This document shows positions 1 to 64,000 of a DNA stretch of 64,000 nt, piece after piece. The stretch is taken from assembly GCA_023256475.1 (NCBI GenBank), contig JAGDXP010000024.1:24070-88069 (forward strand). Reading direction: 5' to 3'. Both the position numbers and the translations under genes were made by a program. Each line of letters starts with the position of its first letter. Within the stretch, counting starts at the first letter, position 1. The notes below the pieces were generated by a model. It was not told the origin of the DNA. It did not search any database and worked only from the letters and a program-made list of their open reading frames with translations. The stretch comes from Thermoplasmata archaeon (GTDB taxonomy: Archaea; Thermoplasmatota; Thermoplasmata; Thermoplasmatales; GCA-001856825).

Positions 1-441
1 GTATACAAGGCCACCATCTATCAATGAGTGCAATGTTATGGCCAGTGCAAGGTATTGGAATCTCTTCCCAATGAGACGACCATACTTCAATAACATTGCA
101 GTCCCTGGATGGAATGATAGTGATGAAATTAGATTGAGGAAAATAAATATGGTTATAAGCCTGGCAATTGATGCATCAATGAATAAAGCAGCTATATCTA
201 TGATTGAGAAACCCAGACCAATCCATATCGCAAATCTCTTTGGTTTAAGCTCAACACCCAGATATTTGAAAGCTTCCTGCATTATACCGGCTATTATACC
301 TATATATAATGCATAAAAGAAGGAAAAGCGCTTTTCAAATCCCAAAAAATTTGCAATATAATCCTTAATCCCATACTTTCCAATGAAAATCAGGAGAGGA
401 ATCGATTGGAAAACTGACTGAATAACAATGGCACCTATCAT
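1..441 (-). CDS. Polytopic membrane protein, YhfC/PrsW-like putative intramembrane protease (3' end cut off)
   Basis: An open minus-strand frame runs off the left edge of the window without a stop, giving 147 residues from an ATG at 441. It has several hydrophobic segments and three spaced motifs: GIIAGIMQEAFKYLG, SFHPGTAML and LHSLIDGG. A Glu-x3-Lys pair followed by two His motifs in membrane helices resembles the YhfC (DUF2324) and PrsW groups of putative membrane metallopeptidases; that assignment is inference. The frame stays open upstream of 441 to about 520 and the helix seems to start there, but no ATG, GTG or TTG exists before an in-frame stop inside queC. The true start could be a rare codon such as ATT. 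The gene follows queC on the same strand, so co-transcription is possible. Confidence 0.6.
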   Translation of the reverse strand, partial: MIGAIVIQSVFQSIPLLIFIGKYGIKDYIANFLGFEKRFSFFYALYIGIIAGIMQEAFKYLGVELKPKRFAIWIGLGFSIIDIAALFIDASIARLITIFIFLNLISSLSFHPGTAMLLKYGRLIGKRFQYLALAITLHSLIDGGLVY

Positions 442-527
442 TAGGATTATTCCTAGGCCTACAGAATATAACTTTTCCTTTCCTTCGGATGACGTATCGA
501 CACCGGGCGAATATCCAAATAAGATAT

Positions 528-1271
528 TTAGAATTTCTTCTTATTCTTTAACAGATTCTCAATATATTCCCTGTAAAAATCTGGGTATTCCTCATATGGT
601 ATTGGGTCAACTAACCCAGATTCCATGAAGCCCTTCAGTCTCAGTTTGCAGGAATCGCACCTTCCACATGCCTTCTCCCCACCCCTGTAACAGGACCAAG
701 TAAGCTCGAAAGGCAACCCTAATTTGTTTCCCAACTTTACTATATCTGATTTTGTCATTTGAAGCAGAGGCGCTTCAACTTCTATGGGGTCGCCTTCAAC
801 ACCTCTCTTTGTACCCAATCTAAAGGCCTCATTTAAAGCCCTAAAATACTCTGGCCTGCAGTCCGGATAACCAGAATAGTCTATGGCGTTGGCTCCGATA
901 AATATCTTCTTTGCTCCTTTGACCTCTGCCAAACCCAGAGCTATGGAAAGTAAAATTGTATTCCTTGCAGGAACATAGGTTATTGGTATTTCCTTACCTA
1001 TTTCTTCCATTTTATATTCGGGAACATCAATATTATCAGTAAGTGCGCTACCCCCTATTGACCTTAGATCAAGATTCATTATGTGGTGCTCCACTCCATA
1101 ATATTTTGCAATTTTTTTGGCCGATTCTAGTTCTCTGCTATGTCTCTGTCCGTAATTAAAGGACAGGGCTGTAACTTCATACCCCTGACTTACAGCCCAA
1201 GCCAGGAGTGTTGAACTGTCCAATCCTCCAGAAAGAAGGCTAATGGCCCTTAACCCATGTTGCTTTTGCAT
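528..1271 (-). CDS. queC: 7-cyano-7-deazaguanine synthase QueC
   Basis: QueC converts 7-carboxy-7-deazaguanine to preQ0 with ATP and ammonia, a step toward archaeosine in archaeal tRNA. The protein opens with the PP-loop motif SLLSGGLDSS, has the family segment YVPARNTILLSIALGLAE, and near its C-terminus a four-cysteine zinc site (CYRGGEKACGRCDSC). I choose the ATG at 1271, which begins MQKQHGLRAISLLSGG; an upstream TTG at 1304 would add 11 residues inside the queD coding end. Even so the start overlaps the end of queD by 32 bases, so the pair is probably one transcript with coupled translation. Length (about 247 aa) is normal for the family. Confidence 0.95.
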   Translation of the reverse strand: MQKQHGLRAISLLSGGLDSSTLLAWAVSQGYEVTALSFNYGQRHSRELESAKKIAKYYGVEHHIMNLDLRSIGGSALTDNIDVPEYKMEEIGKEIPITYVPARNTILLSIALGLAEVKGAKKIFIGANAIDYSGYPDCRPEYFRALNEAFRLGTKRGVEGDPIEVEAPLLQMTKSDIVKLGNKLGLPFELTWSCYRGGEKACGRCDSCKLRLKGFMESGLVDPIPYEEYPDFYREYIENLLKNKKKF

Positions 1272-1713
1272 ACTGACCAGGCCCTTCGTGAACTTCAATT
1301 TCAATTTTCTTCAAGTTTGGATCTAGCTTTTTCCTAACTTCTTCCAGTATATAATTGGAAAGGCATTCTGCGGTGGTATCCATTATATCCAGAAACCTTA
1401 CTTCCCGTGCTGGAAACATGTAAGTCTTGTCACGGAATGAAACCGTTACCTTGCCATTTTCTTCCTTTATAGTCATCTGTTTGTTGTTCCTTGGAACTAG
1501 AACCATATGGTCCAAATAATCTGAAATATCACGCAGTGCCTTCTTAGCGCCCGTGAAATCAAGGAAATAGGATTTACCTTCAAGCTCACCCTCTATTGTC
1601 GCTGAAATGCTGTAATCATGTCCGTGAATCCTATCGCATTTCCATTCACCGGGAATAAAATGAGCCGCAGAGAATCTTATATTATTGGCATTACCGTCAA
1701 TGTGGATCTGCAT
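1240..1713 (-). CDS. queD: 6-carboxy-5,6,7,8-tetrahydropterin synthase QueD (PTPS family)
   Basis: QueD makes 6-carboxytetrahydropterin from dihydroneopterin triphosphate, the first committed step of deazaguanine synthesis. Zinc-binding histidines are seen in FSAAHF and CDRIHGHDY; the Cys of CDRIHGHDY fits the catalytic cysteine, which lies four residues before the HGH motif. The C-terminal HEGPGQYA segment is also typical. At 157 aa it is somewhat longer than bacterial QueD, as in many archaeal versions. It is the first gene of the queD-queC operon and is divergent from the DsrE-like gene at 1795 across an 81-base AT-rich gap. QueE and the archaeosine transglycosylase are not in this window. 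Confidence 0.92.
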   Translation of the reverse strand: MQIHIDGNANNIRFSAAHFIPGEWKCDRIHGHDYSISATIEGELEGKSYFLDFTGAKKALRDISDYLDHMVLVPRNNKQMTIKEENGKVTVSFRDKTYMFPAREVRFLDIMDTTAECLSNYILEEVRKKLDPNLKKIEIEVHEGPGQYAKATWVKGH

Positions 1714-1794
1714 ACCCTACTATATTAACTTCATGTGTAAATATTTTGGAGTTGGACTAAGAAAAGGTTAATTATAGTTACTTAATAAACCTTC

Positions 1795-2136
1795 ATGACT
1801 AAACTGCTCTATTTAGTTACAAGCGGAGATGATGCACCCCAGAAATTTGATCTTGCCATAAACACAGCACTTCACATGATTGAAAATAAAAGGTTTGAAG
1901 ATATAAAATTACTTTTCCTGGGACCAAGCGAAGCAACATTGGCCAAGGCCACAGGACAAAGAAAAGAAATAATTAATAAACTAATAAATTTAGGGGCAAT
2001 AGATTCTGCATGCGTTGCATTCGCAAAGAACATGGGAATAGAAAATGAACTGAAGCTTCTGGGTGTTAATCAGGAGCCTTACGGTGCAAGATTGAAGTAT
2101 TATTTGGAAAATGGCTATCACGTTGTGAGCTTTTAA
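1795..2136 (+). CDS. DsrE/DsrF-like small protein
   Basis: This 113-residue protein begins TKLLYLVTSGDDAPQKFDLA and has an alternating hydrophobic beta pattern ending in GARLKYYLENGYHVVSF. The pattern fits the DsrE/DsrF/YchN-like fold, whose members take part in sulfur relay or have unknown roles. A single cysteine (in SACVAFA) lies where some family members place a sulfur-carrying cysteine, but the function cannot be read from the sequence. It is transcribed alone, divergent from queD, and its stop overlaps the 3' end of the convergent ATPase gene by four bases. Confidence 0.6.
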   Translation: MTKLLYLVTSGDDAPQKFDLAINTALHMIENKRFEDIKLLFLGPSEATLAKATGQRKEIINKLINLGAIDSACVAFAKNMGIENELKLLGVNQEPYGARLKYYLENGYHVVSF

Positions 2137-3761
2137 TTTATTTGGAAATTTATCATTTTTATTTCGCTTTCTTCTCCAATCGGCGGTATTAGAATAATTT
2201 TAGAGTCCTTTGGAAGCTTTGATTCAAAGCCCTTAAAGGTTACGAATATTACATCCCTATATCTCGATTTCTTCTCCTGGATTCTTTCAGGCTTTTTAAT
2301 ATCTGAATATTCGCATTCCACTGGTACTTCTATCCCATTGATTTTAACTACTAGATCAGGTTGGCCGTCACCAATTACTATATTCTCATAGGCATCCAAT
2401 CCCAGTGATTTGAAGAACAAGTAAGCTCTTGTTATTAGGTATCTGTGATATAGGCTTTCCCTCCCTTTTATCTTTCTGCTCCCTAAAATCTTCATGTAAC
2501 TTTCATTGGGCACGATTTTGTTTCCCTCCAATGATACCAGGTTAAGTGTTGATAAGATATGCAGATAGTAAGGATCTTTCCAGGTTCTTTCATCTAAGTT
2601 CAAGTCACCTTCAAAACCATAGAACTCTCTTGATAACTCAAATATTCTCTCTTTTCTTGCTGAATATCTCATTGACCCTCTGAAGTACATGGATGAAAAT
2701 GTATCTGCCCACAGGAATTGATGCTCATGGTTCAGGTGTAGTTCATCCTTTGTAAGATTGTAGAAATCATTCTCTGAACCTTTGAACGCTATGATATTGG
2801 ATACGTTTGTTCTCAAAACCTCATTTATTTTCTGACCTAAAGTGGAAGTGGTTTGTGTAGCTACAACCAGGTTTAAGCCAAATTTTCTGCCTTCGGTGAG
2901 GAATATTTCCGCTATGGAAGGTGTCAAGATCTGGAATTCGTCTATTACAACTGTTACATCTTTCAGCCTGTTGATTATAAGATTGTTCCAGATTTTATAA
3001 AGGAGCATGATGGAAAATTGCTTCACTATCAATGGAGATGAATATTCTGCTGAGAGGACGATATACAAATCCTTGTCAAGTCTAGCGAAATCTAAGGAAT
3101 CGTACTTTGAGGAAAAGGCATTCTTGGAAATTTCGCTGGAAAGAAGTGGCATTAACTTATTTACGCTAGAACTTATATAATCGTATCCTTGGGAATTGAA
3201 GATGCTATAGTACTTCATCTTGTCATTCTCTTCCAGCTCTGACAGAAAGTCCCTTCTTGCATATGGATCCAATAGTATTTCCAGCATGTCCTCGATGGTT
3301 GGATTCACTCTGTATTTTAACAGCAGCTTTGGCAATAAAGTGAATATTAACTCTATTCTTGGACCCCATGTTCCATGTGAGTAAACCTCTTCCCTTGAGA
3401 AAATATCCTTTAGGCTCTTTATCATAAGATCCTCGTTTAGCATCCTCTCATACTGATTTCTGTGTGGGAGTATTCCCATGAGGTTGAATTTCAGGTATCC
3501 TAGCTTTGAATCTATATAAGGTCTAAGGGCAATTATATGGGAGTCTTGCTTACTGTATTGCCACAGTTCTCCGTGCAAGTCAAACACAATTAACCGTCTC
3601 AATCCTCTGATATTTTCAATCAGGTTTGTCAAGAGGTAAGATTTGCCAGTACCGGTTTTACCTATTATCAATGTGTGCCTTTGAAGTTGCTCCCTGCTAG
3701 CAAGGATCCTTTTCCCTGCTACGCCTATTTCCAATCCTTCCTGTATCTGCCAGAAATCCAA
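2133..3761 (-). CDS. HerA/TraG-type ATPase with C-terminal nuclease-like domain
   Basis: A 542-residue P-loop ATPase of the HerA/VirB4/TraG (FtsK-HerA) superfamily. Walker A is GKTGTGKS (residues 34-41), Walker B is in VTVVIDEFQIL (near residue 270), followed by EGRKFGLNLVVATQTT, typical of these DNA-pumping motors. The last ~110 residues contain GDGQPDLVVKINGIEVPVE followed by a Cys-Glu, spacing that resembles a PD-(D/E)XK nuclease core (Asp, then Glu-x-Glu), then a Lys/Arg-rich helix. The fusion is therefore an ATPase with a probable nuclease-fold tail. It overlaps the upstream partner gene by 37 bases, so both are probably translated together. Possible roles are DNA transfer, end processing or defence; no relaxase or pilus genes are visible here. 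Confidence 0.75.
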   Translation of the reverse strand: MDFWQIQEGLEIGVAGKRILASREQLQRHTLIIGKTGTGKSYLLTNLIENIRGLRRLIVFDLHGELWQYSKQDSHIIALRPYIDSKLGYLKFNLMGILPHRNQYERMLNEDLMIKSLKDIFSREEVYSHGTWGPRIELIFTLLPKLLLKYRVNPTIEDMLEILLDPYARRDFLSELEENDKMKYYSIFNSQGYDYISSSVNKLMPLLSSEISKNAFSSKYDSLDFARLDKDLYIVLSAEYSSPLIVKQFSIMLLYKIWNNLIINRLKDVTVVIDEFQILTPSIAEIFLTEGRKFGLNLVVATQTTSTLGQKINEVLRTNVSNIIAFKGSENDFYNLTKDELHLNHEHQFLWADTFSSMYFRGSMRYSARKERIFELSREFYGFEGDLNLDERTWKDPYYLHILSTLNLVSLEGNKIVPNESYMKILGSRKIKGRESLYHRYLITRAYLFFKSLGLDAYENIVIGDGQPDLVVKINGIEVPVECEYSDIKKPERIQEKKSRYRDVIFVTFKGFESKLPKDSKIILIPPIGEESEIKMINFQIN

Positions 3762-4354
3762 GGATTACCACCTCCAATCAAGCTCTCAATTTCCTCAGAA
3801 TTCAGAATCGGTCTGTACCCTTTGTTCAGCTGCAGGTTTTGTTTAGAGCCCGGATGATTGTACAGCTTTGGAAGTTCTGTTGCGTAGATTTCCACTTCGA
3901 AGCACATTTGGTAAATTTTCTTGCCCAGTCTGAAACTATCCAGAATCTTAGGCCTGTGAAGCTTGGTTCTTATTATAAGCATATCACCGAGAACCGAGTA
4001 CTTTATGAAATCCTCTATCAGCGAATGCTGAAGTTTTAGCAGATATTTTGGTGGTAATGTTGTGTACACATTTCCTTGCCGCGAAGGAAAGTAAGTTGCT
4101 TCCTGAATCCTTACTTCAAAATTGTCTTCGAGATATCTCAGAAAGCTGTCTGAAATACCCTTGGATTGTACTTCAAAGTAACCGTTGTTTCTGATTGCTA
4201 CCTCCGATTCCTTATCAATGATAAGCTCTCTGCAAATTGCAAGCAGATCCTGTATTTTCTTTGGCCTTATTGAAAAAATTCGTTCTGCGTCAGCTTTCGT
4301 TTCCAGAATTGCTGCCCCAACAACAAAATATATATACAAAAAAATCTCTATCAT
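3725..4354 (-). CDS. Unknown protein paired with the HerA-like ATPase
   Basis: I do not recognise this 209-residue protein. Its N-terminus (IEIFLYIYFVVGAAIL) is one hydrophobic helix that could anchor it in the membrane; the remainder is soluble, with ERIFSIRPKKIQDLLAICRE and a C-terminal GGGNPWISGRYRKDW. It starts the two-gene unit and its 3' end overlaps the ATPase start by 37 bases. Tight coupling suggests a dedicated partner, perhaps a membrane-proximal adaptor for the ATPase. It borders the decayed region that holds transposase debris, so the pair may belong to an old mobile insertion. Confidence 0.55.
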   Translation of the reverse strand: MIEIFLYIYFVVGAAILETKADAERIFSIRPKKIQDLLAICRELIIDKESEVAIRNNGYFEVQSKGISDSFLRYLEDNFEVRIQEATYFPSRQGNVYTTLPPKYLLKLQHSLIEDFIKYSVLGDMLIIRTKLHRPKILDSFRLGKKIYQMCFEVEIYATELPKLYNHPGSKQNLQLNKGYRPILNSEEIESLIGGGNPWISGRYRKDWK

Positions 4355-4806
4355 TTTGTCTCACCTTTTTTCTTTTTTCTTGTTTCCTGCAAGAATGAAA
4401 AGCTGACAATATTGCAGCGTATTGAATCTATCAATTTCTATGTGTGTTTATAGCCATGGGATATATATTAATTGGAAGCGATTACTGGATGATAATTAAG
4501 GCCAAAATTTCTTAAAAAATTGTAGTAATGTTTGCTTAGTTTCATAGGCATTTTATTTTTTTATTTTAATCATAGTCTTCACTACCGTAGAGCCCGAATA
4601 CTCGAGCATAAGTCACCGAAATAACTCGGTGAATGCGCAGGAAACAAGACAATTTCATTATGAATAGATCATATTTAAATTTTATTGTATCTATTTACCT
4701 TGCCTATTGAAAATCTTAGTTCATAGAATGACATCAATTTGACAAATCATTGTAACAAGCCAGTTCTAGATATAGGGGTTTTCTTGATAATGATAGTTCT
4801 CTGCAA

Positions 4807-5122
4807 TTAGAGAACACGTCGAAGTGTTCCCAACCTTTTATCTACAATCATGCTCAGTATTATGGCATGTATTTATTTTCAGTCAATCATCTCTGTTCTC
4901 CTTGACAATATCATGAAATCCAATGTTATTATGAGTTCCCAGTGCCATGGCAATATTCATGTCATTATTCAGGGAATTTTCTCATGACTTTTACCCTATT
5001 CCGTATATCTTGAGAATCACAATAATCTTCACCATAGGGGCACTGTAATACTCTCTCTTCCAGTACTTGAAAGCAATATCATCCACGATATCAATTATGG
5101 CCAGGATGTTATGTGAATACAT
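4807..5122 (-). pseudogene. Transposase remnant (degraded insertion sequence)
   Basis: Read on the minus strand, three short frames follow one another. The piece at 5122-4991 has MYSHNILAIIDIVDDIAFK and YYSAPMVKIIVILKIYGIG. The piece at 4963-4883 has MNIAMALGTHNNIGFHDIVK. The piece at 4869-4807 has HAIILSMIVDKRLGTLRRVL. Each is closed by stops or a frame change. The first piece looks like the N-terminal part of a DDE transposase; the others would continue it after frameshifts. No terminal inverted repeats could be assigned, so the element family is left open. Identification rests on pattern recognition only. Confidence 0.45.
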
Positions 5123-5502
5123 ACGTATATGAATTTCAAAATATTAAATGCAAAAACATACATCCAACATTTTACGTAATATGATGTTTTCATTAAGACA
5201 AATCTCCGTTGATCTAAAATGTTATTATTTTTAAGAGTTTAGATCATAAAGATTGATTGTTATTATTGGAGTGATTGATTATCAGTATGGTTGGAAATCA
5301 ACAAATTTCAATTTCTAAATGGTGAATCACTATTGGGGATTCTACAACTTTTACCTTCTTAAAGTATTTTCATATGAAGCATTGTATCGGTCAAGAAATG
5401 AAAAATGGGCATTCTAATGAGACTTCTGGGATGCCCTCATTTAAAGATTGAATAATAATTTAAACCGTGAATCCTGATCTGAGCTAACAGGTTAGAAGGC
5501 TG

Positions 5503-5670
5503 CTATTTTTTATATTTGTTTCTTGGTTTAACTGACCTTCTTATTGACCAGGACGTAAGTCTGAAGAATGCGTATGATAGCATATAGATAAGCATAGGGA
5601 TAAATATAACATATGGTGGTAAATTGCCAATTCTTCCGAAATTAACCCTTGAAATGAATCCTATTGCCAT
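5503..5670 (-). pseudogene. Short membrane-protein C-terminal fragment
   Basis: A 55-codon minus-strand frame starts at an ATG directly after an in-frame TAG and encodes a hydrophobic stretch (PPYVIFIPMLIYMLSYAFFR) followed by a basic tail ending NKYKK. It reads like the last one or two membrane helices of a larger transporter or glycosyltransferase. With no plausible upstream part in frame and a decayed neighbourhood, a leftover gene end is more likely than a genuine small protein, though a small membrane protein cannot be excluded. Confidence 0.3.
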
Positions 5671-5897
5671 GGAAGCCTAATTAATTTGATCTTGATTTCC
5701 TATCCGCTTCATACGCATAAAAAATCTTGAGAGCTTTTAGGAATATTACTCTCTGAATTTAGGAAACCCTTTTAATTTTACAGATTTAAATGATTAAATG
5801 AAATTAATTTAAGATCAAATTGATGATCAAATATCAGTTAAAATGACTTCAACTATCCAAAGAGTGCAAATTTAAATATTTAATAAATAATACTCCA

Positions 5898-6512
5898 ATG
5901 ATAACCATGACTGATCAAAGCCCAGCTTCAGATTGGTTCCTTAAATTGGAAAAAGAGCTCCAGAAGAAGGAAGAAGAGGTCTTAAAGGATAATTCCATGA
6001 CAACCGGAAAAAAGGCAGAGATCAATAAGAAATTATTGACTTATTTATGGGTCACGTGGGTAAGGTTCAACAAGCAGGATATTCACTTTACCATTGATCC
6101 TGCACCCAACAAATGGTTAGAATTCACGGCATATCCAGATAAATTCCAATTGAGAAATGATTTCTTCTTTGAGAATATAAACAATATTATTTTCAGGGAT
6201 ACAGCAAAGGACATAGAAAGATTGGGCGATTCGCTCAAAGTGATCTACAAGAAGGATGACCAAGAGAGAATAAGCCTTTTATTTGAGTTTTCTGAAGGAG
6301 AAAAATATGACAGGTATACTGGGTGGCACAGATATTTCACTCAGTACATTCTCTATGATAAGCCCATCAGGGAAGCAAAGCTGGAAGATATAGAAAATAT
6401 ACTCTTGGATGTAATAGCTAAATGGTATGAGAGTCAGCTTAGAAGAGATAGGGATGTGATATTGAAGTACATAAAGGAGAACTACAAGAAAGGTGAAACT
6501 TTCATTGAGTGA
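5898..6512 (+). CDS. Unknown protein upstream of alaX
   Basis: I do not recognise this 204-residue protein. It is soluble, has a charged coiled N-terminal helix (LEKELQKKEEEVLK), a central mixed part with an aromatic-rich region (YDRYTGWHRYFTQYIL) and a C-terminal basic helix. There are no cysteines and no catalytic motif that I can name. The ATG at 5898 follows an AT-rich promoter-like stretch; a second ATG three codons later is equally possible. It overlaps the GTG start of alaX by 20 bases, so the two are very likely translated together. Confidence 0.6.
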   Translation: MITMTDQSPASDWFLKLEKELQKKEEEVLKDNSMTTGKKAEINKKLLTYLWVTWVRFNKQDIHFTIDPAPNKWLEFTAYPDKFQLRNDFFFENINNIIFRDTAKDIERLGDSLKVIYKKDDQERISLLFEFSEGEKYDRYTGWHRYFTQYILYDKPIREAKLEDIENILLDVIAKWYESQLRRDRDVILKYIKENYKKGETFIE

Positions 6513-7185
6513 AGAGACGGTTGCCCTCTATCTAAAGAGCATAGAGGACTGCTATCTTAAGGAATTACCAGTGAAAATAATATCCATTGAGGAAGATGGA
6601 TATATTTTAGACAGAACCATAATGCATTATGAGGGTGGAGGGCAGCCCGGTGACAGGGGCAAGCTTATCATAGGAGATAAAGAAGTATTTATCGTGAATG
6701 TAATAAAGAGAAGGAACAGGATAGTCCATCTGGCTAAGGAATTAGTGGAAGGCAAGGAAGGCATTTTGAAGCTTGACTGGGAGAGAAGATACGAAATAAT
6801 GAAGATGCACACTCTTCAGCATGCCATATCCGCATTGCTTTATGACAAACATGGCATCAAAACAATACAATCTCAGGTTTATAAGGGATACGGGGAAATT
6901 TTACTTGAAAGAGAAATTTACGATTTGGAAGATGAATTCTACTTAATAAATGAAATGGCCAGAGAAGTCAAGAGATATTCCATTCAGAAGGAGAACCTCA
7001 ATCCTTCTCTACTAAAAAGATGCAATTTAGAAAGATTGCCTAAATCATTGACAAAGGTTTCCATAGTTGAAATAGATGGCATCGATAAATGTGCGTGTGC
7101 TGGTACCCATGTGAAGAATACCAGCGAAATTGGAAAATACTGGCTAAGAACAATGGGGAGAAGAATAGAATTCGGTAAATTTTAG
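6493..7185 (+). CDS. alaX: AlaX-type alanyl-tRNA editing protein
   Basis: AlaX hydrolyses mischarged Ser- or Gly-tRNA(Ala) in trans. The protein has the four-ligand zinc site of the AlaRS editing domain: HTLQH (HxxxH) in the middle and CACAGTH (CxxxH) near the C-terminus. An N-terminal barrel part carries the family segment ILDRTIMHYEGGGQPGD, as in the longer AlaX-M type. Start is GTG at 6493, inside the end of the preceding unknown gene. Length of 230 aa fits AlaX-M. It converges on the KaiC-like gene with a four-base overlap. Confidence 0.88.
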   Translation: MKLSLSEETVALYLKSIEDCYLKELPVKIISIEEDGYILDRTIMHYEGGGQPGDRGKLIIGDKEVFIVNVIKRRNRIVHLAKELVEGKEGILKLDWERRYEIMKMHTLQHAISALLYDKHGIKTIQSQVYKGYGEILLEREIYDLEDEFYLINEMAREVKRYSIQKENLNPSLLKRCNLERLPKSLTKVSIVEIDGIDKCACAGTHVKNTSEIGKYWLRTMGRRIEFGKF

Positions 7186-7865
7186 AAATAAACATCTGAC
7201 CTCGAAAGAACCTCCATACCCCTTTCACTTATTAAATAGGGGTGCGCCTTCCTGTCGTGATTCATTAATCTCATTTTCAGTATCCTGATTATGGATGTGG
7301 TAGTCCCCTTCTCATCATCGAACCTGTTCTGGAGTGATATGACTCCATCACCAACGAACTCAGCAAAACCGTCCCTTGAAGAATATGGGCTCTCAATTTT
7401 GGATTCCGCCAAAAGATAAGTGGTAACATTCAGGTCCTTCAGCGAATCTGAAAGGTTTAGCAATATGGATCTCATTTCCGATTCGCTTTCCGCAGCCATG
7501 AGCACAATGGAAACGCTATCTACTACCAGCCTTGAAGGCATTATCTCTTGGATATCCGACTTAATGTTCTCCTTATTTTTCAATCGTTCAAGGAAATCAA
7601 GAATTCCTGGACTCATAATAATAAAATTCTCATCTTCTAGGTTCATTCCATATTGCTTGGATGCCCTCAAAATGCTTTCCTTCCTTTCTTCCAATGACAG
7701 ATATAGAACTCTTTCTCCCAGTTCTAAACCCCTTTTGGCAAAATGGAGTGCCATGGTGGTCTTTCCGGTACCGTATCCGCCGAGCACCACGACTGTATGA
7801 CCCTTTGGAATTCCACCCCCCAGCATCTCATTGAGCCCAATTATACCCGTATCCACCAGTTCCAT
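7182..7865 (-). CDS. KaiC-like RecA-superfamily ATPase
   Basis: A single-domain KaiC-type protein of 227 aa with an intact Walker A (GGYGTGKTT, residues 29-37), the family opening GIIGLNEMLGGGIPKG, an acidic segment LYLSLEERKESI, and a Walker B-like LVVDSVS. Such ATPases often act as regulators or in archaellum and signalling systems; its client is unknown. It is the last gene of an epimerase-KaiC-KaiC operon on the minus strand; its ATG shares one base with the stop of the upstream degenerate paralog, so expression is coupled. Confidence 0.85.
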   Translation of the reverse strand: MELVDTGIIGLNEMLGGGIPKGHTVVVLGGYGTGKTTMALHFAKRGLELGERVLYLSLEERKESILRASKQYGMNLEDENFIIMSPGILDFLERLKNKENIKSDIQEIMPSRLVVDSVSIVLMAAESESEMRSILLNLSDSLKDLNVTTYLLAESKIESPYSSRDGFAEFVGDGVISLQNRFDDEKGTTTSIIRILKMRLMNHDRKAHPYLISERGMEVLSRSDVYF

Positions 7866-8665
7866 TATCTCACCCTTGTGACATTCAATATAACCATTCC
7901 GGTATTATAATCAAATTGAGTATCAAACTTCTCAATTCTCTCCTTCTCAATGAATTGCAGAACGCCTATGAACTTTGGAATGTACATATATCTGAACCTC
8001 TTGCTTATATTTTCTGATTCGCTCCACCTGAAAACCATTGTTCCGTCAAAAATTTCAATCAATATGTTTTCATTTTTTGGATCAGTGATGCTTCTCGTCA
8101 TTAGAGTATATGCTACTGAATCCCATTCCTTAACAACCCTTGTCACACCTCTGGAAAGGTCAAGGATCTTATTGAAATCAAAATCTCTCCATGTGAATAA
8201 ATCTGTTAGTGAATCTATTATGATCAGCTTACCCTTGCCTTTTTCCTCCAAGGATTTGAATAGAGCCGTAATTAAATCTTCCTTATCTTTAAGAGTACTC
8301 CTTCCTATCCAAGCTGCAGGAATTTGGCTTCTCGAGTAATAGATGCTGGACAGGTCCACATAATTTATGTGGGATTCAAGTGCCCTTACTAGAGATTCAT
8401 CCATTATAAGATGGAATGCTCTCTGAACTTCCTTCTGAGGCCTTGAAATTGTCACATAAAGGATCCCGTCTAATGGCCTAACCTCCCGGCCCTCAAGCTC
8501 AAGGGGCAGCTTTCCCTCCATGGCCAGAGCATGCTTAGATGCAGAGGTGATGGCGAATTCAAAATTACCCGCACCTGGGTCCCCCATAAGAAGTGCAGAA
8601 GTTCCTACGGGCATTCCTCCCTTTATTATGGAATCTAGGGATGAAACAAAAGTTGGTATCTTCAT
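7865..8665 (-). CDS. KaiC-like protein with degenerate nucleotide-binding loop
   Basis: A 266-residue RecA/KaiC-fold protein (LDSIIKGGMPVGTSALLMG) whose Walker A region reads GDPGAGNFEF (from residue 28): the essential Lys and Ser/Thr are replaced by Asn and Phe. A Walker B-like KLIIIDSLTDL is retained. It probably does not hydrolyse ATP itself and may pair with the intact KaiC-like ATPase encoded directly downstream (one-base overlap). It also overlaps the upstream epimerase by four bases (ATGA). The pairing of an active and a degenerate copy is inference from sequence and adjacency. Confidence 0.75.
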   Translation of the reverse strand: MKIPTFVSSLDSIIKGGMPVGTSALLMGDPGAGNFEFAITSASKHALAMEGKLPLELEGREVRPLDGILYVTISRPQKEVQRAFHLIMDESLVRALESHINYVDLSSIYYSRSQIPAAWIGRSTLKDKEDLITALFKSLEEKGKGKLIIIDSLTDLFTWRDFDFNKILDLSRGVTRVVKEWDSVAYTLMTRSITDPKNENILIEIFDGTMVFRWSESENISKRFRYMYIPKFIGVLQFIEKERIEKFDTQFDYNTGMVILNVTRVR

Positions 8666-9597
8666 TTTACCATTAGCTCCTCCAAGGCTTTCTTAACAGC
8701 CTCAGTGCTCTCATACTTATACTTCCATCCGTAGGAAAGGGCTTTCCTTATGTCAAGGTGCATTACCTTTATATCACCTTTCCATCCGCCCCCACCTGGT
8801 CCGCCCATGATTTTTATTTTGGCTCCTGGAGATACCTTTGAAATAACCAGCTGGGCAATTTCTAGAACTGAGGTTCTTGTTGCGGTACCGATGTTAAACA
8901 AACCATCACCCTTTCCGTGCAATTGAAGCATGGCATCCATGGTGTCGTCTATATGTATGTAGGATTTTGATTGTGTTCCGTCCCCCAAAACTTCCAGGGT
9001 TTCTGGATTCTTCTTTAGCTTGTTTATGAAATCATAAATAACTCCGTGCGTTCCTCTCCTTCCAACTACATTTGCGAACCTGAATATGGACGATTTTAAG
9101 CCATAAATGTTTGTAAATGAAAATATGAAACCCTCCGCAGCCAGTTTGGAAGCTCCATAATGTGATACCGGCTTTAGAGGACCATAATTTTCAGGAGTTG
9201 GCATTAAATCTGGAATCCCATAAACTGTGGATGATGAAGCAAATATTATTTCCTTCACATCTGATTTCCTCATGGCTTCCAAAACTGAGTAAGTTGCAAG
9301 AGCATTCTCATTGAAATCGATCTGTGAATCTTCTGCACTCTTCCTTACATCAGGATTGGCACTTAGATGTATAATTATATCCTTCCCCTTGATTTCTTTG
9401 GCCAGATGCTCTGTATTCTTAACATCCATGTTAATGAATTTAAAATTCGGAGATTTATTCAAATCCTCAAGGTTCTCCCTTTTACCCCAGGAGAGGTTGT
9501 CAATTCCATAAACCTTATTTTCCAAAACAAGTTTTTCAGCCATATTGCTTCCAATAAACCCAGCTACTCCGGTGATTACAATATCTTTGTTTTTCAT
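8662..9597 (-). CDS. NAD-dependent nucleotide-sugar epimerase/dehydratase
   Basis: An extended short-chain dehydrogenase of 311 aa: Rossmann motif GVAGFIGS (residues 10-17), catalytic YGASK (Tyr147, Lys151) with SSS at 121-123, and the segment IFRFANVVGRRGTHGV. It is closest in look to archaeal UDP-glucose/GlcNAc 4-epimerases, and probably supplies sugars for glycoprotein or glycolipid decoration. The exact substrate cannot be told. It is the first gene of the operon with the two KaiC-like genes. Confidence 0.85.
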   Translation of the reverse strand: MKNKDIVITGVAGFIGSNMAEKLVLENKVYGIDNLSWGKRENLEDLNKSPNFKFINMDVKNTEHLAKEIKGKDIIIHLSANPDVRKSAEDSQIDFNENALATYSVLEAMRKSDVKEIIFASSSTVYGIPDLMPTPENYGPLKPVSHYGASKLAAEGFIFSFTNIYGLKSSIFRFANVVGRRGTHGVIYDFINKLKKNPETLEVLGDGTQSKSYIHIDDTMDAMLQLHGKGDGLFNIGTATRTSVLEIAQLVISKVSPGAKIKIMGGPGGGGWKGDIKVMHLDIRKALSYGWKYKYESTEAVKKALEELMVK

Positions 9598-9628
9598 TCC
9601 GACTTAAATATCGATTTTGGTTAAATAT

Positions 9629-10165
9629 TTAGTTATTCGAGGTTATGTCATGTTTATTCTTGAATTCTATTTCTTTTCTGATTATCACGAATGCTTCACC
9701 GATCAGAAGACCTGTACTGAAGGATAGCAGCACATCCACAAGCTCAGCCAATATCACTATGTTGGGGAAATAGAATAATATAACCAATCTCCCGATGTAT
9801 GAGAAGAACCAGAGCACTAATATAGCTTGAGATCTTCTATAAAAGATCTGGTTATCCTTGTAGAAAAATTCAGCCTTTTCTCCGAATTTCAATCCGATTA
9901 TAAGACCTACTACAATTAAGAATAGGAGGAACATAACGTACTCAGAACCATACAATTTAAAATCGGCAAATATCAGAAGAGCAGTCAAAAGCAAATATAT
10001 CACCGGAGCCATTATAATCCTAGATCTTTTATATTTCCTTCCGCGAATTCCTCTGATTATTCTCCTGGATACCAAAAGACCAATCAGTACAATATAAACC
10101 AAGAAGAAATAGGAATTGGAATTGGAAGAATTCTGAGGTATTGCAAGTAGATTCCATTCTATCAT
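9629..10165 (-). CDS. Small polytopic membrane protein (possibly CcdC/DUF1453-like)
   Basis: A 178-residue protein with about five to six predicted membrane helices, for example YFFLVYIVLIGLLVS, APVIYLLLTALLIFA and YVMFLLFLIVVGLII. A central loop GEKAEFFYKDNQIFYRRSQA followed by a helix resembles the DUF1453/CcdC pattern, but this is a weak match by eye. Nothing indicates function. It sits between the epimerase operon and the isochorismatase-fold gene and is probably transcribed alone. Confidence 0.5.
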   Translation of the reverse strand: MIEWNLLAIPQNSSNSNSYFFLVYIVLIGLLVSRRIIRGIRGRKYKRSRIIMAPVIYLLLTALLIFADFKLYGSEYVMFLLFLIVVGLIIGLKFGEKAEFFYKDNQIFYRRSQAILVLWFFSYIGRLVILFYFPNIVILAELVDVLLSFSTGLLIGEAFVIIRKEIEFKNKHDITSNN

Positions 10166-10247
10166 TCTAATTCCGCCTATTGGTTATATCTATTTATTAT
10201 TGTCTCTGAATAGTGAAATCTTATCACCTTGTAGTTCATGCATTGCC

Positions 10248-10820
10248 ATGCATGATGAACCATCTAGAAAAGGCGCATTAGTGGTGATTGATGTTCAGAA
10301 GGCCTGGATAATTAACAACTGGGGCAATAGAAACAACCCGCAATTTGAGAAGAATTTGAAAAAACTAATCGAATTCTCCAGAGACAATGGATTAGAGGTA
10401 ATACACGTACGTCACCTATCTTACAATGAAAACTCTCCTTTCAGGGAGAATAAGAAAAGCTTTGAATTTCAAGATTTTGCGAAGCCACTTGAAAATGAAA
10501 AGATTATAACCAAGAGGGTTAATAGTGCATTCATAGGGACTGATCTTGATGTTTACTGCAGGATGAATGGGATTAATAGATTATTTTTGGCAGGAATTAC
10601 AACGGACTACTGTGTTTCCACCACTGCAAGAATGGCAGGGAATTTGGGGTTTGAAAATTATGTAATAGAAGATGCATGCTACACTTTTGATAGGATAGGC
10701 AATGATGGTAAAATCATACCAGCTCAAATTGTTCATGATGTAAACATTGCATCCCTTAAGGACGAATTTTCTAAGATAATAACAACTGATGACTTCTTGA
10801 AGCTCTTTCAATTAAAGTAA
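10248..10820 (+). CDS. Isochorismatase-family cysteine hydrolase
   Basis: A nicotinamidase/isochorismatase-fold enzyme. The catalytic triad is visible: Asp in ALVVIDVQKAW, Lys in ITKRVNSAF, and Cys in GITTDYCVSTTARMAG. Substrates in the family include nicotinamide, ureides and N-carbamoyl compounds; nothing in the sequence settles which. I choose the ATG at 10248 (MHDEPSRKGALVVID), which places the first strand at the usual distance; a TTG at 10200 would add 16 residues of unusual composition. Transcribed alone, convergent with acetyl-CoA synthetase. Confidence 0.8.
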   Translation: MHDEPSRKGALVVIDVQKAWIINNWGNRNNPQFEKNLKKLIEFSRDNGLEVIHVRHLSYNENSPFRENKKSFEFQDFAKPLENEKIITKRVNSAFIGTDLDVYCRMNGINRLFLAGITTDYCVSTTARMAGNLGFENYVIEDACYTFDRIGNDGKIIPAQIVHDVNIASLKDEFSKIITTDDFLKLFQLK

Positions 10821-10832
10821 AAAGATAAATTA

Positions 10833-12767
10833 TTACTGTTTTATTTCATTCCTAAACTTCTCCACGGCATCCCTTATTTCTGACACAGAAGCTTCACTCT
10901 CCAATGTGGTCAGATCACCAGGAAGCTGATCCAGATAAACAGCTTTTATTACCCTCCTCATTATCTTTCCACTTCTTGTCTTTGGAAGCATTTCTACCAC
11001 ATGGATCTCATCTGGAACAATTATGGGGCCGAATTTTTCCCTTACCATCTGTTTTAATCTTTCCTCCAATCCTTCTCTCTGAATTCCTGACTTTGGAACT
11101 ACAAAGGCTACAATACTTTCACCTTTTACCTGATGCGGCTTTCCAAATACGCCGGCTTCTGAAACCAATTCTGTGGATAGCAATGCATCCTCAACCTCTA
11201 TAGTCCCAATCCTGTGGCCAGAGACCTTTAGAACCTCATCGGCTCTTCCCAGAAGCCAGAAATAACCATCATTGTCCATGATTGCATAATCTCCAGTAAA
11301 GTAATACCCTTTAACCTTTGAAAAGTATGTGCTTACATACCTATTGGGATCTTTATTGACTGTGAGCATTAGACCTGGCCAAGGCTTCTTTATGAATAGA
11401 TACCCCTTTTCACCCACCTTCGCGATTTCACCATTTTCTTTAATAATCACAGGTTCGATTCCCGGGTGAGGATATGTAGCTGAGCCCGGTTTCAACGGCC
11501 AGTTGGCTATACCAAGTTGCGGGGATATGATAAAACCACCTGTTTCAGTCTGCCAATAAGTATCCACAATGGGGCATCTAGAATTACCGACGTTCTTATA
11601 ATACCATTCCCATGCTGCTGGATTTATTGGCTCACCCACAGTTCCAAGTATCCTCAATGAGGAAAGATCATGTTTCTTTGGGTAGATGTCACCATATTTC
11701 ATGAGCATCCTGATGGCAGTTGGAGAAGTGTACAAGATATTTACGCCGTAAAGCTCAATTATTCTCCAAATTTGATCCGGAAATGGGTAGTCAAAGCTTC
11801 CTTCGTACAAGATTGAGGTTAATCCTAAGATCAATGGTGCGAAGACAATATAGCTATGACCTGTAATCCAACCTATATCAGCTGCGCACCACCATCTGTC
11901 TGTTTCTTGAGGATCAAATGCCCATTTTAGTGTGCTGGAGACCCATACAGCGTATCCTCCTGTACTGTGGACAATTCCCTTTGGCTTACCAGTTGTGCCA
12001 GATGTATATAATATAAAGAGGGGATCGTTAGAATCCATCGGTTCAGGCTCCACATAAATATTTTCCCCGGTGATATGATGATACCAGTAATCCCTTCCTT
12101 CCACCATGTTGACGTCTGTATTTGTGTGTTTTACGACAATTACCGTCTCAACGTTGCTAGTGTATTCTAAGGCCTTATCCACGATTTCCTTCAATTGTAT
12201 GATTTTACCCCTCCTGTATCCCCCATCGGCCGTAACAATCAACTTAGCTCCTGAATCATTTATCCTTTCAGCCAGGGCCTCTGCTCCAAATCCTGAAAAA
12301 ACTAGGGTAAAAGCTGCCCCAATTCTGGCTGCTGCAAGCATGGCAACCGGTGCCTCTATTATCATCGGGAGGTAAATTGCAATAGTATCCCCTTTCTTTA
12401 TCCCCATGTCCTTCAATGCCTGTGCAAATGAGTTAACTCTCTTGTATAATCCATGGTATGTAACTATCTTCTCCTCTCCCCTTTCATTGGTATATATAAA
12501 GGCAGCTTTGTTTCTCCTAAAATTGTTAACGTGCCTATCTACCGCATTATATGAAATATTCAACTTACCATTGATGAACCATCTATAGAAAGGTGCATTG
12601 GAATCATCTAGTACCTTGTCCCACTTCTTGTACCAATTCAATATCCATGCATGTTCATCCCAAAACTTTTCAGGATTTTCAATGGATTCCTTGTAAATCT
12701 GCCTGTATCTTTCAATGCTGGGGTTATGCAAAGAATCAAATGGCAAGGAATTACTCATTTCTTCCAT
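10833..12767 (-). CDS. acs: Acetyl-CoA synthetase (AMP-forming)
   Basis: Activates acetate (or a close short-chain acid) to acyl-CoA with ATP. The 644-residue length, the ATP-binding signature YTSGTTGKPKGIVHSTGGY, the TYWQTETGG motif and the C-terminal lysine in LPKTRSGKIMRR match Acs. The bulky Trp-rich context (DTYWQTETGGFI) agrees with acetate or propionate as the substrate. Two ATG codons are possible (12767 or three codons later). It is monocistronic and likely supports acetate use from amino-acid or amino-sugar breakdown, including acetate released by NagA farther right. Confidence 0.92.
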   Translation of the reverse strand: MEEMSNSLPFDSLHNPSIERYRQIYKESIENPEKFWDEHAWILNWYKKWDKVLDDSNAPFYRWFINGKLNISYNAVDRHVNNFRRNKAAFIYTNERGEEKIVTYHGLYKRVNSFAQALKDMGIKKGDTIAIYLPMIIEAPVAMLAAARIGAAFTLVFSGFGAEALAERINDSGAKLIVTADGGYRRGKIIQLKEIVDKALEYTSNVETVIVVKHTNTDVNMVEGRDYWYHHITGENIYVEPEPMDSNDPLFILYTSGTTGKPKGIVHSTGGYAVWVSSTLKWAFDPQETDRWWCAADIGWITGHSYIVFAPLILGLTSILYEGSFDYPFPDQIWRIIELYGVNILYTSPTAIRMLMKYGDIYPKKHDLSSLRILGTVGEPINPAAWEWYYKNVGNSRCPIVDTYWQTETGGFIISPQLGIANWPLKPGSATYPHPGIEPVIIKENGEIAKVGEKGYLFIKKPWPGLMLTVNKDPNRYVSTYFSKVKGYYFTGDYAIMDNDGYFWLLGRADEVLKVSGHRIGTIEVEDALLSTELVSEAGVFGKPHQVKGESIVAFVVPKSGIQREGLEERLKQMVREKFGPIIVPDEIHVVEMLPKTRSGKIMRRVIKAVYLDQLPGDLTTLESEASVSEIRDAVEKFRNEIKQ

Positions 12768-12818
12768 AACTAATCAATAATAATTCCATTAAATATTTTA
12801 ATGTCCCCTAGATTTAAA

Positions 12819-13346
12819 TTAGTTTTCAAGCATCCTCATAAACATATCCAATATGCGAGCAGACATGCCCCAGATTAAACCCTCCTTTATGTTGAACACA
12901 ATTTCTCCATCCATCTCTTTCCTGCCCTTTTTAAGTTCGTCCAATGTTATCCATCCCAGATAGCTCGTTTCTGAGGACTGCTTCAGCTCCTGATCCTTAA
13001 TATTTTCATCCAGAACATATACAAAAACATAGACAAGGAGATCCAATTTATTTCTGGGTGAGAAAGGACCAAAGTAACCCATGCTCTTCAATGAGTTAAG
13101 ATCCAATCCGGTTTCCTCCTGTACCTCCCTGATTACAGTACCCCACAAATCCCCATCTTTCTTTTTGAAATGGCCTCCAGGCAATGCAAATTGCCCTGCC
13201 CACGGATCATCTAATCGTTCATTCCTCTTTTCGATTAAAAGCCCTTTTTCCTTATGAATTATTAGCGCAACGGCAGCATACGAATAAACTTCCAAAAAAG
13301 GGATCTTGTCGTTTTTAAGCTTATCTTCAATTTCTACAAAATCCAC
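12819..13346 (-). CDS. NUDIX hydrolase
   Basis: A 175-residue NUDIX pyrophosphohydrolase. The box begins GGHFKKKDGDLWG and ends REVQEETGL, so the Arg-Glu-x2-Glu-Glu metal-binding core is intact. The segment RNERLDDPWAGQFALPGG and the following FSPRNKLDLLVYVFVY resemble CoA or ADP-ribose pyrophosphatases of the family, but the substrate is not determined. It lies just upstream of acs on the same strand with a 51-base gap; separate promoters are possible. Confidence 0.85.
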   Translation of the reverse strand: MDFVEIEDKLKNDKIPFLEVYSYAAVALIIHKEKGLLIEKRNERLDDPWAGQFALPGGHFKKKDGDLWGTVIREVQEETGLDLNSLKSMGYFGPFSPRNKLDLLVYVFVYVLDENIKDQELKQSSETSYLGWITLDELKKGRKEMDGEIVFNIKEGLIWGMSARILDMFMRMLEN

Positions 13347-13536
13347 AAAAAATAAAAAGAAATTGATTTATAAAATTTACTTATGTCCTTTCAATAAAAT
13401 TAAATTCAACATTTTATTGCAAATCGGTGTACCTACCGCTGGAAATTATCGTGTTAATACTGCTACTGCTTGGCATTGGATACCTGTTCAACAAGCTTAG
13501 AAATAATGCCATATAAAAAAGCTCTAAATAGGATAA

Positions 13537-14070
13537 ATGTATTATCCATTGAACATTATGCCATGGGAACATACAAGACGGATGAGAAAAGAGGCTAATC
13601 TTGATCCAGAATTCATAGCTTCGTTCCTTGAAATAAGACAAGGGGAAAAGGTAATAGACATTGGAGGTGGCGATGGTTTCTTTTCTCAGGCGTTTAAGAA
13701 ATATACCCCCAACGTTTATTTATTAGATGTTGAAAACTGGTCCAACCAAGACTTTAAGAAGATTGGAATCAACTACATTGAGAGCAATTTTTGCCACTTC
13801 TCAGGTGATGAAAATTTCAATATAGGTTTCATGGCAAATGTTTACCATGATTTCAGGCTTGAATGCAGGGATAAAACTTTAAATAATTTGCAAAGAATAA
13901 TAAGCAGAAGGATAGGAATTCTAGATTTCATACCAGGCAAGGCATTCTTTGGGCCTCCATTTAAGTTGGAAGAAGACGTTGTTATCAATGATATGGAGAG
14001 TATAGGATTCAAATTAACCAAGAAGACCTATCTGCCATACCACTATTATCTTATATTCGATAGGCAATGA
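13537..14070 (+). CDS. SAM-dependent methyltransferase (class I)
   Basis: A small Rossmann-fold methyltransferase (177 aa) with motif I EKVIDIGGGDGFFSQ, an acidic residue at the end of strand two (LLDVEN) and a motif IV-like MANVYHDF that resembles UbiE/COQ5-type enzymes. The substrate is unknown. A TATA-like ATATAAAA at 13511-13518 sits about 25 bases before the chosen ATG, consistent with a nearly leaderless transcript; an in-frame ATG at 13558 is the alternative. It overlaps the MFS gene by four bases. Confidence 0.7.
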   Translation: MYYPLNIMPWEHTRRMRKEANLDPEFIASFLEIRQGEKVIDIGGGDGFFSQAFKKYTPNVYLLDVENWSNQDFKKIGINYIESNFCHFSGDENFNIGFMANVYHDFRLECRDKTLNNLQRIISRRIGILDFIPGKAFFGPPFKLEEDVVINDMESIGFKLTKKTYLPYHYYLIFDRQ

Positions 14071-15215
14071 ACAGGAATATAATTTTGGTGGTGGGCAGCA
14101 GGGCTCTTCTGAGCTTCAGTTATGGTATTTTGAACATTGTCATTAGTATTTACCTTCATGATATAGGATTCTCAACATTATCCATAGGTGAAATATTAGG
14201 AACTGCTATACTGATCAGCGCAATCCTGTCCTTTTTGCTAGCCATGTTTGCGGACCATTTAGGCAGGAAGTATGTGTTGACTTTGCTATTTGGTGCCTTT
14301 TCTCTATCTGTAACTGGCTTCTTTTCAACTAAAGATCCAGTGCTACTTTCAATTTTCGCAGGTATAGGAAGCTTCACAGGGTCTGGCGGTGGGCCCATAG
14401 GGTCAGGTGGGCCATTCGGCGCCATACAGACTGCCTTATTGACGGAATTTTCACAAAAGGAAAATTTTGTAAAATATCTTTCTTGGGCTTCCACCATTGG
14501 CATATTGTCTACCGCATTGGGCTCATTGACCCTTGGAATTTATGAAAAAATTGGATTGAGACTTGAAACCATCTATTTCATCATTTCCATATTAGGGGTA
14601 GTTTCCCTGGTTCTAATGATGTTTTTAAAAGACAACGGATTGAGGAGCCGCAAGATAATACCCATCAAATCCTGGAAAAATATCGTAAAATTATCTATTC
14701 CAACCATTCCAGGTGGAGTGGGTGGAGGTCTCATAATTCCCATATTCTCATTATGGCTCCATTTAAGGTTCAATCTAAGTATTTCAATGATAGGTTACAT
14801 TTTCTTCATTTCAAACTTATTTGTTATTTTAACCATGCTCATATTTGCATATTCAAAATTCTCCCAAATTAAAACCATTATATACACCAGGATAATTTCA
14901 TCCTTAGCCTTGATTTTGCTTGCCCTCTCTCCCGTACTTATTCTGTCAATTTTTCTATTCATCCTTAGGAATTCTCTACAAATGGGTGCGATACCTATAA
15001 GGCAGTCCTTCTCCATGAGCATAGTTGATGAGACCGAAAGGGCCACTACATCTGGAGCTACCTCCATGGTGAGGACTGGATTCACATCAATTTCTCCACC
15101 CTTCGCCGGAGAATTATTACAAATTAACCTTGATCTACCTCCATTAATCGGCGGATTGATCTCGTTGTTCGATCCAATACTTTACTATAAACTGTTCAAG
15201 AACAAATTGAATTGA
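14067..15215 (+). CDS. MFS transporter
   Basis: A 382-residue major facilitator carrier with about 11-12 hydrophobic segments and the loop 2-3 motif FADHLGRKYVLTLLFG typical of MFS. A glycine-rich segment GSFTGSGGGPIGSGGPFGAI is unusual and lies near helix 4. Substrate unknown; it starts by ATGA overlap with the methyltransferase, so the carrier may export or import the methyltransferase's substrate or product (inference). Confidence 0.8.
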   Translation: MNRNIILVVGSRALLSFSYGILNIVISIYLHDIGFSTLSIGEILGTAILISAILSFLLAMFADHLGRKYVLTLLFGAFSLSVTGFFSTKDPVLLSIFAGIGSFTGSGGGPIGSGGPFGAIQTALLTEFSQKENFVKYLSWASTIGILSTALGSLTLGIYEKIGLRLETIYFIISILGVVSLVLMMFLKDNGLRSRKIIPIKSWKNIVKLSIPTIPGGVGGGLIIPIFSLWLHLRFNLSISMIGYIFFISNLFVILTMLIFAYSKFSQIKTIIYTRIISSLALILLALSPVLILSIFLFILRNSLQMGAIPIRQSFSMSIVDETERATTSGATSMVRTGFTSISPPFAGELLQINLDLPPLIGGLISLFDPILYYKLFKNKLN

Positions 15216-15601
15216 TGTGATTATTCGAAATAAGAGAATTCATTATTTTTCATGAGGTTCGATACCTTATTTTAATGAGAGATATCATTTTAAGAAGTAA
15301 TTGATTGGAACGACAATCGAGCTTTTCAGACAAAATCTCTTCTAAGTTATTTTTCTTTCCATGGGAAAAACGAAATATAATTTCAATTTTATTTACTGCA
15401 ATATGATTTATAAGGGGTTACACCCTTCTTATGCCTATATGAATTGTGGTGTTGGAACAATTGGAATTTAGCCACCATTTCTTTACAAAAATTTCGCTTG
15501 ACAAATGTTCTTTTAACTATTTTTTATACATTTAACAAATTGTGATTGAGTTATAGAAAAGATTTAATATAGCGATTTCTAAATAATAATATTGAGGACC
15601 A
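15216..15601. other. 386-base intergenic leader region
   Basis: No gene or RNA is recognisable. The left half is AT-rich; a short AAGGG/CCCTT inverted repeat lies at 15412-15427. The right end carries the promoter of the large surface protein gene. A 10-codon frame at 15437 is too short to be called. Confidence 0.4.
15563..15571 (+). promoter_or_regulatory. Probable TATA box of the surface-protein gene
   Basis: TTTAATATA lies 31 bases before the ATG at 15602, so transcription should start near 15593. The short leader then carries GAGG at 15594-15597, a weak Shine-Dalgarno element. Confidence 0.5.
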
Positions 15602-18600
15602 ATGAGGGCCAATTTCGCATTGGTTCTGTTGATTGCATTATTTGTATTGTCGCCGGTTAACATGGGAAATTCCGGCTATCATCATACTTCGTGGAATCAA
15701 ACCCATTATAAGGAAACCAATGGAAATTATGCAAATAATAGTACTATTTTCTACACTTTAGACCTCTGGAATGGCACATTAATAAATGGAAATTTTATTA
15801 ATACAACATATCAGTTGGATCCAGTTTTCGCACTTTATGACCAATTTAACAATTATCTGTACATTGCAGATTCTGGATCTGATACCATTAGCATAATAAA
15901 TTCCTCCAATGGACGTTTGGTTGGAGATATATCAGTTGGTAGATACCCCATATCCATGGCTTTAGATACCAGAAATAGGTTCCTCTATGTAGTTTGCGAA
16001 GTTTCTGACGAAATAGCAATAATAAATACTTCTACCAACCAAGTGGTAGGGAACATATCGGTAGGCTTATTTACTAATTCCATAGCTTATGATCCAATAA
16101 ATGACCTCCTTTTCGTTACAAGTTCATTCGGAGATAACGTTACTGCTATAAACCCCAACAATGGCCAGTCTCTTGTTTCACTTTCGGTTGGAAACGATCC
16201 GCAATGGATAACTTTCGTTCCATACCATGATTCGTTATATGTCTCCAATTATGGATCAAATACCGTTTCAGTAATAAATATCACTTCGGTATCTGGTTAC
16301 CTTCAGTTTAATGTGAGCAATAACATTCCTGTGCTCCCTGGGCCTACTGCAATAGCCTATGATTCAATGAACAATTCTTTGTATGTCGCAGACTCCTTAT
16401 CAGATTATGTGAGCATTATTAATGTAACCTCCAATTCTCTGGTTGAAAACTTACAGGTAGGTCCATCTCCAGATGGGATTGGCTATGACCCGATTAATAA
16501 TTTTATATACGTATCTGATGGTGCCTCAGCGACTGTAAATTTGATTAATGCCACAAACAATCAGATAGAGGGAAATATAAGTGTAGGCAGCCACCCTACA
16601 AGTTTGACTTTTTCCTATTCAACGGGGAATATGTACGTTGCAAATGAATATTCCTATAACATTTCCATAATAAATGCACATGAAAATAGCGTTGTTGGTT
16701 CCATATCCCTGGGATATTATCCTACTTCAATGGCATATGATCCTCTAAACGGTGAGATATATGTTGCCATGATGGGGGCAAATTTCATTCTAACTGTAAA
16801 TGCCACCAACTTTACAGTTTACAAGAAGATCTATGTTGGTTATGGCCCAAATTATGTTTATTATAACAATTATACTCGTGAAATATACGTATCAAATGGA
16901 ATAAGTGGAAACGTAACCGTGCTAAATGCAACAAATAACCAAGTTGTATCATCCATCAAAGTGGGTTCAGGAGCTTTTGGAATTACCTATGACCCCGTTA
17001 ACAAATATCTCTATGTAGCCAACCTCTGGTCTGACAACATCTCTATAATAAATTCCCTTACAGATCAGACTGTTGGATCAATAAATGACTATGTCGCACC
17101 CAATCCACTTATGATAGGGATGGAACCAGAGAACCTAATATATGATCCTGAAAATGGTTACATATACGTTGCAAATTTCCGTGCTAATTTTCTGACCCTG
17201 ATAAATTCTACTACAAATCAATATTTCTCACTGATCACTGTTGGCATAGGCCCAGATAACCTTCTCCTAGATCCCTACAATGGATTGGTCTATGTAACAA
17301 ACTATGAGTCCAATAACGTTACCGTTCTAAATGGTACCAGCTTAAATTCCATAATTAATGTTGGAAATAACCCTTATGGGATGGCAATTTATGGAAAATC
17401 AAACTATCTGTTTGTGACAAACTCAGGGTCCAACAATATAACCGTTATAAATACCACCGATGAAGAAATTAGTGGAACAATTAAGGTAGGCATTGATCCA
17501 CAGGGCTTGGTATACGATGTGAAAAATGGCTATTTATTTGTTGCAAATGAGATGACTGGAACTATAAGCATAATAAAAATTAATAAAATAACTGGGAAAA
17601 ATTATGCGGTGGTTTTCAATGAGCGCGGTCTACCATATGGGTCGCAATGGTACGTATCAATTAACGGAACTACTAAGTTCACCCAGCAGCAAAGCATTAT
17701 CTTCTACGAGCCCAATGGGACATATTCCTATGAGGCTGGAACTTATGCCCCTCAAGTTACAATGATCACTGGATCTCTGATTATTAGTGGTAAATCCACT
17801 GTAATAAATATAACATTCACCTACTCATCTACCTCCTCCACCAATAAGTATCCAGTTAGATTTGAGGAATACGGTCTTCCATACAACACTACTTGGAGTG
17901 TTACGCTCAATGGAATAACATTATCATCTCAGAATTCCACCATAACATTCCTGGAAACCAATGGTACTTACAGTTTCCAAGTTGGGGTTCCTGTGGGATA
18001 TAAAGCATCCCCGTCATCAGGCACTGTGGATGTGAATGGGCAAAGTGTCACAATAAATGTATATTTTACCAGGCCCTTATACAATGTAGTTTTTATTGAG
18101 AAAAATCTACCAAATAATGAAACATGGGGTGTTATATTTAACGGCACGGAGAAAACTAGCAATTCAAGTTCCATCTCATTCCTCGTTCCCAATGGATCTT
18201 ATGAATTCAGAATAATCGGACCTTCAAATTATTCTGCAAGTCCATCCTCAGGAAACATTACTGTGAGTGGGTCCAATTTTACCCAGACTATATATTTCTC
18301 ATTAAAATATGCAACAATAATCTTTATTGTTAGTGGGCTTCCCAGCAATTCTTCATGGTCAGTAAACTTTGCTGGGACTGTAAAATCATCCACCTCCAAT
18401 ATCATAACATTTAATGTTACACCTGGCACATATAATTATTCGGTAATGCTTCCCAATGGGTTCACGGCAAACAACCTGCAAGGTTCAGTTATAGCAAACA
18501 GTTCTAAAATCATCATAAACATAAATGCTCAAAGGATTGTTACAGTTACATCGAAACAAACCGGCAGTGCAGGAGTGGAAATAATTGAAGTTTCTGCCCT

Positions 18601-18670
18601 AGTTGGAATGGTATTGGTAATAGCTGTTTTTATCTATATTACCAGAATAATTAGAAAGGGAAAGAAATAG
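15602..18670 (+). CDS. Membrane-anchored surface protein with 14 YVTN-type propeller blades
   Basis: A 1022-residue secreted protein. An N-terminal signal peptide (FALVLLIALFVLSPVNMG) leads into about 14 repeats of ~42 residues of the type LYVANLWSDNISIINS, matching YVTN/NHL beta-propeller blades, enough for two seven-bladed propellers. From about residue 660 four ~78-residue beta domains follow, each opening like VVFNERGLPYGSQWYVSING, a repeat common in Thermoplasmatales surface proteins. A C-terminal helix (VSALVGMVLVIAVFIYI) with a basic tail anchors it outside the cell. Very many N-x-S/T sequons suggest N-glycosylation. Likely an envelope or adhesion protein; its partner is unknown. Confidence 0.85.
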   Translation: MRANFALVLLIALFVLSPVNMGNSGYHHTSWNQTHYKETNGNYANNSTIFYTLDLWNGTLINGNFINTTYQLDPVFALYDQFNNYLYIADSGSDTISIINSSNGRLVGDISVGRYPISMALDTRNRFLYVVCEVSDEIAIINTSTNQVVGNISVGLFTNSIAYDPINDLLFVTSSFGDNVTAINPNNGQSLVSLSVGNDPQWITFVPYHDSLYVSNYGSNTVSVINITSVSGYLQFNVSNNIPVLPGPTAIAYDSMNNSLYVADSLSDYVSIINVTSNSLVENLQVGPSPDGIGYDPINNFIYVSDGASATVNLINATNNQIEGNISVGSHPTSLTFSYSTGNMYVANEYSYNISIINAHENSVVGSISLGYYPTSMAYDPLNGEIYVAMMGANFILTVNATNFTVYKKIYVGYGPNYVYYNNYTREIYVSNGISGNVTVLNATNNQVVSSIKVGSGAFGITYDPVNKYLYVANLWSDNISIINSLTDQTVGSINDYVAPNPLMIGMEPENLIYDPENGYIYVANFRANFLTLINSTTNQYFSLITVGIGPDNLLLDPYNGLVYVTNYESNNVTVLNGTSLNSIINVGNNPYGMAIYGKSNYLFVTNSGSNNITVINTTDEEISGTIKVGIDPQGLVYDVKNGYLFVANEMTGTISIIKINKITGKNYAVVFNERGLPYGSQWYVSINGTTKFTQQQSIIFYEPNGTYSYEAGTYAPQVTMITGSLIISGKSTVINITFTYSSTSSTNKYPVRFEEYGLPYNTTWSVTLNGITLSSQNSTITFLETNGTYSFQVGVPVGYKASPSSGTVDVNGQSVTINVYFTRPLYNVVFIEKNLPNNETWGVIFNGTEKTSNSSSISFLVPNGSYEFRIIGPSNYSASPSSGNITVSGSNFTQTIYFSLKYATIIFIVSGLPSNSSWSVNFAGTVKSSTSNIITFNVTPGTYNYSVMLPNGFTANNLQGSVIANSSKIIININAQRIVTVTSKQTGSAGVEIIEVSALVGMVLVIAVFIYITRIIRKGKK

Positions 18671-18728
18671 GAAAATGAGAAGAATGAATTTTTTAATTAA
18701 TTCTTTAATTGCCACATATGGAACAATA

Positions 18729-20222
18729 TCAGCTGCCCTTAAATATGTAATTATACCAGTCTTTCCTTACCTTGCCTGTAATATCGAAATAAACGTGCTT
18801 TATATATGTAAACTCCTCCAATGAATATGCGGAAAGTGATGCTCCATGACCGCTTTGCTTATAACCGGCCCATGGCATTTCAGATGGAACCACCACATGT
18901 TCATTTATCCAAACCGTTCCAAACCTCAAATCCCTTGTAGCTCTTATGGCCCTTGTCACATCTTTAGTCCATACGGAAGCGCCTAGCCCATAAATAACAT
19001 CGTTAGCCCTCTTGATTACCTCCTGATAATCTTTAAATTTCAAAACTGTAAATACAGGGCCAAAAATCTCCTCCTTCACAATTGATGATTCTTCATTTTC
19101 TGTTTCAATAATTGCTGGAGACAAATAGAAACCGTTTTCATGCCCCTGAATTCTGGGCACAGTTCCTCCAGACAATATCCTTCCTCCTTCCTGTATACCC
19201 AATTCAATGTATCTCTTTACCCTCTCCAAATGGCTCTTGGATATTAGTGGCCCTAAATCAGTGCCTTCATCAAATGGTGATCCTACCTTAACTTGCGCCA
19301 GCCTTTCGTTCAATCTTTTTATGAACTTATCATAGATGCTTTCATGAACATAATAACGTGTTGAATTGGCGCAGTCTTCACCATTGTTAATAAGCCCTCC
19401 CACTATGGCAGCTTCAACTGCACCGTCAACGTTCCCGTCCTCAAATACTATGAACGGAGCTTTGCCTCCCAGTTCAAGCGAAACCTTCTTGAGATTCGAA
19501 GAGGATAGCTCAGAAAGCCTCTTTCCTACCTCAGTGCTTCCAGTAAAGGCAATCATATCTACCTTTTTGCTTCTGGCTATTTCCTCTCCTATCTTGCTTC
19601 CTGGACCTGTAACTACATTAAATACCCCCTTTGGGATTCCTGACTTGTGAATTATTTCGGCAAGCATTAGAGTGGTAAGTGGGGTCCAGCTTGCCGGCTT
19701 TATAACAACTGTATTTCCCATGGCAATCGCGGGGAAAGCCCTCCAGACCACCATCATCAACGGATAATTCCATGGAGTAATCACACCCACAACACCTATG
19801 GGTTCTCTCCTTACGGCGCTTGTTCCATCTGCAACATATTCACCCATAGATTTTCCTTCTATAACTCTGGCTGCTCCAGCTATGAATCTAATGTTGTCAA
19901 TTGTATAAGGTACATCATAGTTCTTGACCTGTTTAATTGGCTTTCCTGTAATCAAGGTTTCCATCTTTACAAAATCATCAAATCTTTTTTCAATTTCTTC
20001 AGCTATCTTCAGTAGATACATGCTTCTATCCGCCGGCGTAAGATAGCTCCATCTTCCATCATCAAATGCATCTCTAGCCGAATCAATAGCAGAATTAAGA
20101 TCTTCAACATCACCTTCCGGAACTGTTGCGATTGGTTCCCCCTTCGAGGGATCAAGTACTTGCATACGCTTACCTGACTTTGAATCTCTCCATTCACCAT
20201 CAATATACATTTTCCAATCCAC
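18729..20222 (-). CDS. Aldehyde dehydrogenase (NAD(P)-dependent)
   Basis: A 497-residue ALDH: SLELGGKAPFIVFEDGN holds the catalytic Glu region, and NNGEDCANSTRYYVHES the catalytic Cys. The ANSTR context and the end (PSEMPWAGYKQSGHG) resemble betaine, aminobutyraldehyde and gamma-glutamyl-aminobutyraldehyde dehydrogenases. Start is GTG at 20222; an ATG four codons later (20210) is an alternative. The gene lies 53 bases after an APC permease on the same strand, suggesting uptake and oxidation of an amine or amino acid as a pair. Confidence 0.85.
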   Translation of the reverse strand: MDWKMYIDGEWRDSKSGKRMQVLDPSKGEPIATVPEGDVEDLNSAIDSARDAFDDGRWSYLTPADRSMYLLKIAEEIEKRFDDFVKMETLITGKPIKQVKNYDVPYTIDNIRFIAGAARVIEGKSMGEYVADGTSAVRREPIGVVGVITPWNYPLMMVVWRAFPAIAMGNTVVIKPASWTPLTTLMLAEIIHKSGIPKGVFNVVTGPGSKIGEEIARSKKVDMIAFTGSTEVGKRLSELSSSNLKKVSLELGGKAPFIVFEDGNVDGAVEAAIVGGLINNGEDCANSTRYYVHESIYDKFIKRLNERLAQVKVGSPFDEGTDLGPLISKSHLERVKRYIELGIQEGGRILSGGTVPRIQGHENGFYLSPAIIETENEESSIVKEEIFGPVFTVLKFKDYQEVIKRANDVIYGLGASVWTKDVTRAIRATRDLRFGTVWINEHVVVPSEMPWAGYKQSGHGASLSAYSLEEFTYIKHVYFDITGKVRKDWYNYIFKGS

Positions 20223-20275
20223 TTTGCATCACCTTGGTTGATTCAATAAAAAATTAAAAAGAGATTGTTCATAAT

Positions 20276-21721
20276 CTATGCTTTTTGTTGAACGTTTTTA
20301 GATACATAACTCTCTCCCAATGTTCCATTATGGTGCTTTATTGCCACTACAATGGCTGCAATTATTGCGATGATAAACACTGCAATCAGTCCTCCAAAGT
20401 ATGGTTCGGTTAAGCTGCTATAGCCCTCATAGAAAGCGTACACGAATAAGACCACACCCCCAGCTGGCGCCACAACTGAAATAAGGAAATTCCTTGGTGT
20501 TGTAACTTTCCTGCCTGATTTATGTAGATAGAATGCCAAGGCCAATTCTGGTATTATGTGGTGGATGAACCATAATGCTACGACCATGCTACCCGCTAGG
20601 AAAAGTGCATAGAAAGGACCCTGACTTACCCCATAAAAATGTATCATTAGGAGTTCAATGATTACTGTAACCAAAGATCCCGCTATGGCATTAAATAGTG
20701 CTGCATTGGTGGGAGACCCCTTACTGTTTACCTTTGTTAGGAACTCAGATCCTATGAATTTGTCCCTTCCCATTGCATACAGGAGCCTGGTGAAAGACAT
20801 CCCGGGAACAAAACCTCCAAAAGCCTGACCCAAAAGAGCCACAATGAAGAATAACCATCCCGCTGCCAGGCCAAGATATGGAATGTAGGCGGCCAATCCT
20901 GGGCTAAGCTCAGATGAAAGGTTAGATGCGTGGGAGAGACCTATGGCTACTACCTCCGAGTACATTGCATATATCCCTATACCTGTGGAAATTAGGACAC
21001 CTACGATTATGGCTTTCCACACATTTTTAAACGATGCCTTTCCCTCCTCTGAGAAGAAGAGTGGAACTCCATATCCTGTATAGAAAAGGAACCCGGCAAG
21101 AATTACTCCCAGGAAGAGGCCCGAGAATCCACCTGGAGCAACATTTGGATTGAAGGCCTGGAGGCTGTTATAAGGAGTTTTTACTATAACATATGCACCG
21201 TATGCTAGCAGTATTATAATTTGGATTACTCCTGAGAATATTATCCATTTGGCCGCAACTTTCAAATCTACTACTGAAACTATATACATTGCAACGAAGA
21301 ATAATATTGAAATAAGCACGTAAATCCATGATGGCAGAATATAGCCATTGAGCAGATAGGTCAGGGAAGAATATATAACATAGGCAAAAGCTGTAGATGT
21401 TAGCACATCAAAAAATAGGAAATATACAAGATTCATTAAAGATACAAACTTCCCCACAGCTTTTCCAAAACCAAGTTCAGTCAAGCCATAATAACCACCT
21501 GCAAATGATGTAAGCCTAGCATATTCCAGAATGGGAATGCTCGCCAAAAGAATGAGAATTGCCCCAAATATTGGAACTAATGGCGCAGCAAAACCCGCAT
21601 AGGTAACTGCCGCAGCTGCATTTGATACAGCCATGGCCATAGGATATATGGCTGCAACCGTCATAAAAGCCATTGACCAAAGGCCAACCTTATCCTTCGA
21701 AAGACCTCCAGAATTGGACAT
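20276..21721 (-). CDS. APC-superfamily amino-acid/polyamine permease
   Basis: A polytopic carrier of about 480 residues with some 12 helices and the family opening GLSKDKVGLWSMAFMTVAAIYP. I choose the ATG at 21721 (MSNSGGLSKDKVG); an upstream ATG at 21742 is possible, but a TATA-like ATTTATAT near 21752 would start transcription around 21726, favouring the shorter form as a leaderless message. Probably co-transcribed with the aldehyde dehydrogenase, so its cargo may be an amine or amino acid. Divergent from the sugar operon at 21925. Confidence 0.8.
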   Translation of the reverse strand: MSNSGGLSKDKVGLWSMAFMTVAAIYPMAMAVSNAAAAVTYAGFAAPLVPIFGAILILLASIPILEYARLTSFAGGYYGLTELGFGKAVGKFVSLMNLVYFLFFDVLTSTAFAYVIYSSLTYLLNGYILPSWIYVLISILFFVAMYIVSVVDLKVAAKWIIFSGVIQIIILLAYGAYVIVKTPYNSLQAFNPNVAPGGFSGLFLGVILAGFLFYTGYGVPLFFSEEGKASFKNVWKAIIVGVLISTGIGIYAMYSEVVAIGLSHASNLSSELSPGLAAYIPYLGLAAGWLFFIVALLGQAFGGFVPGMSFTRLLYAMGRDKFIGSEFLTKVNSKGSPTNAALFNAIAGSLVTVIIELLMIHFYGVSQGPFYALFLAGSMVVALWFIHHIIPELALAFYLHKSGRKVTTPRNFLISVVAPAGGVVLFVYAFYEGYSSLTEPYFGGLIAVFIIAIIAAIVVAIKHHNGTLGESYVSKNVQQKA

Positions 21722-21817
21722 GGAATTGTAAACCCAGACCATATAAATATTTTTTCAAGCTTTCAACTTTCGGAATAACTTTTCCAATTTATGACATGTT
21801 AAAATTAAAAAAATTTG

Positions 21818-21834
21818 AGATTAATTAGTAATCT
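21818..21834. promoter_or_regulatory. Candidate operator (inverted repeat) between permease and aldolase operon
   Basis: AGATTA-ATTAG-TAATCT is a perfect 6-base inverted repeat with a 5-base spacer in the divergent region. It lies upstream of the TATA-like ATATATAAAAT near 21871 that serves the aldolase operon. In such AT-rich DNA it could be chance. Confidence 0.25.
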
Positions 21835-21924
21835 TTGTAAATGTTAATTACTTTAAATCCTGAAAATCAGAATATATAAAATAATAAAAAAGGGTTTATT
21901 AATAGGTTGACTATCCTTAACGGT

Positions 21925-22638
21925 ATGACTAATATTGGAAAAGAGACTAGGATAAGCAGGATTATAAAAAATGATGGCCATACGTTGATTTCTGCACTGG
22001 ATCATGGAGGAGAGGATGCCCTGGTAAAGGGGTTGGAAGACATGGGCAAGGTTCTTAATTCGGTGATAAGCGGAGGAGTGGATGCAGTACTGATCAATGA
22101 AGGCATTCTATTGAAATATCACCAAATCATAGTCACAAGGGTACCGGTGGTACTCAACATTCCCTTTGATCAGGATTTTGTAAAATTTGCTGTATCGTTG
22201 GGTGCAGATGCCATCAAAACCACATATTTCGGTGAAGTGCCCTTAAGGATTGAAATTGCCGACAAAATGCGCAAAATTGCAAAAGCCTCGGAGGAATATG
22301 GAATTCCTTACATTAACGAATTCATACCTTTGGAAAATGGCGTACCTTCCAACAATACAGAACTTGTATCCAGAGGTGCCAGGGCTGCCGCAGAATATGG
22401 TGCGGATATAGTTAAAACTTCTTTTGTCAAAAATTTCAATGAAGTTGTCAAATCCTCCCCCGTACCTGTAATAATAGCAGGTGGAGACCCATCCGGCGGT
22501 GACATATTTAGTGCAATGAGAGAAGTCATAAGGTCAGGAGGTGCAGGAGGGGCCATAGGTAGAAGCATATTCCAGTCGAGCAACATAGAACGGACTGTTA
22601 AAGAGTTAGTTAAAATAGTACACGGTGGTGGACCTTGA
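21925..22638 (+). CDS. Class I aldolase of the DhnA/FbaB (archaeal fructose-bisphosphate aldolase) family
   Basis: A Schiff-base aldolase of ~237 aa. Family landmarks are LISALDHGGEDALVKGLED, GADAIKTTYFGE, ADIVKTSFVK (lysine in a strand end) and a phosphate-binding end PVIIAGGDPSGGD...GAIGRSIFQS. The family includes archaeal FBP aldolase, LsrF and related enzymes. The ATG at 21925 (MTNIGKETRISRII) is preferred; a TTG at 21907 is less likely. It heads a tight three-gene operon with a zinc dehydrogenase (four-base overlap) and an FGGY kinase, so it probably cleaves a ketose phosphate made by them. Confidence 0.8.
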   Translation: MTNIGKETRISRIIKNDGHTLISALDHGGEDALVKGLEDMGKVLNSVISGGVDAVLINEGILLKYHQIIVTRVPVVLNIPFDQDFVKFAVSLGADAIKTTYFGEVPLRIEIADKMRKIAKASEEYGIPYINEFIPLENGVPSNNTELVSRGARAAAEYGADIVKTSFVKNFNEVVKSSPVPVIIAGGDPSGGDIFSAMREVIRSGGAGGAIGRSIFQSSNIERTVKELVKIVHGGGP

Positions 22639-23660
22639 AGGCAGCAGTTTTCAATGGTCCTTCCAATATTGAAATAACAGAAATTGAGATTCCTAAACCA
22701 AATCCTGATGAGCTTCTCATAAAAAATATAAGGATAGGAATTTGCCCAACTGATTTAAGGTACTATAAAGGTCTAAGGAAAGAATCAACATATGACAATC
22801 CCATGTTTACTACTGGGGTTAACACCTATGGACTTTCGGGTCATGAGGTAATTGGTGAAGTGGTTGGGATGGGTAATGAAGTGAGGGGTTTCGAGATTGG
22901 AGATATAGTAACACATGAAACCTTCACATATTGTGGACAATGCAAATATTGCAATGAAGGGCTAATAAATCTATGTGAAAATAAAAAGGATATTGCCAGG
23001 GGGTACTCTGAATACTATAAAGTTCCTTACAAATTTGCCTATAAATTCTCTAAAAGCGTGGATCCAAAATTCGGAGCTTTTGCAGAACCACTTGCAGTGG
23101 TGATACACGCTGTGAAAAAGGTACCTCAGAAGAAACTTGCAATTATTGGTGCCGGGCCTATGGGTATGCTGATGGCTCTCTATTCAAAGCATATAGGCAA
23201 GGATGTTGTTGTAATAGAAATCAAGAAAAACAGATATGAATTTGCAAGATCATTGGGAATAAATGCATTACCCCCAGATATATCCGCAGACCCATCCAAG
23301 GTTAAGGAATTCCTCCATGAGGGAATATATGGAGTAATATCATCCATTGGAGGAAGGGGTGCCATAGAAAATGCAATATCAGTTGCATCTGATTCTGCTC
23401 CAATAGTGATATTTGGAGGCACATATCCCCCTGACTCCATCCCACTGGATCTGAACTCAATCCATTATTCTGAAAAAATAATTACAGGTTCCACTGACCA
23501 TACTAGGGAAGACATGAAGGAATCCATGGAATTAATTGAGAAAAAAGCTCTCCCGTTGGATAAGCTTGTTACCAAAGAATTCGAATTCCCCGATCTTGTA
23601 AATGCATTCAATGCTGCATTAAATGGAGAGGAGATGAAAATTCAGGTAATTTTTAGGTAA
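22635..23660 (+). CDS. Zinc-dependent medium-chain (sugar-)alcohol dehydrogenase
   Basis: A 341-residue MDR dehydrogenase. Catalytic zinc ligands appear in IGICPTDLRYYKG and GHEVIGEV; the structural zinc lobe CGQCKYCNEGLINLC has its four cysteines; the NAD site is AIIGAGPMGM. It resembles sorbitol/glucose-type dehydrogenases. Start is TTG at 22635 within the aldolase stop. As the second gene of the operon it most likely oxidises a polyol or sugar ahead of the kinase and aldolase. Confidence 0.85.
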   Translation: MKAAVFNGPSNIEITEIEIPKPNPDELLIKNIRIGICPTDLRYYKGLRKESTYDNPMFTTGVNTYGLSGHEVIGEVVGMGNEVRGFEIGDIVTHETFTYCGQCKYCNEGLINLCENKKDIARGYSEYYKVPYKFAYKFSKSVDPKFGAFAEPLAVVIHAVKKVPQKKLAIIGAGPMGMLMALYSKHIGKDVVVIEIKKNRYEFARSLGINALPPDISADPSKVKEFLHEGIYGVISSIGGRGAIENAISVASDSAPIVIFGGTYPPDSIPLDLNSIHYSEKIITGSTDHTREDMKESMELIEKKALPLDKLVTKEFEFPDLVNAFNAALNGEEMKIQVIFR

Positions 23661-23662
23661 TT

Positions 23663-25117
23663 ATGAAGTATTACATTGGTATTGATATAGGATCAACGTC
23701 AACAAAAGGAATTTTAATGGATAGGGACAGGAATATAATTAAAAAAGACAGCAGAATACATGAATTGAAGGTTGTTGATGGCAGGTCAGAAACATGGGCT
23801 GAGCATTTTTTCCAGGAATCTATGGAAATAATTGGAGAGCTAATACAAAAGGGAAATATATTTCCAGGTGACATTGAAGCCATAAGCTTTTCTGGATTTG
23901 AATCAGTCAGCTTTGTGGGCAGAGAAGGAATGGAAGTACATCCAACTATGACCTATCTCGATAGCAGGTCAGAGCCATTGGCCACAGAATTCACAAAATT
24001 GATGGACCCAGAAGAATTGTTCTTCAAGACAAAAAACAGGGCAAGCTCCATATTTGAAGGGTATAAGGCAATGTACGCAGTAAAAAGAATTAGAGTTCCT
24101 TTGAAACAAATCAAATTGCTTGATGTGGCTCATTATTCAATCTTTAGGTTGACTGGAAAATATGTATTGGATCATACTTCGGCAATGTTATTTGCCCCAT
24201 TCTATAACCCTTCCATATCTGATTGGGATCAAGAGATTATAGAGGTTGCAAATTTAGATCCCTGCATGTTTCCAGACATTATGGAATCCTATGAAATTGC
24301 TGGAACAGTTAGCAAAGATTCTTCAGAAAAATTCAATTTGTCAAAAAATACCATAGTAACTGCTGGTGCTCAAGATGCATATGCATCATTGCTGGCCGAT
24401 GGTGTTCTGGATAATGGCGAATCTTCATTCATATATGCAACATCAGGTGTTTACGATGTTGTACATGATGGAACTAGATTTGACCACATCTTCGCAAACA
24501 CCAGGCATATAATACCAGGCAGGTACGTGTCCGAAGCTGCAATGTATAACGCAGGTTCCCTTCTCAATTGGTTCGGTAAGATTACAAGAAAAAATTTAAG
24601 CAGATTGGATTCAGCCATAGAAGATAAAAATAGGCCAGGTAAAATCATTAGCCTCCCTTTCTTTACTGGAGAAAGAGCACCCATCTGGAACAACAAGTTG
24701 AGAGGTTCCTTCTTCAATGTGGACTTTTCAGACAATATCTACGATTTTTATCTGTCACTGATGGAGGGGGTAGGATACTGGTTGAGGTACACCATTGAGA
24801 AGTTCAATTCCATCGACATATTCCCAAAGAGCATTGTGGCAGGAGGTGGTGGCTCAAAGAGTAACATTTGGACGCAGATTGTTTCCGATATAGTGGGGTT
24901 GCCGCAAGAGATCAAGGTGAGCGAGGGGGCAGCACAGGGAGATGCATTTATTTCATTGTATTCTTCCGGTGGAATGAACAGTTTCAATGAAATTAAAGAT
25001 TTCACAAAAATAAGGAAAAAAGTTACGCCTAATCAGAAGCTCAACGAAGCCTATGGAGAAAATTTTAACCTCTTCAAAAAACTTCTAGATATTTCAATAT
25101 CTGAAATATACAGTTGA
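23663..25117 (+). CDS. FGGY-family carbohydrate kinase
   Basis: A 484-residue sugar kinase with phosphate-1 motif YIGIDIGSTSTKGIL, the mid-protein GAQDAYASLLADGV segment, and the C-terminal adenosine motif IVAGGGGSKSNIWTQIVSD. It looks like xylulokinase/autoinducer-2 kinase relatives; the sugar is unknown. It starts two bases after the dehydrogenase stop and ends the operon. Together: dehydrogenate a polyol, phosphorylate the ketose, cleave it by aldolase (inference). Confidence 0.85.
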   Translation: MKYYIGIDIGSTSTKGILMDRDRNIIKKDSRIHELKVVDGRSETWAEHFFQESMEIIGELIQKGNIFPGDIEAISFSGFESVSFVGREGMEVHPTMTYLDSRSEPLATEFTKLMDPEELFFKTKNRASSIFEGYKAMYAVKRIRVPLKQIKLLDVAHYSIFRLTGKYVLDHTSAMLFAPFYNPSISDWDQEIIEVANLDPCMFPDIMESYEIAGTVSKDSSEKFNLSKNTIVTAGAQDAYASLLADGVLDNGESSFIYATSGVYDVVHDGTRFDHIFANTRHIIPGRYVSEAAMYNAGSLLNWFGKITRKNLSRLDSAIEDKNRPGKIISLPFFTGERAPIWNNKLRGSFFNVDFSDNIYDFYLSLMEGVGYWLRYTIEKFNSIDIFPKSIVAGGGGSKSNIWTQIVSDIVGLPQEIKVSEGAAQGDAFISLYSSGGMNSFNEIKDFTKIRKKVTPNQKLNEAYGENFNLFKKLLDISISEIYS

Positions 25118-25135
25118 AAAAATAGAGTAGCTCAT

Positions 25136-25867
25136 CTAACCCAGCATGAACTCCCTTATTACGGGCCCAATCCTGTCTATGGCCTCAAAGGTCATGGAAT
25201 GGCCGGAATCAACTTCCACTATCCTGCTATTAGGAAAAACCTTCCCCAAGGAATCTTCAAACCTGGGACCAAAAAGGATGTCGTGGATTCCAATTAGAAT
25301 TAATGTCTCCGTGGTAATTTTATAATTCCTAATGTCAAATGATGCCAATGCTGCACCCATTTGTGAGGATCTCACTGGATCAAAGGGATGAAGCGTCTCA
25401 TAGGCCCTGATTCTATCTAGATTTTCCCTGATAAATTTCTCTGAAAAAGAAGCCCTCAATGATTCCTCCTCAGATCCGACCCACATTGAAATTGTCTTGA
25501 ATACCTGTTCATCCAGATGGGTTGTTGGGGAAATCAATACAACTTTCTTTAAGGAATCTTGATATTTGCTTGCCATTATGGAAGCAATCATAGAACCCAT
25601 GGAAATCCCTATCACTGAAAATTTTTCAAAATTTAGGTTGTCCATGATCTTTTTGAAAATACCAGAAATTTCATCCAAACCTATTTCATAATCTCCGCTC
25701 TTTCCATGATTTGGAACATCGACATATATCCTCCTGAAATCGCTAAGATAATATGCATACGGATACATGGCGAAGTTAGCAGATCCCAATCCATGAATAA
25801 GCAGTACCGGGTCTCCATAACCCATTATTTCTATATTAATTTGATAATCATCCACATTGCAAATCAT
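25136..25867 (-). CDS. Alpha/beta hydrolase
   Basis: A hydrolase of ~243 residues: oxyanion region VLLIHGLGSANF, nucleophile elbow GISMGSMIAS (Ser), and the catalytic His in DSGHSMTFEAI. The Asp is probably in LILIGIHDILFG. The substrate is unknown (ester, lactone or amide). I choose the ATG at 25867 (MICNVDDYQINIEIMG); an ATG at 25903 would add 12 residues, and the open frame extends further upstream to 25987. Convergent with the kinase; divergent from the phosphoesterase gene. Confidence 0.75.
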   Translation of the reverse strand: MICNVDDYQINIEIMGYGDPVLLIHGLGSANFAMYPYAYYLSDFRRIYVDVPNHGKSGDYEIGLDEISGIFKKIMDNLNFEKFSVIGISMGSMIASIMASKYQDSLKKVVLISPTTHLDEQVFKTISMWVGSEEESLRASFSEKFIRENLDRIRAYETLHPFDPVRSSQMGAALASFDIRNYKITTETLILIGIHDILFGPRFEDSLGKVFPNSRIVEVDSGHSMTFEAIDRIGPVIREFMLG

Positions 25868-25952
25868 ATTTTCAAATTGGAATATAAAATGAATTAAAGA
25901 CATTTTTCCAAGGACATAACTCTTAAATTGTTTACAATCTTTGCAACGCAAT

Positions 25953-26648
25953 ATGAAGATACTTGTGGCAAGCGATATACATGCCAATCCATTCCCTTTG
26001 AAAACTGCGCTGGAGGAGAGTTATGATAAGGCAATATTCCTTGGTGATTCGGTGGATTATGGGCCTTATCCAGCTGAAGTTATAGATTTATTGAGGGATA
26101 ATTTCGACTTGTTCATAATGGGAAACCATGACTACGCTGTTGCATATGGAGTGGATTGCAAATGTGGTGAAGAGAATCATGATATTTCTGTATATTCAAG
26201 GGAAAACATAACTCTGAAGATTCTTTCTAAAGAGGATATAGATTTTCTGAAGCAATTCAAAGAAAGTGATTCCATAAATGCAGAATCCGTTGAGATAAAC
26301 ATCTATCATGGAGCCCCATGGGATCACCTTTACGGTTACATTTTTCCCTGGAAACCTGAGACTTTAAGCTCGAGAAGTATACTTGGTGGGGATGATGGTG
26401 ATTATTTCCTTATAGGCCATACCCACCATCAGTTCATATTAACTAAGGGCGGAAAGACCTTCATAAACCCGGGTTCTCTGGGTCAACCAAGGGATCTAGT
26501 TGGTTTTCCCTCATATTTGATTATAGATACTGAAAAGCATTCCTTTGATTTTAAGAGGGTAAAATATGACAGATCAAAATTGCACTATGAAATTGAAAGA
26601 ATTGTCAGGGATGAAAAGATGCAGTCAAGGCTGAAAGCTATGTTCTGA
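25953..26648 (+). CDS. Calcineurin-like metallophosphoesterase (YfcE/MJ0936 type)
   Basis: A compact 232-residue phosphoesterase with all metal motifs: SDIHANPFPL, LGDSVDYGP, MGNHDYAV, a His in NIYHGAPWDH, and GHTHHQF followed by INPGSLGQPRD. It probably hydrolyses phosphodiesters. ATG at 25953 gives MKILVASDIHAN as expected; the TTG four codons earlier is ignored. The loop with two cysteines (VDCKCGEE) is unusual and could bind an extra metal (inference). Confidence 0.88.
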   Translation: MKILVASDIHANPFPLKTALEESYDKAIFLGDSVDYGPYPAEVIDLLRDNFDLFIMGNHDYAVAYGVDCKCGEENHDISVYSRENITLKILSKEDIDFLKQFKESDSINAESVEINIYHGAPWDHLYGYIFPWKPETLSSRSILGGDDGDYFLIGHTHHQFILTKGGKTFINPGSLGQPRDLVGFPSYLIIDTEKHSFDFKRVKYDRSKLHYEIERIVRDEKMQSRLKAMF

Positions 26649-26702
26649 TATTTTCCAATTCTTTACAATAAGTATTTCATTGAAGATTGAATTTTTAGTG
26701 CA

Positions 26703-27227
26703 ATGAGTTATGATTTCGAGGATAGTTCCAGGGAATTTCCACCTCGCTATAGAGTTGTCTCAGCTGGCTCCCCCTCCATAGAAAAATTTGAGAATTTCAA
26801 GGATGCCTTGGATTACTGCAAAAAATTGAAGGATTCACTTTCCAAAATAGATATTGGTGACAGGGAAGTCTGCACTATAAGGAATGAATGTGGAAGATTA
26901 TACATATCCGAAGCAGTGGAGCTAACCAAACCTGAAATAGACTCCCTGCAGGAAATTCCTGTGTATTATAAGGTTGCATTGAAAGCGTTGCTAGAGAAAT
27001 ATGCATCCACTTATCTAGATAAGCCCATTGAAGACCTAACATTTATAAAGGAATTGATGGCGGGGAAATCACTTGATGGTTTGAGCATGATTCTAGAGCT
27101 CTGGAACAGGTATTGGGAAGTAAGGATAAGGTTGAGAGGGGATAACAGGGATGGTTTTTATATAATCAGGAGCAGGGATGTCCTAGATCCAAAAGATCAG
27201 AATACTCTGAATGCTCAGACTTCGTGA
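26703..27227 (+). CDS. Unknown protein
   Basis: I do not recognise this 174-residue protein. It is soluble and charged, with an N-terminal mixed alpha/beta part containing two cysteines (EVCTIRNECGRLYISE), then a helical part (VYYKVALKALLEKYAS) and an Arg-rich stretch WEVRIRLRGDNRDGF. It follows the metallophosphoesterase with a 54-base gap on the same strand and may share its transcript. Confidence 0.5.
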   Translation: MSYDFEDSSREFPPRYRVVSAGSPSIEKFENFKDALDYCKKLKDSLSKIDIGDREVCTIRNECGRLYISEAVELTKPEIDSLQEIPVYYKVALKALLEKYASTYLDKPIEDLTFIKELMAGKSLDGLSMILELWNRYWEVRIRLRGDNRDGFYIIRSRDVLDPKDQNTLNAQTS

Positions 27228-27265
27228 TATTTAACTTGAAATCCAAAAAAGATTGAATAGGTAAT

Positions 27266-28531
27266 TTATGTGTTTGCTTCCCTTATTTTTTTAAGTATTT
27301 CCTGTGCAACATCCAACCTTATCTTCTTTTGCTTCACCAGCTCATTGGCTACTAGATCGATTTCATCACCTACTGCACCTGCACTAATGGCAACATTTCT
27401 CGCGTGAAGTTCCATGTGCCCCCTCTGTATACCTTCAGTTGCCAATGCCCTTATTGCGGCAAAGTTTTGAGCCAGTCCTACTGCAGCGAGAACCCCTGCA
27501 AATTCTTGTGCACTTGATACGTTTAGTATCTTCCTAGCTATCTTGGCCTTTGGATGGGTTGAAGTAGCTCCACCCACTATTCCAACTGCCATGGGAAGCT
27601 CTATGTATCCCACCAAGTCACCTTCTTCATTCTTCTCCCATCTGGTAAGACTTTTATAGCCGTTCAAAGCAGCATAGGCATGTGCTCCGGCCTCTATAGC
27701 CCTCCAGTCATTGGCTGTGGCTATGAGAACCGCGTCGATACCGTTCATTATCCCCTTGTTATGGGTTGTCGCCCGGTAAGGGTCCAGCATGGCAAATTTA
27801 TAAGCTTCCAATATTCCATCCACCACATCAGGCCCACCTATGGCATCCTTGTCAAATACTGCGTAAGCCCTTGCCAGTCTATAGGTAGCAAGATTGCTAA
27901 GTATCCTCAATCTTACTTTACCCTTGGATAATTCTTCGATGTTGGGGGCTAGAGCTTCGGCCATGGTATTTACTGCATTGGCACCCATGGCATCCCTAAC
28001 ATCCACCAAAAGATGTACAACGATCATGGGTTCCTTTTCATCCAGAACCCTAACATCAATATCTTTTGCACCTCCTCCTAGCTTAACCAATATAGGATCC
28101 TGCTGGTTGGCAATTTCTAGCAATTTCTTCTTATTTTCCAGTATCCTGAATTTAGCTCCAAATGGATCGGGCATTCCAGAAACTTCAATTTGTCCAATCA
28201 TTACTGGATCCGTGGCAATGGCCTTAAAGCCTCCTTTAACTCTGGCCATCTTTGCCGCATTGCTTGCAGCTGCAACCACGCTCGGCTCCTCAATGGCCAT
28301 GGGTATGAGGTAATCCTTATCATTTATCAGAAAATTCACAGCTATACCCATGGGTACTTCCATAACCGAAACAACATTTTCAATCATATGGTCTGCAAGA
28401 TGTTCGCCCAACCCGCCCATATTCCTTATTAAATCAACTTCTTCTTCAGTCAGGTTTGCGAATTTCTTCAAGACTTCCCTTCTCTTTTCCATGCTCAGCT
28501 TGTAAAAGCCTGGAATATTGGAACTTTCCAT
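27266..28531 (-). CDS. mvaA: Hydroxymethylglutaryl-CoA reductase, class II (bacterial type)
   Basis: HMG-CoA reductase of 421 aa; makes (or in some bacteria degrades) mevalonate, here for archaeal isoprenoid lipids. Class II landmarks: EEPSVVAAASNAAKMA near residue 82, DAMGANAVNTMAEALAP, and the C-terminal catalytic His in RGHMELHARN. Class II enzymes in Thermoplasmatales and Archaeoglobus are thought to derive from bacteria (established literature as I recall it). Divergent from tsr3 with TATA-like boxes interleaved in the gap. Confidence 0.92.
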   Translation of the reverse strand: MESSNIPGFYKLSMEKRREVLKKFANLTEEEVDLIRNMGGLGEHLADHMIENVVSVMEVPMGIAVNFLINDKDYLIPMAIEEPSVVAAASNAAKMARVKGGFKAIATDPVMIGQIEVSGMPDPFGAKFRILENKKKLLEIANQQDPILVKLGGGAKDIDVRVLDEKEPMIVVHLLVDVRDAMGANAVNTMAEALAPNIEELSKGKVRLRILSNLATYRLARAYAVFDKDAIGGPDVVDGILEAYKFAMLDPYRATTHNKGIMNGIDAVLIATANDWRAIEAGAHAYAALNGYKSLTRWEKNEEGDLVGYIELPMAVGIVGGATSTHPKAKIARKILNVSSAQEFAGVLAAVGLAQNFAAIRALATEGIQRGHMELHARNVAISAGAVGDEIDLVANELVKQKKIRLDVAQEILKKIREANT

Positions 28532-28534
28532 AAA

Positions 28535-28562
28535 TCTCTATATAGAAATGACATATAGATAT
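28535..28562. promoter_or_regulatory. Interleaved divergent promoters for mvaA and tsr3
   Basis: A CTATATAG box at 28538-28545 lies 24-31 bases before the tsr3 ATG at 28569, matching a leaderless start. On the opposite strand a CTATATG-like box near 28553-28560 lies about 25 bases before the mvaA ATG at 28531. The two boxes sit within each other's transcribed regions, so the genes probably compete for initiation. Confidence 0.5.
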
Positions 28563-28568
28563 TGCGAA

Positions 28569-29051
28569 ATGGAGTTCATACCACTTATTATTCATAAAAA
28601 CGAGGATGATCCTAAAAAATGTACAGCCAGAAAACTGAAAAGGTTCGGTCTTGCCAAATTCATTCCTTTTATACCGAAGGATGTCCTTATTCTCTACCCA
28701 TCCTCCAAGATTCGTATATCCAGGGCGGACATTGCTTACAGAAACATACTAGCAATTGATGTCTCCTGGGAAAATATAAATAATTACAAATTCAATGATG
28801 AACAGACAAGGTCATTGCCATATCTCCTGGCTGCAAATCCAGTCAACTATGGGAAGCCATTTAAGCTTTCCACAGTAGAAGCACTTGCGGCTGCGTACTA
28901 TATTATGGGATTCAAGGATATTTCCATAAAGCTTTTGGAGAAATTCTCCTGGGGCTTGAATTTTATAAAATTGAACGAAAATCCTCTGGAAGATTACTCA
29001 AAGGCAAAGAATTCCGAAGAAATTTACATAATTGAAAGCCAGTACTTTTAA
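28569..29051 (+). CDS. tsr3: 16S/18S rRNA aminocarboxypropyltransferase Tsr3 (DUF367)
   Basis: Tsr3 transfers the aminocarboxypropyl group of SAM to a uridine of small-subunit rRNA. The sequence carries the family core: DDPKKCTARKLKRFGLAKF, LILYPSSKIRISRADI, IDVSWE, RSLPYLLAANPVNYGKP and KLSTVEALAAAYYIMGF, and a C-terminal FSWGLNFIKLN. Start chosen at ATG 28569 (MEFIPLIIHKNEDD) from family alignment by eye and the TATA position; ATG 28548 is possible. About 160 residues, normal for archaeal Tsr3. Confidence 0.9.
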   Translation: MEFIPLIIHKNEDDPKKCTARKLKRFGLAKFIPFIPKDVLILYPSSKIRISRADIAYRNILAIDVSWENINNYKFNDEQTRSLPYLLAANPVNYGKPFKLSTVEALAAAYYIMGFKDISIKLLEKFSWGLNFIKLNENPLEDYSKAKNSEEIYIIESQYF

Positions 29052-29064
29052 TATTTTCAAAAAA

Positions 29065-30414
29065 TCAACATTTCTCTATGCCTGATGTGTATTCTTTGAA
29101 GATTCCTATCAGTTTATCCCTGAATTCTTCTGGGATTGTATCCTCCGGACAAAAATCTTTGCAGAAATGGATTTTCTCCACATTGTCATCCCTTTTACCC
29201 AATTTCCCTTCTGAAACCTTGTACATAGCGTGCAACTTTTCGCTTTCATCTATCCTGTAAAGCCTGTTGCTATAATCTTCCATGAACCTATTAACATCAT
29301 CATCTCTGTATTTAATCAACCTCGGATCAATACCATTAGCTTCTAAGAAAAGCAATATGCCATTGCATTTAGAACACTTACCGCATGGCACTACCTCCCC
29401 ATTCTCATAATGGCAGCTGTGGCAAGACCTCTGTAACTTTAAAAGTTCAGGATACCTTTGGAAAAGTATTCTTTCCTCAACAAGTCCTGTAATATGCCTC
29501 ACTGCAGAAAAAAATCTCAGGTTCAGCCCAACCGATTGCATGTATTGAGTTAACATGTCATCGAAGTATTTCGTCTGATCAAGTATTCCATAAAAGTGTC
29601 TTATGCCATCCAGCGGTTCGAAGCTTCTTGGATCGTCAAATTCATCACCTTTCATAACATTTCCAATGGCATATTTTTCTATATATGGGAGTGAAGCGAA
29701 TATATAAACTGGAAATATGAAAAGCTGAATCGGATAAGTATCAGACCACATTTCCAGAGCTCCTTTTTTGAATATGGGCAATATTCTATTGACCTTTCTG
29801 TAGAATCGATCGATGTCACTCCAGATCCTCAGTGTCCTAGGGTCCCTTTCAGACATGTACCTGTAAGCGGGTATTGCGGTTTTCCAGTGAGAACCGGATT
29901 CGTTGAAATAGATTGGGTAAACCTCTGCACCAATTTCATTCATGAGACCATACGTGAGTAAGCTCTCCTTCCCCCCACTGGACATTATGGCTACATTATT
30001 CGATTCCGTACTGAATTTTGGCCATGGATTTCCCAGTTCATATACTAATTTGGGGATCCAGGAAGCCTCACTTATGCTGGCTCTCATTGGAATATATTCA
30101 TCTCTGAAAAACTCAGGGCGTTTTATAAGCTTATTTACATATATTTCTATGCTGTTTAGTCTCAAAACCTCCCTGAAAAATCCAAGATCTTCCTCCGTTA
30201 TGGGGAAATCAATTTTAATGGATTCTGTAAATAGAGAATAATTCACAATTGGCATTAGCGAAAGTATTTGCGCATACTTTCTCCTGATTTCACCTGTATA
30301 ATACTTGAAGTTGATTGTAAAAATCTGCCCATCAATATTGTAGATTGCCTTTATCCTATCCTTGTCAATTGAAGGTTCCTCAATCTCAATTTTATTTATT
30401 ACCTGTAAATTCAT
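29065..30414 (-). CDS. PP-loop ATPase with zinc-binding cysteine cluster (possibly MurL-related)
   Basis: A 449-residue protein with an N-type ATP pyrophosphatase motif SSGGKES (residues 145-151) and a Cys-rich site CHSCHYENGEVVPCGKCSKC around residues 333-352, reminiscent of the QueC zinc finger. Segments IYFNESGSHW, AIGNVMKGDEFDDP and LDQTKYFDDML loosely resemble MurL, the ATP-dependent UDP-MurNAc-peptide glutamate epimerase; this is a weak by-eye resemblance. It is the last gene of a three-gene minus-strand operon, overlapping the DUF1611 gene by 23 bases. An ATP-driven amide/epimerisation or thio-transfer reaction is possible; function is not established. Confidence 0.6.
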   Translation of the reverse strand: MNLQVINKIEIEEPSIDKDRIKAIYNIDGQIFTINFKYYTGEIRRKYAQILSLMPIVNYSLFTESIKIDFPITEEDLGFFREVLRLNSIEIYVNKLIKRPEFFRDEYIPMRASISEASWIPKLVYELGNPWPKFSTESNNVAIMSSGGKESLLTYGLMNEIGAEVYPIYFNESGSHWKTAIPAYRYMSERDPRTLRIWSDIDRFYRKVNRILPIFKKGALEMWSDTYPIQLFIFPVYIFASLPYIEKYAIGNVMKGDEFDDPRSFEPLDGIRHFYGILDQTKYFDDMLTQYMQSVGLNLRFFSAVRHITGLVEERILFQRYPELLKLQRSCHSCHYENGEVVPCGKCSKCNGILLFLEANGIDPRLIKYRDDDVNRFMEDYSNRLYRIDESEKLHAMYKVSEGKLGKRDDNVEKIHFCKDFCPEDTIPEEFRDKLIGIFKEYTSGIEKC

Positions 30415-31438
30415 AATGCTCTACTACATCAGCAAGTTTTTCAGGTTCCTGAAGTGGAAGTATAACGGGGACCTTGAATTTCTCTTCATATTCTTTTGCT
30501 ATTTCCTTTGCCTGGTCAACTGTGAGGTTCTCGGTGTTGAACGTAATTGCAATGACCTTCTTCTGTGATAGAAGTTCTAGGATCTTTATAACCCTTCCAA
30601 CCTCAGGCATTGGATAATCAGGAAAACCATCCAAGGTCTTCCTACCAGGTGCGTGCTGCAGTATTATTGCATCTGGCCTGCCTGCGGCAATGATTTCGAA
30701 ACTCCCTGGATAGGCTGGATGAACGACCGAACCTTGCCCTTCTAGTATTATGTACTCCGGTTTTTCCTCGTCCCATGCCTTTACTACTTCGTGCTCTATG
30801 TTTCCCGCAACAAAGTCGTTTATGCATGCATCTATTACAGCACAGTATTTGAAACCCTGCATCCATGCAGTTTGCCCGGTACCTATCATTTCTGCCTTTC
30901 TTCCCCTCCTATTGAGCTCTCTCCACAGTGTAACCGCAGTGGTCCTTTTACCGATGGCTGAATCTGTTCCAAGAACTGCAATTTTTTTAGATTTTACTTC
31001 CTCTATCCTTCCTGTGAAAGGTATCTTCCTATCCCTGAACATTTTCCTCACATCAATTATGGTTGCGCCTTTCTCAGCTGCCAGCTTTGAGAATTCGGGA
31101 TCATCGGAGATGAATTGGTGCAATCCACTAACTATACCTATGCCGTTTTCAAGTGCCTCCTTGACCACTTTTCTGTAGCTTTCAGGTAAGTAACCACCAT
31201 CTGTTGCGGCCCCGATTATAAGGAATTTTGGCTTGTAAACCATTGCTTCCTTCAATGTTGATACGATTGGAATCCCATTCTTTTTTCCAGTTAATACCTC
31301 TCCAGCGTCCTTCCCTGAGAATTGTGAATCTATTACTGCTTCAATTTTGTATCTGGATGTAAACCTCACCAGTCCATGGGCAGTCTTACCATAGGTACTT
31401 CCAAAAACTCCTTCTGCCAAAATTACAGCGCTATCCAT
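30392..31438 (-). CDS. DUF1611 family protein (DgcN-like)
   Basis: A 348-residue DUF1611 protein: N-terminal Rossmann-like part, then a P-loop-like VLGTDSAIGKRTTAVTL (from about residue 155) and LEGQGSVVHPAYPGSFEII. A bacterial member, DgcN, is reported to N-acetylate D-glutamate in a D-glutamate degradation pathway; other members lack assigned functions. Position: middle of the operon, abutting the upstream PLP-enzyme gene (no gap) and overlapping the downstream PP-loop gene. The usual bacterial partner DgcA (enolase-superfamily racemase) is not present here. Confidence 0.75.
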   Translation of the reverse strand: MDSAVILAEGVFGSTYGKTAHGLVRFTSRYKIEAVIDSQFSGKDAGEVLTGKKNGIPIVSTLKEAMVYKPKFLIIGAATDGGYLPESYRKVVKEALENGIGIVSGLHQFISDDPEFSKLAAEKGATIIDVRKMFRDRKIPFTGRIEEVKSKKIAVLGTDSAIGKRTTAVTLWRELNRRGRKAEMIGTGQTAWMQGFKYCAVIDACINDFVAGNIEHEVVKAWDEEKPEYIILEGQGSVVHPAYPGSFEIIAAGRPDAIILQHAPGRKTLDGFPDYPMPEVGRVIKILELLSQKKVIAITFNTENLTVDQAKEIAKEYEEKFKVPVILPLQEPEKLADVVEHYEFTGNK

Positions 31439-32383
31439 TCATGATCTTCCTGTTATGACCGCAACATAAAGGTTCTCTTCTGGATACTTTACAACCTTTC
31501 TTATAGCTTCTAGAGGCGCAGTGCTGGCTGGGAGTACATTTAGCCCTAGTTCCTTCTTTAGGAGCTTCCTGTAGAATATCATCCTGCTGTCACTCACATA
31601 TTCAGCATACCCATTGGTCCTTCTTATGGCATCCAATGCCATTTCTCCATCGTATGCATGGTAGGCTATTAGGGGTTCATTGAGGGATGATTCCCTCAAG
31701 GAACTTGGGTTTAAGTCCATCAATTTTGTGTTTTCCTTGAAAGCCTTAACCACAGGATTTCCGCCGGCGGTACTTGCCCCTAGAATCCTTGGAATCTTGT
31801 CAATAAGGCCAGCAGCCCTTAAGTTCTTGAAACCAGTATACACTCCCACAAGAGTAGTACCGTTTCCTACCGGCACTGCTACCGCATCTGGAGCCCTTCC
31901 AAATTGCTGGTATATCTCATATGCTATGTTTGCATATGCCTCATAGCTTATCTCTGTTGTAGAATTGCCAGGGTTCGCATCATACCAGCCGTTCTCCATG
32001 GCATAATCCCTGCTGAGCTCCACTGCCTCTTCATAGGCACCTGGTACTTCATTGAGTAGAGCACCATTGTGTTTTATAGCGGATATTTTTGGAGTATGGT
32101 ATCTCTCCGGAACATAAACCTGAGCTTTTACGCCAAAAAGCCTTGCATAGTAACTCAATGAAACCCCGTAATTTCCGCATGTCCCAACAGTGACCGTGTC
32201 GAACCCCTTCTCAACTGCGTACTTAACATGCCTGTAGGCAGCCCTGTCTTTATGGGTACCCGATGGATTTACACCTTCGAATTTCAGAAAGATCCTTTTG
32301 AAGGAGAAAAGCTGCTCTAATGATTTGGCACGAAATACTGGCGTGCCGCCAGGGTCAGAATCTTCAGACGTTTCTTCCATCAA
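31439..32383 (-). CDS. PLP-dependent threonine-synthase-like enzyme
   Basis: A fold-type II PLP enzyme of 314 aa. The PLP lysine is in NPSGTHKDRAAY (Lys45), the phosphate loop in VGTCGNYGVSLS, and a later VPVGNGTTLVG is present. It is shorter than true threonine synthase and begins directly with the substrate loop, so it may be a specialised lyase or synthase. First gene of the operon with DUF1611 and the PP-loop protein; divergent from the winged-helix regulator at 32446, which may control it. Confidence 0.75.
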   Translation of the reverse strand: MMEETSEDSDPGGTPVFRAKSLEQLFSFKRIFLKFEGVNPSGTHKDRAAYRHVKYAVEKGFDTVTVGTCGNYGVSLSYYARLFGVKAQVYVPERYHTPKISAIKHNGALLNEVPGAYEEAVELSRDYAMENGWYDANPGNSTTEISYEAYANIAYEIYQQFGRAPDAVAVPVGNGTTLVGVYTGFKNLRAAGLIDKIPRILGASTAGGNPVVKAFKENTKLMDLNPSSLRESSLNEPLIAYHAYDGEMALDAIRRTNGYAEYVSDSRMIFYRKLLKKELGLNVLPASTAPLEAIRKVVKYPEENLYVAVITGRS

Positions 32384-32445
32384 TCTTATAGCATCCTCCT
32401 TAGAGGCTAGAAATAAAGTAAGTAATTCTATAAAAATTTTTTTAA

Positions 32446-32949
32446 ATGGCGGAGCTACTTTTTAATCATCTTGGGAAAAAATTAAACACAAATATTTATT
32501 CGGTAAATGAAGTTAAGATGTTTGAAATACACATAAGGTACAAAAGTCCCCCTAATTCTGAGGACCTGGACCTGATACTTTCGGAGTTCCTGTTGGACAT
32601 AGGATACATAAATGAGAGGGAAACCATGGATATGGAGAGCATAAAGAAGAGCATCCCATACAGACTTTTTAAGGAGGTATTCTTGCTGAGACCAGAGAAA
32701 AAATGGCTAGTTGATGAGATGCTGGTCTACCTCAACACTACAAAACCCACTTTATATAGGTACCTTAACAGGCTCAAAGCACTGGATTTATTGCAGGAGG
32801 AACTCACAGGCAAGGAAAAGAGCTATTCATTGAGGTACAATTCCCTTTCTGCAGCTTGGATGTTTGTGGAGAATAACGTTAAAATGGCAATGGATAATTA
32901 TAGGAAAACCATAGGGCTGATAGAAAAATTAGCAGGTGAAAAGAAATGA
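32446..32949 (+). CDS. Winged-helix DNA-binding protein
   Basis: A 167-residue protein whose middle part (KKWLVDEMLVYLNTTKPTLYR, then LNRLKALDLLQEEL) is a clear winged helix, with a C-terminal dimer-like helix. The N-terminal 80 residues are not recognised. Start at ATG 32446 is uncertain: a TATA-like CTATAAAA at 32428-32435 would start transcription near 32455, favouring the ATG at 32518. Divergent from the PLP/DUF1611 operon and coupled by ATGA overlap to a small beta-rich protein, so local regulation is plausible. Confidence 0.65.
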   Translation: MAELLFNHLGKKLNTNIYSVNEVKMFEIHIRYKSPPNSEDLDLILSEFLLDIGYINERETMDMESIKKSIPYRLFKEVFLLRPEKKWLVDEMLVYLNTTKPTLYRYLNRLKALDLLQEELTGKEKSYSLRYNSLSAAWMFVENNVKMAMDNYRKTIGLIEKLAGEKK

Positions 32950-33203
32950 TAACTCATTTAACTAAGGGAAGTAGATATAGGATAGTGTCGGCATCTAGCA
33001 CCGATGAAAACTTCATTACTGAAGGTGTCCTGGAAGGTTTTATATCCATGGGAGAAGAACCGGCGCTTCTGATAAAAATGGAAAAGGATGGTACAGAGCA
33101 CATGAGGATTATACCTGTAAATGCCATATTGATGATTGACGTAATACAGCACGTGGATGAAGAAAAGTCCACATCAAAGGAGGACACCTATTATATAAGT
33201 TGA
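32946..33203 (+). CDS. Small beta-rich conserved protein
   Basis: An 85-residue protein with alternating hydrophobic strands (RYRIVSASSTDENFITEGVL, then ALLIKMEKDGTEHMRIIPV) that could form an Sm-like or SH3-like barrel, ending in a charged tail. No catalytic residues are seen. It overlaps the winged-helix gene by four bases, so the two products are probably made together. Convergent with thpR (13-base overlap). Confidence 0.55.
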   Translation: MITHLTKGSRYRIVSASSTDENFITEGVLEGFISMGEEPALLIKMEKDGTEHMRIIPVNAILMIDVIQHVDEEKSTSKEDTYYIS

Positions 33204-33700
33204 TAGTCCTCTATAACTCTGTATATAGGCCCGTCCGGAGTTAATTTTGATTCATAGAGGCTGAACTTTGTTACCTCTATGGTTCCGAAATTCACTCCTT
33301 TGTATTCTTCTATGATATTTGAAAGGTCTGCAGGCTCTCTCAACCTCATAATCGTTAAATGAGGCTGAAAAGGATGATCCAGTTTTATACTTCTGGTAGC
33401 ATCGTGTACCATCTTGGCAAGTTCTTCCAAGTGACCATTTGAGTATCCCTTAATGAATAGGACCCTAGCTTTTTTTGAGTTTGGAAACGCATCCAGTTCT
33501 TGTAGAGCAAGACTGAACTTACTATAATTAATACCTCTCAGATTATCCTGAACTTCCTTAGAGGATTTTAACTCTCCAATAAATTTTAATGTGATGTGGA
33601 AGTTCTCTGCCTTCACCTTCTTCCCTTTTATCTGTAAATTCTCAATTAGTTCCATGATTTTAGGAGTTTCGGGAATTGGTATCCCTATGAAAAGCCTCAC
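33191..33700 (-). CDS. thpR: RNA 2',3'-cyclic phosphodiesterase ThpR (2'-5' RNA ligase family)
   Basis: A 2H-phosphoesterase with both His-x-Thr motifs: AENFHITLKFIGEL and FQPHLTIMRL. It hydrolyses 2',3'-cyclic phosphates or acts as a 2'-5' RNA ligase in vitro. I place the start at the GTG at 33700, giving VRLFIGIPIPETP, the usual family opening; a TTG at 33724 would add eight residues. Length near 170 aa is normal. Divergent from gcvH. Confidence 0.88.
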   Translation of the reverse strand: MRLFIGIPIPETPKIMELIENLQIKGKKVKAENFHITLKFIGELKSSKEVQDNLRGINYSKFSLALQELDAFPNSKKARVLFIKGYSNGHLEELAKMVHDATRSIKLDHPFQPHLTIMRLREPADLSNIIEEYKGVNFGTIEVTKFSLYESKLTPDGPIYRVIEDYQLI

Positions 33701-33756
33701 AACCAAGTTATATAATTTCCCCAAAAAATTTTTTTCTTAATAAAACATAAACACTC

Positions 33757-34137
33757 ATGGTCCTCGTAAAAGATGGCCTATATTATACGAAAACGCACGA
33801 GTGGGTAAAGCTAGACGGAGATATTGCCACTGTTGGTCTAACTGACTTTGCGCAGGAACAGCTGACTGACATAGTATATGTGGATCTCCCAAAGGTCGGG
33901 GCAATGCTTAAGGCTGGAGAAACTGCAGGAACGGTTGAGAGCGTTAAATCTGCAGAGGATTATTATTCCCCTTTGACTGGGAAGGTCATGGAAGTTAACA
34001 AGGAATTGGAGAAAACCCCTGAATTGATAAACAAGGATCCTTACGGGGCTTGGATTTTTAAATTGAAAGTTTCAAATCCCTCTGAAGTAAGTTCATTGCT
34101 TAGCAAAACAGATTACGAGAAGATTCTCAAGAAATGA
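33757..34137 (+). CDS. gcvH: Glycine cleavage system H protein
   Basis: The lipoyl carrier of the glycine cleavage system; shuttles the aminomethyl group between the P, T and L proteins. The 126-residue sequence carries LYYTKTHEWVKLDGDIATVG, the lipoylation lysine in TVESVKSAEDYYSPLTG, and the end of the hammerhead fold. P and T proteins are not in the window. It is translationally coupled to rlmE (four-base overlap). Confidence 0.95.
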   Translation: MVLVKDGLYYTKTHEWVKLDGDIATVGLTDFAQEQLTDIVYVDLPKVGAMLKAGETAGTVESVKSAEDYYSPLTGKVMEVNKELEKTPELINKDPYGAWIFKLKVSNPSEVSSLLSKTDYEKILKK

Positions 34138-34733
34138 GCTGGGTAAGGGAAAGGAGAAGGGAGAAATACTACAGATTAGCGAAAGAGGAGGGATATAGAA
34201 GTAGAGCTTCATATAAGCTCATTCAAATTAATGAAAAATTCAATATCATAAGGGATGGAATTAATATATTGGACCTTGGTTCCTCCCCTGGTGGATGGAG
34301 CCAGGTAATTTCTGAATTAAATACTCACGGTAAGAATTTTGCAGTTGATATAATACCCATGGAGAAGATAGAGAATGTAAACTTCATCAGGAAGGATATA
34401 ATGGCAGACGACTTCCCTGATTTCATCCTTTCAAAGGCTGGGGGGAAGTTCAATCTTATTCTGTCTGATATTTTAATGAAAGCTTCGGGGGACAGCAATA
34501 GAGATCATGCCAATTCGTATTTCATCGCGAAGAGGGTTTTCGACATAGCTTTAAAGCTTTTGGAAAAAAATGGACACGTAGTTGTTAAAATGCTACAAGG
34601 AGATTTAACACAGCAACTGATCAAGGAATATTCCAAGTATTTCAGAGAGATTAAGATAACCAAACCACCTGCATCATCACCTAGATCATCTGAAATTTAT
34701 ATTCTGGCATTTGGTTTTTCAGGTAGCCAATAA
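34134..34733 (+). CDS. rlmE: 23S rRNA 2'-O-methyltransferase RlmE/FtsJ family
   Basis: FtsJ-fold SAM methyltransferase (199 aa). Motif I is ILDLGSSPGGWSQVI; the K-D-K-E tetrad is visible as Lys in GYRSRASYKLIQI, Asp in LILSDILMKASGD, Lys in GHVVVKMLQGD, and Glu in SSEIYILAFGF. It methylates a ribose of large-subunit rRNA; archaeal members may act on rRNA or tRNA. It starts within the gcvH stop and its 3' end overlaps the convergent TraB-like gene by 53 bases. Confidence 0.9.
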   Translation: MSWVRERRREKYYRLAKEEGYRSRASYKLIQINEKFNIIRDGINILDLGSSPGGWSQVISELNTHGKNFAVDIIPMEKIENVNFIRKDIMADDFPDFILSKAGGKFNLILSDILMKASGDSNRDHANSYFIAKRVFDIALKLLEKNGHVVVKMLQGDLTQQLIKEYSKYFREIKITKPPASSPRSSEIYILAFGFSGSQ

Positions 34734-35316
34734 CTCCACTTAAGCGTTCTATCTCAATAATCGCCAGTATCTTATTAGATTGTGATGATGCAATTTGATT
34801 GGCCATGAATTTCTCCCTTTCATTTTCTAGCTTTCTATAACCGCCTTTTGATATTTCCTTATCCCATTCAAGGCTTGTTTTTTCTGGGTTATCAATGCTC
34901 CATTTTCTTCTCATTAATCTGTTCTTCTTGAGGCTTAATAGAATAAGGTCTTTTATATCAATGAATTTAACGTATAGATCTTCATAATCCCCCTCGGGAA
35001 TATCAATACCCCTTATTTTTAAACCCTTTGCATCCGCCAGTTTCACAGCCCTTACATATGCTTCCGGAGGAACACAGGTTTCACCAAAATTCCTCATGAG
35101 CTGTTCATACATTATTTCCAGATCATCGAGACTTATTTCGAAAGGGGCTTTTAGGAATTCCCTCAACCCCTGGATATCCTCATTGGTTGTTGAAAGCAAT
35201 ATCTCATCGAAATTATTATTTTCTATTACTTTTTCCACTAAATCTCCATAAGACTTGAGTGCCTTTACTATACCAACAATTGTAATATCTCTCTGGCCTG
35301 AAATTGAGACTATCAA
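34681..35316 (-). CDS. TraB/Tiki-superfamily-like protein
   Basis: A 211-residue protein whose parts MYEQLMRNFGETCVPPEAYV, KIRGIDIPEGDYEDLYVKF and ENEREKFMANQIASSQSNK resemble the TraB/PrgY group. The later motif that normally holds a His (GxxH) instead reads IEIERLSG, so the usual metal ligand seems lost. Function is unknown; TraB members have been linked to pheromone or membrane processes. It overlaps the COG1395-type regulator by four bases, in one operon, and the convergent rlmE by 53 bases. Confidence 0.5.
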   Translation of the reverse strand: MIVSISGQRDITIVGIVKALKSYGDLVEKVIENNNFDEILLSTTNEDIQGLREFLKAPFEISLDDLEIMYEQLMRNFGETCVPPEAYVRAVKLADAKGLKIRGIDIPEGDYEDLYVKFIDIKDLILLSLKKNRLMRRKWSIDNPEKTSLEWDKEISKGGYRKLENEREKFMANQIASSQSNKILAIIEIERLSGVIGYLKNQMPEYKFQMI

Positions 35317-36263
35317 TCTTCCTTTCTCTCCTCGATCAGGTATTTGATTTCACTCCTGTTATTTATATTTCTTATTTCCTGTAGGGTAATTATGGGAACG
35401 TCTGCACGTTTAAACTTGTCTTTTTCTCTGACTATTAAGAACCCTTCCCTATTTACTAATTCTGACATTTCTCTTAGGAATTCTATCTTTCTTTTGAAAT
35501 TCTCGTCCTCCAGTTCAAGGCCACTCAGAAAAGACTGCATTTCTTCTCTTATGACCATATTTATCATGGATTTTCTGTAAGAATAAACATCAAATCCCTT
35601 GCTTTCAAGCAATGAGCTAACTATCCTTTCGAACTCTTTCATTTTCTTGAAATTAGGCTTGGCATCACCGAGAGTTGATTTCATAAGGATTGATGTGGCT
35701 TTTATCAACTCAGTATTGAGATATTCCTCAAGTTTAAGGGCGATTTCCAAGGACATAGACATTCCATTTTCATAAAGCAATATTGTCCTTCTTGAGGTAT
35801 TTGTGATTGAAGCAAGATCACCTAGTGAAATGTTTCTCTCCTCCCTTAGTTTTTTGAGCTTCTCGCCATCTATGTCCACATAAAATCCTCCTGGTCCTGC
35901 TCTTACCAATGGTCTCTCTTCATATTTTATGAAATCTATGAAGGACCTGGGTGATAAGACCGGTATAGAGTATCTAGTGTATAAAACTCCATCCTCAATT
36001 TTCTCGTTTCTGTTTATTACTCCAACTATAACCGGATATGCATCTATGTTCTTTGCAAAAGATGCCAGAGAGGCGGCCGCATCCTCATTCATTAATGATA
36101 CATTGTAAGCTATTTTTACCACCAGAAGTTCGTCTCTCTTCAGTATCAGGTCAAAAGTATAGGAGGAATCCTGATCTGCGCATAGTACATAATAACCGGA
36201 TCCCCTTGCAACATTTATAATACTGTTAAGAATGTGTTCATACCTGTCGAAATTTTTCTCCAT
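35313..36263 (-). CDS. HTH-type regulator of the archaeal MTH967/COG1395 family
   Basis: A 316-residue protein with an N-terminal restriction-endonuclease-like alpha/beta part (residues 1-120, including LILKRDELLVVKIAYNV) and a central Cro-type helix-turn-helix: EKLKKLREERNISLGDLASI followed by TNTSRRTILLYENG. Family members are archaea-specific putative regulators whose targets are unknown. First gene of a two-gene operon with the TraB-like protein. Confidence 0.8.
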   Translation of the reverse strand: MEKNFDRYEHILNSIINVARGSGYYVLCADQDSSYTFDLILKRDELLVVKIAYNVSLMNEDAAASLASFAKNIDAYPVIVGVINRNEKIEDGVLYTRYSIPVLSPRSFIDFIKYEERPLVRAGPGGFYVDIDGEKLKKLREERNISLGDLASITNTSRRTILLYENGMSMSLEIALKLEEYLNTELIKATSILMKSTLGDAKPNFKKMKEFERIVSSLLESKGFDVYSYRKSMINMVIREEMQSFLSGLELEDENFKRKIEFLREMSELVNREGFLIVREKDKFKRADVPIITLQEIRNINNRSEIKYLIEERKED

Positions 36264-36523
36264 ATTATTTGAGCTGATAATAAATATTTAAATAAGAGTT
36301 TTGCGCTTATTCTGGGTGATAGATTTTTATACCTCATTTTAAATAATCTAATAATAATTTAATTTATTCAATTTCCTTAGTTGTAATTTTATTTTAAATA
36401 AAATGGAGCAGATTTTAGATTTGATTCTAACGCTATATTTTTTAATTTGCATTCAAAAGCACCTATTTTCTCAATATGAGATAAGGATAAGAAGATCGAA
36501 ACGATTCATCCAGAATATAAAGA

Positions 36524-36547
36524 AATAGTTAAGTAAAATTAACTATT
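36524..36547. promoter_or_regulatory. Perfect 9-base inverted repeat, candidate operator for the DUF302-AhpD operon
   Basis: AATAGTTAA - GTAAAA - TTAACTATT (9-base arms, 6-base spacer) ends 10 bases before the DUF302 ATG at 36557. A TATA-like AATATAAA at 36514-36521 lies just upstream, so the repeat covers the likely transcription start, the usual place for an archaeal repressor. Confidence 0.5.
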
Positions 36548-36556
36548 GCTAAAATA

Positions 36557-36958
36557 ATGGATTTCTTTAAGGAATGGCAATTCATGGAAGAACCAGAGGA
36601 ATTAGAATTCAAACTGATTGAAAAGTTAAAAGGAAGTGGATATTTTGTAGTTGCTGAAATAGATGTTCAAAACATAATTAGAAAAAATTTCAACAGAGAT
36701 ATTGGATACTTCAGGATTCTCGAAGTTTGTAAGCCATTGGCCGCTTTGGAACTTATTGGCACGGATAAGCTATCTGGATTATTTGTCCCTTGCAAAGTTA
36801 ACATCTTTGAAAATGGAAAATCATCCATCTTGAGGATTATACTGTTGGATGAAGTTACCAAGAATTATATTGCAAACCAATACGAAATTTTCAATAAATT
36901 CCAGCATGAATTGATTGAGATAATCGATAATTTTCATCAGGCTCAACAGGGGAGGTGA
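36557..36958 (+). CDS. DUF302 protein
   Basis: A 133-residue protein with the DUF302 signature: LKGSGYFVVAEIDVQNIIRK, then FRILEVCKPLAALELIGTD and LFVPCKVNIFENG. DUF302 proteins are small beta-alpha-beta proteins often linked to redox or sulfur stress; two Cys at equivalent places (VCKP and PCKV) are kept. Behind a TATA box and inverted-repeat operator. Its stop overlaps the Shine-Dalgarno sequence of the AhpD-like gene, five bases downstream. Confidence 0.75.
   Translation: MDFFKEWQFMEEPEELEFKLIEKLKGSGYFVVAEIDVQNIIRKNFNRDIGYFRILEVCKPLAALELIGTDKLSGLFVPCKVNIFENGKSSILRIILLDEVTKNYIANQYEIFNKFQHELIEIIDNFHQAQQGR
36949..36957 (+). promoter_or_regulatory. Strong Shine-Dalgarno site of the AhpD-like gene
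   Basis: GGGGAGGTGA runs into the DUF302 stop codon and lies about 8 bases before the ATG at 36964. It pairs extensively with the archaeal 16S 3' end; most starts in this window have no such site, so the second gene of the pair is expected to be translated strongly. Confidence 0.6.
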
Positions 36959-36963
36959 TATAA

Positions 36964-37296
36964 ATGAATGATGAAATGCGTAAGAAGATTAATGAAGTAA
37001 ATGAATTGTTCCAAAGGCTCTCCGCTGAAAGACCGGACTTGATGAAGCCCTTTGGAGAACTCGTTAATCAATCCCTAAGAGAGGGGAAGTTGGATACAAA
37101 AACCAAAGAGATAATAATGGTTACCCTTGCACTTGCAACAGGATGCGAATGGTGCTTACCTTATCACATTGACTTGGCTTTGAAATCAGGCGCAAGCAAG
37201 GACGAACTTATTGAAGCTTCTTTCCTAGCTCTCTTAATGACAGGTACTCCGAGCCTAATGAGGTTGATCAATCTTCTAAATTATTTGAAGGAATGA
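36964..37296 (+). CDS. AhpD-like carboxymuconolactone decarboxylase-family protein
   Basis: A 110-residue all-helical protein with the CxxC-H active-site motif ATGCEWCLPYHIDLALKSGAS of the AhpD/CMD fold, used for disulfide-linked peroxide reduction. A Glu upstream (TKEIIMVTLAL) fits the proton-relay residue. Forms an operon with DUF302; both fit peroxide or redox stress defence (inference). Start fixed by the strong Shine-Dalgarno site. Confidence 0.85.
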   Translation: MNDEMRKKINEVNELFQRLSAERPDLMKPFGELVNQSLREGKLDTKTKEIIMVTLALATGCEWCLPYHIDLALKSGASKDELIEASFLALLMTGTPSLMRLINLLNYLKE

Positions 37297-37298
37297 TC

Positions 37299-37820
37299 TT
37301 ATAGACCTAATTCCTTCTTTAACTGATCCATTTCCACAAGTGGATACAATTCTACTCCAATGCTTTTAAGATTGTCCCTTGCACCTTCATTTCTATCCAC
37401 AACTACAATGACCCTATCTACGTCAACTTTTTTCTCTCTCATTAGGTTGATAGCCCTTAAGATGGTCCCCCCTGTGGTAGTCACATCCTCAACAAATGTA
37501 ATCTTTGAGATATTTTCTATGGAACCCTCATATTCTTTACCCAGTCCATATTCCTTCTTCTCCTTCCTCACAATTATTAATTCCTTCCCTGTTTCCAATG
37601 ATACTCCGACCCCAAAAGGAACTGCCCCAAGTTCTACGGCTGCGACCTTTTCTCCTGTAACGAATTTAGAAGCTGCCTTAGAAACTTTCTTTAAGAATTC
37701 GGGGTTCAATAATGCGGATTTTACATCTACATAATAGTTGGATTCCTTCCCTGATGCAAGCTTAAAATGACCGAATTTTATGTTACCATGGTCCACTAAG
37801 TACTTTGCAATCTCATCCAT
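37299..37820 (-). CDS. pyrE: Orotate phosphoribosyltransferase
   Basis: Adds ribose-5-phosphate from PRPP to orotate in pyrimidine synthesis. The 173-residue protein carries the PRPP-binding motif KITFVEDVTTTGGTILRAI, the N-terminal FKLASGKESNYYVDVKSAL and the flexible-loop region IIVRKEKKEYGLG. Typical archaeal length. Monocistronic as far as I can see; convergent with the AhpD-like gene. Confidence 0.95.
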   Translation of the reverse strand: MDEIAKYLVDHGNIKFGHFKLASGKESNYYVDVKSALLNPEFLKKVSKAASKFVTGEKVAAVELGAVPFGVGVSLETGKELIIVRKEKKEYGLGKEYEGSIENISKITFVEDVTTTGGTILRAINLMREKKVDVDRVIVVVDRNEGARDNLKSIGVELYPLVEMDQLKKELGL

Positions 37821-37861
37821 AGAACCACAATTGTGACTCAGATAAATTTTTTTATTATTCC

Positions 37862-39091
37862 CTATTTCCTTCCCCCTTTTGGTACCTCCACTTCATGCAA
37901 TTCCCTGAAAATTAACGCCAATGGAGATATGACTAACAATACAGCACCTATTAGTAGAAGGGAATCTCTTATCCCTATTAATTGAATAATTGTACCTGCC
38001 ACTACACCAGACATTGCAGTAGCCGATAATCCAAATGTGTTGAAAGCTCCCATAATTCTTGCCATATACTCCCTTGGAATTTTCTTCAATAAAGAATAGC
38101 TGAAAAATACGTTTGATATACCTATTATCAGTCCTGCTGCCAATACCAGGATTCCGATTAGATAAATATTATTCAAAAAGGAAATCAGCATAAATACTAA
38201 TGAGATTGATACCATGGTTGTCAAAACTATAGAGCTAAGTTTTCCACCCATATATTTCCCAACATAAGATCCAACGGTAATGCCGCCAATTAGCATCAGA
38301 AATATCATGGAAACGAACATTGGCGTAAGACTCAATTTCAACTCTATCAAAGAAATCAGAAGTAAAGCCATTGCACCAAACAGGAAGTTTACTATTAAAC
38401 CCAATATAAGCAATTCTTTCAGCAGCTTATCATTTAAAATAAATCTCAAACCCTGCTTAATGCTTTCATTTAACTTCCCTTCCGATACATCAGTTCTCTC
38501 CTTTTCCTTCAATAATATTATTGGAATAATTGACAATATGAATATTATGAAAATTACGCCTATAGAATTCAAGTATCCGAAGGTTAGCAGGACGCCCGAA
38601 AGCGAATAACCTACAGCTTCTGACAGTGAATAAACAGAATTGGAGAGGGACGAACCTGTTTTATATTGAGATTCCTTCAAGAACATCTTCATTAATAAAG
38701 ACCTCATTGAATTGATTACATCTGAAGTAAAGCCTAGCATGAAGGATGCTAGAAGGCCAAAGATAATTATCATCAGTTCACTGCGCACAAGCAGTGAATA
38801 TACCAGGCCCAACAAGGATAGGCTTCTTACTAATCCAGCCAATACCCCTATGTATTTAACTCGCCTTTGCTTGTCCAGATAGGCCCCAACTATAAAGCTG
38901 AGCAATAATGGCAATGAAATGAGCCCATCACTTAACCCAGAAATCAGTGGTGAGCCGGTTTCCTTCAGCATTATCCATATGATTATAAGATTAAAGGCGG
39001 CAAATCCTGTTCTTGAAAGACCCGAATTTAATAGCAATAATCTGAAATTGTTCCATCCGGTTTTCTCATCGTAATCGGGTTCAGCAGACAT
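37862..39091 (-). CDS. MFS transporter (drug-efflux-like)
   Basis: A 409-residue carrier with about 12 membrane helices; opening WNNFRLLLLNSGLSRTGFAA and loop GAYLDKQRRVKYIGVLAGL match the MFS_3/MdfA-like multidrug group. Substrate unknown. Lies 41 bases upstream of pyrE on the same strand; the two do not seem functionally linked. Confidence 0.8.
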   Translation of the reverse strand: MSAEPDYDEKTGWNNFRLLLLNSGLSRTGFAAFNLIIIWIMLKETGSPLISGLSDGLISLPLLLSFIVGAYLDKQRRVKYIGVLAGLVRSLSLLGLVYSLLVRSELMIIIFGLLASFMLGFTSDVINSMRSLLMKMFLKESQYKTGSSLSNSVYSLSEAVGYSLSGVLLTFGYLNSIGVIFIIFILSIIPIILLKEKERTDVSEGKLNESIKQGLRFILNDKLLKELLILGLIVNFLFGAMALLLISLIELKLSLTPMFVSMIFLMLIGGITVGSYVGKYMGGKLSSIVLTTMVSISLVFMLISFLNNIYLIGILVLAAGLIIGISNVFFSYSLLKKIPREYMARIMGAFNTFGLSATAMSGVVAGTIIQLIGIRDSLLLIGAVLLVISPLALIFRELHEVEVPKGGRK

Positions 39092-39320
39092 TTTTATCCA
39101 ACTGCTTTATGTAGAATTTTTAGAGATATCAATGTTATTATCTATTGTTTAAGTCTAAAATCCTGCAATTAATGGTGTTACGCTTGTAAAAATTTTACTC
39201 ACAAAATATCTGGATAGGAATTATAAGATTATGAAAACCTTACAAAACTGAGCCTCTTCAACAAATGGTATTTTAGAATTTTACAGCATGATTCACAAAT
39301 GATGAACTATGTGCTTAAAA

Positions 39321-39331
39321 AATAATATATA
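39321..39331 (+). promoter_or_regulatory. TATA box of tRNA-Asn
   Basis: AATAATATATA lies about 26-36 bases upstream of the mature tRNA 5' end at 39357, a normal distance for an archaeal promoter with a short 5' trailer. Confidence 0.55.
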
Positions 39332-39356
39332 GGGAATGCCTATTAGGAAATACCCT

Positions 39357-39429
39357 GCCGCCGTAGCTTAGTGGGTAGAGCACCCGGCTGTTAACCGGGA
39401 GGTCACCGGTTCGAGCCCGGTCGGCGGCG
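39357..39429 (+). tRNA. tRNA-Asn (anticodon GTT)
   Basis: A 73-base cloverleaf: acceptor stem GCCGCCG / CGGCGGC with discriminator G, D-loop with TAGTGGGTAGA, anticodon stem CCCGG / CCGGG around loop CTGTTAA (anticodon GTT), and T-arm CCGGTTCGAGCCCGG. The 3' CCA is not encoded. No intron is seen. Confidence 0.95.
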
Positions 39430-39446
39430 TAAAAAAAAAGAAAAAA
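39430..39446 (-). terminator. Poly-T terminator of the MFS gene
   Basis: On the minus strand the bases directly after the stop of the 39447 gene are a T-rich run (TTTTTT-C-TTTTTTTTT), the usual archaeal termination signal. It abuts the 3' end of the tRNA on the other strand. Confidence 0.5.
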
Positions 39447-40718
39447 TTATTCGTGATCTAGTCCGGCAAGGCTTTTATCTTTTGTCTCGAACCCCTTGAA
39501 TTGCCAGAGCACTGTGGCCAAGAGTCCCAGTAAGAATATGAAGGTTGTAATACCCATAGCTGCATTAAATGTGAAACTGAATATGCCAGCGGTTAATATG
39601 CCCGTAATAACGCCTGCTGAAACCCATACGACCATTCTTACAATGGAAATGTAAATACCTCTTCTTGCAGTAGAGAAAAGTTCAGGCTCAAGAATAGCCC
39701 TAACACCCCATGTGATTTCCACAGGAATAAAGAGTATGGTCATGAGTGCCAACAATATTAATCCGGTTGTTGCTTTTGTAAGATCGTAATAAATCCAGAG
39801 GACAATCCATAAAAACACTAACAATGCGTAGCTCAATAATGCAAAAGTTTTCCTGTTGATTTTAGGAACCACAAATAAAGCTGATACTATTCCCACGATT
39901 ACCATGGTAAATCCGCCTATCAATGGGATCCAGCTCTCAATTGAAGGGAAGAAAGCGTATCCTACACCATAAGTTATGTAAACGAATGCTACATCCTGAG
40001 CGATACCAATCAATATTAGTATCAGGAATCTTAGTCCCAGACCGCCTATTGGTTTTACACTTTCAGCATTTCCATCTTTGGATTTCCATGCTTCCTCTAC
40101 ACTCATGTTTACCTTGTTCTTTGTGGCACTCCATGGCAGGCTCTCCTCAACTAGGAGCCATGAAACTATTAGGGCAATTATGGGACCTATAAACATTAGT
40201 GCAATCGCAGTTTTATCCTGAAGTTGTGACAATCCCAGAACCACGGGAATAAAAACTATGGCAACCCCCAGATTTCCAAAGTTCTGCGTGATTACCAGCA
40301 GGGTACCCCTATTTTTTGCGCTTGAATGCTCGGCCATCATTGCCAATATAGGACTCTCCAGACCAATGGCGCTGATACCAACCAGAACGAACGACAATAG
40401 AAGTATAGGTACATTATTTGGGAACATTACGAAAAGAGCTAGTCCTACCAGCAATAAACCCATGGTTATCATGAAAGATGTTCTTCTTCCTGTGTAGTCT
40501 GCCAATATGCCTGCCATGAAAGCTCCGATACCTCCGGCAATGAATGGCAGGCTGTAGCCAAGGAAAGCAAGGTTTGATGGTATTATCTGAAGAATCGCAA
40601 CTACTGGACCAAAACTTTCGGCAACACCATAAACCAACATTCCCATTCCTAGGGCCACCATAGCGGCCCATGGAATTCTACCATTGTTCCTATTAGAATT
40701 TTCACTTGAGTTATTCAT
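39447..40718 (-). CDS. MFS metabolite transporter
   Basis: A 423-residue carrier with about 12 helices; loop 2-3 is GILADYTGRRTSFMITMGLL, as in sugar- or carboxylate-type MFS permeases. The N-terminus GRIPWAAMVALGMGMLVYG is also usual. It sits 60 bases downstream of anmK on the same strand, at the edge of the peptidoglycan-catabolism block, so it might carry an amino sugar or lactate, but this is inference from position alone. Confidence 0.75.
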   Translation of the reverse strand: MNNSSENSNRNNGRIPWAAMVALGMGMLVYGVAESFGPVVAILQIIPSNLAFLGYSLPFIAGGIGAFMAGILADYTGRRTSFMITMGLLLVGLALFVMFPNNVPILLLSFVLVGISAIGLESPILAMMAEHSSAKNRGTLLVITQNFGNLGVAIVFIPVVLGLSQLQDKTAIALMFIGPIIALIVSWLLVEESLPWSATKNKVNMSVEEAWKSKDGNAESVKPIGGLGLRFLILILIGIAQDVAFVYITYGVGYAFFPSIESWIPLIGGFTMVIVGIVSALFVVPKINRKTFALLSYALLVFLWIVLWIYYDLTKATTGLILLALMTILFIPVEITWGVRAILEPELFSTARRGIYISIVRMVVWVSAGVITGILTAGIFSFTFNAAMGITTFIFLLGLLATVLWQFKGFETKDKSLAGLDHE

Positions 40719-40777
40719 TAGTCTTCAAATATAATTCATTTATCGATTTAATACTTATTAACCCCAATTGTTATTAT

Positions 40778-41863
40778 TTAAATTCTATTATAGATCTTTC
40801 CCATTGAAGCCGTTGTTATCTTACCATATGGGTATCTTATTGGTATCTCTAGAGAGAATCCAAATTCCATGAGCAATGACATATATGCAATTATGCCAAA
40901 GGCCAGGGATTCCCTGGCATCCCACGGAACTCCCATATCATCTGACATTCTTATTTCCTTATTCAACAAAATCTCCAATTTTTCTATTATGCCTCTGTTC
41001 TTACAACCTCCTCCTGCGCATATTATTTCCATATCCCTCCAATTTTCAACGAATCCAGCTATATTCTTATAGATGGCATAAGCGGTGAAATATGCTAAAG
41101 TTGCAATTATATCCTTTTTATCTGGATTATTACCTTTGGAATATTCCACAATTCTTTCAAAGAATTTCTCACCATACCTTTCCCTTCCCGTACTCTTGGG
41201 CGGCTTCTTTGATATGAAGCTATCTCTCTTCAAGATTTCAAATAGGTCCTCCAAGACTCTCCCTTCTGAAGATAATTTTCCATCTTCATCAATGTCTTTT
41301 CTGAAAAATAATCTCATGGCTTGGTCCAATAGCATATTTCCTGGGCCGCAATCAAAACCATAAGGCTTGTCACCAGTTACTGTTATATTTGAAATGCCAC
41401 CTATGTTTATTATAATCTTATTTTTACCATAGATTATGGAATCTGCATATGGAACCAGTGGAGCTCCCTGATTACCAGCTGCTATGTCCGAATACCGCAA
41501 ATCCGACACCATGGGAATTTTGAAGCTGAAGTTGAGAAGAGTGACATCGCCAATCTGAAAGGTAATCTTCTTTGGACCATTGTGATAAATTGTGTGACCA
41601 GAAAATACACCGAAATCGCAATCGATATTCTCTCTTTCATAGATCTCCTTTAAAAGCTTACCTATTTCCCAGTGCATTTTAGCCAGCTCTTCCTTATCCA
41701 CAATCCTTGATTCTGCAATATTGAGTAACTTTCTTTTAATCTCTTTACTGTATGGTTCATGCCCTGTTTTCATAATCTCATATTTAAATTTCCTATCGAT
41801 ATTGAATATAACATAGGAAATCCCATCTGTTGAAGTACCTGACATGGCAGAAAAAATCCTCAT
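40778..41863 (-). CDS. anmK: Anhydro-N-acetylmuramic acid kinase
   Basis: AnmK hydrates and phosphorylates 1,6-anhydro-MurNAc to MurNAc-6-phosphate. Family motifs are present: RIFSAMSGTSTDGISYVIF, GHTIYHNGPKKITFQIGD, NQGAPLVPYAD, INIGGISNITV, FDCGPGNMLLDQAM and CAGGGCKN. Start is the ATG at 41863 (MRIFSAMSGTS); an ATG six codons earlier is less likely. Anhydro-MurNAc comes from bacterial lytic transglycosylases, so a wall-less archaeon should meet it only as an external nutrient. Its product is the substrate of the MurQ encoded 16 kb away. Confidence 0.9.
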   Translation of the reverse strand: MRIFSAMSGTSTDGISYVIFNIDRKFKYEIMKTGHEPYSKEIKRKLLNIAESRIVDKEELAKMHWEIGKLLKEIYERENIDCDFGVFSGHTIYHNGPKKITFQIGDVTLLNFSFKIPMVSDLRYSDIAAGNQGAPLVPYADSIIYGKNKIIINIGGISNITVTGDKPYGFDCGPGNMLLDQAMRLFFRKDIDEDGKLSSEGRVLEDLFEILKRDSFISKKPPKSTGRERYGEKFFERIVEYSKGNNPDKKDIIATLAYFTAYAIYKNIAGFVENWRDMEIICAGGGCKNRGIIEKLEILLNKEIRMSDDMGVPWDARESLAFGIIAYMSLLMEFGFSLEIPIRYPYGKITTASMGKIYNRI

Positions 41864-41969
41864 GCAGTTAGAAGTTATCACGAATTCATTAATTTTGTCT
41901 CAGCTTAGATTATTAGAAATTCAAAATATCAATGAAAATATTGATTTCCCTGTTTCAAATTAATATACT

Positions 41970-43337
41970 ATGGATTCAGGAAGATTCATGCAAATAGGAA
42001 TTTACCCCAACGATATGGAAAAAACCAAATCACTTCTCAGGAAAATAAAGCCGGTTTCTGTGATTATAATGGGAAACGAATTTTCAAACCTTGAGGAGCT
42101 TAATGGTTTAATCAAAATGATAAATGAATTTTACATGAAAGAATTAAAATTGAAAGAGCCGCTCATAGCGGTGGATCAGGAAGGAGGAAACGTAGCAAGA
42201 TTGAGGGATATTAACTATTCCCCTGGAAATTATCTTCTAGGGAAATTGGACAACCCAAAATTCACCTATTATGCGGGAATGGCAACGGGATATGAATTAA
42301 GAAACCTCGGATTTCATTGGAACCTTGCACCTGTTTTGGATGTCATAAACAATACTGACAATTACATAGTGATGGAAAGGTCCTTCGGGGATAATCCTGC
42401 AAAGGTTGCAGCTCATGGATACAACTTTATACTTGGAATGCAAGAATACGGAGTAGCAGCAACTTCAAAACATTTCCCTGGACATGGTTCAGTCATGGAG
42501 GATAGCCATGTGACCCTACCTGTTGACAGAAGGCCCATGCAATCTATTCTCAACACCATGTATCCATTTATAAAGTCCATAGAGGCAGGTGTGAAAAGCA
42601 TCATGATGACCCATATTGTCTTTCAGTCCTTTGATGTGGATTATCCGGCATCACTATCCAAAAAGTGGCATGATTTCCTTAGAAATGATTTAAACTTCCG
42701 AGGAATAATAATATCAGATTCCATGGACATGAAGGCCATAAGAAACAACTTCAATCCTAGAGAAATAGCAAAGTTATCATTTGCCGCTGGCGTGGATGTC
42801 ATAGAATGTGTTGACCCCGATTTAGCATTGGAAATTCATGAGAACCTGGAAAATGATTTGAGCGATAATAGTTCGAGACTAATGAGGATCGAGGATTTGT
42901 ACATAAAGAACACGAGCAAAGTAAGGCCTCCTCCTGAAGTTATGGAATGGATTTCATCCAGAGCACCAACCTGGTTTAAGGAGCTCAAGCTTGATCCCAA
43001 TTTTCCGATTCAAATTTACAATTTATCACCATCCAAATACATGGTACCCATACTTGAAAGAATTGTTAATGATTTGAAATCAAATGGAATGGAGGCATTC
43101 ATATCTCAGGACGAGGGGGCTTCGAAGCAAGTTATATTAGTTGGAAAGAATCTTCACATTAATGGCAACTTCAAAAAAATAAATGATCTGTGTAAAGGAA
43201 AAAGATGTGTCTACCTTTCTACGGGAGTGCCCGTTGATACTGGGTTGCTAACGGAAGAGATAGGCTACATTAACTCTGGTGGCGATAAATATGAGAATAT
43301 CAAAGCATCAATTTATTCCATACTAGGTTTTTACTAA
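41970..43337 (+). CDS. nagZ: GH3 beta-N-acetylglucosaminidase (NagZ-like)
   Basis: A 455-residue glycoside hydrolase family 3 enzyme: LIAVDQEGGNVARLRD, the catalytic loop KHFPGHGSVMEDSHVTLP (with the His that serves as acid/base in the NagZ type) and the nucleophile Asp in IISDSMDMKAI. No signal peptide, so it works in the cytoplasm on imported GlcNAc-MurNAc fragments. The C-terminal ~120 residues (after IYNLSPSKYMV) are an extra domain. A TATA-like TTAATATAC ends just before the ATG; the ATG at 41988 would be a leaderless start, but residues before it align with the family opening. Confidence 0.88.
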   Translation: MDSGRFMQIGIYPNDMEKTKSLLRKIKPVSVIIMGNEFSNLEELNGLIKMINEFYMKELKLKEPLIAVDQEGGNVARLRDINYSPGNYLLGKLDNPKFTYYAGMATGYELRNLGFHWNLAPVLDVINNTDNYIVMERSFGDNPAKVAAHGYNFILGMQEYGVAATSKHFPGHGSVMEDSHVTLPVDRRPMQSILNTMYPFIKSIEAGVKSIMMTHIVFQSFDVDYPASLSKKWHDFLRNDLNFRGIIISDSMDMKAIRNNFNPREIAKLSFAAGVDVIECVDPDLALEIHENLENDLSDNSSRLMRIEDLYIKNTSKVRPPPEVMEWISSRAPTWFKELKLDPNFPIQIYNLSPSKYMVPILERIVNDLKSNGMEAFISQDEGASKQVILVGKNLHINGNFKKINDLCKGKRCVYLSTGVPVDTGLLTEEIGYINSGGDKYENIKASIYSILGFY

Positions 43338-43399
43338 ATATAGAAAATTTTTGGAAAAAATAAAAATAAATTCCCATGGGCATTTAGAGAAAACTGATC

Positions 43400-44428
43400 C
43401 TAGTCCATGAAAAGGTATTTCTTTCTTTCCGCAGGTTCAATTTCGCTTATTTTTGAATTCAACATTCTCCTTAATTCATTAATTTTATCATGATCCACAG
43501 CATATCCTTTATTCTTTAGATTCATCACTATTGATCCTATGACCGCCTCGTAACCAAAAAATGGTTCCAGCATTTGAGAATCTGGAATTCTGCTCTTCAC
43601 ATCATTGAATATCATATCAACATACCATTTACCAGACCTGAAAACACCTCCGTACCCGCTGATTTTTATCCCTGCTGGTTGGTTTAATTTGTTGTATGTT
43701 GAATATATGGTTCTAACAGATTCCTCCGCAGCTTCTTTCATTATGTCTAAAGCCATAGGGTCATTTTTTGAAGCCAGGTTTGAAACTAATGGAGCGATGG
43801 ATGCAATTTCCCTTATGTCAATCTTGGCTTTATAGACCTTGTTTATTATTGCCCTTTCCTCTTGAATTCCATAAAATTCCTTTATCCTGTTTGGCAACTG
43901 GCTTTCATTGTACTTCTCCTTGCCAGTTCTTCCATCCCAGACTTTTACGGATTCCTGCAATGCCCTCTTTCCTATGAAGAATGCTCCACCTTCATCGCCA
44001 AGAAACCACCCCCAGCCCGAAGATCTTACTTTCTTATCCTTCCAGATTCCGTAAGAAACCATTCCAGTTCCCGGTGCGAGTATTATTCCCTCTCCCTCGG
44101 GGAATCTGCAAAAGAATGCCGCTTCGCCATCATTGTAAAAATCCATCTTCTTGAATCTCAGTACTTCATTTATGTTCCTTACAATGAGGTCAGTAGATTC
44201 CCTGGAATCCTTTATACCGGCAAGGGCAAAAGTTGCTAGATCAATTTTTTCCACATCCACATCCCTTATAGCCTTTGAGACCACTGATTTAATGTTCCTC
44301 TTAAAATTTCCAATTCCAATATTTCTAAAATTAGATGGACCTCCAACTGAAACCCTGAAAATTTCATTTTCATCATAAAGCGCGGCAACTGTCTTAGTGG
44401 CCCCACCATCTACTGATAGGTACAGCAT
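43400..44428 (-). CDS. Amino-sugar kinase of the BadF/BadG family (MurK/NagK-like)
   Basis: A 342-residue ASKHA kinase: phosphate-1 motif YLSVDGGATKTVAALYD, LAPGTGMVSYGIWK, the glycine-rich WFLGDEGGAFFIGKRAL and adenosine loop IKISGYGGVFRSG. In this family GlcNAc kinases are common, and Clostridium MurK phosphorylates both GlcNAc and MurNAc at O-6. The surrounding NamZ, NagZ, MurQ and NagA genes support such a dual role here: it would supply MurNAc-6P to MurQ and GlcNAc-6P to NagA. The exact sugar is inference. Confidence 0.8.
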   Translation of the reverse strand: MLYLSVDGGATKTVAALYDENEIFRVSVGGPSNFRNIGIGNFKRNIKSVVSKAIRDVDVEKIDLATFALAGIKDSRESTDLIVRNINEVLRFKKMDFYNDGEAAFFCRFPEGEGIILAPGTGMVSYGIWKDKKVRSSGWGWFLGDEGGAFFIGKRALQESVKVWDGRTGKEKYNESQLPNRIKEFYGIQEERAIINKVYKAKIDIREIASIAPLVSNLASKNDPMALDIMKEAAEESVRTIYSTYNKLNQPAGIKISGYGGVFRSGKWYVDMIFNDVKSRIPDSQMLEPFFGYEAVIGSIVMNLKNKGYAVDHDKINELRRMLNSKISEIEPAERKKYLFMD

Positions 44429-44615
44429 GAATCTTAATGCTTTACTTGTTAATTTAACATTCTGAGGGTTTCCCCTTCAATTTTAATCCACTGCTATCCT
44501 TTATAAAATTTTTAATTAAGTCTCTCTAATTTACAAATCTACTTTTTTTAATCCCAAGTATTATTAATTTTATGATTATCCTTTGATTCCATGATTCTTT
44601 TGAAGAATAATTCAA

Positions 44616-45491
44616 CTAAGTCAAATTCTGTTGCCAGGTGGCACTCAATGATAAATTGCTTATGTAAACCGGAACATTCAATTGAGAGCCAAGACTTTCG
44701 TCAAAGTAGTACATCTGATTGAAAGGCTGGCTTGAATATCCTAAACCCACAACTACGAGTCCAAGGGACTTGAAATAACTAACCCTCTGTTTTAGAGTTA
44801 AAATTTGAGTTGAATTCAGGTATGCATAAGTTGACGAATTAAAATCATAATAAGAGCCAAAATCCTCATACATGACGAAATTGATATACTTATTAATGTA
44901 AGGGATTACGGGAAAACCACGGTTAACCCCTATTATTATGGAAGGAAAGTCTTCCCTCACATATGAAATAATGTTAATGAAGCCCTGCAATTCCCATGGA
45001 TATTGCTCCACTACATCAAGATCATCAAATAATACTCCGTTGAAGCCCAAAGATATTGATTGATTGACCATGTAAATTATGAAATTTTTCCAGATAGGTG
45101 ATGAAACATTTACTATGGTCTGATTCCAGTTGCTATCATATCCAATGGCTATGGATGACACATTTATGCTATAATTTCCTAGTACAGTTCCATCAAATTC
45201 CCCTAAATCAATATAGGCTATCTTTAAGGGCCTGATTTCAGTTAAATTTTGATGGCTGAATATGTCAGGTTGAATTATGACCATTGAAAAATTGTTCAGG
45301 TATGATATTATTGATTCGTTCACCACAGATCCATAATAAACAGAGAAATTCCTAACGTTCAAGTTAACTTTTGATACTGATATTTTGTTTATATCATTTG
45401 AATGATGAGAAATGATGATAAAAGATAGGGCAGTGCCTGATAATATCAATAATGAAATAACCAGAGTAAGTGCTTTATCTGGCTTTTTCAC
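44616..45491 (-). CDS. Secreted GH114-like glycosidase
   Basis: A 291-residue protein with an N-terminal signal or anchor helix (ALTLVISLLILSGTALSFII). The rest shows a TIM-barrel pattern of the glycoside-hydrolase 114/TM1410 group: VVIIQPDIFSHQ-like strand, IAYIDLGEFDG, LGFNGVLFDDLDVVEQY with paired acidic residues, and a C-terminal YSSQ/ YFDES region. GH114 members cut alpha-1,4-galactosamine chains; others are unassigned. It may trim extracellular amino-sugar polymers before import. Start is GTG at 45491. Low certainty on substrate. Confidence 0.65.
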   Translation of the reverse strand: MKKPDKALTLVISLLILSGTALSFIIISHHSNDINKISVSKVNLNVRNFSVYYGSVVNESIISYLNNFSMVIIQPDIFSHQNLTEIRPLKIAYIDLGEFDGTVLGNYSINVSSIAIGYDSNWNQTIVNVSSPIWKNFIIYMVNQSISLGFNGVLFDDLDVVEQYPWELQGFINIISYVREDFPSIIIGVNRGFPVIPYINKYINFVMYEDFGSYYDFNSSTYAYLNSTQILTLKQRVSYFKSLGLVVVGLGYSSQPFNQMYYFDESLGSQLNVPVYISNLSLSATWQQNLT

Positions 45492-45597
45492 GCTGCACCA
45501 ATACTATCAGCCTTTTTAATTTTATCTCAATCATAAATAAGAATTTAGTCTGTATAATGCCCGTAATAATAGAAATAAAATAAAATTAAAAATCAAA

Positions 45598-47421
45598 TTA
45601 CTCCTTCTCTTCCTTTTCTTCTGTGTTCTTTGACTTTCCCCTCTTCGAAGCTACATAAGCAACGGGTACTGCTATTATTATAATAACAACAACAGCAATG
45701 ATCGCAATTGTCATTCCGGAAATTCCTGGAGTGGATGTGGTGGTATTATTGTGGGAAGATGTAGTGGTAGTGGTTGTCGTGGATGTTGTTGAAGGTACGC
45801 TTATTGATAGGAGATTTATTATACCAATTGGGGTATCAGTGGTCTTGAACCCCGTTATCTTCTGCGAATTGTATGCATAGTAATTACCGATATCACCAAT
45901 TGGAACCATTGGAACCTGGTTTGCAATTATATACTGCGCCTTGAACAGGAGGTTAAGCATTCCAGTATAGTTTGTTGTCATGGTGAATGTTTCGTTCAAT
46001 ATTTGGTTAACTGTAGCATTTGACCAGTGAGTAATATGTTTGTCCCAGAAGCTTTTGTAACTATATAGGTCCCATAGCACGTACCATGGATTTGAAAAGG
46101 ACGGTGTTGCTCCGAAGTAGCTCAATTGTGTCCAATTCTTTGTTGCAAATATGTCTGTAGCCCATGTACCTATGGGTATTACTGAATATGTGACTGAGAA
46201 TCCTATGGATGACAGATCGTTGGTTATTAATGATGCGGCAGTCATCCAATCCGATATGTCTGGCTCTATTATGGTTAGCTTAACGAGGGTTCCATTTGGG
46301 TAATACCAGAATCCGCCTTTCTGAACCAACCCTGCCATCTTGAAGTAATTTATTGCTTGTGTTGTATTGTAGTGATAATATGGCAAATTAGGTGCCCACC
46401 ATGAGTAATTTGTCCATGGTTCTCCACCAAATGATGGTGTTCCTCCAATTCCATCTTCGGCTTTCTGCATTATTTCCGTCTTATTAATAGCATAAGCTAG
46501 GCCGATCCTAAAATCAGTGTTATTGAATGGGGCTACTTGTGTGTTATCCCATAGGAAGTATCCCCAAGGCATCTTATATATCACGTTGACCACATTTGGC
46601 ATTGACTTAAGTGCATAATAATCGCTTATGGCTGGATACTCTGCATCAATTTGTCCGTTTTCAAATGACAATGTCATAGAAGAGGTTGATTTGAATGGCT
46701 CGATTATGAGTGTTGCAACATGTGGACTTCCAAGCCAGAAGTGTGTGTTTGCTGTAAATGTTAATGCAGATTCAGTAACAGATTGAAGCAGGAAAGGACC
46801 TGCCTGAATTTCATGTCCAATATCAAGGTTTGTATATGAACCGATCTGTGAAATGTTCTGAACGTAGGTTCCCCATACTGCTGGTATTATAGGCTGTGTT
46901 GAAATGTATGTTAATGCCATAACTGTTGGAGATGTGAGGGTGAATTGTACTGTGTCGTTGTTCAATGCAACTACACTCTTAAGGAATTTATGCACACCAT
47001 AGGCATCCAGTGTAGTATTGGTTGTTATCACCTTGAATGTGAATACTACATCATTCGCAGTAATCGGACCTACTTCCGTTGTACCATTGAACCATTCTGC
47101 ATTTGGATTCAAGTAGAATGTGTAAACCGTTCCATTAGAATTCACTGAATAGTTCTCTGCCAAATATGGAACCAGGCTACCATCCGATAGTGAGTACAGA
47201 AGTGTTGGGTACATAATTCCTGTTGCTTCTCCCTCAAGATTTGTAGCAGTCAATGGATTCAGAGATGTTACCGGAGTTGATACTGGCGTGCCCCAAATAA
47301 AGGTTCCTGTTGGTGCTGACTGTGCGTGCACGGGCAGCATAAACGCCATTGGAACCAATATCATGAGGCCGACCGCCAAAAAACTAAGCAATACTTTCTC
47401 CCTTTTATTAAATTTTAACAT
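45598..47421 (-). CDS. Extracellular solute-binding protein, family 5 (peptide/oligosaccharide ABC transporter)
   Basis: A 607-residue binding protein: signal region VLLSFLAVGLMILVPMAFML, family-5 segments ENYSVNSNGTVYTFYLNPNA and DFRIGLAYAINKTEIMQKAEDG, then a Thr/Ser-rich linker (TTSTTTTTTTSSHNN) and a C-terminal membrane helix with a charged tail. This anchored layout is usual for archaeal binding proteins. The matching permease and ATPase genes lie 4.5 kb away on the other strand (51972-55808); binding of muropeptides or anhydro-muropeptides is inference from the cluster. Confidence 0.85.
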   Translation of the reverse strand: MLKFNKREKVLLSFLAVGLMILVPMAFMLPVHAQSAPTGTFIWGTPVSTPVTSLNPLTATNLEGEATGIMYPTLLYSLSDGSLVPYLAENYSVNSNGTVYTFYLNPNAEWFNGTTEVGPITANDVVFTFKVITTNTTLDAYGVHKFLKSVVALNNDTVQFTLTSPTVMALTYISTQPIIPAVWGTYVQNISQIGSYTNLDIGHEIQAGPFLLQSVTESALTFTANTHFWLGSPHVATLIIEPFKSTSSMTLSFENGQIDAEYPAISDYYALKSMPNVVNVIYKMPWGYFLWDNTQVAPFNNTDFRIGLAYAINKTEIMQKAEDGIGGTPSFGGEPWTNYSWWAPNLPYYHYNTTQAINYFKMAGLVQKGGFWYYPNGTLVKLTIIEPDISDWMTAASLITNDLSSIGFSVTYSVIPIGTWATDIFATKNWTQLSYFGATPSFSNPWYVLWDLYSYKSFWDKHITHWSNATVNQILNETFTMTTNYTGMLNLLFKAQYIIANQVPMVPIGDIGNYYAYNSQKITGFKTTDTPIGIINLLSISVPSTTSTTTTTTTSSHNNTTTSTPGISGMTIAIIAVVVIIIIAVPVAYVASKRGKSKNTEEKEEKE

Positions 47422-47584
47422 TTAGACACGCTCCAATCTTCATAATATAAAGTTATAATATAACATTTTGCATATAAGAATATGTTTTATTGCAAAAAAT
47501 TCCGCTAAACTCGCTTAAAATTTTTAATTTTTTTCTAAAATTTTTAACAAAAAAAATTATTTCTTTCAATATGATTAAGCTAGG

Positions 47585-48964
47585 ATGGATCTAATTGAAT
47601 TTTTTGAAAGAAAGAATATAAACTTCCTTAGTAAAAGAGAAGAGATGATTCCTTATGTAAAAGATGCTTCATACTTTCCAGGAAGTTTACCCAGGGCTGT
47701 TGTTTTACCCAAGGACGAAAATGAAATCTCTGAAGTCTTAAGTAAATGCAATGAAGAGAATGTTAAGGTTGTAACTAGGGGAGGTGGGACATCCCTAACT
47801 GGGTCATCAGCATCCATACAGGACTCCATTGTAATTAGCACATTGCGACTCAACAAAATATTGGATTTTTCTGGAGGTGACAGGTATGTGCACGCTCAGG
47901 CCGGCGTTAGAATCGATGATCTGAATGGATTCCTACAGTCCAAAGGATTTGTGTATCCGCCTGACCCTGCAAGCTCCTTGGCCTCTACAGTAGGAGGAAC
48001 TATATCCACAAATGCTGGGGGATTAAGGGGCACCTATTATGGTTCCACAAAGGAATGGGTTCTAGGTTTAGGTGTTGTACTTGCTGATGGAAAAATAATT
48101 AAGACTGGTGGCAAGGTTTTAAAGAGAAGTATTGGATACGATTTGACCTCGATCTTTATTGGTGCTGAAGGTACATTGGGAATTATCTATGATGCCTATC
48201 TTAAAATCGTTCCAAAAATAGAAAGGTTCCAAAGGTTACTGGCATTCTTTAATAAACCAGAGGATTTGGGTAAAGCAGTATTCCAATTAAAGGATAGAGG
48301 TCTGAACCCATTGGGGGCTGAATTTGCCGATAAAATTTCCATGAATATAATTTCAAGAATTTCCGGCATATCAATACCCTCTGGATCAGAGATGCTATTG
48401 ATATTGGATATTCCCATACAGGAAGTGAATGAATATGAGAAAGCTCTTAGCATAATAAAAGAAGTGAACCCAATTGACGTTAAGATTTTAAACCAAACTG
48501 AATCAGAGTTGGTCTATAAGGCACGCAAAGGCCTATATTCCGCGTTATTAAATGAAAGGGAAAGGGAGGGTGAGTTCATTATTATAGGGGATGTAGTGGT
48601 ACCCTCATCAGAAGTTCCAGAAAGCCTGAAGGAGATACAGGAATTGATTAAAAGATTCGGGTTAAAGACCTCTTTATTTGGCCACATTGGAGATGGGAAC
48701 ATTCACGCCAACATCTTTACCAATTTAAATTCAAAGGAAGAAATGGAAAAGGCTGAGAAATTTTTGGAAGAGTTGGGAGATGTTGCCCTAGCGCACCATG
48801 GATCTGTCTCAGCCGAACATGGAATCGGATATGAAAAGAAGAACTTGCTGATGAAGGAATTTATGTATAAGAATAGCCCTACTAACTTGGACCTCATGAA
48901 ATCCATAAAGAGGATTTTTGATCCCAACAATATATTGAATCCGGGGAAGGTATTTGATTTATGA
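47585..48964 (+). CDS. FAD-linked D-lactate/glycolate oxidase subunit (GlcD type)
   Basis: A 459-residue VAO-family flavoprotein: FAD site VVTRGGGTSLTGSSA and ASTVGGTISTNAGGLRGTYY, substrate/His region FGHIGDGNIHANIF, and C-terminal AEHGIGYEKK. D-lactate dehydrogenases and glycolate oxidases share this fold. The partner iron-sulfur subunit starts in the same stop (four-base overlap). MurQ releases D-lactate, so oxidation of that product is the likely job in this cluster. Confidence 0.85.
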   Translation: MDLIEFFERKNINFLSKREEMIPYVKDASYFPGSLPRAVVLPKDENEISEVLSKCNEENVKVVTRGGGTSLTGSSASIQDSIVISTLRLNKILDFSGGDRYVHAQAGVRIDDLNGFLQSKGFVYPPDPASSLASTVGGTISTNAGGLRGTYYGSTKEWVLGLGVVLADGKIIKTGGKVLKRSIGYDLTSIFIGAEGTLGIIYDAYLKIVPKIERFQRLLAFFNKPEDLGKAVFQLKDRGLNPLGAEFADKISMNIISRISGISIPSGSEMLLILDIPIQEVNEYEKALSIIKEVNPIDVKILNQTESELVYKARKGLYSALLNEREREGEFIIIGDVVVPSSEVPESLKEIQELIKRFGLKTSLFGHIGDGNIHANIFTNLNSKEEMEKAEKFLEELGDVALAHHGSVSAEHGIGYEKKNLLMKEFMYKNSPTNLDLMKSIKRIFDPNNILNPGKVFDL

Positions 48965-50133
48965 AGGAAAGTTTAGATAATTATATATCAAGATGTATTA
49001 ACTGTGGCTTCTGCGAGGCTGTTTGTCCTACGCTGGATGCCGCTGACTTCCAGGCATATTACGGTGCGAGGGGGAGGGTAAACTTAGCTAAGGAGTTCCT
49101 CAATAGCAGTTTAAGCGAAGACTCGGTAATTAACTCTTTCAATTCATGCCTTCATTGCAATGCATGCCTTGCAGTTTGCCCAGCTGGAATCAGTGCTGGA
49201 GAGATCTCTGAGCAAATGAAATTCTTAGCGAAGAGGAAAGATCCATTAGCTATTTTCATCGCCAGAAACATAATCAAATACGGAGACCCCCTGAACATAG
49301 GAAAAAGAGCAACATTCTGGAGCAGGGGTCTGAAATTCAATGATAGTTCAGAATATCTATTGTATACGGCAAGGATGTATCAGCTCATGCCCTATAACTC
49401 CGCCGTAAGTATATTGAGGAAAAAATTCGGTAACGGCATATTAAAGGTATTTTCCAATATTATGAGGGAAATTGGGTTCAGCGGTGCGCTGTTGGCACCT
49501 TTTGTAGAGCGCAAGAAAATTGAGGAATTCAATAGCATTCTTATAAACATCTATAAATTGATCACTGATTCCGGAGTTGAGGTTAGATATCTTGGAGAAG
49601 ATGAACCATATTCTGGCGCGATGCTTCTTGAATTAGGGTTCAAGGAAGAGTTTAATGAGTATGCCAATTGGCTTGTAAACTTCTTCAAATCAAAGGGAGT
49701 TAAAAAGATAATAACAATAGATCCCCATACTTACACTCTATTGAAATTTCAGATAAAGGAGTACGTTGATTTCCCATTCGAGGTGATTTTTTACCTAGAC
49801 TTAGTCAAAAAAGAGGTCAAATTCAATGGATCTATAACAATACATCAGGCTTGTCACCTTGAGAGGTATGGTGAGAAATATAGGAAATATAACGAAATTC
49901 TCAGTGGAACTAGAATAATATATCCATACCACTTCAATGAAAAAACTCTCTGCTGTGGAGGGCCAGATGAAGTCTTGTTTCCGGATATGACGGATAAAAT
50001 TGCTGACAGGAGGTACCAGGAGCTAAAGTCAACCAATGCCGATTACATATTGACTATGTGTCCCATCTGCTATGTAAATCTAAAGAAAGATGATAAGGTC
50101 ATAGACATTTCTCAATTCATTTCTAATTTCTAG
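48961..50133 (+). CDS. Iron-sulfur subunit of D-lactate oxidase (GlcF/CCG-domain type)
   Basis: A 390-residue protein with two ferredoxin-like cysteine sets, CINCGFCEAVCPTLDA and CLHCNACLAVCPAGI, for two [4Fe-4S] clusters, and C-terminal CCG-domain motifs HQACHLERYG, TLCCGGPDEVL and MCPICYVNL. It would carry electrons from the flavoprotein to the quinone pool. Overlaps the GlcD-type gene by four bases; its 3' end overlaps the convergent carboxypeptidase by 11 bases. Confidence 0.88.
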   Translation: MKESLDNYISRCINCGFCEAVCPTLDAADFQAYYGARGRVNLAKEFLNSSLSEDSVINSFNSCLHCNACLAVCPAGISAGEISEQMKFLAKRKDPLAIFIARNIIKYGDPLNIGKRATFWSRGLKFNDSSEYLLYTARMYQLMPYNSAVSILRKKFGNGILKVFSNIMREIGFSGALLAPFVERKKIEEFNSILINIYKLITDSGVEVRYLGEDEPYSGAMLLELGFKEEFNEYANWLVNFFKSKGVKKIITIDPHTYTLLKFQIKEYVDFPFEVIFYLDLVKKEVKFNGSITIHQACHLERYGEKYRKYNEILSGTRIIYPYHFNEKTLCCGGPDEVLFPDMTDKIADRRYQELKSTNADYILTMCPICYVNLKKDDKVIDISQFISNF

Positions 50134-51127
50134 TTAAGATCTTTTTGAGAAGTCTGTCCAAAACCTCCTGCCTTTCCTCGGTTGTTTCCTTTCCATATGC
50201 GATCATGGAAAATGTAATACCTTTTCTCAAGGAGACTCCCGTTAGTGAACTGATATATCTTATTGTGCCTGTCTTAGCGTGTACCTCATAATCCACAATT
50301 TCCTCCAGCCTGTTTAGAAGGGTTCCCTTTCCAGGCTCAGGGAAATAGCTAACAAATTCCAAATCCCCCCTGTAAATTTTCCACATTAAATTTGATAGCT
50401 CGAAAGTGGAAAAAAGATTTGTTCTAGAGAGGCCGGATCCATCCCTGACTTCAAATTCCAATGGGTCTAAGCCTAATTTTATCAGAAAATTCCCAACATT
50501 ACCAGCTGCTCCTATCCAATCTCTTTGCCTATTATCATGCCAGGCAGCATATCTCATTAAAAGCTCGGCAGAGAAGTTGCATGATATGTTTAATATATGG
50601 GAGATGACATCTTTCAGCTTTATTTCTCTGGTAATTATATTATAATTATTGCTTGAGTTCTCAGAAGAATCTGATGATATTCTTGACAAGTTGAATTCAT
50701 TTTCCAAAAGCGACTCCATGGACTCTTCACCTTTGTGGCTACCCCCTAAGCAATTTTCATCTAATGTGAAAGGTTCGATGGGGGCACCATAACAGTATCT
50801 CATATCTCCAACCATCCAGTCTGGATGATATTTTTCGTCTGAAATCATATGATTATGATAATTCACAAACTTCAGTTTATCAATATTCCTTGACAACAGT
50901 TTCTCGAATTCTGATTTTGAAAAAATAAAGAGAGGATCCCCATATATTTGCAACACCTCTCCGTCGATCCTGAAATGTGTTCGTAAAATTTTATCCTTCC
51001 CAAGCACTTTATAAGAATAATACGTAGAAGGTATTTTCATATTGGATGCTGGTGGCAACAGCATATGATAATTCTCTCCATCAATCAAATTTCCTTCTGA
51101 ATCCCTTATTGCATATGATATTAACAT
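50123..51127 (-). CDS. PBP4-like D-alanyl-D-alanine carboxypeptidase (S13 fold), cytoplasmic
   Basis: A 334-residue penicillin-binding-fold peptidase with all three active-site motifs of family S13: SxxK in LPPASNMKIPSTYY, SxN in NISCNFSAELLMR, and KTG in VHAKTGTIRY. It is shorter than bacterial PBP4 and has no signal peptide, so it should act on imported wall peptides in the cytoplasm. Likely removes terminal D-Ala from stem peptides; endopeptidase action is also possible. Divergent from the amidotransferase gene. Confidence 0.8.
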   Translation of the reverse strand: MLISYAIRDSEGNLIDGENYHMLLPPASNMKIPSTYYSYKVLGKDKILRTHFRIDGEVLQIYGDPLFIFSKSEFEKLLSRNIDKLKFVNYHNHMISDEKYHPDWMVGDMRYCYGAPIEPFTLDENCLGGSHKGEESMESLLENEFNLSRISSDSSENSSNNYNIITREIKLKDVISHILNISCNFSAELLMRYAAWHDNRQRDWIGAAGNVGNFLIKLGLDPLEFEVRDGSGLSRTNLFSTFELSNLMWKIYRGDLEFVSYFPEPGKGTLLNRLEEIVDYEVHAKTGTIRYISSLTGVSLRKGITFSMIAYGKETTEERQEVLDRLLKKILTRN

Positions 51128-51183
51128 TGAATGTTAAAGTCATCATACTTTAAGTAATTATACAGATTGTTCATAACTTATCT

Positions 51184-51915
51184 ATGTGCAGAATGTTCAT
51201 GTTAAATGGAGACTTTTCTGAAAATTTCCATGAAATCTTCAAAGTTTCTAAGTCTATTTCCTGCAGTGATCCGCTCCATATAACTTCTGATAGCTTGCCT
51301 AAGGACCATAAGGATGGTTGGGGGTTCGTAAATTTGACCAGTGACCATATTGCCCATTTCAGAACCTCTGATCCCCTCTGTGATTCCAGTGAACCACAGG
51401 TGAATAACGGCCACCTGATATTCCATATGAGAAATGCAGCACCAAATGAGCCCATGGGTATTCACAATTCACACCCATTTCACATTTCTACTGAAGAGGG
51501 AGATTTTTATCTTGCTCATAACGGATGGTTTGATAAGGAGAAGATTGCAAATTTCATAGGCCTTAAAGGGTATGCTTCGGAAAATGATTCTTTAATATTT
51601 CTAAGATTTTTAGCCTCAAGGCATGGCGATCTACAACACAAGATCAGAGAATCCATAGACATTTCACTCAAGATGGGATTTATAAAAAGCACAGCCAATC
51701 TCATGATTTTATTTGTCGATAAAAAGGGAAAACCATCAATGTTTTCCATCACAGAGGCTTCACCTACCAGCAATTATGGCAAATACCAGGAACTGTATAG
51801 ATTAGAAAATGAAAAATGGACAGGGATTTTTTCCAGCAGCTTTATGGAATTTTCAGAAATTAAAAAATTAGGTAAAATTTCCAAATTGGAAAGGGGTTTA
51901 ATTTATGAAATTTAA
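51184..51915 (+). CDS. Class II glutamine amidotransferase-like protein (YafJ type)
   Basis: A 243-residue Ntn hydrolase. The nucleophile Cys is residue 2 (MCRMFMLNGDF), and HMRNAAPNEPMGIHNSHPFH and FYLAHNGWFD match the glutamine site of the YafJ/EgtC group. It lacks a fused synthetase domain. In this neighbourhood it may remove or transfer an amide on wall peptides (isoglutamine, amidated DAP), but that is speculative. First gene of a plus-strand run followed by the dpp genes. Confidence 0.7.
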   Translation: MCRMFMLNGDFSENFHEIFKVSKSISCSDPLHITSDSLPKDHKDGWGFVNLTSDHIAHFRTSDPLCDSSEPQVNNGHLIFHMRNAAPNEPMGIHNSHPFHISTEEGDFYLAHNGWFDKEKIANFIGLKGYASENDSLIFLRFLASRHGDLQHKIRESIDISLKMGFIKSTANLMILFVDKKGKPSMFSITEASPTSNYGKYQELYRLENEKWTGIFSSSFMEFSEIKKLGKISKLERGLIYEI

Positions 51916-51971
51916 TTATTAAAGGCTCTCAATTGATAAATTTATTATGCAATATTCCCATCAAGATTTGT

Positions 51972-52970
51972 ATGGTGACTCTGGGCTATGTAATAAGACG
52001 ATTTATATATATGTTGATAACACTTTTTGTTGCCATCACATTAAATTTTCTCCTTCCCAGAATGGTTCCAGGAAATCCTGCATTGCTGATACTTATCACA
52101 AAATACGCAGGTAATTTTAATCCAAATCAGCTAAAACTAATAGAAAGTGAATTGAATTTAAGAGGAACTCTGTGGCAGCAATATATTGGTTATTGGAATG
52201 ACCTATTACATGGAAATCTTGGACCTTCATACTATTTTTATCCAGAAACTGTCAATCAGATAATCGCAAGCAGGCTCCCATGGACCCTCTTTCTTCTGGG
52301 CACTGCAATGTTGATTTCAGTTATTATTGGCGTTATAATAGGATCCTATTCTGGATGGAAAAGAGGGTTGTCCGATAACCTCCTCCAGGCGGTTTCCATT
52401 GGTCTCACATCGCTCCCCTATTTCTGGTTGGCGCTTATCTTCCAGTTAGTTTTTGCAGTTATGATAACCATAAATGGAAGGCACCTATTTCCTGTGGCCC
52501 AAGCTTACAGCATAACCGTAACACCAGGATTAAACCTTCCCTTCATTGAGTCGGTACTTTGGCATTCAACTCTGCCCATAATTACCCTGGTAATAACAAC
52601 GTTCCCAGGTTTTGCCCTTTTAATGAGAAATACAGTTGTTACTGTACTGGATGAAGATTATCTCCTCTTAGCAAAAGCTAAGGGGCTCTCCATAAAGACC
52701 ATTAGAAAGAGATATGTGAATAAAAATGCGATGCTCCCAGTTACAACCAGCATTGCACTTGCATTTGCCAGCATAGTAGGTGGAGCTTTCCTCGTAGAAG
52801 AGGTATTTTCATATCCGGGGATAGGTTATGCCTTGTATACTGCTGTAACAGTTAGTGACTATCCGCTAATTGAAGGGATATTCCTCATTATAACCCTTAC
52901 AGTAATATTGGCGAATTTTGCAGTTGATTTGATTTATGCTTATCTAGATCCAAGGGTGGTTTTGAAATGA
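51972..52970 (+). CDS. ABC transporter permease (DppB type)
   Basis: A polytopic permease of ~332 aa: N-terminal YVIRRFIYMLITLFVAI, the first loop PRMVPGNPALLI, and the EAA-like cytoplasmic loop LAKAKGLSIKTIRKRYVNKN. The ATG at 51972 is chosen; a TATA-like TTTATTATG at 51938-51946 lies 26-34 bases before it, giving a leaderless start, while the upstream TTG at 51933 is not supported. Four-base overlap with the DppC-type gene. Confidence 0.88.
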   Translation: MVTLGYVIRRFIYMLITLFVAITLNFLLPRMVPGNPALLILITKYAGNFNPNQLKLIESELNLRGTLWQQYIGYWNDLLHGNLGPSYYFYPETVNQIIASRLPWTLFLLGTAMLISVIIGVIIGSYSGWKRGLSDNLLQAVSIGLTSLPYFWLALIFQLVFAVMITINGRHLFPVAQAYSITVTPGLNLPFIESVLWHSTLPIITLVITTFPGFALLMRNTVVTVLDEDYLLLAKAKGLSIKTIRKRYVNKNAMLPVTTSIALAFASIVGGAFLVEEVFSYPGIGYALYTAVTVSDYPLIEGIFLIITLTVILANFAVDLIYAYLDPRVVLK

Positions 52971-53863
52971 GTGATAGAGAAGCAGAAGTTCTTAAAATAT
53001 TGAAAAGTTCATCGCAGATCAGTAGATTCAAGGAATTCTTGAAGAAAATGCTACATCACAGGAAGGCCTTGGCGGGCTTAATAATATTGTTTTCTCTTGT
53101 ATTGATTGCAGTAGTAGGATATTTTGCTGCACCTTACAATCCATTCAGCACTAATGCACCTCCCTTTCAACCGCCCACTAGACAGCATCTTCTAGGTACT
53201 GATTACCTAGGCGAAGATGTGCTTTCATGGTTCCTTATAGGTACTGGAACCTCCCTATTTGTGGGATTTAGCATTGCCATAATTTCGGCTTTCATAGGTG
53301 TTTTGGTGGGTGTAACGGCAGGATATTTTGGAGGGCAAGTGGATAATGTACTAATGAGGATAGTTGATGTTCTCCTAGTTATACCGGGTTTTCCCCTGCT
53401 AGTAATACTTTCTGCATTCTTGCCACCAACGCTCGAAACCACAATCATCGTATTATCCATTCTTTCCTGGCCATTCCTTTCCAGGGTCATTAGATCACAA
53501 ACACTATCGTTAAAACAGAGGCAGTATGTGCTGGCTTCCAAATTGTCCGGATTATCCGGATTTCAAATAATTTTCAGAGATATTATACCTAACCTCATAC
53601 CAATCATTTTCATAAATGTGATTTTCTTGGCAGTTGCAGGTGTTGTGGCTCAGGCAGGTCTTGCATTCTTTGGCCTGGGAGACTTGAGATCAGTGAATTG
53701 GGGAACCATGCTCTACTGGTTTGAAGCCGAAGATGGTATTGTTTACAATGCCTGGTGGTGGCTAATTCCTCCTGGACTCGGAATCGTGGCATTAGGAATT
53801 GGAGCAAACTTCCTTGGGAATGCCGTGTATGAGCTTACTCAACCTTCTAGGGGTGGTCAGTGA
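52967..53863 (+). CDS. ABC transporter permease (DppC type)
   Basis: A 298-residue permease with six predicted helices, the family segment PPTRQHLLGTDYLGEDVLSW and the EAA loop YVLASKLSGLSGFQIIFRDI. Second gene of the importer operon, overlapped at both ends with neighbours (ATGA contacts). With DppB-, D- and F-type partners and the family-5 binding protein it forms a complete peptide-type importer. Confidence 0.9.
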   Translation: MSDREAEVLKILKSSSQISRFKEFLKKMLHHRKALAGLIILFSLVLIAVVGYFAAPYNPFSTNAPPFQPPTRQHLLGTDYLGEDVLSWFLIGTGTSLFVGFSIAIISAFIGVLVGVTAGYFGGQVDNVLMRIVDVLLVIPGFPLLVILSAFLPPTLETTIIVLSILSWPFLSRVIRSQTLSLKQRQYVLASKLSGLSGFQIIFRDIIPNLIPIIFINVIFLAVAGVVAQAGLAFFGLGDLRSVNWGTMLYWFEAEDGIVYNAWWWLIPPGLGIVALGIGANFLGNAVYELTQPSRGGQ

Positions 53864-54825
53864 TGCCCGAACCCCTCCTGGAGGTTAAGAACATTCAGGT
53901 GGAATACAGATCGAAGGATAGAGTTGTGAAGGCGGTCAGGGGGGTAAACCTCAGGATCAATAAAAGGGAGATAATAGGAATAGTTGGAGAGAGCGGGTGC
54001 GGTAAATCAACCCTGGCCATGACTTTCTTGAAGCTTGTGGATATCCCCGGGAAGATAACCTCCGGTGAAATAATATACCATGGTAAAACGGACATTGATG
54101 TCCTAAAACTCAAACCATCTGCGTTGAGAAAATACAGATGGAAGGAAGTTTCAATGATATTCCAAGGAAGCATGAATGCTCTCAATCCTGTAACCAGGAT
54201 TGAGGAGCAGATTATGGATACCATGATAGAACACGGATACGAACAGGAAACTGCCATGAAAAGGGTTGATGAACTATTGAGAATTGCCGGGCTTAATCCT
54301 TCTTTAAAACGATCGTTTCCCCATGAACTCAGTGGAGGAATGAAACAGAGGGTCAACATAGCCATTTCCCTTGCGTGTGAACCCTCGCTGGTAATTGCCG
54401 ATGAAGCTACAACTGCACTGGATGTGGTAGTTCAAAGACAGATTATGGCAAGGCTCTTGAAATTGAGGGATGAGCTTGGTATATCCTTAGTGTTTATCAC
54501 GCATGACATATCTCTGGTTGCCAACATTGCTGATAGAGTTTATGTCATGTACGCAGGAAAAATTGTGGAAAATGGACCTGTAAAGGAGATATTCCACAAT
54601 CCAAAGCATCCCTATACCATTGCACTCCTAAATTCAATTCCAAGCATTAACAGGGATAAGAAAATAAAGGGTATTCCTGGGACACCACCAGACCTTTCTA
54701 AACCTATTAATGGATGTCCATTTGCACCAAGGTGCAGCAAGGCTTTTGATAAATGCCATGAAATTGAGCCTGATTTGATATCAATAGGGCAGGATCATGA
54801 AGTATCATGCCACTTATATGGGTGA
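53863..54825 (+). CDS. ABC transporter ATP-binding protein (DppD type)
   Basis: A ~320-residue ATPase: Walker A GIVGESGCGKST, signature ELSGGMKQRVNIAIS, Walker B LVIADEATTALD, and the C-terminal oligopeptide-type extension with HPYTIALLNSIPS and two cysteines (CPFAPRC) typical of DppD/F. Start ATG at 53863 shares bases with the stop of the permease gene. Confidence 0.92.
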   Translation: MPEPLLEVKNIQVEYRSKDRVVKAVRGVNLRINKREIIGIVGESGCGKSTLAMTFLKLVDIPGKITSGEIIYHGKTDIDVLKLKPSALRKYRWKEVSMIFQGSMNALNPVTRIEEQIMDTMIEHGYEQETAMKRVDELLRIAGLNPSLKRSFPHELSGGMKQRVNIAISLACEPSLVIADEATTALDVVVQRQIMARLLKLRDELGISLVFITHDISLVANIADRVYVMYAGKIVENGPVKEIFHNPKHPYTIALLNSIPSINRDKKIKGIPGTPPDLSKPINGCPFAPRCSKAFDKCHEIEPDLISIGQDHEVSCHLYG

Positions 54826-54830
54826 TAAGA

Positions 54831-55808
54831 ATGGATTCAATTGTTGAACTCAGGAATGTAACCAAAATTTTTACCAATACGCAGGGAATAATAAAGAGAA
54901 AGAAGAGGACTGTTTACGCTCTACATGATGTTAATTTGTCTATAGGTGAGAAAGAGATACTTGGATTGATTGGGGAAAGCGGCTCTGGAAAGACAACTTT
55001 AGGCTTAGCTGTCTTAAAACTCTTGGACCTGGAAGGAGGTGAGATACTATTCAGGGGTAAGGATATTTTAAACATGAAAAAGAAGGAAACTTTCAGGTTC
55101 AGGGAAAAGACAGAAATGATATTCCAGGACCCTTATGGCTCTCTTAATCCGGTGCAATCAGTTTACAAAATAATATCTACACCTTACAAGGTTTTCAATA
55201 AAAATGCCAAGGAGAGAGATGTTATTGAAAGGGTAATTGATACGCTTGAAATGGTTGGATTAAATCCTCCGGAACAATATCTGGCAAAATATCCTAATCA
55301 ATTAAGCGGTGGCCAGAGGCAAAGGGTTGGTATAGCAAGAGCAATCATAACGAACCCTGAATTCTTAGTAGCAGATGAGCCTGTTTCCATGCTTGACGTA
55401 TCCCTTAGGGCAGATGTATTGAACATTCTGTTGGAACTAAGGGAAAAATTGGGATCTTCAATGTTGTTCATATCCCATGATATTGCTGTCACCCAATATG
55501 TTTCAGACAGGATAGCTGTAATGCATCTGGGACAAATTGTTGAAATTGCAGAGTCTACTGAACTAGTCAACAATCCCCTTCATCCATATACGCAGACCCT
55601 TATCAGCTCCATTCCCATACCGGACCCTGAAAGGAGATGGGATACTTCAGAGCCAAAGGTTCTGGCTGGAGAATACGTTAATGAAGGAAAGGATGAGTGC
55701 AGCTTTGCAAATAAATGCCCCTTTGTTATGGATAAGTGCAGGAGATCCAGGCCTAAGATGATAGAGAAGGGGAACAAGCACTATGTAGCCTGTTATCTCT
55801 ATGAATAA
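54831..55808 (+). CDS. ABC transporter ATP-binding protein (DppF type)
   Basis: A ~325-residue ATPase: Walker A GLIGESGSGKTT, Q-loop MIFQDPYGSLNPVQS, signature QLSGGQRQRVGIARA, Walker B LVADEPVSMLD, and C-terminal HPYTQTLISSIPIPDP followed by a Cys pair. ATG at 54831 (MDSIVELRNVTKIF), five bases after the upstream stop. Last gene of the importer operon; its 3' end overlaps the convergent NamZ gene by 10 bases. Confidence 0.92.
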   Translation: MDSIVELRNVTKIFTNTQGIIKRKKRTVYALHDVNLSIGEKEILGLIGESGSGKTTLGLAVLKLLDLEGGEILFRGKDILNMKKKETFRFREKTEMIFQDPYGSLNPVQSVYKIISTPYKVFNKNAKERDVIERVIDTLEMVGLNPPEQYLAKYPNQLSGGQRQRVGIARAIITNPEFLVADEPVSMLDVSLRADVLNILLELREKLGSSMLFISHDIAVTQYVSDRIAVMHLGQIVEIAESTELVNNPLHPYTQTLISSIPIPDPERRWDTSEPKVLAGEYVNEGKDECSFANKCPFVMDKCRRSRPKMIEKGNKHYVACYLYE

Positions 55809-56857
55809 ATCAAGAATTTCTTCCTGATTTCATTGAATTTTTCTATATCGTAATTCCATTTCTCTAAAATTTCCTCGTATTGCACTGATCCGCCAACATA
55901 ATCATAAATTATATTGTCTCCTAGCAGGATATCCATTTTCTTCTTGTTTATCTCCAATCTACCATAGGATTTCATTATATCAAATACCAGCCTGAATGGG
56001 TCATATTTTGACCTGTCCATTATGTGGATGTAAAAACCGTCAATTAACTCGCCCGAATACAGTGAATACATGGGTCTGAATTTAACATGTCTCAGCTTCA
56101 CCCCTTCAACACTTGTTTCCACTTTTTCCAAACCCGGAGCTCCGAATTGCATGAATGGGGATGGCGTTCCTCTTCCAACGGAAATATTCGTAGCTTCCAA
56201 TAGGCAAAATGCCTGATAATTTATAACTGATTCCACCGTGGGGAGGTGAAGGGAAAGAGGTACATAGAAGTTTAAGGCTTCATCATGTAACATTTTCCTT
56301 GCATAGCCTTCCATCCTCTCTACTGTAACTTCAGCATTTATTTTCCTGTTGAAAAACAATGCGATTTCACCAGGTGTCATTCCATATTTTATGGGAATGG
56401 TATCTATCCCGACGAAACTTAAATTGCTCTCTGGCAACAGAGGTCCGTAAATTTGATCTGCCCCTATTGGATTTGGCCTATCCAGTATAATCATCTCTAT
56501 CCCTTTCTTCTTTGCGCTTTCCATAACCAGCTTCATGGTAGATATATAAGTGAAATATCTTACCCCTGCATCCTCTATATCATACACTATGGCATCTATT
56601 TCATCCAGATCTTCATCTCTAGGTGATTTCAAGCTGCCATAAAGTGATCTTACTGGAATACCTTTAATGTGAGAATCACCTACGCTCTCCCCGTCCAGCA
56701 TGGTTCCATATAGGCCCTGTTCGGGGGTAAAAATTATGGAAATATTCTGCATTCTTTGGAAATTGTAAATTAAATGGGAATCAACGCCCGTTGCATTGGT
56801 TACCAGTGCAATTTTACCATATTTATTCCTAAATTTGTCAAGGCCCAGCCTTATCAT
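55799..56857 (-). CDS. namZ: Exo-beta-N-acetylmuramidase NamZ (DUF1343)
   Basis: NamZ removes terminal MurNAc (with or without peptide) from the non-reducing end of wall glycans. The sequence matches DUF1343 throughout: IALVTNATGVDSHL, FTPEQGLYGTMLDGESV, IVYDIEDAGVRYFTYISTM, ILDRPNPIGADQIYGPLL, KYGMTPGEIALFFN and EATNISVGRGTPSPFMQF. About 352 aa with no signal peptide, so it should be cytoplasmic, unlike the secreted bacterial form. It lies head to head with the AmiE-like gene, 37 bases apart, mirroring the namZ-amiE linkage of Bacillus. Confidence 0.9.
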   Translation of the reverse strand: MIRLGLDKFRNKYGKIALVTNATGVDSHLIYNFQRMQNISIIFTPEQGLYGTMLDGESVGDSHIKGIPVRSLYGSLKSPRDEDLDEIDAIVYDIEDAGVRYFTYISTMKLVMESAKKKGIEMIILDRPNPIGADQIYGPLLPESNLSFVGIDTIPIKYGMTPGEIALFFNRKINAEVTVERMEGYARKMLHDEALNFYVPLSLHLPTVESVINYQAFCLLEATNISVGRGTPSPFMQFGAPGLEKVETSVEGVKLRHVKFRPMYSLYSGELIDGFYIHIMDRSKYDPFRLVFDIMKSYGRLEINKKKMDILLGDNIIYDYVGGSVQYEEILEKWNYDIEKFNEIRKKFLIYS

Positions 56858-56867
56858 TTGAACAACC

Positions 56868-56877
56868 TTTTATATAA
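56868..56877 (+). promoter_or_regulatory. TATA box between namZ and the amiE-like gene
   Basis: TTTATATAAA, a perfect palindrome, is centred 22-23 bases before the amiE-like ATG at 56895, near the distance expected for a leaderless message. A second box, CATATAATG read on the minus strand near 56885-56895, is better placed for namZ. Both genes thus appear to start from overlapping divergent promoters. Confidence 0.5.
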
Positions 56878-56894
56878 ATCACCAATTGCATTAT

Positions 56895-57956
56895 ATGGAT
56901 TGCGATTCTAAAATCTTGAAAAATTACAGAATGGCAGCAATGGGGTATTCACTTCTGGTAAACTATAAGGGGGAAGAGGTTTTGAGTTGCTATGATGGAT
57001 CCATACCCGATTTAGGATTCAGATATACATCTCAAACGGTTTACGATCTTGCATCCCTGACTAAAGTTCTAGCTACCCTCCCACTGACCTTAATACTTCT
57101 GGATAGAGATGAAATTACCCTCAAAGATTCAATTTCTAGCCTCAACCTCTTCACGGAATTTAAAAACATAGGGAAATTGACAATTGAAAATTTACTAACC
57201 CATACATCTGGAATGATTCCTGACAAACCACTTTGGAAGATTGGCAAAGATAGATATTCTTACCTTAAAGGGATTGATGAAGAAGCTGAAAGAGCCATTC
57301 CCTACACACAGGAATGGTACTCTGACCTGAATTTTATTTTACTCGGTTTTGTTCTTGAGGAAATATATGGAAAGAGCCTTGATAGAGCATTCAGGGATGA
57401 AATCGCTCTGAAACTGGGACTTAAATATACAACTTTCAATCCTGATTTTGATAAATCCATTATTGCTCCAACAGAAAATACCCCGGACCGCGGCTTGGTA
57501 TGGGGGAAGGTGCATGACGAGAAGTCTTATTACATTGGCGGAATCGCAGGTCATGCCGGGCTTTTCAGCAATGCTGAGGAGATCTCAAAGCTTGTTTTTT
57601 CCATGATGGATGAAACACTATTTTCCCAATCAACTTTCCTTCTTTCCACAGAAAACAGAAATAAATATGTCGGCGGTATTTTTGGCCTCGGATGGATGAC
57701 AAAGACCGAAAGGCCCAACAACCCAAGCAAGTCATTTGACCTCTCGGGATTTTTTGGTGATTATACACCATTTGGGTCCATAGGCCATACAGGTTTCACA
57801 GGAACATCTCTATTGGTGGACCTTGAAAATGAGATTCAGGTTATACTACTTACTAACAGAGTTTATCCAACAAGGGAAAATGAAGGACACATAAGATTCA
57901 GGAGACTGGTACATAATTCAATCTACAGATCACTTGGGGTTGGACCCTTTCAGTAA
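56895..57956 (+). CDS. Beta-lactamase-fold serine hydrolase, probable N-acetylmuramoyl-L-alanine amidase (AmiE/YbbE-like)
   Basis: A ~353-residue class C beta-lactamase-fold enzyme: SxxK is SLTK (residues 54-57), the second motif is YSD in EWYSDLNFILLGFVLEE, and the third is HTG in SIGHTGFTGTSLLV. No signal peptide. In Bacillus subtilis a protein of this fold, AmiE/YbbE, cleaves the peptide from MurNAc and is encoded beside namZ and nagZ; the same neighbours occur here, which supports that role. A D-Ala peptidase or esterase cannot be excluded. ATG at 56895 is supported by the TATA box; TTG at 56886 is ignored. Confidence 0.75.
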   Translation: MDCDSKILKNYRMAAMGYSLLVNYKGEEVLSCYDGSIPDLGFRYTSQTVYDLASLTKVLATLPLTLILLDRDEITLKDSISSLNLFTEFKNIGKLTIENLLTHTSGMIPDKPLWKIGKDRYSYLKGIDEEAERAIPYTQEWYSDLNFILLGFVLEEIYGKSLDRAFRDEIALKLGLKYTTFNPDFDKSIIAPTENTPDRGLVWGKVHDEKSYYIGGIAGHAGLFSNAEEISKLVFSMMDETLFSQSTFLLSTENRNKYVGGIFGLGWMTKTERPNNPSKSFDLSGFFGDYTPFGSIGHTGFTGTSLLVDLENEIQVILLTNRVYPTRENEGHIRFRRLVHNSIYRSLGVGPFQ

Positions 57957-58748
57957 TTTCAAGGCCTCAGGTATATTATAGTTGACTTCTTCCAAAATTT
58001 TTTTAGCACTCTCTTCACTTGCCCCAGCCTTGTCCATGAGTATTCTGACAGCCCGATTCTTGAGCTTTTCGTTGTAGAATGCCTTCATGTGGGTCATAAC
58101 ATTTCCATCTGTCCTTCCCAGTTTTATCGCTATGGCAGTACTTATAATATTTAGGGTCATTTTCTGTGAAGTACCCGCTTTCATCCTGGTTGAGCCCTGG
58201 ATAACCTCCTCACCAGTATCCAGAATGATGCTGTCCTTGGAAATTTTAGTAACTTTAGAGTCCCTGTTGTTTGTAATTGATGCTGTATAAGCGCCAACAT
58301 AATTTCCGTACTCTATGGCTGCGATTACAAATGGAGTCCTTCCTGATGCTGTTATTCCGATTACAGCATCCTTTTTATTTAGGTCATAACTCTTTAGTTC
58401 TTCTACAGCTTTTTCCATGTTGTCTTCAGCACCTTCCTGGCTCCTGGCCAGTGCCTCCTTCCCGCCTGCCATCACATAATAGAAAATGTCGGTGATTCCA
58501 TAGGTTGGTTCAAGTTCTGCCACATCCTGTGCTGCAATCCTTCCACTGGTACCAGCACCTACATAGAAAACCCTTCCGCCCGCAACAACATTTTCATAAA
58601 TTGAATCTATAACTCTGGCAATGGATTCCTTTGCGCAACCAACAGCCTCATAAGCCCTAATGTCCTCAATATGGATTGTTTCAACCATTTTCAATGTATC
58701 CATCTTGTGAATTTCTCTTGTCCTTGTGTTGTTGTCTTCAGTCCCCAT
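57930..58748 (-). CDS. murQ: N-acetylmuramic acid 6-phosphate etherase
   Basis: MurQ splits the D-lactyl ether of MurNAc-6P to GlcNAc-6P and D-lactate. The 272-residue SIS protein has FYVGAGTSGRIAAQDVAELE, GGKEALARSQEGAEDNME, GITASGRTPFVIAAIEYGN and GEEVIQGSTRMKAGTSQKM, matching the bacterial family closely, plus a C-terminal helical UBA-like part. Last gene of a four-gene minus-strand operon; overlaps nagA by 11 bases. This is the defining enzyme of MurNAc catabolism. Confidence 0.95.
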   Translation of the reverse strand: MGTEDNNTRTREIHKMDTLKMVETIHIEDIRAYEAVGCAKESIARVIDSIYENVVAGGRVFYVGAGTSGRIAAQDVAELEPTYGITDIFYYVMAGGKEALARSQEGAEDNMEKAVEELKSYDLNKKDAVIGITASGRTPFVIAAIEYGNYVGAYTASITNNRDSKVTKISKDSIILDTGEEVIQGSTRMKAGTSQKMTLNIISTAIAIKLGRTDGNVMTHMKAFYNEKLKNRAVRILMDKAGASEESAKKILEEVNYNIPEALKLLKGSNPK

Positions 58749-59868
58749 CTATACCCTCAACCTCCCGATACCTATCGTCTCTAATTATTCCCTTCAAATT
58801 GAATTGCGAATCGAATACATTCATTCTACCATAATAATTGACATCAATGAGGCCATGCTTAATTCCCATTATCCTGGAGGGGTTCACAGTTAATGCACTC
58901 AGAAAATCCTCCGGTTTAAACCCTATGGAAATCATGTTCTTGAGAGCCTTATCTAGAGTAAGAGTGCTTCCCGCTATGGTGTCTGTGCCTTTGATCTTTG
59001 CCACACCGTTCCTGACTTCTACATCAAGTTCCCCAAGTTTGTATTCTCCATCGCCCATTGATGTGGCTGAAATGGAATCGGTTATCATCACTATATTTTC
59101 CAGTCTTTTGCATTTGAAAATCAGTTTTATTGTTTCTGGTGCTAGATGTACTAGATCTGTTATGACTTCAACATTTACATCATCAAGAACAAGAGCCTCC
59201 CCTACTAGGCCAGGATCTCTATGATGGAATGGTCTCATGGCATTAAACAGATGTGTTACATGTCTGGATCCGGCTTTAAAGCCTTCAACACATTTTTCTG
59301 TCTTACAGTCAGTATGACCAATGCTAAAGATTATTTTATCATGGAAAGATTCGATCATTTCTATTGCTCCGTCCAATTCAGGTGCTATATCAATAATTTT
59401 CAGTGCATCCCCATAATTTGATACCAAATCCTCAACAGGGAACTCGCGTGGTGGAATGAGGTTTTTAGGATTGTGAGCACCCTTCTTATTCATGGATATC
59501 AACGGGCCTTCCAATCTTCCACCAAGGATGCTTCCCCTGGGAATTGAATATTTTACATTTTTAAGAAAATTCTCTATCACTGGAATTGGTGCCGAGACAA
59601 TTGTGGGAACGAAAAATTGAACCCCGTGCTTTAACAGCAGCTTTTCCCATATCTTAAAATCGTCATATGTAGCTGTAAAGCTGTCTATCCCCATTATGCC
59701 GTGAGTGTGAATGTCCACAAATGAAGGGGTCAATATGGAATCACCAAAGTCTATGCAGTCATGGCATTCGTTGAATGATACATCGGCAATTCTATCCCCT
59801 TCAACTTGTATAACAAAATCCTCAATTATCTTTGTTCCAGAGTAACCTCTCCTGAAAAAATACTTCAT
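58738..59868 (-). CDS. nagA: N-acetylglucosamine-6-phosphate deacetylase
   Basis: Removes acetate from GlcNAc-6P to give GlcN-6P. A 376-residue amidohydrolase: metal motif PSFVDIHTHGIMGIDSF, GGRLEGPLISMNKKGAHNP, metal ligands in FSIGHTDCKT and HVTHLFNAMRPFHHRD, and the catalytic Asp in MITDSISATSMGDG. Overlaps murQ by 11 and the deaminase gene by four bases, so the three are one translation-coupled unit. Confidence 0.93.
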   Translation of the reverse strand: MKYFFRRGYSGTKIIEDFVIQVEGDRIADVSFNECHDCIDFGDSILTPSFVDIHTHGIMGIDSFTATYDDFKIWEKLLLKHGVQFFVPTIVSAPIPVIENFLKNVKYSIPRGSILGGRLEGPLISMNKKGAHNPKNLIPPREFPVEDLVSNYGDALKIIDIAPELDGAIEMIESFHDKIIFSIGHTDCKTEKCVEGFKAGSRHVTHLFNAMRPFHHRDPGLVGEALVLDDVNVEVITDLVHLAPETIKLIFKCKRLENIVMITDSISATSMGDGEYKLGELDVEVRNGVAKIKGTDTIAGSTLTLDKALKNMISIGFKPEDFLSALTVNPSRIMGIKHGLIDVNYYGRMNVFDSQFNLKGIIRDDRYREVEGIDGD

Positions 59869-60830
59869 TTAACCACCTTGGATAGCTTGGAGGGGCTATC
59901 CGGATTCATTCCCATGGAAATTGCATGGTAATAACTTAAGAGCTGCAGGGCCATGAGTTTTCCCAGATGAATATTGATCTCCTCCTTTGAATCTATAAAT
60001 ATTTCATTGGCAGGATCGTTTCCAACCACAATTGGATGGGCATCATATATTGCCACCTTTTTCTCTATTTCTGGGTTGGTGCTAAGCATTATTACGCTCC
60101 ACTCTGAGCTTAGTATCTGTATGGGGCCATGCAAAAACTCCCTCTCGGGGTAATGGTAGGTTATGGCTTCAGAAGTCTCCTGGAGCTTCAATGCCCCTTC
60201 CATGGCCAGCGGATAATTCATTCCCGTGCCAAGAAGTACAGCCTTATTTCCCATCTTTTCAGCAAAGAATTTTATGTTCTCATTTTCCAGAACTCCCTGC
60301 AAAACATCTTTAGAGTGATCAAACTCCCCTTTCTCCAAAATGGATAGAGATATCAAGGTCTGTGCGAAATGGCTCTTTGTTGCAGCGATCGACTTCTCCT
60401 CCCCTGCCCCACCATCGAAGTGTGCATCCGTCAATCTTGCAAGGCTGGAATTGGGATAATCAGTTATGGAGATTGTTTTGGAACCCGCACTTTTCAATAT
60501 TTCAGCAGCTCCGAGGATATCTGAACTTTCCCCCGAATGGCTGAACAATATGGATACATAATTGGAAAGGTCCAGACCTTTTAGATACCTTACTTCTGAA
60601 GACTGTATGGTATGAGAAAGCAGTCCCTTCCTCATCAATACATAATTTAGCAGAACTGATGCATTATAGCTTGTCCCACTCCCTGTAATAATGACCTTCT
60701 TATTCTTTACCATGGACCAAAGTTCGCTCCCTATGCCCCTATAATAATCCTTTTTCTGGGTTAACTTCAAATTTTCCTCAATCTCTTCCTGCATATGCAT
60801 CTTCAGATTCCCCCTTATTTTTTCCTCCAT
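59865..60830 (-). CDS. SIS-domain glucosamine-6-phosphate deaminase/isomerase (NagB-II/GlmD type)
   Basis: Two SIS domains in 321 aa (ITGSGTSYNASVLLNYVL and VLLGTGMNYPLAMEGALKLQ), ending PDSPSKLSKVVK like the GlmS isomerase tail, without a glutaminase domain. Such proteins deaminate GlcN-6P to Fru-6P, closing the pathway. The ATG at 60830 overlaps the amidase gene; the ATG at 60800 (MHMQEEIEENL) has a G-rich Shine-Dalgarno-like site 10 bases before it and may be the true start. Confidence 0.85.
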   Translation of the reverse strand: MEEKIRGNLKMHMQEEIEENLKLTQKKDYYRGIGSELWSMVKNKKVIITGSGTSYNASVLLNYVLMRKGLLSHTIQSSEVRYLKGLDLSNYVSILFSHSGESSDILGAAEILKSAGSKTISITDYPNSSLARLTDAHFDGGAGEEKSIAATKSHFAQTLISLSILEKGEFDHSKDVLQGVLENENIKFFAEKMGNKAVLLGTGMNYPLAMEGALKLQETSEAITYHYPEREFLHGPIQILSSEWSVIMLSTNPEIEKKVAIYDAHPIVVGNDPANEIFIDSKEEINIHLGKLMALQLLSYYHAISMGMNPDSPSKLSKVVK

Positions 60831-61996
60831 CTATTGTAAAGTATTATGGAGGCAACAACTATTATTATTGCTCCTCCTACAAAGTACATGATGATGTTGC
60901 TTCCTGAATTTTTCAATTTACTTGGAGAACCTATGGTATAGTTAGCATAGGCGGTTCCATTGGAGCCAGTGACGGAAAGAGAGACTGTGTAGCTTGAGTT
61001 TGATAGTGATGTGGTGAATACCTGATTTGTAGATACCAACTTACCATTTATCCGCCATTCATAGGTATAATTTCCAAATCCAATACCTCTGGGGAATGAT
61101 CCTACAAAAGTAATTTCCTTGTTGAAATTTATCTTCGAGCCAGTTATATTGACGCCATCCTGGAGTATTGTGATCCTTACTTCTTTCTTACTGTTGAAAG
61201 GGAATGTGGGAATGCTCAGGTAGATTGAAGATACATTCTCGCCATTGAGGGTTAAAACATTCAGAGGTCTTAATGTTCCATTGGGAGATGAGAGATAAAG
61301 TGTGGTTGAAATATTGTCGTCATAACCTGGCAAATAGCTCCATATGTCTGCGGGATCGGTCTGGACTACATCGTTGTTTCCAATGTAAAGCATCGCGTGC
61401 CCGTCCCCCACGCCTCCATCCATTACAACGTCCCCGGGCCATATGATGTATGACGGCAGTATTGAATCGTTTGTCACATAGAAAACTGCAGCGTGTGGAG
61501 ACCCCAAATAACTTGCTGGAATCGGCTGGTAGCCAATCAGACCTTCGATTGTGGAATTGGTGGAAATTATAGGGAGCACGTATCCTGCAAGCCAATCAGC
61601 TAACCTGTATACCCCAACAATTCCGTATGAACCCGGAAATCCGGAACCATAGTTCGTGAGGTTGTCACCAGGTGGATTTTGAGCTAAATATGTCAAACCT
61701 CCGGCTATTAAAGCTTCAGAAACAAAATGTGCACAATCTTCGGAATTGAAATAATCAAGATTTTTCTGCATAACCGAATAATTGAGACCCGATGGATAGT
61801 ATTCTTTGTGTAAGTATTGATCATGAACCATGAGTGCATATTCAATTGCTCTGGAAGAATTATAGTTGGGGATATAGGAATAAAGAACGTTGCTTGGACT
61901 TCTATTATCTAGATTTGTATAATAGGTTCCGTAAATTGAAAATCCTAAGACCATCATCATAGAAAAAACAATAATTATAGGTGTCCGCATCCGCAT
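60815..61996 (-). CDS. Secreted, membrane-anchored amidase (Amidase_6/NlpC-like), probable wall hydrolase
   Basis: A 393-residue secreted protein: N-terminal signal helix (IIIVFSMMMVLGFSIYGTYY), then a putative cysteine-amidase domain with nucleophile Cys88 in FNSEDCAHFVSEALIAGG and His200 in GDGHAMLYIGNND, matching PF12671-type amidases. A beta-rich domain follows (~240-350, PKD/Ig-like), then a C-terminal helix (NIIMYFVGGAIIIVVASII) and basic tail. As first gene of the nagB-nagA-murQ operon it probably cuts peptide bonds of bacterial wall outside the cell. The ATG at 61990 is an alternative start. Confidence 0.75.
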   Translation of the reverse strand: MRMRTPIIIVFSMMMVLGFSIYGTYYTNLDNRSPSNVLYSYIPNYNSSRAIEYALMVHDQYLHKEYYPSGLNYSVMQKNLDYFNSEDCAHFVSEALIAGGLTYLAQNPPGDNLTNYGSGFPGSYGIVGVYRLADWLAGYVLPIISTNSTIEGLIGYQPIPASYLGSPHAAVFYVTNDSILPSYIIWPGDVVMDGGVGDGHAMLYIGNNDVVQTDPADIWSYLPGYDDNISTTLYLSSPNGTLRPLNVLTLNGENVSSIYLSIPTFPFNSKKEVRITILQDGVNITGSKINFNKEITFVGSFPRGIGFGNYTYEWRINGKLVSTNQVFTTSLSNSSYTVSLSVTGSNGTAYANYTIGSPSKLKNSGSNIIMYFVGGAIIIVVASIILYNRWRKK

Positions 61997-62068
61997 ACAT
62001 TAGAAATATATAATTTGCTTATAACATTATCTTTTCTCTGAGTCTTATTATATGTATTGATTGAAGAA

Positions 62069-63385
62069 TCAATAGTAATGGAGTTCAATTGCATCTGTAT
62101 TCCCTCTTATAACTAATATCATTACCGCTATTAGCGCTGATGTCATCAATGTTAGATATAAGTAAGATACCATTATCATGCTATAAAAGTCTCCATAGAT
62201 TGTAAGAATAATCGTTGTTAACAGTATTATTGTTGACGCTAAAATTATTGAAATTCCAAGATTATTCTTTTCACCTAATACGTGTTTTAGGTAAGATACA
62301 TTTGAGACTATATGGACTGTAAGATAGAAAAGAGAAACTAAACCCGTTACTATTACAAATCCAGTAAAACCATTGTTATAAATGTATGAAATTATCAAAA
62401 TGGAAATGCTTATTATAAATGCAGATAGTATTGTATCTCTGCTCCTTAATTTGTGTAGAATTCTATCATTTCCCATCTTGGCGATGGCATTCCGCCATGA
62501 ATTCAAATAAGCAAGGCTGAGATTGATGGAACTCAATACAGAAAAAAATACAACTAGATAGAATGCAAAAGACCCAAAGCTTCTATTTATTATTTCTAAT
62601 ATTGCATAAGGGTTCGAAGCATAAATGTAAATGTTCATTCCAAGAAATTTAATTATGGAATATGCGGAAAAAACCATAAGGAAACCTGAAACCAGATAGG
62701 CATTTAATATTCCCTTAGGTACATTTTTCTTGCTGCCATTAACGTTTTCCGATATGAATAATGAGGATCCAAGGCCTGCAAACATCAGCAATGAATAAAG
62801 CATTGCCACCCAGAATCCCCAGGAATTAATTGGGGTACTTCTTATAGCTGGTATAGCACCTTGGCCTTCTATTGACATTATCAAATCCAGAATAATTAGA
62901 AATGAGATTTCTAGAAGAGTAAGATATTTCAGATAATTAATGGTAGAGTTAAATCCTCTGATTACAATTAAAACGGTTATTATTGAAATTAAAATTGTCA
63001 GAGGAAGTGCTGTTGAGATACCAAAGACAAAATCTAACAGGGTGAACTGGAACAGTGTGATGGAAGGAAAGGCCAATAGGCCATAAATAGAATATAACAA
63101 TGAGGTGAAAACTCCAGCTCTTTTTCCTAAGTAGATACCAGCTACTGTATAATAACCCCCATTGGTTGTAAGATGTTTCGAAACTTTATATGGCATATAA
63201 ATGTTTAAAACTGTTATTATAAAAGCCAGGATAGCTGCATAGAGTATATATTGGCCTATCAAACCAGCTATTACTGAAAAGAGGCCAATAACATTTAACA
63301 TAGGACCAACAGCAGCTAAGGACTGTGAAAACGGTTTTAGTACTTCTGACCAGCTGTCCTTCACTAGGGTGAATTTAAACGGCAT
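62069..63385 (-). CDS. APC-superfamily amino-acid permease
   Basis: A 438-residue polytopic carrier with about 12 helices, including LNVIGLFSVIAGLIGQYILY and YAAILAFIITVLNIYMPYKV near the N-terminus. It lacks the consensus residues needed to name a substrate. It lies 72 bases upstream of the amidase gene on the same strand; it could take up amino acids freed from wall peptides (D- or L-Ala, Glu, DAP), but it may have its own promoter. Confidence 0.75.
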   Translation of the reverse strand: MPFKFTLVKDSWSEVLKPFSQSLAAVGPMLNVIGLFSVIAGLIGQYILYAAILAFIITVLNIYMPYKVSKHLTTNGGYYTVAGIYLGKRAGVFTSLLYSIYGLLAFPSITLFQFTLLDFVFGISTALPLTILISIITVLIVIRGFNSTINYLKYLTLLEISFLIILDLIMSIEGQGAIPAIRSTPINSWGFWVAMLYSLLMFAGLGSSLFISENVNGSKKNVPKGILNAYLVSGFLMVFSAYSIIKFLGMNIYIYASNPYAILEIINRSFGSFAFYLVVFFSVLSSINLSLAYLNSWRNAIAKMGNDRILHKLRSRDTILSAFIISISILIISYIYNNGFTGFVIVTGLVSLFYLTVHIVSNVSYLKHVLGEKNNLGISIILASTIILLTTIILTIYGDFYSMIMVSYLYLTLMTSALIAVMILVIRGNTDAIELHYY

Positions 63386-63686
63386 ATTTATTAATATTTC
63401 ATTAGAGATACGATTTGGTTAACCAATATAAGCTATTCTTCATATCCCTATATAATCATTTATTATCATTAAGATTGACGATGAATTCCGTCAATGCAAA
63501 TAAATGAAATTCTAACCTCAATACTAAATTAATCCCTCGTAAAACTATTTTTTAATTTTATAATAAATCGTTGATATAGATTTAATGGTATATTCTTTCT
63601 TGTTGCTTACTGAACTCCCAAACTTCAATACCAACTAATACCACCAATACAATTAGGATACGGGTTTGCTCTAAGGCTAAAATTAT
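63386..63686. other. 301-base intergenic region before the CRISPR array
   Basis: AT-rich with no gene. It contains the promoter of the permease and, at 63624-63651, a stretch matching the CRISPR repeat at about 18 of 27 bases (ATACCAACTAATACC against ATACTAACTAGTAC), possibly a decayed terminal repeat. No cas gene is present. Confidence 0.4.
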
Positions 63687-64000
63687 TATCAATACTAACT
63701 AGTACTTCTGAAACCTTTTCCCTTTGGATTAAATCAAGTAGAGACACCACCAACAGCCTCCATACTAACTAGTACTTCTGAAACTTGACTAAAGTTATTT
63801 TCAAATTTAGAGTAGACAAAAACCCTCCATACTAACTAGTACTTCTGAAACGAATCTCAACAGAGAGCGTTAAATTTAAAAAGTTTGGGACCTCCATACT
63901 AACTAGTACTTCTGAAACGAAGGCATACGGCTACGAGAATGCGAAGAAGCAGATAAGAGCCTCCATACTAACTAGTACTTCTGAAACGGGAAGTTTGCGG
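63687..64000. CRISPR. CRISPR array, five 28-nt repeats, continues beyond the right edge
   Basis: Repeats at 63687-63714, 63757-63784, 63824-63851, 63891-63918 and 63960-63987. The consensus starts CCTCCATACTAACTAGTAC and ends TTCTGAAAC; four copies are identical, the first has three changes at its left end (TATCA instead of CCTCC). Spacers are 42, 39, 39 and 41 bases, with a fifth cut by the edge. The repeat holds the inverted repeat TACTA/TAGTA. The decayed outer side of the left repeat suggests the leader is off the right edge and the crRNA strand is minus; the GAAAC end would argue for plus. Confidence 0.95.

Follow-up and report, generated by a model that had tools for sequence, protein, structure and literature searches.

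A Thermoplasmatales archaeon related to Picrophilus very likely carries an importer and a set of enzymes which would allow it to import bacterial peptidoglycan fragments and to convert them into fructose-6-phosphate, D-lactate and amino acids. The predicted system is encoded by an island in the window, i.e., the whole analysed stretch of 64,000 nucleotides (Table 1), and by a cluster on a second contig (C18) of the same draft genome, which comprises 28 contigs and is 89% complete. All 21 island proteins were scanned with Pfam, and NCBIfam models were applied as well. The profile scores bear out the families named in the first-pass annotation of this DNA for AnmK, GH3, the BadF-type kinase, the PBP4-like S13 peptidase, NamZ, the AmiE-like protein, MurQ and NagA. 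Likewise, its importer with binding protein was recovered by Pfam as a family 5 solute-binding protein, two permeases and two OppD/F-type ATPases.

Table 1. Genes of the island in window coordinates, with predicted products and supporting profile matches (scores in bits unless given as E).
Predicted product	Position	Strand	Basis
MFS sugar-transporter-like, left edge	39447..40718	-	Sugar_tr 58, MFS_1 52
AnmK, predicted 1,6-anhydro-MurNAc kinase	40778..41881	-	PF03702 220, cut-off 24
GH3, predicted NagZ-type beta-N-acetylglucosaminidase	41970..43337	+	PF00933 217.5, cut-off 27
BadF-family amino-sugar kinase, predicted MurNAc/GlcNAc kinase	43400..44428	-	PF01869 (BadF/BcrAD) 108.7, cut-off 31.5
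GH114-like, predicted secreted	44616..45491	-	PF03537 E 0.006, under cut-off; hydrophobic N-terminal stretch
Family 5 extracellular solute-binding protein, predicted membrane-anchored	45598..47421	-	PF00496 184, cut-off 32.4; N- and C-terminus hydrophobic
GlcD-like FAD subunit, predicted D-lactate dehydrogenase	47585..48964	+	PF02913 (FAD-oxidase_C) 183.6, cut-off 21.2; PF01565 142.5
Fe-S/CCG partner of GlcD-like enzyme	48961..50133	+	PF02754 54, Fer4_8 47
S13 (PBP4-like), predicted D,D-peptidase	50123..51127	-	PF02113 (Peptidase_S13) 100.5, cut-off 22.8
Class II glutamine-amidotransferase-fold (Ntn) protein	51184..51915	+	PF13230 22.6, marginally under cut-off 23
OppB/DppB-type permease	51933..52970	+	PF00528 124
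OppC/DppC-type permease	52967..53863	+	PF00528 74, OppC_N 36
OppD-type ATPase	53860..54825	+	PF00005 93, oligo_HPY 79
OppF-type ATPase	54807..55808	+	PF00005 102, oligo_HPY 60
NamZ, predicted exo-beta-N-acetylmuramidase (GH171)	55799..56857	-	PF07075 (NamZ_N) 193, cut-off 26.9; PF20732 (NamZ_C) 114.7, cut-off 25
AmiE-like serine amidase, beta-lactamase fold, predicted N-acetylmuramoyl-L-alanine amidase	56886..57956	+	PF00144 (AmiE/PBP4B-like) 136, cut-off 27
MurQ, predicted MurNAc-6-phosphate etherase	57930..58748	-	NF003915 305, cut-off 168
NagA, predicted GlcNAc-6-phosphate deacetylase	58738..59868	-	TIGR00221 246.2, cut-off 225.65
SIS-domain protein, glutaminase half absent, predicted GlcN6P deaminase	59865..60830	-	PF01380 88.8
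Predicted surface-anchored NlpC/P60-like hydrolase, PKD/Ig-like domain	60815..61996	-	weak Amidase_6 match, E 0.008
Amino-acid permease, last gene of range, outside the chemistry	62069..63385		

Among the enzymes of the sugar half, AnmK carries the CGPGN and SGTSxDG motifs; its closest matches among solved structures are AnmK and levoglucosan kinase, nearly tied at 127 and 126.5 bits. The GH3 protein features the KHFPGHGSVMEDSH motif and matches YbbD/NagZ as well as other hexosaminidases in the PDB, where the BadF kinase matches a hexokinase (2e2n, 89.6 bits) and a MurNAc/GlcNAc kinase (8zo3, 84.3 bits). MurQ reaches 261 on TIGR00274, under the cut-off of 302, and 180.7 bits against solved MurQ, while NamZ has Gln in PEHG where His stands in most aligned relatives. 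The AmiE-like protein shows SLTK and HTG motifs, and S13 has SxxK, SxN and KTG at positions 28, 182 and 285. Two earlier calls stand at the family level: the D-lactate oxidase subunits are GlcD/GlcF-like, but the specific assignment fails, with 375.6 on the glcD model against a cut-off of 567.9, and the GlcN6P deaminase is an SIS protein which misses all curated NCBIfam cut-offs (GlmS 139, NagB-II 94, GlmD 86). Signal-like N-termini were judged by the Kyte-Doolittle maximum of the N-terminal stretch, which is not strongly hydrophobic in NamZ (0.68), GH3 (0.71), AmiE (0.49) and S13 (0.15), compared with 2.2-2.6 in the binding protein, the GH114-like protein and the surface hydrolase. This agrees with the earlier proposal of cytoplasmic forms of normally secreted enzymes. 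The NamZ, AmiE and NagZ-type genes lie near MurQ within 41970-58748, as they also do in relatives (AmiE not seen in G093), and the Pfam scan of the 21 island proteins revealed neither a MurP PTS transporter nor a MurR regulator.

The protein previously described as a secreted amidase does feature a signal-like N-terminus, but its Amidase_6 and PKD-like matches are weak, and it looks like an NlpC/P60-type surface protein instead. Comparison with the PDB by sequence profile gave nothing meaningful and NlpC/P60 chains were absent from the best 50 Foldseek rows; they were listed only by the second structural comparison, VIA-align. In addition, the gene of the Ntn protein, absent from the earlier list, belongs to the island set and adjoins S13 or lies one gene off in six of the seven genomes having it. 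Its product, with Cys2, Asn113-Gly114 and Asp135 invariant across six aligned sequences and a sequence-profile match to 1te5 (E 0.009), is proposed to hydrolyse the gamma-glutamyl amide of stem peptides.

The first-pass annotation regarded the island as complete. The gene set of the genome is nearly so, but the term is too strong for the window by itself, because the peptide-half genes sit on contig C18: an epimerase, a gamma-D-Glu-DAP peptidase, a DAP decarboxylase and DppA were all missing among the 21 island proteins scanned. On C18, genes for an SH3-NlpC/P60 (YkfC-like) peptidase, an epimerase and a DAP decarboxylase stand side by side (27222-30392), and the D-aminopeptidase DppA is encoded farther along (73353-74168; PF04951, Peptidase_M55, 276 bits). 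The decarboxylase scores 311, over its cut-off of 297.9. For 27222-29140 (SH3_16 42.6, NLPC_P60 84.5 and MR_MLE_C 177.6 bits) and for DppA, the peptidase, epimerase and D-aminopeptidase families are present with the substrate-level NCBIfam models under cut-off, the best model for the epimerase being L-Ala-D/L-Glu epimerase (274.6, cut-off 500). DapB was not found in this 89% complete genome. Within the order, LysA matched in 47 of 101 genomes (37 over cut-off), 40 of them lacking DapB. All 23 genomes with NlpC/P60 are among these 47 (p 5e-10); if G395, whose LysA match is a 21.6-bit fragment, is left out, 22 of the 23 are among 46 (p 1e-8). M55 matched in 11 of the 101 genomes, twice weakly, and one of the other nine (G434) has no NlpC/P60. 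A named relative, L003/G414, has almost the whole set within ~27 kb.

Genes, families, motifs, clustering and co-inheritance are direct observations, whereas for the pathway we infer the following steps. Outside the cell, the surface-anchored NlpC/P60-like hydrolase would nick wall peptides, and the resulting muropeptides would be imported by the family 5 binding protein together with OppBCDF. In the cytosol, NamZ and NagZ may split the sugars and AmiE may free the stem peptide, after which AnmK and the BadF kinase would generate MurNAc-6P and GlcNAc-6P. MurQ would convert the former to GlcNAc-6P and D-lactate, NagA and the SIS protein would lead on to fructose-6-phosphate, and D-lactate would be oxidised by the GlcD/GlcF pair. 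The stem peptide would be trimmed by S13 and then cut by the YkfC-like peptidase, with the epimerase turning L-Ala-D-Glu into L-Ala-L-Glu, DppA splitting D-Ala-D-Ala, and decarboxylation yielding lysine from diaminopimelate. A broader reading, considered moderately probable, is that some Thermoplasmatales are wall-eaters with a full pathway from murein to central metabolism, delivering fructose-6-phosphate, pyruvate and amino acids, in which wall DAP would be a lysine source via a DAP decarboxylase without its biosynthetic partner and a new Ntn-type amidohydrolase would act on the stem peptide.

NamZ and full-length MurQ (>220 bits) were each detected in 14 of 389 Thermoplasmatota genomes (155 genera) and together in 13 (Fisher p 3e-22 by genome); by genus, each occurs in nine, eight of them shared (Fisher p 1e-11). 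Both genes lie within ~15 kb in 11 of the 13 genomes having both, and on separate contigs in the fragmented assemblies G019 and G028. A phylum-wide occurrence of MurQ was rejected: 259 of the 389 genomes match TIGR00274 at E 1e-3, but 14 score 224-354 bits and the next among the matches listed has 46 bits, the weak matches being taken as other SIS-domain proteins. Comparison across the order, as suggested by the first-pass annotation, revealed that most of the set recurs in several relatives. In the fetched stretches of 11 order-level carriers, MurQ, NamZ, GH3 and BadF were seen in all 11, S13 and NagA in 10 each, AmiE in 10 (including G329, but not G093) and the GlcD-like subunit in three. 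AnmK matched in eight of the 389 genomes, three times as weak fragments. The binding protein with OppBCDF was seen in only eight of the 11 carriers, which, like the purely predicted activity, is a counterpoint to a catabolic reading. The island is not unique, and the locus, instead of being a one-off, is shared in reshuffled form by several Thermoplasmatota.

The presence of recycling-type enzymes could also point to an archaeon which makes a murein-like wall for itself and recycles it, yet this is extremely improbable and unsupported. Searched with Mur_ligase_M and transpeptidase profiles, the 89% complete genome yielded FolC as the sole ligase match (TIGR01499 347.7 bits, cut-off 162.65) and no transpeptidase, which argues for use rather than building of a wall, as the first-pass annotation had held; the missing DapB also speaks against a wall of its own. 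Moreover, Thermoplasmatales are described as mostly lacking even an S-layer (PMC12448462) and Picrophilus, which has one, is the exception (PMC5155288), so that the label wall-less fits most of the order but not this genus. A bacterial origin of the contig, or its being a mis-binned chimera with an island foreign to the archaeon, might be suspected from the incomplete 28-contig assembly and from core families best known from bacteria. Nevertheless, the island contig also encodes an archaeal/eukaryotic-type DNA primase large subunit (PF04104, 102 bits), the sister genome G386 has its genes in the same order, except that no GH114-like gene was seen at its locus, and the 12 MurQ rows of the order, from 11 genomes, group as a single clade (support 100/99). 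As two single-contig genomes (G230 and G093) each hold most of the set and the MurQ of another carrier of the order (G046) is identical to the Picrophilus oshimae protein, contamination is very unlikely and was rejected; the host of the island is archaeal.

Regarding function, the genes might serve other amino sugars, e.g., from chitin, glycoproteins or bacterial exopolysaccharide, with Mur-type enzymes drifted to these. NagA, SIS, GH3 and BadF enzymes serve GlcNAc use as well, AnmK ties with levoglucosan kinase and one GH114-like gene is predicted to be secreted. This explanation is unlikely, however, as peptidoglycan fragments are the sole common substrate of MurQ, NamZ, AmiE, S13, epimerase, DppA, NlpC/P60 and DAP decarboxylase, which tend to co-occur. 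Alternatively, attack could be the main function, with the surface hydrolase killing bacteria and feeding being secondary. Such a role was proposed for other archaeal peptidoglycan hydrolases; those published kill bacteria, are modular and equipped with wall-binding domains, are carried by Thermoplasmatota among others, and are read as weapons (PMC12352652). Like them, the island enzymes are archaeal and aimed at foreign peptidoglycan, and one gene encodes a predicted secreted, anchored NlpC/P60-like protein; in contrast, most of the locus comprises predicted fragment uptake and cytosolic catabolism, which a weapon would not need, and the Pfam scan recognised no wall-binding domain in the hydrolase. 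With this protein seen in only six of the 11 order-level carriers, attack as the main function appears rather unlikely.

The proposed uptake and catabolism resemble known bacterial systems. The MurNAc catabolic cluster of Bacillus subtilis comprises murQ-murR-murP-amiE-nagZ-namZ. The island likewise unites the MurQ, AmiE, NagZ and NamZ families with GlcNAc-6P and D-lactate as predicted products, but differs by its archaeal host, by hydrolases without signal-like N-termini and by an Opp-type ABC importer and kinases in place of the PTS transporter. The ykf/dppA operons of Bacillus are stem-peptide operons, sharing with the archaeal genes the SH3-NlpC/P60 peptidase, an L-Ala-D/L-Glu-type epimerase, the D-aminopeptidase DppA and Opp components; in the archaeal relatives, by contrast, the stem-peptide genes are joined with those for the sugar half and for a DAP decarboxylase, and DapB mostly went undetected. 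Gram-negative anhydro-MurNAc recycling uses NagZ, AmpD, AnmK and MurQ. Here NagZ, AnmK and MurQ are similarly predicted to be cytosolic, whereas an AmiE-type amidase replaces AmpD and no wall of its own was found in the archaeon. The ABC importer is a further difference, such an importer being reported for Agrobacterium as well (YejBEF-YepA; PMC9790009).

Among the literature matches listed, subscription papers being mostly outside the coverage, no paper on archaeal peptidoglycan catabolism was found; in the literature covered, archaea are not described as feeding on bacterial peptidoglycan, and the published link is killing by hydrolases. If the reading holds, archaea would gain a role in recycling the bacterial necromass of acidic habitats, and the lysine source of lysine-auxotrophic Thermoplasmatales could be explained. 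The pathway would be directly testable, being common to Picrophilus, which is a cultured genus. Furthermore, transfer would have left a long bacterial pathway together as one unit, in which enzymes that are usually secreted are now cytosolic. The MurQ tree comprises 31 rows (29 different), and its 12 bacterial rows stem only from NamZ-bearing loci and are a biased sample; archaea from outside the order stand among bacteria, and grouping all archaea in a single clade is not rejected by the test (p-AU 0.139). A quick NamZ tree (104 matches, 94 rows after dropping 10 duplicates) places the order in two separate groups, and NamZ therefore probably entered at least twice. At the left edge of the island, the MFS protein is kept in the sister genome (90%), and in the AmiE tree (52 matches, 51 rows) all nine order-level rows form one clade (SH-aLRT 100).

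Profile searches confirmed the enzyme families which the first-pass annotation had assigned to the island (AnmK, GH3, BadF, NamZ, AmiE-like, MurQ, NagA and others), with each family of the pathway being known from bacteria. The importer, which is of the Dpp/Opp type and has a binding protein, and the SIS protein are present as well, whereas the claimed D-lactate oxidase subunits are represented only by a GlcD/GlcF-like pair. Where checked, catalytic motifs are intact, in the S13 peptidase (SxxK/SxN/KTG), GH3 (KHFPGHG-DSH), MurQ (GAGTSGR and EGAED), AnmK (CGPGN) and AmiE (SLTK and HTG). Among the N-termini examined, those of the surface hydrolase, the family 5 binding protein and the GH114-like protein contain a strongly hydrophobic stretch, which was found in none of NamZ, GH3, AmiE and S13, in agreement with the proposed cytoplasmic forms of usually secreted enzymes. 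The use rather than the building of a wall was likewise supported, as the search of the genome (1.39 Mb, 28 contigs, 89% complete) for transpeptidases and Mur ligases returned no transpeptidase and no Mur ligase except FolC. The window alone does not cover the complete pathway: the sugar half lies there, but the NlpC/P60, epimerase, DAP decarboxylase and DppA families of the stem-peptide half are located on C18, another contig of the same genome.

Features of the island, its surroundings and related clusters
Feature	Location	Content or remark
Island	window 40778-61996	AnmK, NagZ-type GH3, BadF-family kinase, GH114-like, NamZ, AmiE-like, MurQ, NagA, SIS protein; family 5 binding protein, 2 permeases, 2 ATPases, GlcD/GlcF-like pair; S13 peptidase, class II amidotransferase-fold protein, surface protein
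GH114-like gene	window 44616-45491	signal-like N-terminus
NamZ	window 55799-56857	
tRNA-Asn	window 39356-39430	directly abuts left edge of island
HMG-CoA reductase	window 27266-28531	degradative type; 480 bits vs cut-off 260
Cas1 gene and neighbours (L085)	C17:88070-99775	some unread bases in reading frames
SH3-NlpC/P60, epimerase-like gene, DAP decarboxylase	C18 27222-30392	adjacent; window's own genome
DppA-family gene	C18 73353-74168	window's own genome
NlpC/P60, M55, DAP decarboxylase, epimerase	G392 contig 173, 4425-8937	grouped together; order genome

The contig carrying the island (C17; 99,775 bases) also carries the gene for a DNA primase large subunit of archaeal/eukaryotic type (PF04104, 102 bits) and a Cas1-containing region, in which the neighbours of Cas1 look like type III CRISPR subunits. 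In the sister genome G386, the gene order of the island is kept except for the GH114-like gene, which is absent from the corresponding place. Furthermore, the MurQ of G046, a genome listed in the same order, is identical to a protein whose source is named Picrophilus oshimae (P0193), and on these grounds the host's order is taken to be Thermoplasmatales. The trait is common to Picrophilus and testable, and hence of interest. The tRNA gene at the island's edge belongs to a class of genes that are common integration spots. Besides, the NamZ of the window and its homologs from the genus and near relatives (P0002-P0007) feature PEQG next to an invariant Glu, compared with PEHG in most other aligned sequences.

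The genes with their families and motifs, their clustering and their co-inheritance are observed. According to the proposed mechanism, the importer would take up muropeptides, which would be broken down in steps predicted from the gene families, and the imported wall fragments would be used as food. The kinase step is the least certain, since AnmK and levoglucosan kinase match the island's AnmK equally among its structure relatives and the BadF kinase takes an intermediate place, with a hexokinase on one side and a MurNAc/GlcNAc kinase on the other. For MurK of Tannerella, small residues at the lactyl pocket have been linked to the choice of MurNAc (PMC10465942). For the amidotransferase-fold protein, a role in cleaving gamma-glutamyl or amidated bonds in the stem is proposed, based on its fold family, residue conservation and position. 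The nearest archaeal precedent described in the literature is that of peptidoglycan hydrolases which kill bacteria, a function different from that of the island (PMC12352652). No paper on archaeal peptidoglycan catabolism was found among the matches listed in the literature search.

Within the phylum, NamZ and full-length MurQ each occur in 14 of 389 genomes, 13 of which feature both, while full-length AnmK is restricted to five. At the genus level, nine genera feature NamZ and nine MurQ, with eight common to both. In 11 of the 13 double carriers the two genes share a stretch of about 15 kb, whereas G019 and G028 carry them on separate contigs. Compared across Thermoplasmatales, island parts recur in 11 order-level carriers (G414 plus 10 of the 13 double carriers), and the order of the genes differs from genus to genus. 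In the sequence retrieved around these clusters, MurQ, NamZ, GH3 and BadF are present in all 11 carriers, S13 and NagA each in 10, AmiE also in 10 (including G329 from a separate look), the binding protein with OppBCDF in 8, SIS and the amidotransferase-fold protein each in 7 (the latter as a half-length frame in G414), the surface hydrolase in 6, AnmK in 5 (for G104, on a different contig) and GlcD/GlcF in 3. Based on these counts, the sugar core is steady and the import, AnmK and D-lactate parts are variable. The single-contig genome G230 unites in about 22 kb SBP-OppBCDF, surface hydrolase, GH3, NamZ, NagA, BadF, AmiE, SIS, AnmK, MurQ, S13, the amidotransferase-fold protein, DppA, NlpC/P60 and DAP decarboxylase, with no epimerase found close to this cluster. 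Likewise, locus L003 (Candidatus Thermoplasmatota; G414:C17) holds nearly all parts except GlcD/GlcF in about 27 kb. Outside the phylum, NamZ lies near a BadF kinase in a Brockarchaeota MAG (L030), which also has MurQ, and in a Sulfolobales MAG (L008), which also has AmiE.

In the trees, the order's MurQ sequences group in a single well-supported clade, as do its AmiE sequences, and its NamZ sequences fall into two groups. The simplest reading would be one old acquisition of the core, followed by replacement or a second gain of NamZ, plus losses. Donors are left unnamed because the bacterial sample was narrow. In the single-contig carrier G093, one cluster (L118, L119) features two distinct NamZ genes at a distance of about 5 kb, one from each group.

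The stem-peptide enzymes were traced because SH3 plus NlpC/P60, DAP decarboxylase, DUF218 and GNAT families recur as cluster neighbours in relatives; DUF218 is encoded within or close to the clusters in six genomes of the order (L116, L118, L120, L123, L124, L198). On C18, the DAP decarboxylase reaches 311 bits with TIGR01048 (cut-off 297.9), and the epimerase-like protein features KxK and DxD, with L-Ala-D/L-Glu epimerase as its top NCBIfam model at a score under the model cut-off. Among the 101 order genomes, NlpC/P60 occurs in 23, all of them within the 47 with a LysA match (G395 by a LysA fragment only). Cluster-type epimerases above 400 bits occur in 13 genomes, all with NlpC/P60, and strong M55 matches in 9, eight of them with NlpC/P60. 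DapB was detected in 13 of the 101 genomes and in 7 of the 47 with LysA, and was not found in the window's own, 89% complete genome. The presence of the decarboxylase without this biosynthetic step points to an external source of DAP. In three of the 11 order-level carriers (G093, G329, G370), DAP need not be external, as DapB is present. For Cuniculiplasma of the same order, a complete lysine pathway was reported to be absent (PMC5155288). The cluster of G392 is a putative peptide-only version of the pathway, as judged from the stem-peptide families searched there.
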